DNA of 32,175 nucleotides, taken from the NCBI GenBank assembly GCA_017399555.1, contig JAFQBW010000016.1, positions 1 to 32,175 on the forward strand. Direction: 5' to 3'. The notes beneath the pieces are model-generated. The model did no database searches, had not been told where the DNA came from, and was given only the letters and a program-made list of their open reading frames with translations. Shown here one piece after another: positions 1 to 32,175 of the stretch (its first letter is position 1; every line of letters begins with the position of its first letter). The position numbers and the translations under genes were made by a program. Source of the DNA: Methanocorpusculum sp. (GTDB taxonomy: Archaea > Halobacteriota > Methanomicrobia > Methanomicrobiales > Methanocorpusculaceae).

Positions 1-1539
1 CTTCAGATTGGAAATCCCGTCCCGGATGCGTGCGGCATTTTCAATTATCAAAGAGCCGTCTGCCTGCCGCTGTGCTTTTGTCAGCTTTACCACGGGGATG
101 CAGCCGCTGTAGATAATATCGTGGAGGACATTGCCGGCGCCCACGGAGGGGAGCTGGTCGATGTCTCCGGTAAGAATGACTGTGGACCCCGATTTTAAAG
201 CGGAAAACAGGAGGTCTGCAAGGTCAATGGGGACCATGGAGCTTTCGTCGATGACCAGAAGGTCCGCCTTAATCGGGTCAGCCTCGTTCTTACAGACGGT
301 GACATCCCCGTAAGGTCGGTATTCCAAAAGCCGGTGAACGGTCGTCGCCTCTCTGCCGGTTGCCTCTTTCATCCGCTGTGAAGCGCGCCCCGTAGGAGCG
401 CAGAGGCGAATGACGCAGTTGGGATGCAGCAGTTCAAAGGCCACTAAAAAACCTTTGATAAGCGTTGTCTTTCCGGTGCCGGGGCCGCCGGTGATAACAG
501 CAACGCCGCCATAGCGGAGCAGGCTGAATGCTTCTCGCTGCTGCTCCGCATAGGTGACGCCACACACCTTCTCGGCGTAGGCGCACAGCGCCTGCGGGTC
601 ACAGGGGGTAGGGATGGCGTCCCGCATCAATCTGCGGATGGCAAAAGCAGTGCGAAGCTCCTGGTAATAGAGGTTGGAGAGATAGACGTCTTTATCCTCT
701 TTGATGATGCCTTCTGATGTTGTGACCAGGCAGGCGTTGATAACGGCCGCTGCAATCGCTTCTGTGTAGGCGATGTCTTTGCCCGACTCACCGGAAAGGA
801 GGTCACGGGTGTATTTGACAAGCTCGTTGTGGGGGACATAGGTGTCTCCGGAATGGGTCTTCCGGCGCAGGACATGCATCATTGCCGCCGTAATACGAGC
901 GCGGGAGTATGCGGGAACCTCGCTGCTGTTGGCGATACGGTCACAGATTTCAAAGGATAACCCGCCTTTGTACCCTGCTTCATAGGGATGCTCCAGCAGA
1001 CGGGCGACGGAGTTGACGCCAAATTCCTTATAGATGCGAAGGCAGGCGTTATAGGAGCCGCCGTGCTTACTGATAAGTTCAAAGAGCTTCCGCTGCTCCT
1101 GTGTTTCCCGGATGTAGTGGACGATAGTGGTTGCCCTCTTTTCCGAGATACTTGGCAGCCTCGTGATTCTGCGGATGGCGTCATCCTCCAGCGCAAGGCT
1201 GTATAGCCGTTCACCGAAGTGTTCGATTAGCTCGTTGGCCGTTTTGACGCCAAGGCCGGGAATGGTACATAGATATTCCCGCATGGAGCTGGTATCTGAA
1301 AGCAGTTCCCGGACAGAGCATTGCGTAAGTTGTCTTCCATATCGCCCCGATGCCGGCGTGTGCCAGATTCCGGTCACTTCCACCTTAACATCCGTTTTGG
1401 GAAGCATGATAATCCCCGTACAGGTCACAGGCCCGGTCTGTGTCAGCACCACAAAAACGGTGTAGCCAGACTGGTAATCACGCATGATGACCCGCTGGAA
1501 CTGCCCGCGTATGGATTCCATCTCTGTGTTTGTTTCCAA
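1..1539 (-). CDS. recD2: RecD2-type ATP-dependent DNA helicase, 3' end beyond the window
   Basis: This is an SF1B 5'-3' DNA helicase of the RecD2/YrrC family, which works without RecBC in DNA repair and recombination. The frame is open from the start to base 1 (about 513 codons), so the C-terminal helicase part is missing. Visible parts are an N-terminal segment, a helix-hairpin-helix (IPGLGVKTANELIEHFG), the Walker A motif GGPGTGKT at bases 466-489, and motif II VIDESS near 240-260, followed by GDIDQLPSVG. I chose the TTG at 1539 because AGGAGAGG ends 8 nt upstream; the ATG at 1521 is in the same frame but has no ribosome site. A terminator and then the GACATACTG motif lie immediately upstream, so the gene starts its own transcript. 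Its family is clear; a role in element maintenance or transfer is inference. Confidence 0.9.
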   Translation of the reverse strand, partial: METNTEMESIRGQFQRVIMRDYQSGYTVFVVLTQTGPVTCTGIIMLPKTDVKVEVTGIWHTPASGRYGRQLTQCSVRELLSDTSSMREYLCTIPGLGVKTANELIEHFGERLYSLALEDDAIRRITRLPSISEKRATTIVHYIRETQEQRKLFELISKHGGSYNACLRIYKEFGVNSVARLLEHPYEAGYKGGLSFEICDRIANSSEVPAYSRARITAAMMHVLRRKTHSGDTYVPHNELVKYTRDLLSGESGKDIAYTEAIAAAVINACLVTTSEGIIKEDKDVYLSNLYYQELRTAFAIRRLMRDAIPTPCDPQALCAYAEKVCGVTYAEQQREAFSLLRYGGVAVITGGPGTGKTTLIKGFLVAFELLHPNCVIRLCAPTGRASQRMKEATGREATTVHRLLEYRPYGDVTVCKNEADPIKADLLVIDESSMVPIDLADLLFSALKSGSTVILTGDIDQLPSVGAGNVLHDIIYSGCIPVVKLTKAQRQADGSLIIENAARIRDGISNLK

Positions 1540-1578
1540 GGTTGTATCCTCTCCTTTCGTCACAATGTTCCTGCGAGG

Positions 1579-1593
1579 TCAGTATGTCGGAAA
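1579..1593 (-). promoter_or_regulatory. GACATACTG promoter-like motif upstream of recD2
   Basis: On the minus strand this reads TTTCCGACATACTGA, ending 39 nt before the TTG start of recD2. It lies between the terminator of the preceding gene (1615-1650) and recD2, where a promoter is needed. It belongs to the nine-copy family described in the findings. No conserved -35 box is evident. Confidence 0.6.
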
Positions 1594-1614
1594 GAGGGAA
1601 ACAGGTGACAGGCA

Positions 1615-1650
1615 TAAAAAGAGGACCCCATGCATTGCTGCATGAGGTCC
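1615..1650 (-). terminator. Intrinsic terminator of the HTH_16 gene
   Basis: Arms at 1623-1634 and 1639-1650 pair over 12 positions with one internal mismatch and a 4-nt loop. On the minus strand they are followed by a U-rich tract (complement of 1616-1620). It separates the HTH_16 gene from recD2. Confidence 0.8.
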
Positions 1651-1662
1651 AGTAATGTTTCT

Positions 1663-1911
1663 TTATTCTGATTTGGTGTCCGGCTCCTGGAGTGGGAACT
1701 GGGGGATAGCTTCCAGCAGTTTCAGGACAAGGTGCTGTCGTAAATCTTCATCGATTTCCTTTCGGATTGTCCCGTCCGGCTGCTTCTTCTCCACGGTTGC
1801 CTGCTCGTCAATATAGTCCTTAAAATGCTCAACAGCCTGTTCGATTGCCCACTTTTCACCGGCGACGGCGGCTTTTATTACTTCGTAGTCCAGCATCTCG
1901 TTATCTGCCAT
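1663..1911 (-). CDS. HTH_16 (Tn916-type) helix-turn-helix protein
   Basis: This 82-residue protein matches the general pattern of the short helix-turn-helix proteins (HTH_16 type) found in Tn916-like conjugative elements: an early acidic stretch, a helix like AVEHFKDYIDEQA, then a hydrophilic segment and DEDLRQHLVLKLLEAIPQF near the end. Such proteins resemble region 1/2 fragments of sigma factors and are thought to act in element regulation. The ATG at 1911 is used because AAGGAGG lies 9 nt upstream; the longer frame to 1938 lacks a ribosome site. It is followed by its own terminator. Family assignment rests on remembered pattern only. Confidence 0.65.
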   Translation of the reverse strand: MADNEMLDYEVIKAAVAGEKWAIEQAVEHFKDYIDEQATVEKKQPDGTIRKEIDEDLRQHLVLKLLEAIPQFPLQEPDTKSE

Positions 1912-1951
1912 GGTCTGCTTCCTCCTTCTTAAAATCAATGGTTATGCAGAA

Positions 1952-2374
1952 TTAAAAATGACATATAATCGATTCCTCCAGTTGTTTAAGGGAATCGGCG
2001 CACAAAGATTTGATTACATAAGGCAAGTGGTCTTTTCGGTTTGGGGATTGTCTGTATGTATCGAAATTTCGATAATACTCCTCTGCATACTCCATTACAT
2101 CTTTGGCGAACAAAGCCTTCGCCTCTCGTATGTTAGAGCCGTGGGAAACAATGTCCAGAGTATCTGCAGATAGTGTTATGCTACCATCTGCTTCTTTGAA
2201 TTGCGTCGCGGCAAAACAGACATGAGAAAGAAGCTGGAAAACCACATTTGTAGAAGACAGAAAGAAGTGCTGCCCGTTCAGTTCAAATAGCGTAGGCCGT
2301 TGGATATGACAATCGCAAAGAGTATCATCAAAATTCAAACTGGAGATACATTCATGTTCCGGAACCATTTGCAT
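1952..2374 (-). CDS. Uncharacterised protein, antitoxin-like C-terminal pattern
   Basis: About 140 residues, soluble, no signal peptide. The second half (EAKALFAKDVMEYAEEYY, then SPNRKDHLPYV) resembles the C-terminal half of HicB-like or related antitoxin proteins in Firmicutes, where a strand-rich domain is followed by helices with this PNRK-HLP pattern. I cannot name the family with certainty. No partner toxin gene is visible next to it. The start is ambiguous among three codons between 2368 and 2377; the ATG at 2374 has AGGA 7 nt upstream. A sigma-A promoter lies directly upstream, and the gene is 40 bp from the HTH_16 gene, so the two may be cotranscribed. Confidence 0.6.
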   Translation of the reverse strand: MQMVPEHECISSLNFDDTLCDCHIQRPTLFELNGQHFFLSSTNVVFQLLSHVCFAATQFKEADGSITLSADTLDIVSHGSNIREAKALFAKDVMEYAEEYYRNFDTYRQSPNRKDHLPYVIKSLCADSLKQLEESIICHF

Positions 2375-2391
2375 CACCTCATCCTATACCA

Positions 2392-2420
2392 ATTCTAACA
2401 GATTAAATGGTGATTGTCAT
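2392..2420 (-). promoter_or_regulatory. Sigma-A promoter of the antitoxin-like gene
   Basis: On the minus strand, ATGACA (2415-2420), a 17-nt spacer and TAGAAT (2392-2397) form a good vegetative promoter, ending 17 nt before the start at 2374. Confidence 0.6.
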
Positions 2421-2440
2421 CCGGAAAAACGCAACCTGCC

Positions 2441-2701
2441 CTATTCTTCAGGTGAAGACTCTTCCAAGCCTTCGAAAAAGGCATCAAAAGACGAAACCTT
2501 GTATATCTGCTTCAGTCCAATTAGAACACTGATACGAATGCTATATTTGCCCTGTTCTATTTTTGCAAGGATGTCCTCAGAGATTTGAATCCCCACTACT
2601 TCGAGTTGCGCAGATACCTGTGCTTGAGTTAAGCCAGCCTCCTTTCGAAGACGCTTTAGGGTTGGGCCTATGGATAGGTCTTGGCGAAGATTCCCTCTCA
2701 T
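2441..2701 (-). CDS. XRE-family helix-turn-helix repressor
   Basis: This 86-residue protein is a Cro/C1-type DNA-binding domain: LKRLRKEAGLTQAQVSAQL is the first part of the helix-turn-helix, followed by ILAKIEQGKYSIRISVLIGLKQIYKV. It is almost only the DNA-binding domain. The frame remains open far upstream, but GAGGAG lies 8 nt before the ATG at 2701, and the upstream part is low-complexity and overlaps the hydrolase gene on the same strand. It is divergent from the small gene at 2819, and two matching half-palindromes sit in the shared promoter region, so it probably represses both. Confidence 0.8.
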   Translation of the reverse strand: MRGNLRQDLSIGPTLKRLRKEAGLTQAQVSAQLEVVGIQISEDILAKIEQGKYSIRISVLIGLKQIYKVSSFDAFFEGLEESSPEE

Positions 2702-2719
2702 AAAGATTCTCCTCAAATT

Positions 2720-2790
2720 GGATAAATAAGTCCAGTAATACACCATTGAGTTTACGAGAGAAACCGTTATAATATTGGATACATTTATCC
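2720..2790. promoter_or_regulatory. Divergent promoter with two inverted operator-like sites
   Basis: For the plus strand, TTGAGT (2746-2751), a 16-nt spacer and a perfect TATAAT (2768-2773) form the promoter of the gene at 2819. Two 14-bp sites flank it: GGATACATTTATCC (2777-2790, itself a palindrome) and, in opposite orientation, GGACTTATTTATCC (2720-2733); they agree at 11 of 14 positions. One lies just after the plus -10, the other just before the XRE gene. They are likely operators of the XRE repressor. Confidence 0.6.
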
Positions 2791-2818
2791 AGAAAGAAAA
2801 ATGAGAGGAGAAAAAATA

Positions 2819-3073
2819 ATGACAAAAGAGGAATTTGTTAAGCAAATAGGAATAACGATGAGCAACATGCCAGAAGAAATGGCCAAGGAAGTAGTGGATG
2901 TTATTTCCCATGTAGAGGATTTTGCTGACATAAGTAAATGCGTTCATCTTACAGGAGAAGAACTGGAGAAGCGGGCGAGAGAGAGCATAGCAGAAGGATA
3001 CTATTGGAGAGGCACTGTCTACAGTATGTTTGCTGTCATGAAGGGGAGATATGTGGACGATACTATCAGCTGA
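2819..3073 (+). CDS. Small acidic protein of unknown function divergent from XRE repressor
   Basis: This 84-residue protein begins MTKEEFVKQIG and is predicted helical, without signal peptide or membrane segment. I do not recognise the family. The ATG at 2819 is preferred because GAGAGGAG ends 8 nt upstream; the upstream ATG at 2801 is part of that site. It is driven by the perfect TATAAT promoter at 2746-2773 and is divergent from an XRE repressor, an arrangement common for toxin-antitoxin or repressor/target pairs. Its 3' end overlaps the convergent hydrolase gene by 8 nt. Confidence 0.6.
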   Translation: MTKEEFVKQIGITMSNMPEEMAKEVVDVISHVEDFADISKCVHLTGEELEKRARESIAEGYYWRGTVYSMFAVMKGRYVDDTIS

Positions 3074-4937
3074 TATACTGCAGCGGGTCAGTTGGGACGC
3101 CGTTATACTGCACCTCGAAATGCAGATGAGCACCAGAGGAGTAACCGGTAGAGCCGACTTCCCCGATGGCGTCCCCGGCAGATACCGTCTGGCCGATGGA
3201 GCAATCGATGGCCTGTAGATGCGCGTAGATGGTTTTCGTTGTGTCGCTGTGCTGAATGATGACGTAGTTTCCATACCCGCCGCCGCAGTTGCAGCAGTTG
3301 CTGGAGGACTTCCCGTAGTTGTGGGAGCAGGTGTTGGAAATGAAGACGACCTCGCCATCAAGTGCCGCAGAGACCTCTGTGCCGTAAGTCGCTCCCACAT
3401 TGCCGCCGAGGTCAATGCCTGTATGTAGCTTCCATGTGTTCCAGAGTGGGTGCGTCCGATACCCGAAGCGTGAGCCGTTGATGATGTTCCTCTTTGTGGC
3501 TGCGGTAAGCCCGGGCACAGGGGAGGACAGGGAACCAATGTCGGCGTAATAGGCGCCGGAATAGCTGCTGGAAAATACGCCGAGAGGGTCAATCTGCGTG
3601 CAGCCCACAGGACGGATAATTTTCACGATTTCACCGGCCCGGTCACTGCTTAACAGGATATCGCTTATCCTTGTATTTTGGCCTGGGTCAGAGGAGGGAG
3701 AAGACGCCTCGATGACAGTGATGGTGTTGCTGTTTCTGGCGCCGATGAAGATGGCCACATGGTCGTAACCCATGGAAGTGCGGCCGTAGAGGTCTTCATT
3801 CACCTGATACCGGAAGGAGCCGCCGTATTGGTCGGTGATGTCCCTGTAATAGTTGAAGAAAATGAGGTCGCCCGGCTCCAGCGCCTCAAAGACACTTTGG
3901 TCGACCGTCTGCATGTAGGATACGATGCTGGTCTCTGGCAGAGTTCCGTCAAAGGAACCGGTGAAGTAGAGGTCGTTTAGAATGCCGTTAGCCGCTTTGT
4001 ATGAGGCAAAATCCGCCTGCGGAGTCGCATTTTCCTCTGCGCCATCCCACAGGATGACATTCTCCGTCTGGCTGTCTGCCCATGCCGCGATACCGTTGCA
4101 GGCAGTGCCGAAATTCGTGAAGTCAATGCCCACCTGATACCAGCACCAGGAGGCAAGGGCGGAACAATCCGTATAGTAGTCGATATAGCGCCGCGCCTGG
4201 CTGTAGACGCCTTTCAGTCCCAGTCTCGTGTAGGCCAGTTCCGCCACCTCGCGCTGCAAGTCCGGCTCCTGTCCCGTAGAAGGCAGGGAAAAGGATGTGT
4301 TATACATATACCCCGTCACAACCAGGTCATCCGCAGAATGGTATTCGGCATTGGTATTGTCGATATTGGTGATAGACCCATTTCCCGACTGGATAATGCA
4401 TTTGACATGGGAGATGCTTCCGTTATCGGACAGGATACTCACAAGGTCGTGTCGTTTCAGCTCCGCCAGCGGCTCACCTGTCATGGAGTCCGAGGCGAAA
4501 ACTTTGGCGTAAGGCACCATGACGGCGCGGGAGGTTGCCGGCGTCTGAGGGGTATAGGAATGGTAGCTCCCGCCCATGGCCACCGGTGATTCCGTCCCAG
4601 TAACGATGGTAAGAGAGCGGCTTCCTGCGCTGTCCCCGATGCAGCTGACAGAGGCTGTATAGGAACCGAGGGGCAGGTTCCGGACAGGTAGTGGGATTTG
4701 CACGCTGCCTTCTTCAGCTTCTGCCGTTTTCATGTAGACGGCGGCGCCATCCATATAGAGGGTAAGAGAAACGGTATTATCGGTTTCTCCGGATAAGGTC
4801 ACTTCGATAATGCCGTCAGCATAAGAAACATCTGTAATCGTTCCACCAGCTGCATGCGCAGGGACTGATTGGCAGAGCAGAGACAGTATGAGAAGAAAAG
4901 AAAAGATGCGGTATGGGCATCGGGCGGATTTAAGCAT
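3066..4937 (-). CDS. Secreted bifunctional peptidoglycan hydrolase, NlpC/P60 plus M23
   Basis: This 623-residue protein has a signal peptide (residues 1-29, ending AHA), an Ig-like segment (about 31-115), an SH3-like segment (about 137-215), an NlpC/P60-like domain (about 225-440) and a C-terminal M23 metallopeptidase (about 485-623). In the NlpC part, Cys258 in DCSAL and His393 in DHVAIFIG are the expected catalytic residues. In the M23 part the zinc ligands are His505 and Asp509 (HTGIDLG) and the final His of HLHFEV (606), with His573 likely catalytic. The ATG at 4937 has AAGGAGG 7 nt upstream. It probably cuts peptide bridges of the cell wall, as hydrolases of conjugative systems do to let a channel through; that role is inferred. 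The motif copy at 4964-4976 lies upstream. Confidence 0.9.
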   Translation of the reverse strand: MLKSARCPYRIFSFLLILSLLCQSVPAHAAGGTITDVSYADGIIEVTLSGETDNTVSLTLYMDGAAVYMKTAEAEEGSVQIPLPVRNLPLGSYTASVSCIGDSAGSRSLTIVTGTESPVAMGGSYHSYTPQTPATSRAVMVPYAKVFASDSMTGEPLAELKRHDLVSILSDNGSISHVKCIIQSGNGSITNIDNTNAEYHSADDLVVTGYMYNTSFSLPSTGQEPDLQREVAELAYTRLGLKGVYSQARRYIDYYTDCSALASWCWYQVGIDFTNFGTACNGIAAWADSQTENVILWDGAEENATPQADFASYKAANGILNDLYFTGSFDGTLPETSIVSYMQTVDQSVFEALEPGDLIFFNYYRDITDQYGGSFRYQVNEDLYGRTSMGYDHVAIFIGARNSNTITVIEASSPSSDPGQNTRISDILLSSDRAGEIVKIIRPVGCTQIDPLGVFSSSYSGAYYADIGSLSSPVPGLTAATKRNIINGSRFGYRTHPLWNTWKLHTGIDLGGNVGATYGTEVSAALDGEVVFISNTCSHNYGKSSSNCCNCGGGYGNYVIIQHSDTTKTIYAHLQAIDCSIGQTVSAGDAIGEVGSTGYSSGAHLHFEVQYNGVPTDPLQYIS

Positions 4938-4963
4938 GGGAAGGCCTCCTTCTGGCGTTTCCG

Positions 4964-4976
4964 TCAGTATGGAAGA
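4964..4976 (-). promoter_or_regulatory. CATACTG motif upstream of the hydrolase gene
   Basis: On the minus strand this reads TCTTCCATACTGA, 26 nt before the hydrolase ATG. It is the variant with TC instead of GA before CATACTG, shared with the copy at 32066-32078. It lies back to back with the copy at 4981-4993. Confidence 0.55.
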
Positions 4977-4980
4977 AACG

Positions 4981-4993
4981 CTCTGACATACTG
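4981..4993 (+). promoter_or_regulatory. GACATACTG motif upstream of the lipoprotein gene
   Basis: This reads CTCTGACATACTG on the plus strand, 21 nt before the ATG at 5015. It is the only copy that directs rightward transcription apart from the one before the sigma factor gene. It is separated by 4 nt from the opposite copy at 4964-4976. Confidence 0.55.
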
Positions 4994-5014
4994 GGATGGA
5001 AAGGAGGCGTGACC

Positions 5015-5593
5015 ATGAAGCGCTTGACATTTGTCCTGCTCTGTGTTATGTGGCTGTTTTGTGCCGGCTGCTCCGGACAGGAGGAATTGCCAACGGAGAT
5101 TGCAGGGGTCGGGGACGTGCTGGTGAAAGAGAATGGAGGCCTGCTCCCGCCAAATCCACTAACAGAGAGCGACAGGATTCTATCGGCAAATGCAGATGTA
5201 GGAACCATCACTTCGGAAATGGTCTGCAAATGGTTTGAAGATGTGGTTACAGAGGCATTTGCAGAACAACCGGCGGAGGAGGGCTTTTCCATCTGCACTG
5301 CGGCGCTGTCAGATGGCGGCATCATGGAGGTCATGGATTACTACGGAAGCTATTACAGCACCACATTCCGTTATCCCGTGCAGACTGGCGCTGATAGTAT
5401 CGCCGGTGCAGCATCCGAAAATGTGGAGCATTATCTCGACAGAAAGCTGACGGATGCGGAGCGGGAGGAACTTCGCACGGCGGTACAATCTGTCGTGATG
5501 GGGGCAGGGATATTGCAGATTCAAGCACTGTCTGAATATGTGCGGGTATCCGTATTTTCAGAGGATGGCAGCATCCACATCCAATGCTCCTAA
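5015..5593 (+). CDS. Lipoprotein of unknown function
   Basis: This 192-residue protein starts with a lipoprotein signal peptide; the lipobox FCAGC puts the lipidated Cys at residue 19. The remainder is acidic and shows no domain I recognise. The ATG at 5015 has AAGGAGG 7 nt upstream; a GTG at 5009 is too close to that site. It is divergent from the cell-wall hydrolase, and both have their own copy of the GACATACTG motif, so they are probably expressed together at the cell surface. A bidirectional terminator follows and overlaps the end of the CHC2 gene. Confidence 0.75.
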   Translation: MKRLTFVLLCVMWLFCAGCSGQEELPTEIAGVGDVLVKENGGLLPPNPLTESDRILSANADVGTITSEMVCKWFEDVVTEAFAEQPAEEGFSICTAALSDGGIMEVMDYYGSYYSTTFRYPVQTGADSIAGAASENVEHYLDRKLTDAEREELRTAVQSVVMGAGILQIQALSEYVRVSVFSEDGSIHIQCS

Positions 5594-5598
5594 ACGAA

Positions 5599-5633
5599 AG
5601 CGAGACGCCAGATTAAAATGGCGCCTCGCTTTT
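5599..5633. terminator. Shared terminator between converging lipoprotein and CHC2 genes
   Basis: Arms at 5599-5610 and 5619-5630 pair over 12 positions with one mismatch and an 8-nt loop, followed by TTT on the plus strand. The second arm encodes the last residues of the CHC2 protein on the opposite strand. Confidence 0.7.
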
Positions 5634-6494
5634 GCTGTTCCATATACTGTCTGCCGCTGCGGTAAGGATTCCGGCATTCGCAGGGCGGGGAATCGTGGCA
5701 TTTGTTTCTTCGTCATTGCTGTGAAACCCTGCTGCGCGACCAGCGCCATGGGTCAGGGAAATTTCCCGCACTTCCTTGATTATGCCGGATATGACCGAGG
5801 CCATCTCCATATCAGAGCACATTGATTTTACTTTCCGAATGGCTCCTTGGTATTCTTCAGGCAGCAGGGACGGGTTCCGGAGGATATCCAGCACGGACAG
5901 GTATTTGTCAATGGTTCGCTGGCAGAAATCGTCTACCAGTTCCCGGTAGAGTTCTTTGTCTTCTTTATAGAGTCTATAAAGTGGGTTGTTATCTGCTTTC
6001 TTTTGAATGGAATAGCAGAGGAAATTATCTTCTTTATCCAGCTCCTCCTCCACGAGGTATCCATCCCGTCGCAGGGCTATGGCTTCTTCGTAGTCATATG
6101 TAACACCTGCATGCACATAGACGGGCCTGTTCTGGAGGCCAATAAGGTCCTGGCTCTTTTTGCTGATGAAGTGGAGGGCGTCATAGTGTTGTATTTCCTC
6201 GTCCTCCGGCAGCTCATAGCGTTCGGCTCCGCCACAGATGTCCGCGACAATGCGTAGCGCCTGAGGGAATCCGACATTCATCACAGCCTGTACGAAGCGG
6301 AACACATCCCCCTTGGCATGGCAGGAATAACAGTAGAATTCCTTGTCGTTGATAAAGCAGCTGCCCAGATTTTTGTCATTATGGCAGGGGCAGTAGATAA
6401 GAGATTTGCTTCCACGGCGGTAGATGTCCACACCCAGTTCCTCAGCTACGACGAGCAGGTCTGCGTTTTGCCGAATTGCCTCTTTGTCCAGCAT
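5613..6494 (-). CDS. Stand-alone CHC2 zinc-finger (primase-type) protein
   Basis: This 293-residue protein carries a DnaG-type CHC2 zinc finger near its N-terminus: Cys35, His38, Cys55 and Cys58 in the CPCH ... CYSC pattern, followed by KGDVFRFVQ. DnaG primases continue with a TOPRIM polymerase domain; none is visible here, and the rest (about 100-293) is charged and helical. It may bind single-stranded DNA or act with a separate primase in the element's replication, which is inference. The ATG at 6494 has GGGAGGG 7 nt upstream. A GACATACTG motif lies 38 nt upstream of the start and the gene stands alone. Confidence 0.8.
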   Translation of the reverse strand: MLDKEAIRQNADLLVVAEELGVDIYRRGSKSLIYCPCHNDKNLGSCFINDKEFYCYSCHAKGDVFRFVQAVMNVGFPQALRIVADICGGAERYELPEDEEIQHYDALHFISKKSQDLIGLQNRPVYVHAGVTYDYEEAIALRRDGYLVEEELDKEDNFLCYSIQKKADNNPLYRLYKEDKELYRELVDDFCQRTIDKYLSVLDILRNPSLLPEEYQGAIRKVKSMCSDMEMASVISGIIKEVREISLTHGAGRAAGFHSNDEETNATIPRPANAGILTAAADSIWNSKSEAPF

Positions 6495-6532
6495 ATGGAT
6501 TCCCTCCCTTCATCGTAAATCTGCTTTCGGTT

Positions 6533-6547
6533 TCAGTATGTCGGAAA
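6533..6547 (-). promoter_or_regulatory. GACATACTG motif upstream of the CHC2 gene
   Basis: This reads TTTCCGACATACTGA on the minus strand, 38 nt before the ATG at 6494, identical over all 15 bases to the copy before recD2. The divergent small-protein operon uses a sigma-A promoter only 17 bp away. Confidence 0.6.
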
Positions 6548-6563
6548 GCACATGGAAAAAGGG

Positions 6564-6592
6564 ATGACACGGTGCTGCCTGCCGTGTATAAT
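6564..6592 (+). promoter_or_regulatory. Sigma-A promoter of the small-protein operon
   Basis: ATGACA (6564-6569), a 17-nt spacer and a perfect TATAAT (6587-6592), 29 nt before the ATG at 6622. Confidence 0.75.
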
Positions 6593-6621
6593 GGAATTAT
6601 CAAGGGGCGGGAGGTGTGCAG

Positions 6622-6960
6622 ATGGAACTTGCATTTGAAAAGGCATGGGAAATTGGATTCTTCCACACACTTATCAACTTCAACAGCCCCGTGGTCAGCG
6701 CCATTGCATGGGCCAGCCTGCTGCTGGGCGCCGGCATCCAACTACTCATTTTGAAAAAAGCGAAGAAAAAAGCAATCCGGTGGGCATTCATGGTGATTTT
6801 GGCTGTGTTGCTGGTTGCCGCAGAATGCGCGTGCCAAATTATAATCGGTTGGGACCTGATGCTGTATCTTATCCTCTATGGCGCAGTGCTTTTGATGTTT
6901 GTGGGGGCAGGCCTATGTGCTATTGTTGCCATGCTGCTTGGAAGGCGTAAGGTCTCATGA
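6622..6960 (+). CDS. Small integral membrane protein, unknown function
   Basis: This 112-residue protein has about three hydrophobic membrane segments: residues around 24-44, 52-73 and 77-103, with a lysine-rich stretch KKAKKKA between the first and second. I do not recognise the family. The ATG at 6622 has GGGAGG 7 nt upstream; the GTG at 6616 lies too close to it. It is the first gene of a three-gene operon under a near-consensus sigma-A promoter and overlaps the next start codon (ATGA), so translation is coupled. Confidence 0.65.
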   Translation: MELAFEKAWEIGFFHTLINFNSPVVSAIAWASLLLGAGIQLLILKKAKKKAIRWAFMVILAVLLVAAECACQIIIGWDLMLYLILYGAVLLMFVGAGLCAIVAMLLGRRKVS

Positions 6961-7166
6961 TATCTCAAAAAGGAAAACGAAAAATCGTCATCGGGGAGAA
7001 GACGTATTTTTGGTGGATTAAGAAGGATGGCAGCGGGCACCCCAAAATCAATATTCTGTCGGAGGACAAAGCGGTATTTATCAAGACGGGATACGACAGG
7101 GAGCTGTGCATTGGCCCTGGCTACATCCGCGAACTGATAGAAAAGAAAGAGCGGGCAAAGGAGTAA
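6957..7166 (+). CDS. Small basic protein, unknown function
   Basis: This 69-residue protein is rich in lysine and aromatic residues (TYFWWIKKDGSGHPKINIL), without signal peptide. I do not recognise it. It begins within the stop codon of the membrane-protein gene (ATGA overlap) and is followed after 6 nt by the third gene, so it is an operon member. Confidence 0.6.
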   Translation: MISQKGKRKIVIGEKTYFWWIKKDGSGHPKINILSEDKAVFIKTGYDRELCIGPGYIRELIEKKERAKE

Positions 7167-7172
7167 GTAGGA

Positions 7173-7451
7173 ATGGAAAAGAAATTCCCTTTTGAAGATG
7201 AACCCAATACAGCGACTTTTGTCTGTAGTCATGTATTGAACGGGGAGCGCCCTATCCTCTACGTTTCTCACGATGAGGACGGCTACTGGCAATTCTTATG
7301 TGGTGGACAACATACCGAAGAAGATGCCAAAATCGTATCACTAATGAAAGCGTTTCAACTTGACGAGAGCGTGGGTGAACTTGCTGCCATGGACTACGGT
7401 AAGACGGCAGAGCGCGAAAGTCCGGAAGATGGCTGGAGAATAAGACCATAG
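7173..7451 (+). CDS. Small protein, possibly DUF2185/immunity-like
   Basis: This 92-residue soluble protein has the pattern CSHVLNGERPILYVSHDEDGYWQFLCGG, then a charged helix and LAAMDYGKTAER with a final tryptophan segment. Small proteins of this kind occur in Firmicutes next to toxin or immunity genes and are sometimes annotated DUF2185-like; I am not certain of that name. AAGGAG lies about 11 nt before the ATG. It is the last gene of the 6622-7451 operon and is followed by a strong terminator. Confidence 0.65.
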   Translation: MEKKFPFEDEPNTATFVCSHVLNGERPILYVSHDEDGYWQFLCGGQHTEEDAKIVSLMKAFQLDESVGELAAMDYGKTAERESPEDGWRIRP

Positions 7452-7460
7452 AATAACACA

Positions 7461-7490
7461 AGCGGCCTGTCATGGCGACAGGCCGCTGTT
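7461..7490 (+). terminator. Terminator of the small-protein operon
   Basis: Arms of about 11 bp (AGCGGCCTGTC and GACAGGCCGCT) with a short loop, followed by GTTTCATATT. It ends the operon begun at 6622. Confidence 0.8.
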
Positions 7491-7553
7491 TCATATTATT
7501 CCCCAAAAAATTTATCGACAGAAATCGACTTCATTTAGCAACACTGATTTTGC

Positions 7554-7654
7554 CCTATTGTCAAACGCCTGTTTTACGAACCCTCTATGTAGAACCCAGG
7601 ACTTTTTTGGCAGAACACGTCGAATTTTGAGTTATTAGAGAGTTTGACAATAGG
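7554..7654. repeat. 13-bp inverted repeat spanning the sigma factor promoter
   Basis: CCTATTGTCAAAC (7554-7566) and GTTTGACAATAGG (7642-7654) are perfect inverted copies 75 bp apart. The right copy contains the -35 box TTGACA of the sigma factor promoter, and the left copy has the same box facing the other way. It could be an operator or a long-range hairpin. Between 7491 and 7786 there is otherwise no gene. Confidence 0.55.
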
Positions 7655-7672
7655 ACTTTTGTGTTATATGAT
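7644..7672 (+). promoter_or_regulatory. Sigma-A promoter of the group-3 sigma factor gene
   Basis: A perfect TTGACA (7644-7649), a 17-nt spacer and TATGAT (7667-7672). It leaves a leader of about 108 nt before the ATG at 7787. Confidence 0.75.
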
Positions 7673-7732
7673 GATTTTGCGGGGCGCTGTGTTGGAGGCG
7701 CGGTGTTCTGCCATCGAAACTGTAGGAGACTG

Positions 7733-7746
7733 TTTCATACATACTG
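7733..7746 (+). promoter_or_regulatory. Motif variant upstream of the sigma factor gene
   Basis: TTTCATACATACTG differs from TTTCCGACATACTG at 2 of 14 positions and ends 40 nt before the ATG of the sigma factor. The distance matches the other copies, which suggests that the sigma factor activates its own gene. Confidence 0.5.
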
Positions 7747-7786
7747 TTCCTGGGCTAAGTGCCATTTTAAACAGGGAGGAGTTATT

Positions 7787-8674
7787 ATGACGGTCAACTA
7801 CGCCGAATTTGAAAACATGAAAATGCCCGAACTGATTGCACGTTATAAGCTCGGGTCAGAAGCGGAACGTGCCCTGATTGTCACGAAGGTCATAATGGAC
7901 AACGACAAGTTGATAACACACTTGTTGAAGAAACACTTCCCTTCGTACATCAAAAGCCATTATGACGATATGTGCCAGGAGGGACGTATCGCTATTTCGC
8001 AGCATTTTGCGGATTTTCAGCCGGAGAAGGGGAAGTTTTCAACCTATATCGGCACGTACATTCTTGAAGCATTCAAATGGTACATCTGCAGTCTGCACGG
8101 GATTTCTTCCCATTACTTCACCCGGCTCAAGCAGCTGAACCATGCCATTGCAAAATTGAAAGCTGACGGACATACGGAAATCACCGCAGACCTGATTGCA
8201 GAGGAGATGGGCGTTGGTCTGGATGCGGTCTTGGCAGTCATGGCCATCCGCGACCGTATCAACCACATTTCCATCGAAGGGGACGAAAAGGAGAAGACGC
8301 TGTTCTCCGGCGAAATTCTCGGTCCCGAGGAGCAGTTCGAACGAATGGAAGAAATCGAGGCGCTTCGCTCTGCCGTACGCCGCCTTCCGCCGCAAGAGAG
8401 AAAAGTTATTATCGCATCTTATCTGAATGAGGATGAACGGGAGCTTCCCTTGCGGGATGTGGGGCGCCAGCTGGAGATGGACTCCAACACAGTGCGGCGG
8501 CTCAAGAACAGGGCGCTTCGGCAGCTCAAACGGGATGTGGACCTGACAGGTCACTTTGGCGGTGCAAGGAACTGTGAAGTCAGCGATTTCGCTGATGCGT
8601 TGACCATTGATTTCGTTATCTCCAAATCCACAGTAGATGAGAATCTGGAAATCGCATTCGACATTGACATATAA
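7787..8674 (+). CDS. Group-3 sigma-70 family sigma factor
   Basis: This 295-residue protein has the layout of FliA/SigF/SigB-type alternative sigma factors: region 2 (residues 38-102, with DDMCQEGRIAISQHFADFQPEKGKF... and a YI-helix), region 3 (108-165) and region 4 (192-252, with LPPQERKVIIASYL and a helix-turn-helix LRDVGRQLEMDSNTVRRLKNRAL). It lacks the long non-conserved region 1 of housekeeping sigma factors. The start at 7787 has GGGAGGAG 6 nt upstream; the frame is open to 7661 but lacks a ribosome site there. It has a sigma-A promoter and a motif variant before it. I infer that it reads the GACATACTG motif found before eight other genes. A 43-residue tail after region 4 has no domain I recognise. 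Confidence 0.88.
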   Translation: MTVNYAEFENMKMPELIARYKLGSEAERALIVTKVIMDNDKLITHLLKKHFPSYIKSHYDDMCQEGRIAISQHFADFQPEKGKFSTYIGTYILEAFKWYICSLHGISSHYFTRLKQLNHAIAKLKADGHTEITADLIAEEMGVGLDAVLAVMAIRDRINHISIEGDEKEKTLFSGEILGPEEQFERMEEIEALRSAVRRLPPQERKVIIASYLNEDERELPLRDVGRQLEMDSNTVRRLKNRALRQLKRDVDLTGHFGGARNCEVSDFADALTIDFVISKSTVDENLEIAFDIDI

Positions 8675-8681
8675 GAGGGAA

Positions 8682-8710
8682 AGGCCGCCTGACACGTCAG
8701 GCGGCCTCTT
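8682..8710. terminator. Terminator after the sigma factor gene
   Basis: Two perfect 12-bp arms (8682-8693 and 8696-8707) with a tiny loop; CTCTT follows. It lies 8 nt after the stop codon. Confidence 0.75.
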
Positions 8711-8805
8711 GCTATATACGCGGGGCTGGTTTGCCTGCGGTAATCTCTATGTCTTATCACCGCTGGGGTCGGCAGCGGGGTAACGGTTTTTTGCGGATGC
8801 AATGA

Positions 8806-9126
8806 TTAGTCTGTATCGTGCTTGTCCAGAAACTGAATATACTTCAGCAGAAGCTCTGCTTCGGAATCCGACATGGACTGAACGCGCTTGATGATTTCCT
8901 GCTTCACTTCTGAAAATGCATATCCTTCATTGAAAAATTCCTCTGGCGTCACCTTGAGGTAGTCGCAGAGATACAGAAACTCGGACATAGAGGGGAGGGA
9001 GCGTCCGTTGGTAATGGAGCGGATATAGCTGGTGCTATGGCCCAGGTCAAGGCTCATCTTACGCTCTGAAATGCCCCGGGCAAGCCGCAGCTCTGTTATT
9101 CTTTTGCGAATAAAATCCTTCTCCAA
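8806..9126 (-). CDS. XRE-family transcriptional regulator
   Basis: About 106 residues with a Cro/C1-type helix-turn-helix: ITELRLARGISERKMSLDLG, HSTSYIRSITNGRSLPS, then LCDYLKVTPEEFFNEG, which is typical of XRE domains; the last 40 residues form a helical tail. I prefer the TTG at 9126 because GGAGGAG lies 6 nt upstream; ATG codons at 9132 and 9141 overlap that site. It lies between two minus-strand terminators and is convergent with the sigma factor gene. A palindrome upstream (9207-9221) could be its operator. Whether it controls the sigma factor gene is unknown. Confidence 0.75.
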   Translation of the reverse strand: MEKDFIRKRITELRLARGISERKMSLDLGHSTSYIRSITNGRSLPSMSEFLYLCDYLKVTPEEFFNEGYAFSEVKQEIIKRVQSMSDSEAELLLKYIQFLDKHDTD

Positions 9127-9206
9127 TACCATCTCCTCCATACCGTAATTGTAGAATACACTTTGCAGCAAACCGAGCGATTACCGCGCCATAGTTGTTT
9201 TTAACG

Positions 9207-9221
9207 GGCGATACAATCGCC
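9207..9221. promoter_or_regulatory. Palindrome upstream of the XRE gene
   Basis: GGCGAT-ACA-ATCGCC is a perfect 6-bp inverted repeat about 80 nt before the XRE start. It fits the size of an XRE operator. Nothing else in 9127-9336 looks like a gene. Confidence 0.35.
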
Positions 9222-9336
9222 AATCTTTGCGCGGACTGGTGCTGACTGTACGTATATTGTGCCTACGGAGGAGACGATTATGCTTGATGCAACAGTATAG
9301 CATGGACATAATGGAAGAAATTGGCGAAACAGAGCG

Positions 9337-9369
9337 AAAAACGCCGGAACAGAAATGTCTGTTCCGGCG
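9337..9369 (-). terminator. Terminator of the rnhA operon
   Basis: Perfect 12-bp arms (9342-9353 and 9358-9369) with a 4-nt loop; on the minus strand followed by TTTTT. It ends the transcript of the lipoprotein gene whose stop codon is at 9416. Confidence 0.85.
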
Positions 9370-9415
9370 TTCTGCATGTAAGGAAGCGCTGCAGAGGGGA
9401 AAGTGGCAGACCTGA

Positions 9416-9853
9416 TTATGACGTGAGGACCGTAGCAGTGCTTTCTTCTTTTCCGTAGAGGCTCCAATGAACTGTGTAGGCACCGGAGTCTATTATATCC
9501 AATTCGGCATAAAAGTACATATTCTGATTTACAGCCAGCGTGGTTGGCTGCGTTGTGCTGCCATCGGGTAGCGTCCAATAGACCTGCAGACTGGTGGAGA
9601 CTTCTCCCAGGTCAACCACTTCGCAGCAGCTGAAAATCGTGCCTGGAGCTGCGAAATCTTCTGTCCATGACGGCGCTGTGTGCTCCCCCGCAGGTATCCC
9701 GCTGACAAACCCTACTTTATGGATGGCTGCGCTGCTGACGGGGGCACCGGCCTTTCCTATGATGATTTCTCCGTTCCCATCCGGAACTTTCTGACACCCG
9801 GAACAAAGCAAAAGCAGAAGGCAAAGAAAGGGAAGGATATATTTCGGTTTCAT
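9416..9853 (-). CDS. Lipoprotein of unknown function, last gene of the rnhA operon
   Basis: This 145-residue protein has a lipoprotein signal (MKPKYILPFLCLLLLLCSGC; lipidated Cys20). The second half is strand-rich (STSLQVYWTLPDGST, NMYFYAELDIIDSGAYTVHWSLYG), like an Ig-type fold. I do not recognise a family. It overlaps the preceding gene by 4 nt (ATGA), so translation is coupled and both are made together. Confidence 0.7.
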   Translation of the reverse strand: MKPKYILPFLCLLLLLCSGCQKVPDGNGEIIIGKAGAPVSSAAIHKVGFVSGIPAGEHTAPSWTEDFAAPGTIFSCCEVVDLGEVSTSLQVYWTLPDGSTTQPTTLAVNQNMYFYAELDIIDSGAYTVHWSLYGKEESTATVLTS

Positions 9854-10668
9854 CGCTGGCTTCCTTTCTTAATGATGATGACGGTGATGACAGCGGCTAC
9901 AGCAAGGGAACCCGTGATGACGGCAGCAGTCACAATACGGTCAGAGATAGTTGTATCAGCTTGTGGCGCGGTAAGACCGCCGACACCGCCGTTGGTGATT
10001 TCAGTGCTGATAACAGAAGGCTCCTGCTGTTCGTTGCCATGGGGATAAGGCAGAATAGACGGCGGGACTGAGGGCGCCTCTGTTTCTGGCGGCAGTTCAT
10101 CCGACATGCCGGGCGCAATAGGTTCAGCAGGTACATCGGGCGTCTCCGGGTGTGTGTCGTCCGGCGTGTCCGGGTCCGGTGTAGTGGCAGGTTGTGCTGG
10201 AATTGCTGTGGGCTGCTCTGTTGTTGTTTCAGACGGCGGCGATGGGTGTGCAGGGGATGAAGAAACATTATCCTCTGCAGCGGGAGGGAGTGTCGATTCG
10301 TCCGGCTGTGTGTAGTTACCCATGTTCTCGGCTTTGATGAAGGTGATGCGCAGGGTGACACTGTTTCCTTTGGGGGCTACTAAAATTGTCTGGGGGCCGG
10401 CGCCGCTGATGTTCATGGACTGGTCGTTCAGATAGACACCGGCCACAGCATAGCCGTCATTCGGGACAGCAACAATCTCGACTTTTGTGTCATCCTCCAC
10501 GTATATTACGTTGCCCTCCATTTTGACAGCGGAAAGCACGTTGATGCTGCCGCCGTTGTTGTAGGTCACTGTGATGCGTCCGCCGGCGGCGAAAGCTGTA
10601 GTAGTGAAACAGAGCAGGAGCATCAGCGTGGTTATTAGAGAGAAACAGCCTCTTTTCATAGGCCTCAC
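9850..10668 (-). CDS. Secreted proline/threonine-rich protein with C-terminal membrane anchor
   Basis: This 272-residue protein has a signal peptide (residues 1-27), a strand-rich domain (about 28-110, with NDGYAVAGVYLN and a repeated VTYNN pattern), a long Pro/Thr/Glu-rich stalk (about 115-215) and a C-terminal membrane segment (about 244-265) ending KKGSQR. No sortase motif is seen, so it is held by the membrane. It looks like a surface protein with a globular head on a stalk. It overlaps rnhA (ATGA) upstream and the lipoprotein gene downstream by 4 nt each. Confidence 0.75.
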   Translation of the reverse strand: MRPMKRGCFSLITTLMLLLCFTTTAFAAGGRITVTYNNGGSINVLSAVKMEGNVIYVEDDTKVEIVAVPNDGYAVAGVYLNDQSMNISGAGPQTILVAPKGNSVTLRITFIKAENMGNYTQPDESTLPPAAEDNVSSSPAHPSPPSETTTEQPTAIPAQPATTPDPDTPDDTHPETPDVPAEPIAPGMSDELPPETEAPSVPPSILPYPHGNEQQEPSVISTEITNGGVGGLTAPQADTTISDRIVTAAVITGSLAVAAVITVIIIKKGSQR

Positions 10669-11267
10669 CCTGCAGATGCCGTGGCGTTGCCTTTCGGATG
10701 GTCCAGTTTCCGTTCGATGAGTTTAGCGATTTCTACCTTGGCCATGGCGTCGCATCGCTCGTTGAACGGGTCTCCGCTATGACCGCGCACCCAGTGGAAA
10801 TGCAGCTTATGAAAGGCGGCGAGGTTATCAAGCTCTGACCACAGCTCCAGATTTTTGTTGCGGTTCCAGTTTTCGGTCATGGTCTTTACGACGTACTGGG
10901 AGTCGGAGTAGATATGTACTTCATGGGGCGTCATTAGCAGATGCAGACCCTGGATGACAGCGGTCAATTCCATGCGATTGTTGGTGGTCTTCTCCTCTCC
11001 GCCGGCCAGCTCCAGCCGGGAGCCGTCTTCAAAGGTGAGGATGGCGCTCCAGCCGCCATAGCCGGGATTGCCGGAGCAGGCGCCATCAGCATAGAGTGTG
11101 ACGATGCCCGGACATTCAGCTGCTTTGCGGGCCGAGCTGGGCGTATCCCGTTTGGGTTCAGTTCGGCGTTTTCCGATAGTCACACGAATTCTATTTTCAC
11201 AGCCGGGCGATTTGACAGAGACCTGTCCGGCCGCGGCCAGGGGAATTGTAATCTTAGCGCAAGTCAT
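10665..11267 (-). CDS. rnhA: Ribonuclease HI with N-terminal extension
   Basis: RNase HI cuts the RNA strand of RNA-DNA hybrids. In this 200-residue protein the catalytic residues are Asp61 (YADGACSGNPG), Glu100 (NNRMELTA), Asp122 (YSDSQYV) and Asp173 (NERCDAMA), with His163 in the RGHSGDPFNE loop. The RNase domain starts near residue 55, so about 54 residues of basic, non-conserved sequence precede it. It is the first gene of a coupled operon whose other members are surface proteins, which is unusual. The GACATACTG motif lies 32 nt upstream. An element-linked role in replication or removal of hybrids is inference. Confidence 0.92.
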   Translation of the reverse strand: MTCAKITIPLAAAGQVSVKSPGCENRIRVTIGKRRTEPKRDTPSSARKAAECPGIVTLYADGACSGNPGYGGWSAILTFEDGSRLELAGGEEKTTNNRMELTAVIQGLHLLMTPHEVHIYSDSQYVVKTMTENWNRNKNLELWSELDNLAAFHKLHFHWVRGHSGDPFNERCDAMAKVEIAKLIERKLDHPKGNATASAG

Positions 11268-11299
11268 GTTCTCAATCCTTTCCTTAAAATCCTTGTACC

Positions 11300-11313
11300 T
11301 CAGTATGTCAGAA
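11300..11313 (-). promoter_or_regulatory. GACATACTG motif upstream of rnhA
   Basis: This reads TTCTGACATACTGA on the minus strand, 32 nt before the rnhA ATG. The divergent small-protein cluster has its own sigma-A promoter just 31 bp away. Confidence 0.6.
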
Positions 11314-11344
11314 GCCGGAATATAAGGATTGGGGCAATTACGCT

Positions 11345-11374
11345 TTGACGGGTGGCATCAGCATATGGTATGAT
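11345..11374 (+). promoter_or_regulatory. Sigma-A promoter of the 11.4-12.75 kb cluster
   Basis: TTGACG (11345-11350), an 18-nt spacer and TATGAT (11369-11374), 41 nt before the ATG at 11416. A six-codon reading frame (MKELN) ends directly before that ATG. Confidence 0.65.
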
Positions 11375-11415
11375 TTAGAAAAACGAGAGTGGCAGCTATG
11401 AAGGAACTGAATTAG

Positions 11416-11769
11416 ATGTACTCTTTTGTCACAAAAGAGGATTTCTATGAAAGAATCAGATATACAGAAAATCTCTTGGAGAAATATGGAGCGGAGTATG
11501 TTGGGGAGTTTTCCCGGAGGAACTTACAGATACGAACAGACGGTACAAGCGTCCGCGAAGCAAATGAACAGCGGGTCTATAAATATGACGCTGATTTTAT
11601 TCGAGTAGATAGCGTGTTCTTCCCGCAGAAGCCGCATATTGTTCTTGAGTTCTCCGACAAGTTTGATGGCCCCTACGAGGATGCGGACCCATTCCCATAT
11701 GACCTGCCGAAAAATGAATTTGAACATGAAGTTCGTTTCTTGTTGGGTGTGGAGAAAGAGAAACCATGA
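11416..11769 (+). CDS. Small protein of unknown function
   Basis: This 117-residue soluble protein has no signal peptide. It is rich in aromatic and acidic residues (VLEFSDKFDGPYEDADPFPYDLP). I do not recognise the family. The ATG follows the stop codon of a short leader frame, and AAGGA lies 10 nt upstream. It overlaps the next gene by 4 nt (ATGA). Low GC relative to the neighbouring adhesin gene suggests separately acquired cargo. Confidence 0.6.
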   Translation: MYSFVTKEDFYERIRYTENLLEKYGAEYVGEFSRRNLQIRTDGTSVREANEQRVYKYDADFIRVDSVFFPQKPHIVLEFSDKFDGPYEDADPFPYDLPKNEFEHEVRFLLGVEKEKP

Positions 11770-12035
11770 TAAAAGTGCATTTTTTTGATTGGGACATGCC
11801 AATGTTGGATGTTGAAAAGCAATTAGGCATTGACATGCCGGTGGACGCATTCCTTTGTCATCATGTGGTAGGCGTAAGCCTTGACTCAACAGATAACGAA
11901 GCGGATATGGAGAACAACTGGATTTATTGGTTTTCTGCGGATGATGATAGGCGCAGGGCAGAAGATATGATGCGGCTGATTGATGAGCATAAGGACCCAA
12001 ACAGCTCGATGGGCTACACTGTTACGGTCATTTGA
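11766..12035 (+). CDS. Small acidic protein of unknown function
   Basis: This 89-residue acidic protein begins MIKVHFFDWDMPML and has no signal peptide or membrane segment. It overlaps the previous gene by 4 nt (ATGA) and is followed by the next gene 15 nt after its stop. I do not recognise a family. Confidence 0.6.
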   Translation: MIKVHFFDWDMPMLDVEKQLGIDMPVDAFLCHHVVGVSLDSTDNEADMENNWIYWFSADDDRRRAEDMMRLIDEHKDPNSSMGYTVTVI

Positions 12036-12049
12036 TTAGGAGGCGCTGC

Positions 12050-12355
12050 ATGGGAACCATGGCTAATATTACGTTGGAAGATATCATTCAGAGAAAAATT
12101 CAATACTGTGAAAATGACCGCGACCAGGAACTGAAGGATATGAATGCAGGTTATGTGCGTGGCTACCGTCAGATGCTTTTGGATATGCATTTGACAGAAG
12201 GTGATTTTGTAGCAAAATACTCGGGCATTGTGAAGAACCTAAAAAGCGCGTTTGAGGATGCAACTTGCGATGATGAATTGAGCGGGTACAATAATGCTAT
12301 AGTGGATGTTTTGTGCCTACTGGATAATAAGTATCTTTTCGATGAGAGTATATGA
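12050..12355 (+). CDS. Small helical protein of unknown function
   Basis: This 101-residue protein is mainly helical and acidic, without signal peptide. The ATG at 12050 has AGGAGG 6 nt upstream; a TTG at 12032 in the same frame has no such site. It belongs to the same cluster as its neighbours. The family is unknown to me. Confidence 0.6.
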   Translation: MGTMANITLEDIIQRKIQYCENDRDQELKDMNAGYVRGYRQMLLDMHLTEGDFVAKYSGIVKNLKSAFEDATCDDELSGYNNAIVDVLCLLDNKYLFDESI

Positions 12356-12421
12356 CTCTGAATGGAGACAGGGTAATGGAGGCGTCGGTGGATTATCTTT
12401 AAGTAGGAAAGAAGGGTGAAG

Positions 12422-12748
12422 ATGAAAACAAAGAGAGTATTCGGCACCATTTTCGGCGCCTGTGCAGCATTAGCAGGGATGCTTCTTATAAAAAAACTGG
12501 CCGATGAAGATAGAGGGAAATATAGCTCAAGTTGGTTTGCTTCGCTATCAGATGAAGAATTCTATGCCGAACGGGAACCGGTGCGAAAGAAGGCACGGGA
12601 AAATGGCGGCGACGATGCTGCTGAAGCGTTGCTACACCGCTTTGATGAAGAAGAAAACCGCAGATTGAACGAAAGATATATGAGAGAGCATCCTGAGTCA
12701 AAGCGAGTATACCGGGAACATGGGTGGTATCTTCCTAACGATGATTAA
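12422..12748 (+). CDS. Small membrane-anchored protein of unknown function
   Basis: This 108-residue protein has one N-terminal membrane segment (about residues 7-25, RVFGTIFGACAALAGMLLI), followed by a charged, helical cytoplasmic or surface part rich in Glu and Arg. The ATG at 12422 has AAGAAGGG 5 nt upstream. I do not recognise it. It is the last plus-strand gene before convergent ywbE. Confidence 0.6.
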   Translation: MKTKRVFGTIFGACAALAGMLLIKKLADEDRGKYSSSWFASLSDEEFYAEREPVRKKARENGGDDAAEALLHRFDEEENRRLNERYMREHPESKRVYREHGWYLPNDD

Positions 12749-12773
12749 TTTTGAATGAGGAAGCAGCATGGCG

Positions 12774-12995
12774 TCAGATGGCACCATGCTGCTCCTCTTT
12801 TCCAACAATTCTCTGTACCCGGCCAACCTGTCCGTCAGTCAGCATGACTTTGATGCCGCGGGTATGGGTAGCTTTATTGGTCAGCACCTTCTCCACAATA
12901 CCACGAGTCAAGATGCCGGTAGGCTGGTCCTTTTTCAGCACAATATCCACCACCAGCCCAGGGTGGATGCAGCTGCGAATCATGTTCTTTTCCAT
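12774..12995 (-). CDS. ywbE: YwbE family protein
   Basis: This 73-residue protein matches the YwbE (DUF2196) family: GLVVDIVLKKDQPTGILTRGIVEKVLTN and HTRGIKVMLTDGQVGRVQRI are the characteristic segments. Its function is unknown. AAGGAGAG lies 4-7 nt before the ATG at 12995. It lies 51 nt downstream of the adhesin gene on the same strand, with only a hairpin between them, so it may be cotranscribed. Members of this family are chromosomal in many Firmicutes. Confidence 0.85.
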   Translation of the reverse strand: MEKNMIRSCIHPGLVVDIVLKKDQPTGILTRGIVEKVLTNKATHTRGIKVMLTDGQVGRVQRIVGKEEQHGAI

Positions 12996-13012
12996 AATCT
13001 CTCCTTGATGTG

Positions 13013-13045
13013 CGAGGGGCCTCGTTGGAGGCCCCTCGCGGTTTT
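13013..13045. terminator. Hairpin between adhesin gene and ywbE
   Basis: Perfect 12-bp GC-rich arms (13013-13024 and 13029-13040) with a 4-nt loop, just after the stop codon of the adhesin. The U-rich side (GGTTTTGTT) lies on the plus strand, so as a minus-strand terminator it is weak. Confidence 0.5.
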
Positions 13046-13046
13046 G

Positions 13047-16000
13047 TTATCTGCGCTTGGACTTTCGGACACAAATCAAAGTAACGGCAAGAGCCAGAGC
13101 CATGACGCCGGCCGCGCACAGCAACACGGGCGTCCAGTCAGTCAAGCCGGTGCGGGGGATGTAGGGGGTATTGGTAAGGCGCAGTTCGCCAGTGATGGTG
13201 CCATCTGCATGGAGGGTAATAACGTGGGTGCCCTCATCCAAAATGTACCCCTCCGGACTGATGGATTCGCGGTAGATGAAGGTGCCTAATTTCGGCGCGG
13301 CGAAATAGACGAGACCATCGGGGCCAGTCACACCGACCTCGACCAGTTTCCCTTCCTCATCCCACAGCTCAATGGTGGCACCCTCCAGAGGACGGCCAGT
13401 ACCCGACTCCACCTTCTCAATGATTATGGTGTTGGGAACATTGGTGATGGTCAAGTCACCGGTGATGCTCAAATCCTCGTTGACGGTAAAGGAGAAGAAC
13501 TCCTCGTTGAGGATGAAACCCTTCGGTGCAACCACCTCGTGAAAATAAAATTTCCCGGGATTCGGACGCTCAAACTCAAACAGACCCGCCTCATTGGAAT
13601 ATCCGGAGGCAATGACATTGTGGTTTTCGTCCAGCACCTCGATGTAGGCGCCGGGGACGCCCTCGGCGTTGGTCACATTGGTCTTGTTGATATAGACCGG
13701 CTTACGGTCGTTGAGGATGGTGTCGTCACCAGTCACCCTTCCGCCAGCGACGGTGAAGGTGTACCAGTTCTCGTTGAGTTCATAAGGTTCCACCGTAGCA
13801 GATTCACGGAACCAGTAGACGCCGTTCTTCGGACGGTCGAAAGTAAATTTACCCTGTACGCTGGTCTTGCCGGAGGCAATCAGCTCCGTCTTATCCTCAT
13901 TCCAGACCTCCAGCTCCACACCGGGGATGCCGGTCATCGTCACGCTGTCCAGCTTGTTCAGCGTAACCTTCGGGGTAGAGGGACCGGGGCCGGGACCGGG
14001 ATTATCGGGTCGGTCAGGGATACGCTCGTCCTTGATGGTGTTGTCGCCGGTGATGCTTCCATCGGGGTGGACAATGAATTCAAAGACTTCCTCATTGACC
14101 AGGTAGCCGGACGGTGCGTAAATCTCGCGGAAGGTAAATTTTCCGGGACTCGGCAAGTCGAAGTAGAAGCGGCCGTCGGACCCGGAGTAGCCGGACGCAT
14201 AGACATTGCCATCCACATCGTAGATTTCAATTTTCGCGCCGGCCAGCAGCTTCGCGCCAGTGACGTCCGTTTTCAGGATATAGGGGCGCACATCATTGTA
14301 GATGGGATTGGTGCCGCTGCCCTCGCCCTCAATACCACCGTCGGGGATACCGGCATTGATGTCGCTGCTGGCATTGATTTTCACCTGCAGCTGCTTCACC
14401 CAACTGTCGCTGCGGGCGAGCGTGACGGACTGGGTATTATACTGGCGGATGTCGTTGTAGGAAGTCTCGTCCATGGGCATAGCCTGGGTGATGACCTGAT
14501 AATCCACATTCAGGAAGTTGTCGGCGGACCCGTTTACTTTCAGCATGGGCTTATTGGAGTCGCCGATGGCGCCGCTGATAATGCCCTCCGCGCTCATGGT
14601 CAGGCAGCCGTTATTACTCAAATCCACACGGTAGATGGTACTGTCAGACATGAGCAGGATGACCTCGTAACTGGGCAGCACAGGCAAATTGGAGAGCGTG
14701 GATACGTCCTTGCTCTCGCCGTTGACCCATGCGGAGGTCACGGTACCCTGCAGAACATTGAGGGTGCCGTAGGTGTGGTCATGGGCGAGGGCAACATCCA
14801 CTTCGGCACTGCCGCCGACAGCAGACAGGGAAAGCTGCTTTGCTACCCAGTTGTGGCTGGCGCTGGTGTCAGTGGTCGCAGTAGTCACCCAATCGATTTG
14901 AGTCCCATCTGCCAGTACGGTGTTTCCATCGGTACAGACGTTCTTCACACCGTCAGAATAGGAGAGGGACATGTTGGTGTCGTTAGGCGCGGTCCAGCTG
15001 GCGCCGGTGAAAGAGAGCGTCCCGGCCTCAGCGGTCTTGGCACCGAAACGAACATCCCGCACTGTGGCCACAGACAGGTCGATGATGATTTCGCCCTTGT
15101 CCAGGTCAATGAGCCAGCCTTCCGGTACCACATGAGATGTGTTGCTGATGATGGCCTGCGGGTCGGCGTCGGTACCGAAGATAATGGCACCGTCGGGGAT
15201 ATAGGGGACATCCAGCATCTGACCGGGATTCTCATCATCCTCCACCTGCTTCACGGGAAGCTCGTGGTAATAGCTGTACTTTGTCTTATCATAGGTGATG
15301 ACCACCTTCTTGGAGCCGGAAGCGCGGTCGGCCAGGAACATGGCTGTGGTTCCGTCTTCGGCTCTGGCCTGTGTAGTAATTTCCCGGTACATGGAAGTGG
15401 TCTCCGCCACATAGCCGGTATAGGCAACGTAGGGGTTATAGATAACAGAGGTGGACCCATCTTCGTTGTCGGAGGTGGAGATGTTTTTACCCACGCCGGT
15501 ATCCAGCGAAACGGCCTCATCCCCATCCGTGAAGATGGCAGTATAGGTGTTCTGCTCCACCGTCAACTCCATGGAGGAGCCGTTGGCAAAAGTGATGGTC
15601 GCAGGCTGACCCATAACGACGGTAATCACGAAAGTGCTGCGGTCAGCATCCACAGTATTCTGCACCAGTACACCGCTACCAAGCGTTTCAGCGTCCAGAG
15701 CCTCCGTGGTATCGTATTTAACTCCGTTGACCGTCATGGACAGGGGAGGAATCTGTGTCAAAGTCACGATTTCCACCTCTGCCATCTTATAGCCGGTGTG
15801 GGACACCTTGCCGGAGACGCCCAGATTCTCATAGGTGAACTTCAACCCATCGGCCTTGGTCTCCTCATCTACACGGAAGATAAACCGGGTATCATTCAGA
15901 GAATAGCCGGGTAAGGTCTGGAGTTCTTTCACATAGTAGTCGCCAATGGGGAGCTTAATGGTCTCCACCGCTTTACCAAACTCATCCACCGTCAGCGTGG

Positions 16001-19000
16001 CCACCAGAGTATCTGCGGGGATGCTCGCGGTAGTTACCGTAGCGCCGTCCGCAGCAGTGTAATTCGCGGCAATGGGATTGTAGGCATAGACGCCGAAGAT
16101 GGCGCCGGCACGCGGCTCATATTCATCGGACCCAAGCGCCTTCTGGAACTCCTTATAGAGGTCAAGTTGTACGCTCATGGCGCCGTTGCCGATTTCAGCA
16201 GAGCGCCAGATAAGAGGCGTATACTGATTCTCGTAGGTGAGGGAGAAGGGGAATGCCTGGTTGGTGGCGACAAAACCATCCACTACGGAGGATTCGCGGA
16301 TGATATAGTCGCCCAACGGGAGCAGAGACGACGTGGCGACTCCATCGGGACCGGAAGTGATGCGCTCCACAAGACTGCTCAAAGGATAACGCATGGTCTT
16401 ATAGATGGCCCGGAACTGCAGGTTGCCCCGCTGTACGCCAGTAACCGCATCGGGAACGACCAGCGAAACGGATTCATAGGCGCCGTCGTAGTCGATAAGG
16501 AACGCTTCGCGCTCCTCCGCAGCGCTGGACACGACCTCGATTTGATAATAGGTCAGGGGGATGACGTCGCTTGCCTCATAGCGTGTTACACGGACATAGT
16601 TGTATTCATCGAAGACGACCTCGTTGTGGTTATGGTCCGGCGTCAGGCCGCCATTCGCCCAGTCGAAGTAGTCAATCTCGACATTGCGGTAGTAAATGAC
16701 CGGAAGCTCCGCAGTGGCGGGCACCTGCAGCGTTGTCTTGGAGAAGCCGCCGAGATAGACCATCTCCACCTTTGTTCCATCAATCATATCGAAGTAGACG
16801 GGTGCAGAGGGGTGCTTGATGACAATGGTGGTCTGATTCCCGCCGTCCGCCATAGGAACGGTGGCAATGTCACAGCCAACGCTGTCAGCAATGACAGGCT
16901 CTACATTGAAAGGATTTGTAATGACGGCCGTGGCGGTGTCTTCATTGGTGGCAACGTTGGAAAGAAGGATGCCGTCCATCTCGAAATACCATCCGTCGTT
17001 GCTTTCGTTATGCTGTGTCAGCATCACATCCAGTTCCTGAACGCGCACCTTGTAGATATTTCCTTCGGAATCGCTGTCTACCCACCGGTAGGTGTCCAGG
17101 TCAGGGTCATAGACATAGCACTTATAGAGGTAGTCGCCGCTTTCCTCATCCAGACGCTCGGCCAAAATGATGCCGGTTGCCTCTACATATTCGTAGCCTT
17201 CGGGGATGTTGTCGGGAACGAACTGCTCCAGGCCGGTGCCGTCTACATTCTGACAGGTAATGTTCCCTTCGTCATCTGTATAGAGGACCTTGATATCCTC
17301 GCCCACCTGTACGAATACGCGGGTCTGGGTAGCGTAGAGGAAGGTCGCCCCGGCGGGCAACTCAGGCAGATTGAAGACTGCTTCCTGCTTATACGTGGGC
17401 ATCAGATACAGGGCGGGGTCCGCAGTGTCACGGGGCTGCCATTCAATGACCGGTTCTTCAGGCGTATCGTCGGGATTATCCCCGGCGCCGGCATCGGGGT
17501 TTTCTTCACCACCATCTTCCGGGGGGATGACAACGGCCACACGGATATCGTTGAGGAACTGGTCGTTGACAATGAGGAACCGGGTGTCGGAAACGCTGTG
17601 CAGGGAATAGCCGGCAGGAATCTCCGGCAGATTGTTAATGAGGTCTGGATTGGTGCTATCAGCAATCTCCGGCGTCAGCACACGGCTTCGCGTAAAGCTC
17701 TGCGGTACGACGCGGATGGCCGACATATCGTATTCGTTGACAGTCTCCGCCTTGACCTCCAGCTTGTTCCCGTTGGCGTAGACTGCGCTGCTGTCACAGG
17801 TCACGACTTCTCCACCGTTTTTAATGACAGGCATGGTGTCGTCGATATAGGGGAGGTAGTCGTCTGCTGTGATGGTGCGCCTGACGTGGATGTCAGTGTA
17901 GTTCCAGCCGCCGGCGCTGTATTCGAAGCCAAAGGTGACCTCGTAGTCGTAGGTCAGCCCATCCACATGGTTGGAGAAGTTCAGCGAATAGGTTGTGCCT
18001 TTCTGGATGGGCGTCAGGTATTCCACAGTATTGACATTGCTCTCGCTGATGTCACGGGGGTATGTGTGGATGACCTCTGCACCGCTGCCCTCATGGGTGC
18101 CGGACTGGATGATTTCCATGTCCGGGAACTGGGCGTGGGTCAGCACATCCGTTATCAGCCGGATTTCCTCACCGGTCAGTTTGTCGTAGGCTTTGGGCGG
18201 GTCCTCGCCGTCTTCCAGCAGCACATCCTCCGCCGCAAAGATGTCAAAGGTGGCGCCTTCCAGAGGGAAGCTCTCGAACACAGGCTCAAAGACGGTAAAG
18301 CCGTCCTGCTCCACTTCCCGGAACCCCACAAGCCGCTCGCCCAGTTTGGAGATTTCCACTTTGCCCTTGACCTGGGAATTGGGCATGGTGACAGTCAGAT
18401 AATAAGGCTCATAGTCCTCGCCGTCCATGTGGTCGGCCTGCTCCGTCACCTCGAAGGGGAAGTAGTTATAGACGATGTCCTCGTCTTTGGTGTAATCGAT
18501 ATGGTTGCCGTTTTCGTCATAGACGGCTACTTTCTGGATATAGGTCTTGTTGCCATCGACCGTTTCTGCCTCTCCATCGGTGTCATAGGCGCCGATGAAG
18601 TAATGCTCCGGAACCACCAGTTCCTCCAGTTGATATGAGCCATAAGGCAGCTCATAATCGATGGTGATTTTCCCCATGGGGTCCGTATAGAAGATATAGT
18701 CCTCCGCACTGGTCACGCTGGCGTTGATATTGCTGGCGTTAGGGAGGTAGCGGCCGTAGCCGGGGGTCTGGGTGGGGTCCGCGTATTCGGGGCTGCCCAG
18801 ATAGCGGATACGGAATGCGGTCTTGGCGGAGGGGATGGTCTTTCCCGTCTCCTCATCTACCTTCACCACTTCCACGATGTTACGCTTATCCGTGTTGATG
18901 ACGTCGGTGGAATGGACGTAGTTGTCCTCGGGGATATAGACATAGAAGGACTCCAGCACGTATCGGTCCGCATCGGCGGAAATCTCGGAAATGAGATAGG

Positions 19001-21107
19001 TGCCGTAGGGGATATTGTAGATGAACATCTGGCCAAACTCGCTGACCGTCAGGGGATTACTGGGGTCGGCAGGGGTGCCGGAGCCGTCGTTCATCACCTG
19101 ATAGACATTCATCAGTGTGTTCATGGAGTGGCTGGTATCCCGCCGTACCTTCACATAGGGGCAGTTTTCATAGCCCTCGAAGGCTGCCGCTTCCTCTGCG
19201 GTCATGGACACCATGATATCCTCATCCACGATGCGCATGGTCCAGAGGGAATCGGTGGAATACTCCTTGCCGCTGACAGCCCCGCCGGCGACGGTGCCTT
19301 TGCCTTCCTCTTGACTGAAGATATCGTCGCTCCCGATTTCCTTGATGATTTGCAGGGAGCCGGTGAAGACGGTGTTGATGAATACATCCTCATCGCCGCT
19401 GTTGATGGGTGTGTCCTCCGTGGCCAGCACTTCCTGTCCGGTCATGTTATAGGTCTGTCCGTCCAGCGTGATGGTGTACTCGAAGGGGGTGAAGTCGGAG
19501 TAGGGGTCTTCACGGCTTGCGCTGGCGTAGTAGGTCACCTCATGGGTATAGGTCCGAGGGTCAAGATGATGGCCCAGAGGGGCGCCGGTCTCCTCCACGG
19601 TAATGGTGGCGGTACCGGAATAAATCATCTCGCTGACGAACTCAATTTCTGTGGCCTCCTCGCCCTCGCCCTCTGTGTAGGTGGAGGTGACTTCTTCATA
19701 ATGCACGATGCTCTTGGGGTCCTGCTCACCGTCCCAGGGATAGACGACGGCAGAGGCACCATGTCCATACAGGTCGGCGGAAGTGCTGATGCTGCCGCTG
19801 TCGCCCATATCGGTAGCCCAGGAGACTGTGAAGACGGCGTTCAGCTCGGAGCCGCCAGCCGGGGTGCAGGTGTCACTGTCAAACCAGCCATATTCATCGT
19901 ACTTATGGATGTCAAACTGAAAATAGGGGAAGACAGGGACGTCAGAATCAGCTTCGGTATCTGCACGGACGGCCAAATAGACACCGTTGAAGGTGGGCGC
20001 TTTATAGGCGGTAAAGAAGCACTGCTTCCGGGCGGGCGCCTGTGCGAAGATGGCCCAGTCCTCATTGTCATAGGCGGAGCTGTCCTCGTTGGGGATGGAG
20101 TCTGTTTTCAGGAACATGATGGCGTAATCGGGGGTGGCGCCATCCTCGCTCATTTCCACTTTGAGGTCGAAACCGCTTTCTGTCCGGGTGATACTGAACA
20201 GGCCATCGGCTGAGACCGCGGTATCGCCGATAGAAAAGCTCTGGACATTCCCGTCAATGGCAACATACTTAATGTTCTTGTTGAAGCTTTCAATCTGCTT
20301 GTCAGAGACGGACAGAGACTTCTCTACGACCTCCTCGCCGTTGCTGTGCAGATTCAACGGCTTACTGATAGCCGCTTCAAGGGTGGTCTGCGTACGGGCA
20401 ATGGAGCCGGTATCCGTTGTGGCAATAAAGGCCGGAACGCCGGCGTGGTAGAGGTTATATACTTCCTCCAGAATCCATGCGTAGCTGTTTTTGACCTTCT
20501 GTGCCTCTGCCTCGGTCAAATCCTGCTCCACCTTATACCACATGCCCTTGGAGTTCGGGTTGCAGACATGCCAGATGAAATTCTGTACGGCATAGACGTC
20601 GTAGGTATTATAAGTGCCGGTCTTATCAAATTTGATGTGCAGCACGGACATCATCTCGATGATAGTCTGGAACGTGCTGGTGTCCAGTGTGTTCAGCACA
20701 TCGGCGTCCAGAACAGTCTCCCAGTCGAAGTCATCCATTTCCTCGCTGGTCACGCTGTCCTGTCCGGCGTTTTTCAGCATGGCCTGGCTGCGTGCAATCC
20801 CGATAAGGGACTCCACATTTTCGCCGGTGGCAAGGGAGACGCTGTATTTGCTGTAGTCTGTGGCACTGCCCTTACCGGGGTCAACACAGTACATGATGCG
20901 TTTCGAGGCTACGTCTCGCGGCACCTCGAACCAACCGCTGTGACCGTTGTTGTAGGTCTCCCAGAACTTGATGCCGGCGTATTCTACCGCATTGGTGCTG
21001 CGGCCTTCGGTCAGGGCCGGTTCCAAGGCGAATACGGAAGTCGGCATCAGGGACAGGATAACTACGACCGCCAGCAACAGAGCGGTGAGTTTCTTGCATT
21101 GTCTCAT
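13047..21107 (-). CDS. Giant thioester/SpaA-type adhesin with sortase-like anchor
   Basis: This 2686-residue protein starts with a signal peptide (residues 1-28) and a thioester domain (about 40-190): Cys74 in MYCVDPG and Gln175 in VQNFIWHV fit the Cys-Gln pair that forms an internal thioester for covalent binding to host surfaces. A long series of strand-rich SpaA/Cna-B-like segments follows (for example LPYGSYQLEELVVPEHY and LPIGDYYVKELQTLPGYSL). Four similar SpaA domains of 89-103 residues form the C-terminus (13146-14279). The end is IPRTG, then a membrane segment and RKSKRR, an LPXTG-like sortase signal. The start at 21107 has AGGAGG 6 nt upstream; the ATG two codons earlier abuts that site. 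The GACATACTG motif lies 45 nt upstream. No sortase gene is in the window. Confidence 0.9.
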   Translation of the reverse strand: MRQCKKLTALLLAVVVILSLMPTSVFALEPALTEGRSTNAVEYAGIKFWETYNNGHSGWFEVPRDVASKRIMYCVDPGKGSATDYSKYSVSLATGENVESLIGIARSQAMLKNAGQDSVTSEEMDDFDWETVLDADVLNTLDTSTFQTIIEMMSVLHIKFDKTGTYNTYDVYAVQNFIWHVCNPNSKGMWYKVEQDLTEAEAQKVKNSYAWILEEVYNLYHAGVPAFIATTDTGSIARTQTTLEAAISKPLNLHSNGEEVVEKSLSVSDKQIESFNKNIKYVAIDGNVQSFSIGDTAVSADGLFSITRTESGFDLKVEMSEDGATPDYAIMFLKTDSIPNEDSSAYDNEDWAIFAQAPARKQCFFTAYKAPTFNGVYLAVRADTEADSDVPVFPYFQFDIHKYDEYGWFDSDTCTPAGGSELNAVFTVSWATDMGDSGSISTSADLYGHGASAVVYPWDGEQDPKSIVHYEEVTSTYTEGEGEEATEIEFVSEMIYSGTATITVEETGAPLGHHLDPRTYTHEVTYYASASREDPYSDFTPFEYTITLDGQTYNMTGQEVLATEDTPINSGDEDVFINTVFTGSLQIIKEIGSDDIFSQEEGKGTVAGGAVSGKEYSTDSLWTMRIVDEDIMVSMTAEEAAAFEGYENCPYVKVRRDTSHSMNTLMNVYQVMNDGSGTPADPSNPLTVSEFGQMFIYNIPYGTYLISEISADADRYVLESFYVYIPEDNYVHSTDVINTDKRNIVEVVKVDEETGKTIPSAKTAFRIRYLGSPEYADPTQTPGYGRYLPNASNINASVTSAEDYIFYTDPMGKITIDYELPYGSYQLEELVVPEHYFIGAYDTDGEAETVDGNKTYIQKVAVYDENGNHIDYTKDEDIVYNYFPFEVTEQADHMDGEDYEPYYLTVTMPNSQVKGKVEISKLGERLVGFREVEQDGFTVFEPVFESFPLEGATFDIFAAEDVLLEDGEDPPKAYDKLTGEEIRLITDVLTHAQFPDMEIIQSGTHEGSGAEVIHTYPRDISESNVNTVEYLTPIQKGTTYSLNFSNHVDGLTYDYEVTFGFEYSAGGWNYTDIHVRRTITADDYLPYIDDTMPVIKNGGEVVTCDSSAVYANGNKLEVKAETVNEYDMSAIRVVPQSFTRSRVLTPEIADSTNPDLINNLPEIPAGYSLHSVSDTRFLIVNDQFLNDIRVAVVIPPEDGGEENPDAGAGDNPDDTPEEPVIEWQPRDTADPALYLMPTYKQEAVFNLPELPAGATFLYATQTRVFVQVGEDIKVLYTDDEGNITCQNVDGTGLEQFVPDNIPEGYEYVEATGIILAERLDEESGDYLYKCYVYDPDLDTYRWVDSDSEGNIYKVRVQELDVMLTQHNESNDGWYFEMDGILLSNVATNEDTATAVITNPFNVEPVIADSVGCDIATVPMADGGNQTTIVIKHPSAPVYFDMIDGTKVEMVYLGGFSKTTLQVPATAELPVIYYRNVEIDYFDWANGGLTPDHNHNEVVFDEYNYVRVTRYEASDVIPLTYYQIEVVSSAAEEREAFLIDYDGAYESVSLVVPDAVTGVQRGNLQFRAIYKTMRYPLSSLVERITSGPDGVATSSLLPLGDYIIRESSVVDGFVATNQAFPFSLTYENQYTPLIWRSAEIGNGAMSVQLDLYKEFQKALGSDEYEPRAGAIFGVYAYNPIAANYTAADGATVTTASIPADTLVATLTVDEFGKAVETIKLPIGDYYVKELQTLPGYSLNDTRFIFRVDEETKADGLKFTYENLGVSGKVSHTGYKMAEVEIVTLTQIPPLSMTVNGVKYDTTEALDAETLGSGVLVQNTVDADRSTFVITVVMGQPATITFANGSSMELTVEQNTYTAIFTDGDEAVSLDTGVGKNISTSDNEDGSTSVIYNPYVAYTGYVAETTSMYREITTQARAEDGTTAMFLADRASGSKKVVITYDKTKYSYYHELPVKQVEDDENPGQMLDVPYIPDGAIIFGTDADPQAIISNTSHVVPEGWLIDLDKGEIIIDLSVATVRDVRFGAKTAEAGTLSFTGASWTAPNDTNMSLSYSDGVKNVCTDGNTVLADGTQIDWVTTATTDTSASHNWVAKQLSLSAVGGSAEVDVALAHDHTYGTLNVLQGTVTSAWVNGESKDVSTLSNLPVLPSYEVILLMSDSTIYRVDLSNNGCLTMSAEGIISGAIGDSNKPMLKVNGSADNFLNVDYQVITQAMPMDETSYNDIRQYNTQSVTLARSDSWVKQLQVKINASSDINAGIPDGGIEGEGSGTNPIYNDVRPYILKTDVTGAKLLAGAKIEIYDVDGNVYASGYSGSDGRFYFDLPSPGKFTFREIYAPSGYLVNEEVFEFIVHPDGSITGDNTIKDERIPDRPDNPGPGPGPSTPKVTLNKLDSVTMTGIPGVELEVWNEDKTELIASGKTSVQGKFTFDRPKNGVYWFRESATVEPYELNENWYTFTVAGGRVTGDDTILNDRKPVYINKTNVTNAEGVPGAYIEVLDENHNVIASGYSNEAGLFEFERPNPGKFYFHEVVAPKGFILNEEFFSFTVNEDLSITGDLTITNVPNTIIIEKVESGTGRPLEGATIELWDEEGKLVEVGVTGPDGLVYFAAPKLGTFIYRESISPEGYILDEGTHVITLHADGTITGELRLTNTPYIPRTGLTDWTPVLLCAAGVMALALAVTLICVRKSKRR
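13146..14279 (-). repeat. Four tandem SpaA domains at the adhesin C-terminus
   Basis: Units of 103, 91, 89 and 95 codons (13971-14279, 13698-13970, 13431-13697 and 13146-13430 in protein order) share a core: K near the start, IPG/VPG + E/I-L/V strand, ASGY...G.F.F..P..G.F.FRE..AP.GY.LNEE, then TG and a threonine-rich end. A Gly-Pro linker (PDNPGPGPGPSTP) separates the first from the second. The lysine and glutamate positions fit isopeptide-forming domains. Confidence 0.7.
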
Positions 21108-21152
21108 AAACATCCTCCTGTTTCATAATTTTGTTGCTTGAGCGAGCAACCC

Positions 21153-21167
21153 AAGTATGTCAGAAGC
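21153..21167 (-). promoter_or_regulatory. GACATACTT motif upstream of the adhesin gene
   Basis: This reads GCTTCTGACATACTT on the minus strand, 45 nt before the adhesin ATG and only 5 nt after the preceding gene's stop. The first 15 bases are the same as in the copy at 21934-21948. Confidence 0.55.
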
Positions 21168-21172
21168 AATGT

Positions 21173-21889
21173 CTATAACTGTGTGGCGTAAAAGCGGCAT
21201 GTAATAATGCCCGAATCAGCCTCAATCACCAAATCTATGGAGGTACAGCCTTTGGCCAGCAGATAATCCACGGTGGTCAGAAGCTTATACTTCACATCAC
21301 AGCCGGAGAGGTCGTCTGCAGCAGTAAATGTGTCTGTGTATTGGAGGTTATCCGCCGTTTCCAAACCGGAACGGATGACCATTCCGCATTGGGATGCGTA
21401 CAGCTCAATGCCCTTCTCCGCGATATCGATGTCAAAGGCAGCAGGGTAGAAGCCGGTATAGAGAGCGGAGGTATTCTCCGTATTCAAAGGCGCATCCACT
21501 GTGACCATCATGTGGTAGCGGAAGTCGTCAGCTATGATATGAACCAAGGTCATACCGCCGCTCTTGCCGCAAATTATTCCGTCAGAGGACACTGCGGCAA
21601 TGAGCGGGTCGTCAGAGGTGTAGGACACGGATTCATAGTCAAAGGGGATTTCAATTTGATAGTTCTCCTCGGCGATAAGTGTGAGTCTTTTCGCTATCGA
21701 CGCGTCTGCCTGTAGCCGCTTCATATAGCTGCTGTCAGAAATGGCGGCGGCATCAGCAGATGCGGTCGGGCTTGTTTCTTCGGACAGAGGCTGCAGTTCA
21801 GCGTCGTGGTTGACGATGATTGGTTCTCCGCAAGCTGTCATTGACAGGCAAAGCAGAGCGGAGAGAGTGAAAATCAGAATGTGCTTCAT
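21173..21889 (-). CDS. Lipoprotein with Ig-like (Big_2) segment
   Basis: This 238-residue protein has a lipoprotein signal (LSMTAC; lipidated Cys20). Residues about 70-130 (VSYTSDDPLIAAVSSDGIICGKSGGMTLVHIIADD) fit a bacterial Big_2 Ig-like domain. The C-terminal 100 residues are strand-rich and unknown to me. AAGGAGG lies 8 nt before the ATG at 21889. It lies 65 nt upstream of the adhesin gene on the same strand; both have their own copy of the motif. A shared surface role is likely. Confidence 0.75.
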   Translation of the reverse strand: MKHILIFTLSALLCLSMTACGEPIIVNHDAELQPLSEETSPTASADAAAISDSSYMKRLQADASIAKRLTLIAEENYQIEIPFDYESVSYTSDDPLIAAVSSDGIICGKSGGMTLVHIIADDFRYHMMVTVDAPLNTENTSALYTGFYPAAFDIDIAEKGIELYASQCGMVIRSGLETADNLQYTDTFTAADDLSGCDVKYKLLTTVDYLLAKGCTSIDLVIEADSGIITCRFYATQL

Positions 21890-21933
21890 GGGAACTTCCT
21901 CCTTGTTTTTTTGGGGTTTGGCTATGCCGGAGG

Positions 21934-21948
21934 AAGTATGTCAGAAGC
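21934..21948 (-). promoter_or_regulatory. GACATACTT motif upstream of the Ig-like lipoprotein
   Basis: This reads GCTTCTGACATACTT on the minus strand, 44 nt before the ATG at 21889 and directly downstream of the terminator at 21949-21983. The U-tract of that terminator abuts it. Confidence 0.6.
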
Positions 21949-21983
21949 AAAAAACGCCGCCAGAGAAGACCCCTCTGGCGGCG
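21949..21983 (-). terminator. Intrinsic terminator after the relic anti-sigma end
   Basis: Arms at 21955-21965 and 21973-21983 are perfect over 11 bp. On the minus strand they are followed by TTTTTT. It lies 7 nt downstream of the relic anti-sigma 3' end, where the terminator of the lost gene is expected. Confidence 0.8.
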
Positions 21984-21989
21984 CAAATA

Positions 21990-22085
21990 CACTTATTGAA
22001 TTATGAATTTGGCTGCGGAACAGGGATAATCGTTTCTTCGACCTTGACAGCCTCTACTACGCCCTGATTTACCGGCATCATCCAG
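21990..22085 (-). pseudogene. Relic of the 3' end of a DUF4179-type anti-sigma gene
   Basis: This 96-bp stretch matches bases 24121-24216, the 3' end of the intact anti-sigma gene at 24132-25157, with 8 differences. It still encodes the same C-terminus (MPVNQGVVEAVKVEETIIPVPQPNS) and stop codon, but nothing of the gene is present upstream. Between 22086 and 22174 no gene is seen. Confidence 0.75.
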
Positions 22086-22174
22086 CGACGGGGGGATTTG
22101 CCCTTTATTCAATGCTTTGGCTCTCATGTGGCTTAAAGCTGAAGTATAAATTATTGCGGACTTGCTGAAAATTG

Positions 22175-22202
22175 TGTTACCAAAATGGTATTATTACGAG
22201 TA
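22175..22202 (+). promoter_or_regulatory. ECF-type promoter of the first sigma/anti-sigma pair
   Basis: TGTTAC (22175-22180), a 16-nt spacer and CGAGTA (22197-22202), 43 nt before the ATG at 22246. It has the same -35, spacer and distance as the promoter before the related ECF gene at 25711. An overlapping extended -10 (TGGTATTAT) is an alternative sigma-A reading. Confidence 0.55.
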
Positions 22203-22245
22203 GATAAATAGAGGTTCCCATCATCGAGAAAAAGGAGGTGAGAGG

Positions 22246-22812
22246 ATGGAGGATGCTCGAATTATCGATTTATACTGGGAGAGAGCTGAAACCGCAATAG
22301 AGAAAACATCGGAAAAATACGGCAGTTACTGCTATGCTATTGCTTACAATATACTCGCAAATAATGAGGACGCGGCCGAAAGCGTTAATGATACATATCT
22401 TTGTGCATGGAACAGCATGCCGCCTCATCGTCCTAATAGTCTCTCCACATTTTTAGGCAAAATTACTCGGAGAATCGCAATCGACAAGTGGAGAGGTCTG
22501 AATGCAGTAAAACGTGGCAGTGGGGAGACCATCCTGGCATATAACGAACTGTCTGATTGTATCCCGTCCCATCATAGCGTTGAGCAAGAGGTAGAGGCTG
22601 CAGACCTTGCGGAAATAATCAGGGATTTCCTGATGCGATTGTCGCAGACGGAGCGCCGGGTATTTATCTGTCGATACTGGTATTTTGATTCCATAACAGA
22701 TATCTCCAATCAGTTTAACTTTTCAGAGGGCAAAATAAAAATGATGCTGCACAGAACGCGAAAACGTCTTATGAAGTATTTTGTTGAAAGGGGAGTAATC
22801 TATGACTGTTGA
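22246..22812 (+). CDS. ECF sigma factor
   Basis: This 188-residue protein is an extracytoplasmic-function sigma factor: region 2 (about 25-95, with YCYAIAYNILANNEDAAESVNDTYLCAW and FLGKITRRIAIDKWR) and region 4 (about 120-180, with LSQTERRVFICRYWYFDSITDIS and a helix-turn-helix). AAAGGAGG lies 9 nt before the ATG. It is a close paralogue of the ECF genes at 25711 and 28879. It overlaps its anti-sigma gene by 11 nt. It likely directs its own transcription from TGTTAC-N16-CGAGTA. Confidence 0.9.
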   Translation: MEDARIIDLYWERAETAIEKTSEKYGSYCYAIAYNILANNEDAAESVNDTYLCAWNSMPPHRPNSLSTFLGKITRRIAIDKWRGLNAVKRGSGETILAYNELSDCIPSHHSVEQEVEAADLAEIIRDFLMRLSQTERRVFICRYWYFDSITDISNQFNFSEGKIKMMLHRTRKRLMKYFVERGVIYDC

Positions 22813-23839
22813 TAAAATCGTAGATGCCATTGGCATGCTGGATGATGAGCTGGTGTCTGATGCTAAAGCACCCTTTCCCAGTACCTGCCACGCAAAAGGA
22901 TTAAGGATTCTTCCATTAGTAGGAATAATGATTGTCCTATTGTCTATTACTGCGCTTGCGGCAACAGGTATGCTTACGGGAATACTGGACTTGATTCGAA
23001 AGGATACTGGGGGCAGATTGACGCAAGAACAGGAACTGTCGATTCAAAGTGACATTGTTTCTGTAGGAGAAACTATGACAGTAGATGGTGTTTCCATCAC
23101 GTTAAATGAAGTATATGGCGATGGCACAAATTTCTTGTTCTATCTCTCGTTTGATGGAGCCAAGATGAAGGAATTAGAAAAGTTTCGTTTCCGAACGATG
23201 GATGTTGTGCTTGAAGGGGAGAGGAGTCATTCCGAGAGCATTAACATGAAAACACTTGATGATGGAGACCTGAATGACGGGCACAGGGAAGTCATGTTGA
23301 AAGTCAGCAGAAGAAACACCACAGGGATAGATGAACCAAAGGAAATAGTAGTTGGGACTTTGAACCTTGTGGACATCTTGGACAGAACAAATGTCGACCC
23401 GGTTGTTCTTGAAGAAAAGGGAATACTCGAAGCTGCGGAAACAGTTGCCTCTGGAACATGGAGTTTTAAATTTGAGATTGAAAGCAGCGGCTGTCAAGAA
23501 ATGTCCGGAATCAACGTGGCACTGGAGGGAAACGCGGCTTTGAATCAAGTCTATATGGTGACTGCAGAAATAGAGTCCATTTCTCTCCAAATGTTGGGCA
23601 TGGAGATGATATACTGGGTTGACCCGGAGTACGGAACACTTGAATTTGAAAGACCTGTTGTTATACTGGCGGATGGGTCCGAGATTATTCTGCGAGAGAA
23701 ATTTGGCGGCTATGTTGCAAACCCTGTTAATACCGGGAATAGATATGCGACTTACACTTCGGAGGGGCCGATAAAGCTTGATGACGTAGTTGAAATTCGC
23801 TTTGGAGAAAAGGTCATTCCATGGCAACCGGGAAATTAG
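22802..23839 (+). CDS. Membrane anti-sigma factor, DUF4179-like
   Basis: This 345-residue protein has a short cytoplasmic N-terminus (1-33), one membrane segment (about 36-56) and a large extracytoplasmic part. That layout and the neighbouring ECF gene make it the anti-sigma factor that binds the sigma at the membrane. The outer domain resembles the DUF4179/DUF5643 family. It starts inside the sigma gene (11-nt overlap), so translation is coupled. The signal sensed by the outer domain is not known. Confidence 0.8.
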   Translation: MTVDKIVDAIGMLDDELVSDAKAPFPSTCHAKGLRILPLVGIMIVLLSITALAATGMLTGILDLIRKDTGGRLTQEQELSIQSDIVSVGETMTVDGVSITLNEVYGDGTNFLFYLSFDGAKMKELEKFRFRTMDVVLEGERSHSESINMKTLDDGDLNDGHREVMLKVSRRNTTGIDEPKEIVVGTLNLVDILDRTNVDPVVLEEKGILEAAETVASGTWSFKFEIESSGCQEMSGINVALEGNAALNQVYMVTAEIESISLQMLGMEMIYWVDPEYGTLEFERPVVILADGSEIILREKFGGYVANPVNTGNRYATYTSEGPIKLDDVVEIRFGEKVIPWQPGN

Positions 23840-24006
23840 CATCCCAAATACGGCTTTGTATTGGCAGGCATTATCTGCGATGATATAAGGCTTGCATGAA
23901 GAATATCGTAGACATATATGACTTTGCTGATATAGCCGTGTTCCCAGACACCGCACAGCAAAGAGACTTTGTGGAGCGGTGGTTCTCAACGCCTTCACAA
24001 AAAAAC

Positions 24007-24038
24007 AACGGGCGTCCGAACATAGACGGACGCCCGTT
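24007..24038. terminator. Bidirectional terminator between converging anti-sigma genes
   Basis: Perfect 12-bp arms (24007-24018 and 24027-24038) with an 8-nt loop. On the minus strand a run of T follows; on the plus strand TTGATTTG follows. Between 23840 and 24006 I see no gene. Confidence 0.8.
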
Positions 24039-24068
24039 TGATTTGTCTATCCTTAATCCATATGGAAG

Positions 24069-24120
24069 TAGAAGTTCTCGCCGTTGATTTGTACGTTGCA
24101 AAAGTCGTCAAGGTTAATAA
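24069..24120 (-). pseudogene. Relic of the 3' end of another anti-sigma gene
   Basis: These 52 bp match 27361-27412, the 3' end of the anti-sigma gene at 27354-28322, with 4 differences, and encode the same C-terminus (INLDDFCxVQINGENFY). The frame runs on to a stop a few codons further. It lies 11 bp after the stop codon of the intact anti-sigma gene at 24132, so it is left over from a different cassette. Confidence 0.7.
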
Positions 24121-24131
24121 CACCTATTGAA

Positions 24132-25157
24132 TTATGAATTTGGCTGCGGAACAGGGATAATCGTTTCTCCGACCTTGACAGCCTCCACTTCGTCCAGATT
24201 CACCGGTATCATCCAGTGATAAGAGCAGTTGAGCGTTGTCCCGTCTCCAAGAGGTGTCCCGGCACCATCGCTGTAATTGATAGATGCTCCGGTTTTAAGA
24301 AGAATGTCGAGATGGCTCTCAAGAGAAATGGTGCCCTCGCTATAGTCATATTGGAAACGAATGCCGGTGTTTGTCAGCTCAATGTTTGTCAGCAGGACCG
24401 GCACTTCCTCTCGCAACTCCAAATTCATGGCCATCACTTCGGTATCTGGCAGGGAAATAGAAGCGGGAGGCTGGCTGCGGTCAATGGTGAAGTTGAATTC
24501 CCAAATACCTTCTGTGACCATTTTGCGCTTATCGGTCTGAGGACTACGCATAAAGTCCTCAAGGATGAGATGCACTTCCAACGGGGAGGGGTCAATCTCA
24601 AATTCTTCTTGGGTTGCATAAGAATAGTCCATCAGCAGCAGAGCGGCGCCGTCTCCGTCCAGACCATGGTACTGGATTCCGTGACTGCCGATGCCGTCGA
24701 CATCTTCCATCGGGTCAGGCGAGACTTCCAAGGTGACTCCATCGAAACTATAGCTGTGTCGATTGGAGAGTTCGGTGCCCTTCACGCGCAGCAGCAAATA
24801 GAAGCTATCGTCACCTACTGTTACAGAGTCGACAGTTACAATGGTCTCGCCAACGGTTTGGCTCTGGCTGATATCCTGACTCAAATGGTCAATCAAGGCA
24901 GATTGCCCCTCACTCATTTCTTGCCCGGTCACCAAGCCGAAATAGTGGCCAAACCAGCTTTGGATGCTGTCGCCATAGATGACTGCTACAACGCCAGCGC
25001 CCATGAGGAGCATGGCGAGCATAGCAGCAATCAGGGCTGCAGGGAGCCTGCGCCGGAGCCGGATGCCCGATGTGGACTTACCGATGGTCGAGGCGGCGTT
25101 TTCGATATAAGTCTCATCTACATTTCCAAGCGCATTGAGTAAATGCTTTTGATTCAT
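24132..25157 (-). CDS. Membrane anti-sigma factor, DUF4179-like
   Basis: This 341-residue protein has an N-terminal cytoplasmic segment, one membrane segment (about 39-61) after an arginine-rich stretch, and a large outer part. It is the partner of the ECF sigma at 25154-25711, which it overlaps by 4 nt (ATGA). Related to the proteins at 22802 and 27354 by layout and C-terminus, less in the outer domain, so each pair probably senses something different. Confidence 0.82.
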   Translation of the reverse strand: MNQKHLLNALGNVDETYIENAASTIGKSTSGIRLRRRLPAALIAAMLAMLLMGAGVVAVIYGDSIQSWFGHYFGLVTGQEMSEGQSALIDHLSQDISQSQTVGETIVTVDSVTVGDDSFYLLLRVKGTELSNRHSYSFDGVTLEVSPDPMEDVDGIGSHGIQYHGLDGDGAALLLMDYSYATQEEFEIDPSPLEVHLILEDFMRSPQTDKRKMVTEGIWEFNFTIDRSQPPASISLPDTEVMAMNLELREEVPVLLTNIELTNTGIRFQYDYSEGTISLESHLDILLKTGASINYSDGAGTPLGDGTTLNCSYHWMIPVNLDEVEAVKVGETIIPVPQPNS

Positions 25158-25711
25158 AACGCACCTTCCTTTTCAAGGAACTGCCTCAAATCATTTCTGA
25201 CCCGATGCAGCGTCATTTTTACCTTGCCCTCGCTAATGGAAAAATCCTTTGCTATGTCACTGATAGAGCTGAAATGCCAGTACCGTCGCAGGAACAGATT
25301 TCGCTTCTCGGATGGCAGGGAGGCAAGGAATCGATTGAGACAGTCCGTAAGCACTGTCTCGTCAATCATGTTCTGTACTGGGTCGGACACGCTGATAAAG
25401 GCTTCCAGTTCCTCATATACCAGCGGGAGCTGGCTTCCTCCGCGTTTGTCCCGGTTATCATACTTATATCGGTCCAATGCAAGGTTGCGCGTGATTTTCC
25501 CGAGAAAAGCAGACAGCCTGTTAGGGCGCTGTGGTGGTATGACTTCCCATGCCCTTAAACAGGTGTCATTCACACACTCCTCGCTGTCTTCGTGATTATG
25601 TAAGATGTTGAAGGCGATATAGTGGCAATACCGACCGTATTTGTTTTCTGTTTCCGATATGGCGTTTTCTGAGCGCGCCCAGTACAGGTCGAGAATTTCC
25701 TTGTCTTCCAT
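25154..25711 (-). CDS. ECF sigma factor
   Basis: This 185-residue protein is an ECF sigma factor with region 2 (YCHYIAFNILHNHEDSEECVNDTCLRAWEVIPPQRPNRL...FLGKITRNLALD) and region 4 (LPSEKRNLFLRRYWHFSSISDIAKDFSISEGKVKMTL). The ATG at 25711 has AGGAGG 6 nt upstream; the longer frame lacks a ribosome site. It is paralogous to the ECF genes at 22246 and 28319 and shares the TGTTAC-N16-CGWGTA promoter with the former. Confidence 0.9.
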   Translation of the reverse strand: MEDKEILDLYWARSENAISETENKYGRYCHYIAFNILHNHEDSEECVNDTCLRAWEVIPPQRPNRLSAFLGKITRNLALDRYKYDNRDKRGGSQLPLVYEELEAFISVSDPVQNMIDETVLTDCLNRFLASLPSEKRNLFLRRYWHFSSISDIAKDFSISEGKVKMTLHRVRNDLRQFLEKEGAL

Positions 25712-25752
25712 ACCGTTCCTCCTTTCTTTGGGGCTAAGGCCTTTCACTCTAA

Positions 25753-25780
25753 TACACGACATAAATGCAGATGCGTAACA
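25753..25780 (-). promoter_or_regulatory. ECF-type promoter of the second sigma/anti-sigma pair
   Basis: On the minus strand TGTTAC (25775-25780), a 16-nt spacer and CGTGTA (25753-25758), 41 nt before the ATG at 25711. It differs from the promoter at 22175-22202 by one base in the -10 box. The segment just downstream (AGTGAAAGGCCTT) recurs before the third pair. Confidence 0.6.
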
Positions 25781-25921
25781 GAAAATAATATTTGGATTAT
25801 ACTGCCTAAACTATTAGTGAGCAAGTTGCGTTCTTAAAATGCGTACCAGAAACAACAAGGTGTATTTGAAAGTAAGCAAAATGCAGATTATAAATGAACT
25901 GTGAATTTTTCTTTTCGTAGA

Positions 25922-25978
25922 TTGACAGGAAGGGGAAAGTGTGCTAAAGTTAAGTAACTATTTAGCGGCACTAAATAG
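25922..25978 (+). promoter_or_regulatory. Sigma-A promoter with PadR-type operator
   Basis: TTGACA (25922-25927), a 17-nt spacer and TAAAGT (25945-25950). Just after the -10 lies the inverted repeat CTATTTAG-N5-CTAAATAG (25958-25978), a typical length for a PadR operator, covering the transcription start. The PadR protein encoded next probably represses it. Confidence 0.65.
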
Positions 25979-25999
25979 CGGCGGAAAGGAGTTGGCGTT

Positions 26000-26362
26000 G
26001 TGGACAGCAAGTATGTCCAGCAATTTAAGCGTGGGTCTCTTGAAATGATACTGCTGTGCCTTGTGGCTAAGAAGGAGACTTATGGATATGAGATACTGAC
26101 AGAGTTGAACAAGGGCAGTGCGGCTGTCCTGGGATATGCTCGTGAAGGAACTGTTTATCCGATACTATATCGTTTACAGGAAGCAGGGCTTATCCAGAGT
26201 CGTATGGGACCAGCACCAGCAAATGGTGGCGAGAAGAAGTATTACTCGCTTACAGTTCAGGGACATAAGGCACTGTCAGAAATGGTGACGTTTTGGCGTG
26301 ATTACACCGTCTGCGTCAACGGGTTTATAGATGAATGCAATTTGTCGGAGGAAACAAAGTGA
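26000..26362 (+). CDS. PadR-family transcriptional regulator
   Basis: This 120-residue protein is a PadR-type winged-helix repressor: FKRGSLEMILLCLVAKKETYGYEIL, then EGTVYPILYRLQEAGLIQSR and GGEKKYYSLTVQGHKAL are the conserved segments. It is a small member without the long C-terminal helix domain of larger relatives. GTG start at 26000, with AAAGGAG 8 nt upstream. It overlaps the DUF1700-type gene by 4 nt (GTGA) and has a matching operator in its promoter. Confidence 0.88.
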   Translation: MDSKYVQQFKRGSLEMILLCLVAKKETYGYEILTELNKGSAAVLGYAREGTVYPILYRLQEAGLIQSRMGPAPANGGEKKYYSLTVQGHKALSEMVTFWRDYTVCVNGFIDECNLSEETK

Positions 26363-26805
26363 AAGAGAAGTATATTGAGCAGGTAAAAAGGGAACTTACA
26401 ATTTCCCGAAAACAGAAGATAGCCATTATCAGAGATTTGGAGGAAGCATTTGCTTCCGCGTTGGAGCATGGTGAGACAGAGCAGCAGGTTATTGAGCGAC
26501 TTGGTACTCCGAAAGAGTTTGCCAGCACCGTTCAGGAGGAGAAGAAAGGTGCCGGGCACGGACGAGCAAAAAGAGTTGCTTTATTCATCTGCACTTTCGC
26601 GCTTGCAACCGTTTCACTTGCTATCAGTGTTATATCAAAAAGCTCCCGGGCACCTGCGGATGCAATAGGAGCGGCAGACGCTATGACCAATATTCAGGTG
26701 GAGGGTGGCGTAGGTGTAGACCTGACATCTATTCTGCTGGTGGTTGGCATTGCAGCGCTTGTGCTGACTGTTTTCCAAATTGTAAATTACTTTCGCAAGA
26801 GATAA
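26359..26805 (+). CDS. DUF1700/HAAS-type membrane protein, partner of PadR
   Basis: This 148-residue protein begins with the HAAS-type helical domain (MKEKYIEQVKRELTISRKQKIAIIRDLEEAF...ERLGTPKEFA, about 1-60), followed by two membrane segments (about 75-95 and 122-143). Such proteins are often encoded directly after a PadR gene and are thought to act together with it. Start GTG at 26359 overlapping the stop of padR, with GGAGG 7 nt upstream. The exact role is unknown. Confidence 0.8.
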   Translation: MKEKYIEQVKRELTISRKQKIAIIRDLEEAFASALEHGETEQQVIERLGTPKEFASTVQEEKKGAGHGRAKRVALFICTFALATVSLAISVISKSSRAPADAIGAADAMTNIQVEGGVGVDLTSILLVVGIAALVLTVFQIVNYFRKR

Positions 26806-26820
26806 TCGAAGGAGCGCAGA

Positions 26821-27291
26821 ATGAGGAAGATTGTTTGTAGACAAGTTGCGATAGGTATGACATTGGGCGTGCTGGTCTTTCTGTCGGGGTGTGCTGAAGA
26901 CAGTAATACTGTCGATTCGTCCAGAAGTAGCGCAGAGTCGGGGTTGTCAGAGAGTTCATGGCTGGCCGGTGTTGAACCTGAAGTTGTTTCAGAGTGGCCT
27001 GAAAATGACTTTACCGGGAATATCTTGAAGCCGGAAGTCGGTGAGATTTCGATTGTCTACGACGGCTCAGAAGAAGGAAGGTTTGCAATCGATTGGGCCG
27101 GCATAGACCAAGAATCATCGAATGCATATGTTGATAGCTTAAAGGAACATGGTTACACGGAGATTGAGTACGAGGGAAATGATGTGTCTGCAGGTACCAT
27201 GTTACAAAAAGACAACATCTACTTAAACATTGCGTATTCTGGTGAGAATATCGTTATTCTGATAACCGATGCTGACAGAATTGAAGAATAA
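26821..27291 (+). CDS. Lipoprotein, third gene of the PadR operon
   Basis: This 156-residue protein has a lipoprotein signal (LSGC; lipidated Cys24), a Ser-rich linker and a C-terminal domain with a pattern VDSLKEHGYTEIEYEGNDVSAG ... NIYLNIAYSGENIVILI, like the small DUF6591-type lipoproteins; the name is a guess. AAGGAG lies 5 nt before the ATG and the gene follows the previous one by 15 nt. A long hairpin terminator follows. Confidence 0.7.
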   Translation: MRKIVCRQVAIGMTLGVLVFLSGCAEDSNTVDSSRSSAESGLSESSWLAGVEPEVVSEWPENDFTGNILKPEVGEISIVYDGSEEGRFAIDWAGIDQESSNAYVDSLKEHGYTEIEYEGNDVSAGTMLQKDNIYLNIAYSGENIVILITDADRIEE

Positions 27292-27294
27292 TAA

Positions 27295-27331
27295 GATAAG
27301 GCAGTCTGGAGTTTTTCCAGACTGCCTTATC
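27295..27331. terminator. Terminator between PadR operon and converging anti-sigma gene
   Basis: Perfect 16-bp arms (27295-27310 and 27316-27331) with a short T-rich loop. It lies 3 nt after the lipoprotein stop and 22 nt after the stop codon of the anti-sigma gene on the other strand; it serves both. Confidence 0.85.
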
Positions 27332-27353
27332 ACATGCTTCTTCGATTATTTGG

Positions 27354-28322
27354 TTAAAAATAGAAGTTCTCGCCGTTGATTTGTACGCCGCAAAAGTCGT
27401 CAAGATTGATAAAGCCAACGGCGACATGGGAACCGCCGCCCCAATAGCCGGCCCACGTTACTTCTGTATCATCCGTGGAATGGTAGCCGGTCGCGCTCCA
27501 CCCAAGTTCCTTTGCACCGTCTTCCCAAAGCGTTCCGTCCTCCTTGATAAGATAGAGTTCATAGGCATTTACGCCATTTTCCTGTACCGGCATGGTGAAG
27601 CGGAATCCGAGGCGGGAGAGATACACGTCAGAGATGGTCGCGGTCTCTGGGTTCTCAGCAACCAGTTGCCGCTCCATGTCTATGATACCACTGGGGTCAA
27701 GCTCAACAGTGAGACCTTCATATGTGAAACGGATAGTTTTCAAATCGGACATGGTAAACTCGCCGTTCTCTCCCACGGTGCAGGTGACCAGGTAGGTCAT
27801 ATCAGCATCCGCAAACTGTGTGACCGCTGTTCTGGGGCCGTCGCCATCTCTCTCGGTGTAGGTGTCGCTGCCTGTGCTCGGGAATTGGACTATATCGCCG
27901 TCCCTGGTAACTGCGTCAATGCCAAAGTAAGACTGCTCCGCGAGGTCACCGGCCTGAAACCGAGTATTCATCTCATCTGTCAGACCAACAAAGGAGACCA
28001 CCAAATGGCAGCTGCTTTCGTCAGCAATGGCGCCGTCAATGCGCAGTTCCATCTCATCGTTGGAGGCTGTAGCCACAGCAGACAGAATCTCCTCCATGTA
28101 CGGCTCTGTGTTTCCTCCAAAATAGGACAGAAGACCGTCAAACGCTCCAGTCGCATAGGCGATGCCGAAACTTCCTATGAGTGTAACAGCAAGGCATGCG
28201 GCGGCGGCCATCCAGCGGCGTGGGACCATTCTGCGTTTAGCGGATGCAGCGTGCTGTTCCGCCCGTTGAACGAGGTCGGCGTCGATATAGCTCATGGAGT
28301 CTATCATTTTTTCAGCTTTCAT
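27354..28322 (-). CDS. Membrane anti-sigma factor, DUF4179-like
   Basis: This 322-residue protein has an N-terminal cytoplasmic part, one membrane segment (about 37-58) and an outer domain. Its partner is the ECF sigma at 28319, overlapping by 4 nt (ATGA). The outer domain differs clearly from those at 22802 and 24132. Its 3' end survives as a second partial copy at 24069-24120. Confidence 0.82.
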   Translation of the reverse strand: MKAEKMIDSMSYIDADLVQRAEQHAASAKRRMVPRRWMAAAACLAVTLIGSFGIAYATGAFDGLLSYFGGNTEPYMEEILSAVATASNDEMELRIDGAIADESSCHLVVSFVGLTDEMNTRFQAGDLAEQSYFGIDAVTRDGDIVQFPSTGSDTYTERDGDGPRTAVTQFADADMTYLVTCTVGENGEFTMSDLKTIRFTYEGLTVELDPSGIIDMERQLVAENPETATISDVYLSRLGFRFTMPVQENGVNAYELYLIKEDGTLWEDGAKELGWSATGYHSTDDTEVTWAGYWGGGSHVAVGFINLDDFCGVQINGENFYF

Positions 28323-28879
28323 AGCAAACCCTCACTTTCTAAAAAGGAATGTAGTTTCTTTCGGACGCGGAATAGAATGGATTTTGTTTTGCTTTCGCTG
28401 ATAGAGAACTCCTCCGCAACCTGCCTGATGGAGCATAGATGATAATAGCGGCGGATAAATACGTCCGCATACAGGACCGGCAGCTCCCGCAGGAATCCGC
28501 TGATTGCTTTGCCGAGCAGTTCCATCTCAACTGCTTCCTCTACAGAGCTTCCGGATGCAGAAGTGAAATCCCCCAGTTCCTCCAGCGCAAGGTCATATTC
28601 TCCGCCGCCGCGTTTTTGAGCGGATTTGGCTTTGTAGCGGTTGATGGACAACTCGCGGGTGATTTTACCGAGGAAATGTGACAGGTTCGGAGGCGTATGG
28701 GGTGGGATGGAATTCCACGCATGGAGCCATGTATCATTGACACACTCCTCGGCATCTTCTTTGAGTGAAAGTATGTTGCCGGCAATGGCAGAGCAGTAGT
28801 TTCCGTACTTGGCTGATGCTGCGGCGATAGCGTCCTCACTGCGCTGCTGAAACAGGCTGATGATTCGTTCGTCATCCAT
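28319..28879 (-). CDS. ECF sigma factor
   Basis: This 186-residue protein is an ECF sigma factor with region 2 (YCSAIAGNILSLKEDAEECVNDTWLHAWNSIPPHTPPNL...FLGKITRELSINRYK) and region 4 (LPVLYADVFIRRYYHLCSIRQVAEEFSISESKTKSILFRVRKKL). The ATG at 28879 has AAAGGAGG 9 nt upstream; the longer frame to 29080 covers the promoter region and lacks a ribosome site. It is a close paralogue of the ECF genes at 22246 and 25711. Its promoter candidate differs in the -10 box, suggesting diverged specificity. Confidence 0.88.
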   Translation of the reverse strand: MDDERIISLFQQRSEDAIAAASAKYGNYCSAIAGNILSLKEDAEECVNDTWLHAWNSIPPHTPPNLSHFLGKITRELSINRYKAKSAQKRGGGEYDLALEELGDFTSASGSSVEEAVEMELLGKAISGFLRELPVLYADVFIRRYYHLCSIRQVAEEFSISESKTKSILFRVRKKLHSFLESEGLL

Positions 28880-28925
28880 GCGGGACCACCTCCTTTGCAT
28901 GGGATAAAAAGGCCTTTCACTTATA

Positions 28926-28953
28926 TTACCAACTTTTTCGCTCAAACGTTGCA
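28926..28953 (-). promoter_or_regulatory. Candidate ECF promoter of the third pair
   Basis: On the minus strand TGCAAC (28948-28953), a 16-nt spacer and TGGTAA (28926-28931), 46 nt before the ATG at 28879. It resembles the TGTTAC-N16-CGWGTA promoters in spacing and position but differs in bases. Downstream it shares AGTGAAAGGCCTT with the promoter region of the second pair. Confidence 0.4.
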
Positions 28954-29048
28954 TGGAGAATAAAGAAAAATGTGGTGTGTTATTCGCTGGTGATGTATAA
29001 TTGAATCGGTATATTATGTTTTTAACAGCAAGGACATAAAGGTAAAAT

Positions 29049-29080
29049 AAGGACTTAACCGTAGGGTTAAGTCCTTTCAT
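29049..29080. terminator. Orphan hairpin between divergent ECF operons
   Basis: Perfect 12-bp arms (29049-29060 and 29065-29076) with a 4-nt loop; T-rich on both sides. It is upstream of the ECF gene at 29152, with no known gene ending at it. A TATAAT box (28998-29003) about 50 nt upstream could start a short RNA that it ends. Confidence 0.55.
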
Positions 29081-29151
29081 TTAGAAAAATTTGATTAGCA
29101 TGAATAAAAACCAGGCGTTGAATTGTGTTATAGGTGAAAGGAGATGGATAT

Positions 29152-29628
29152 GTGAATTCGTTTGGTACCACGGAGTCTATATCCCGGGCAGTAGAGAAAT
29201 ACAGTTCCATGCTGCTGCATCTCGCCTTGACGCGACTGTCTTCGCCGGCGGATGCCGAGGATACGGTGCAGGAGGTATTTATCCGCCTCATGACAAAAGC
29301 ACCGACTTTTAAGGATGAAGAACATGAGAAGGCGTGGCTCATCCGCACGACGCTGAACTATGCCATTAACCTTCGTAAGTCGTCAGCCTATAAAAGTATT
29401 CCATTGGATGAAACTGTCCCTGTCATGCAGCCCGAGCATTATAATCTCCTTTCAGCCGTCCGGTCATTGCCGGACAAATACAGCGCTGTGATTCACCTGT
29501 ATTACTATGAAGGCTATAGCATCAAGGAAATTTCAAAGCTGTTATGTCTGCCTGTGGCGACTGTAGGCACCCGCTTGACGCGAGGGCGGGAGAAGCTTCG
29601 ACAACTGCTAAAGGAGGATTTCGAGTGA
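29152..29628 (+). CDS. ECF sigma factor, distinct type
   Basis: This 158-residue protein is an ECF sigma factor: region 2 (YSSMLLHLALTRLSSPADAEDTVQEVFIRLMTK and EKAWLIRTTLNYAINLRKS) and region 4 (LPDKYSAVIHLYYYEGYSIKEISKLLCLPVATVGTRLTRGREKL). It is more like typical SigM/SigV-type factors than the other three ECF factors here. GTG start at 29152, with AAAGGAG 10 nt upstream; the GTG at 29134 precedes that site. It overlaps its partner gene by 4 nt (GTGA). Confidence 0.88.
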   Translation: MNSFGTTESISRAVEKYSSMLLHLALTRLSSPADAEDTVQEVFIRLMTKAPTFKDEEHEKAWLIRTTLNYAINLRKSSAYKSIPLDETVPVMQPEHYNLLSAVRSLPDKYSAVIHLYYYEGYSIKEISKLLCLPVATVGTRLTRGREKLRQLLKEDFE

Positions 29629-30407
29629 ACCGAGATAAATATCGTGAGGCCTTTAATGCCGTCCCGTTCAGTGAGGACTTCCAGCAGCGCACTGTGGAGC
29701 GGCTGACCAGGAACCAGGGAGACGGAAAGGACGAATTTATGAGAGCAACCCGCCGTTTCAAAGCACTACCCATTGTAGCCGCTCTTGCTGCGATACTGAC
29801 TATTTCCGCAGCCGCCGTTGTACTCTGGCTGACGCCAAGCGAGACAGCGCAGATGCTGGATGACCCTCTGCTGGCCGAAGCATTTGAGAGCGAAGACGCC
29901 ATCATTTTGGACCAAACGACAGAGAGTGGTGGATATACATTCCGTCTGGCCGGTGTTGTCAGTGGCGAAGCCATTTCCGACCATACTGAGGACCTGGACG
30001 AGGAAAAGACCTATGTTGTAGCATCCCTCTCCCACACCGATGGGACTCCCATTGAGGAAGCCGGCTTTGATTTCGTATTTACACCCCTTGTTGCCGGCTA
30101 TCAGCCCCGCAGCGTCAATACATGGACCCTTGGAGGAGGCGCGAATGCCTTTGTCCATGAAGGAGTAGCCTATTACCTCTATGAGTTTGAGACCATTGAG
30201 AAGTTCGCGGACAGCACGGTCTATTTTGCAATGTACGAAGGCGGTGTGCCCGGACCCGATACTTTTTCTATGGCTGAGGATGGCAGCATCTCTTTTGTGA
30301 GCGATTATGATGGGCCTCATGCGCTGTTCACAATTCCTCTGGACGAGAGCAAGGCGGACCCTGAGGCTGTTGCACAATTCTTTGAGGAAACCGGATTCAA
30401 ACCCTGA
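29625..30407 (+). CDS. Membrane anti-sigma factor partner of the fourth ECF sigma
   Basis: This 260-residue protein begins MNRDKYREAFNAVPFSEDFQQRTVERL, typical of anti-sigma N-termini, has a membrane segment (about 48-69) and an outer domain of about 190 residues. Start GTG at 29625 overlapping the sigma stop. The outer domain differs from the other three anti-sigma proteins. The family (DUF4179-like) is likely but not certain. Confidence 0.75.
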   Translation: MNRDKYREAFNAVPFSEDFQQRTVERLTRNQGDGKDEFMRATRRFKALPIVAALAAILTISAAAVVLWLTPSETAQMLDDPLLAEAFESEDAIILDQTTESGGYTFRLAGVVSGEAISDHTEDLDEEKTYVVASLSHTDGTPIEEAGFDFVFTPLVAGYQPRSVNTWTLGGGANAFVHEGVAYYLYEFETIEKFADSTVYFAMYEGGVPGPDTFSMAEDGSISFVSDYDGPHALFTIPLDESKADPEAVAQFFEETGFKP

Positions 30408-30421
30408 TTGCCGATTGCGTG

Positions 30422-30454
30422 AAAAAGACCCGTCTGGCACAAGCCAGACGGGTC
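30422..30454 (-). terminator. Terminator of the SLH-CAP gene
   Basis: Perfect 12-bp arms (30427-30438 and 30443-30454) with a 4-nt loop; on the minus strand followed by TTTTT. It lies 18 nt after the stop of the SLH-CAP gene and 15 nt after that of the converging anti-sigma gene. Confidence 0.85.
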
Positions 30455-30471
30455 AATTCATGAAGGCTCGT

Positions 30472-31998
30472 TCACCGGAACTTCTCCGCGCCATATCCCG
30501 AGAACAGCTGGACCACGTAAATCCGATACGAGTTGCCGGAAACTTGTTCAAGGTGTGCGCCCACTACGCCGCTCAGATGGAAGGAATCCACGATATTACC
30601 GCGATGTCCCGCAGAGTTCATCCAGCCGCTTACGATGCCGCTGGCAATGCTTTCGGCTGGCTCGTCTGTGTTAAACGTGTAGGTGGAGCCATTCTCCGAA
30701 TGGAAGCCGCCAGCCAGCCCTACATCTTTCAGCACCGTGGAAAACATGGTTCCGTCCGGGCGGGTATGAGAGCCGTTGGTAGCAAACTCTGCGGCGCGGA
30801 TGTCCGCAGCTGTCTGTGCTGCTGCAATGTATTCGAGGGCAGGTAAGCCTGCAGAGATGCGCTCCGCATCCACAAGACGGATAATCTCCGACTGTACGGC
30901 AGAGACAAAATCGGCATCGATATCCTGACCGGCGGCAGAGGAGCCGGTGTTGACATGAACGGGAATAGAAATAACGGTGTCGTCATCAAGACATCTTACT
31001 TCGATAACAGCAGAGCCGGAGCCGGCAACTGCAATGCGGCCTTCCGCAGAAACTAAGACAACACCGCTGTCAGAGGAGTGGAGAGAGTAGTGGTTAGGGA
31101 GGAACATGGGATATATGGAGCCATCAGGCGCCGTCTTCCACGACATATCGCCACCGAGGTCAGCAGGGAAGATGCTGATAACTGTTGCAGAAGCAGCAAC
31201 GGTTCCGCCGCCTTCCGTCTGGATGGCGACCTCTGTGACATTATCGGCGGATGTGCGGAAAACCAACGCCTGCGGATTGGAATGCCCGTCAATCGAAACA
31301 GTAAAGGAGGGCGCAGCAGATGGAGTGTCCTGTTCCGTTTTCGGGTCATCCTGCGGCTGAAATACAGGCTGCATCCGCTCGTGCAGCCGGGTGAGCACCA
31401 CCGCGGTCTCCGCCCTGGAAATGGAGTCCTTCGGCTTAAACTCCTTTGCGTTGTTGCCGCTCATGAGTCCGTGGTCCCGCATAGCTTGTACGCCATCCTC
31501 TGCCCACGAACTGATTTCCCCGGAATCGGCATACGTAGAGATGTCCTCTGCCTGTGTCTCCGGTTCCATGTCATTCAGCACCAGATAATGATGCAGCATC
31601 ACCGCGACCTGCTCCCGCGTGATTTCTCTCTTTGGAGAAAAAGTGGTGGCAGTAGTGCCGCCGGTGATTTTATTTTCATAGGCCCAACTGATATACGGAG
31701 CAGACCAGCCATCGGGGTCAATATCGGTAAAGGGGCTGTGATTCTCCGCGTTTTCATCCACGCCGCTCATCCGCCCAAGAGCCGTTACAAACATCTCTCG
31801 TGTGATAGCGTCCCCTGGGCCAAAGCGTCCATCCTCATAGCCGCCGAAAATACCGTGCTCGGTGACATGCTCCACCGCGGAGGCATACCAGGCACCTGCC
31901 GGAATGTCGGTATACTCTGCCGCTAAAGCGGCGCCTGTAAGACTGGCCATCACCGCCAGCATAAGAGCAGCGGTTGCGAATTTCTTGATAAATTTCAT
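30472..31998 (-). CDS. Surface protein with three SLH domains and a CAP domain
   Basis: This 508-residue protein has a signal peptide (1-27), three S-layer homology domains (about 29-75, 88-135 and 152-205) that attach proteins to cell-wall polymers, a linker, a Big_2-like part (about 290-345) and a C-terminal CAP/SCP domain (about 370-505) with GSHTRPDGT, SENG and GWMNSAGHRGNIVD. Such CAP proteins are secreted and may act as proteases or ligands. The ATG at 31998 has GAGAGG 9 nt upstream; an ATG at 32007 abuts it. The CATACTG motif copy lies 67 nt upstream. Confidence 0.9.
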   Translation of the reverse strand: MKFIKKFATAALMLAVMASLTGAALAAEYTDIPAGAWYASAVEHVTEHGIFGGYEDGRFGPGDAITREMFVTALGRMSGVDENAENHSPFTDIDPDGWSAPYISWAYENKITGGTTATTFSPKREITREQVAVMLHHYLVLNDMEPETQAEDISTYADSGEISSWAEDGVQAMRDHGLMSGNNAKEFKPKDSISRAETAVVLTRLHERMQPVFQPQDDPKTEQDTPSAAPSFTVSIDGHSNPQALVFRTSADNVTEVAIQTEGGGTVAASATVISIFPADLGGDMSWKTAPDGSIYPMFLPNHYSLHSSDSGVVLVSAEGRIAVAGSGSAVIEVRCLDDDTVISIPVHVNTGSSAAGQDIDADFVSAVQSEIIRLVDAERISAGLPALEYIAAAQTAADIRAAEFATNGSHTRPDGTMFSTVLKDVGLAGGFHSENGSTYTFNTDEPAESIASGIVSGWMNSAGHRGNIVDSFHLSGVVGAHLEQVSGNSYRIYVVQLFSGYGAEKFR

Positions 31999-32065
31999 GT
32001 CGGTCATCCTCTCAAATGTGTGATAGAACAGATTTTTGTTGTGTTTTTGAGTTTGTTCTTCACTT

Positions 32066-32078
32066 TCAGTATGGAAGA
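32066..32078 (-). promoter_or_regulatory. CATACTG motif upstream of the SLH-CAP gene
   Basis: On the minus strand this reads TCTTCCATACTGA, identical to the copy before the hydrolase gene. It is the farthest from its gene (67 nt). A weak sigma-A reading (TTGACT-N17-TTAAGT) lies further upstream, so this gene may have two promoters. I see no gene in 32079-32175. Confidence 0.5.
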
Positions 32079-32175
32079 CTCAAGAGAATCTTGCTTTTCG
32101 CATATAACTTAAATTGTGTTTCTGCAGAAAGTCAAGAAACATCTTTGTTTTTGTAACGGATTGACGGGAAAAGAA

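Follow-up and report, generated by a model that had tools for sequence, protein, structure and literature searches.

The window analysed here, 32,175 nt of a contig from a methanogen bin, carries a short motif in front of several genes, which raises the questions of whether this motif is the promoter of a regulon and which factor might read it. The original prediction listed nine copies, all of which were found to within 1-2 nt of their places, and 9/9 lie upstream of a start codon and point at it, at distances of 22-69 nt (21-67 nt in the prediction). On the minus strand, TTCCGACATACTG at 1580-1592 stands 41 nt before a recD2-like helicase gene (1-1539, minus strand) that is truncated by the contig end, and the same sequence at 6534-6546 stands 40 nt before the gene of a CHC2 zinc-finger (primase-like) protein (5613-6494, minus strand). 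Two copies form a divergent pair with a 3-nt gap, namely TTCTTCCATACTG (4965-4977, minus strand), 28 nt before an M23 peptidase gene with a weak CHAP match (3066-4937, minus strand), and CTCTGACATACTG (4981-4993, plus strand), 22 nt before a lipoprotein gene (5015-5593, plus strand; assigned by eye). A variant, TTCATACATACTG (7734-7746, plus strand), lies 41 nt before a sigma factor gene, and TTCTGACATACTG (11301-11313, minus strand) lies 34 nt before an RNase HI gene (10665-11267, minus strand). The sequence TTCTGACATACTT is found twice on the minus strand, at 21153-21165, 46 nt before the gene of a giant SpaA-repeat adhesin of 2686 aa (13047-21107, minus strand), and at 21934-21946, 45 nt before a lipoprotein gene (21173-21889, minus strand) assigned by eye, whose product had no Pfam match at 0.001. 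Finally, GTCTTCCATACTG (32067-32079, minus strand) stands 69 nt before the gene of an SLH-CAP surface protein (30472-31998, minus strand). All these genes are putative members of the regulon. In agreement with the prediction, the copies at 1580 and 21934 come straight after terminator-like hairpins (1650-1623 and 21984-21954, respectively) on the same strand.

All nine window copies fit NTC-N3-CATACT, which has an additional match at 906, within recD2. When compared with TTCYGACATACTG, six copies showed 0-1 mismatch, those at 4965 and 7734 showed two and that at 32067 showed three. Because the GA of TTCYGACATACTG is variable, the consensus was rewritten as TTC-N3-CATACT-S. Motif statistics were obtained on ten contigs, 218 kb in sum, that were chosen for the presence of the motif (contig C42 was left out) and whose genes were called in the present analysis. 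On them, NTC-N3-CATACT occurs at 43 sites versus 6.7 expected, and 40 of the 43 sites lie 20-84 nt upstream of a start codon, 39 of them according to the later gene calls and one (C25:8291) according to the first gene caller. Within the zone upstream of starts, which makes up 4.4% of the positions of these contigs, CATACT was the most enriched hexamer (44/137 copies, log10 p -25.3), and TTC-N3-CATACT ranked first (29/36, log10 p -32.6) among the 39 gapped patterns with at least 6 zone matches. The core is strict, TTC-N3 followed by any of the 18 one-base variants of CATACT having 36 occurrences and 3 in the zone, and the spacing is fixed, N3 accounting for 36 copies versus 1-7 copies for each of twelve alternative spacings. 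The whole assembly contains 28 matches with at most one mismatch versus 5 for the reversed pattern, and the window contains 28 matches with at most three mismatches versus a mean of 13.7 and a maximum of 22 in 100 shuffles. The remaining contigs of the bin hold 7 matches with at most one mismatch, which by eye have no clear start behind them, C10 being doubtful. Judged from this distribution, the motif is genuine and shows the behaviour of a promoter used across the replicon, and the predicted regulon gains support, the copies being placed just upstream of genes and spread far outside the window.

The replicon itself is apparently a large bacterial plasmid, misbinned with the methanogen, of which the window would be a part; we infer that the motif contigs form one plasmid. 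The archaeon of the bin was rejected as host, as McrA, present in the assembly, marks the methanogen, and all 17 Sigma70_r2 matches of the assembly are confined to the motif contigs and C42. A viral origin was also rejected, IMG/VR yielding no relative of the sigma factor; 29 IMG/VR contigs retrieved with a motif-RBS pattern look like chance matches because each has one copy of the pattern. By gene content, the element is evidently kin to the megaplasmid pRUMAL01 of Ruminococcus albus 7 (NC_014824.1). The serine-rich ATPase gene in synteny with dnaE and SSB, the mark of a pRUMAL01-type megaplasmid, was found on contig C18 rather than in the window, in a gene order that relative to pRUMAL01 is interrupted by other genes. 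The common order runs dnaE, SSB, further genes, serine-rich ATPase, CpaB-like and AAA ATPase, and both elements have an adjoining RecD2 pair and CHC2, RecJ, SMC-like and actin-like relatives.

Extension of the motif search to relatives revealed two with a replicon-wide motif of their own. On pRUMAL01, TTTTC-N3-TATAAT is present in 50 copies versus 4 of the reversed pattern, whereas pRUMAL02 of the same strain has 1 versus 1; TTC-N3-CATACT gave 5 versus 2 reversed on pRUMAL01, and thus the CATACT form is not the promoter of that plasmid. Both elements share replicon-wide promoters of the layout TTC-N3-(-10), but in pRUMAL01 the -10 box is TATAAT and is accompanied by a T-rich block at -35 spacing. 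The proposed lack of a conserved -35 thus holds for the element of the window, where a weak T-rich stretch is the sole -35-like signal, and fails for pRUMAL01, where the block is clear. Among reciprocal-best relatives on pRUMAL01, the replicon motif precedes 8/13 counterparts of motif genes versus 1/17 of the others (Fisher p 0.0016). The second relative, an element of Anaerostipes hominis BG01 (NZ_NQOG01000007.1), combines on one contig a CATACT core, a relative of the sigma factor (E 2e-27) and syntenic genes. Its motif is CATACTA-N3-ATGAA, which differs from that of the window in a TT signal one base closer to the core and in the conserved downstream ATGAA block. With at most one mismatch, TCATACTANNNATGAA has 37 matches in the A. 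hominis genome (6 for the reversed control), 29 on the element contig (C65), 2 on C41 and 6 elsewhere, and 17/17 exact copies are on C65 and C41. Here the motif precedes 9/15 reciprocal-best relatives of motif genes versus 5/14 others, which is not significant (p 0.27). The best recD2 relatives on pRUMAL01 and in A. hominis each bear the motif of their own replicon. In two near-identical Ruminiclostridium bins, a relative of the sigma factor shares its contig with a serine-rich ATPase. CATAATA in Ruminiclostridium and TTATGTTA in Alkaliphilus are perhaps further motifs of this type; the pB6464 and Ruminiclostridium motifs were assigned by eye only.

These comparisons bear on the nature of the signal. 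CATACT could be read as the extended -10 promoter (TGN-CATACT, cf. TGN-TATAAT) of the main sigma factor of the host, a reading that would suit the G at the TG position in 22/40 sites, the location of 18/21 CTG-N-CATACT copies in the upstream zone and the canonical TATAAT of pRUMAL01. However, TTC-N3-CATACT has 29 zone matches versus 18 for CTG-N-CATACT, a SigA-like site precedes 5/40 motif genes versus 29/86 other leader genes (p 0.017), and neither the contrast between pRUMAL01 and pRUMAL02 in one strain nor the confinement of the exact A. hominis copies to two contigs fits a signal of the host, so that we regard this reading as improbable. Still less credit is given to a binding site for an activator or repressor, or to the promoter of a phage-type single-subunit RNA polymerase, in place of a sigma -10 box: the nine fixed bases, their strictness and the scant -35 signal would be consistent with such a site, but its counterpart on pRUMAL01 is a canonical -10 box preceded, at -35 spacing, by a T-rich block, and two window sites directly follow terminator-like hairpins, which makes this reading very improbable.

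The preferred reader of the motif as a sigma-dependent promoter is the product of the sigma gene at 7787-8674 (plus strand), a member of the sigma-70 family that has a C-terminal tail in addition to regions 2 and 4. Its membership of the family is clear from Pfam (Sigma70 r2, 28.0 bits, cut-off 24; r4, 37.3 bits, cut-off 24.1) and from TIGR02937 (82.4, cut-off 42.9). The assignment to the SigF/SigG class did not stand, the NCBIfam equivalog scores being 35.7 bits for SigF (cut-off 321.45) and 33.7 for SigG (cut-off 372). Regions 2 and 4 are shared with SigF, SigG and SigB, and the CATACT core resembles the CATA-type -10 boxes of these factors, but the matching -35 is not seen at the sites of this element. 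ECF sigma factors consist of regions 2 and 4 and lack region 3. In the 295-aa window protein, about 105 residues separate r2 from r4, and they are partly helical in a structural model (mean pLDDT 71); Sigma70_r3 is matched by the A. hominis relative (26.0 bits, cut-off 25.3) and not by the window protein. In a fold search, SigA-type chains ranked first, with TM scores below 0.5 for the query.

Divergent relatives of this factor are encoded by both pRUMAL01 and the A. hominis element, and these element sigmas are 21-28% identical to it, the pRUMAL01 protein 21%. In a tree, the five element sigmas fall outside 31 other sigma rows (95/94) on long branches, and the window and A. hominis proteins group at only 88/52; the element/host label needs 3 changes because two "host" rows are copies of element proteins. 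Among 33 genomes of the family the sigma is present only in the source assembly, which contains TTCTGMCATACTS 13 times (0 for the control) versus at most 2 times in any other of them. No close relative was found beyond itself in these 33 genomes and 232 genomes of the order, nor in the genome-contig collection. In the class of A. hominis, 325/391 genomes matched the sigma profile at E 1e-20, but the 391 genomes yielded no additional confirmed case; three inspected matches from among the next-best (G577, G595 and G627) were rejected as chromosomal-looking by eye. A tblastn search matched 12 plasmid records and 1 phage record, and two inspected matches were discarded by eye, one as RpoD-like and the other as FliA/WhiG-like. 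We found no published description of this sigma family or of its promoters.

Because 16 further sigma-region-2 matches are located on the motif contigs or C42, another sigma factor of the element could read the motif, and the two tested (22246-22812 and 28319-29080) score as ECF-type. ECF promoters usually have a conserved AAC-type -35, however, and this is absent at the sites of the element; furthermore, the only sigma factor in the possibly incomplete gene table of pRUMAL01 is the 330-aa relative of the window protein, and that plasmid still uses a similarly laid-out promoter across the replicon. A different reader is thus unlikely, and the pairing of the motif with the sigma at 7787-8674, as proposed in the original prediction, is likely on sequence grounds.

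The promoters of the sigma gene point to how such a system might start. Besides its motif copy, the gene has a near-perfect host SigA-type promoter, TTGACA-N17-TATGAT (11/12; 7644-7672, plus strand), the best of the five SigA-like sites before motif genes, which suggests bootstrapping and positive feedback, as for SigN of the Bacillus subtilis plasmid pBS32. That mode is already known from SigN, which to our knowledge is the main example of a plasmid sigma factor whose regulon is confined to the plasmid. SigN (ZpdN) is described as plasmid-encoded, with a largely plasmid-restricted regulon and a gene that has SigA-type promoters and a self-dependent one (PMC6751061, PMC10601692). The window sigma gene resembles it, by sequence, in its host-type and motif promoters, and motif counts in pRUMAL01 and A. 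hominis point to a regulon confined to the encoding replicon; pBS32 also has PHP-domain, DHH-family, RNase H, actin-like and gyrase-A genes. In contrast, SigN shows no convincing homology to the window sigma (E 0.99 in BLASTP; probability 4.4% over 61 columns in hhalign) and has 199 aa versus 295-330 aa for the element sigmas, and its promoters in the published table mostly contain TTTACGTTT and GATA-type boxes rather than TTC-N3-CATACT. The feedback would not be conserved, because the sigma genes of the relatives lack the motif of their replicon: CATACTA is absent within 130 nt upstream of the A. hominis sigma gene, and the replicon motif was not seen by eye before those of pRUMAL01 and Ruminiclostridium.

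The sequence evidence consists of the placement and strictness of the motif, its replicon restriction in two relatives and the presence of sigma relatives there. We consider it probable that the element is a plasmid of the pRUMAL01 kind on which TTC-N3-CATACT-S is a private promoter read by its own sigma, with feedback. CATACT would act as the -10 element, and the TTC that ends 3 nt before it as an upstream extension taking the place of most of the usual -35. The main sigma of the host would transcribe the sigma gene first, and the plasmid sigma with host core RNA polymerase would then recognise the motif, activating genes for DnaE, RecD2, RecJ, an SSB-like protein, an SMC/AAA-like ATPase, the CHC2 protein, RNase H, an actin-like protein, a CpaB/RcpC-like protein, a cell-wall hydrolase and surface adhesins, and feeding back onto its own gene; the transcription start is likewise deduced.

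At a broader level, we lean slightly towards a family of Bacillota megaplasmids in which each replicon has a private sigma and promoter alphabet (TTC-N3-CATACT, CATACTA-N3-ATGAA, TTTTC-N3-TATAAT and perhaps the Ruminiclostridium and Alkaliphilus forms), both diverging together replicon by replicon. Much of the family backbone, including the replication polymerase and the actin-like gene, is apparently under a replicon-specific sigma. If so, the replication, repair and surface genes of these plasmids would be insulated from both the host and competing plasmids, the family would offer natural, mutually distinct sigma-promoter pairs, with R. albus 7 and A. hominis BG01 as testable cases, and the motifs would provide a simple route to detect such plasmids and join their contigs in metagenomes.

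The original prediction had listed nine copies of a promoter-like motif in the window, and all nine were found to be real; the motif is better written TTC-N3-CATACT-S, a proposed plasmid-wide promoter. A window scan allowing up to three mismatches gave 28 matches (shuffled mean 13.7, largest 22), and a scan of the whole Methanocorpusculum sp. assembly allowing up to one gave 28 matches versus 5 for the reversed pattern. Ten contigs have copies with a start codon behind them: C1, C9 (the window), C18, C25, C32, C36, C44, C51, C56, and C65; for the 7 matches on the remaining contigs, one of them doubtful, no clear start was seen downstream by eye. The ten contigs, selected for holding the motif, constituted the analyzed set of 218,235 bases, from which C42 was left out yet contains two motif-RBS matches, and their genes were called with a simple codon model. 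NTC-N3-CATACT is present there in 43 copies versus the 6.7 expected from equal base frequencies. By these calls, 39 of the 43 are intergenic and are followed by a start after 20-84 nt, and a fortieth site, C25:8291, has a start 51 nt away according to the first gene caller; the exceptions are C9:906, inside recD2, C1:9861, at 679 nt, and C18:21000, at 126 nt.

When the motif was not assumed, the top hexamer 12-90 nt before starts was CATACT (44/137, log10 p -25.3), and the top gapped pattern was TTC-N3-CATACT (29/36, log10 p -32.6). The 18 one-base variants of CATACT preceded by TTC-N3 amount together to 36 copies, 3 of them in this zone. TTC and CATACT are separated by 3 nt in 36 copies and by each of twelve other spacings in 1-7; shuffled cores gave a mean of 1.9 and a maximum of 9. 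The logo of the 40 sites reads wTC-T-G/T-M-CATACT-S, its TC and core columns being set by the search pattern, with a weak T-rich signal upstream. Divergent motif pairs are 3 nt (4965/4981), 17 nt (C44 4334/4364), and 26 nt (C25 8290/8329) apart, which leaves little space for upstream elements. A SigA-like site, scored at 9 of 12 or higher, is found before 5 of the 40 motif genes compared with 29 of the 86 other leader genes (p 0.017), and the strongest of the five, TTGACA-N17-TATGAT, belongs to the sigma gene, where a motif copy is also found. We consider it very likely that the motif is a promoter.

McrA is present in the assembly, and hence the bin is that of a methanogen. All 17 sigma-region-2 matches in the assembly are on motif contigs or C42, and sigma factors of this kind are, to our knowledge, absent from archaea; therefore, the window appears to be bacterial DNA placed in the wrong bin. 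Although its contamination is listed as 0.98%, the bin apparently includes >218 kb of bacterial plasmid DNA (the ten motif contigs and C42). As judged from translations, recD2, cut at the left end of the window, overlaps C56 and runs on there, and the gene at the C65 end is apparently carried on in C32; we infer that the ten motif contigs are one plasmid. The start of the SLH-CAP gene (window 30472-32079) has a near-identical copy with an identical promoter at the C51 end (1-391); this repeat may be what interrupted the assembly. ORFs at C1 4369-8790 resemble by eye a Tn7-like transposition module, with a weak integrase-core match.

The best relative in the plasmid collection was pRUMAL01 (NC_014824.1), the Ruminococcus albus 7 megaplasmid, mentioned for dockerin genes in PMC4081043. 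The "serine-rich protein," whose remoter matches carry a DUF87 annotation, is 62% identical across aligned pieces, and DnaE is 40% identical. The genes surrounding dnaE, SSB, the serine-rich ATPase, and a CpaB-like gene follow a common order in pRUMAL01 and C18, although in C18 it is interrupted by other genes. By eye, some long leaders have a second block resembling GATGAC-N-GGAG, placed after the promoter and ahead of the actual ribosome site (C65 17057, 18523, 43193, 45332, and 48012; C44 769 and 16336; C51 6429); TTGATAA..GGAG occurs in 19 copies on pRUMAL01, and the block is possibly a leader element common to both.

Related replicons carry promoter-like motifs of their own. TTTTC-N3-TATAAT is present in 50 copies on pRUMAL01 (reversed control, 4) versus 1 (control, 1) on pRUMAL02 of the same strain, and the pRUMAL01 logo also shows a stretch rich in T, 17 bp before TATAAT; the CATACT form is not in use on pRUMAL01 (TTC-N3-CATACT, 5 versus 2 reversed). 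In the Anaerostipes hominis BG01 genome, 29 of 37 matches to TCATACTANNNATGAA with up to one mismatch lie on the 152.7-kb element contig (NZ_NQOG01000007.1), two on C41, and six elsewhere (reversed control, 6 in all), and all 17 exact matches are on the element contig or C41. CATACTA-N3-AT[GA] occurs 41 times on the element contig (shuffled mean 1.1, maximum 7), where, at loci L120-L127, a TATGAGAGAA-like sequence was seen by eye ~20-30 nt upstream of several CATACTA promoters. Among 30 reciprocal-best pairs, the pRUMAL01 relatives have their own replicon's motif for 8 of 13 motif genes versus 1 of 17 others (p 0.0016); among 29 pairs with A. hominis, the values were 9 of 15 versus 5 of 14, which is not significant (p 0.27). 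By eye, CGTAATCATAATA appears to precede several genes in the Ruminiclostridium relatives, and TTATGTTA several in Alkaliphilus pB6464.

The proposed reader of the motif, encoded at 7787-8674 (+), has Sigma70 regions 2 and 4, has SigA chains as PDB matches (E 1.5e-8), and gives a moderate AlphaFold model (pLDDT 71, pTM 0.49). It is 27% identical to its relative in A. hominis, 23% to those in Ruminiclostridium (identical proteins in two bins) and an uncultured Clostridia bin, and 21% to that of pRUMAL01. The A. hominis, Ruminiclostridium, and pRUMAL01 relatives are on element contigs; in the Clostridia bin, sigma and ATPase are on separate contigs. In a tree, the window sigma and its four relatives are placed, on long branches, outside the other 31 sigma rows, which group together (95/94). 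SigN of pBS32, as described in PMC6751061 and PMC10601692, acts in a manner like that proposed here, but its homology to the window sigma is not detectable. Among the papers listed in searches of a library covering a minority of subscription papers and no preprints, none describes this sigma family or its promoters. The sixteen other sigma-region-2 matches on motif contigs and C42 represent a density unusual for a mobile element, and four within window 22246-29382 adjoin ORFs resembling by eye anti-sigma membrane proteins. OY725880.1 (loci L027-L031), filed as a Subdoligranulum plasmid, contains an RpoD-like ORF and may be chromosomal.

Among the products of the motif genes are DnaE, RecJ, RecD2, RNase HI, the CHC2 protein, an SSB-like protein, and an SMC/AAA-like ATPase as well as actin-like, CpaB/RcpC-like, M23 peptidase, HD-domain, SpaA-repeat adhesin, and SLH-CAP proteins; several further ones had no Pfam match. 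The window sigma factor is probably the protein that reads the motif. Host SigA would most likely start transcription of the plasmid sigma gene, and the product might feed back on its own gene, which is the weakest step because the motif is missing before the sigma genes of A. hominis, pRUMAL01, and Ruminiclostridium. The plasmid sigma would read CATACT and its TTC extension plasmid-wide.
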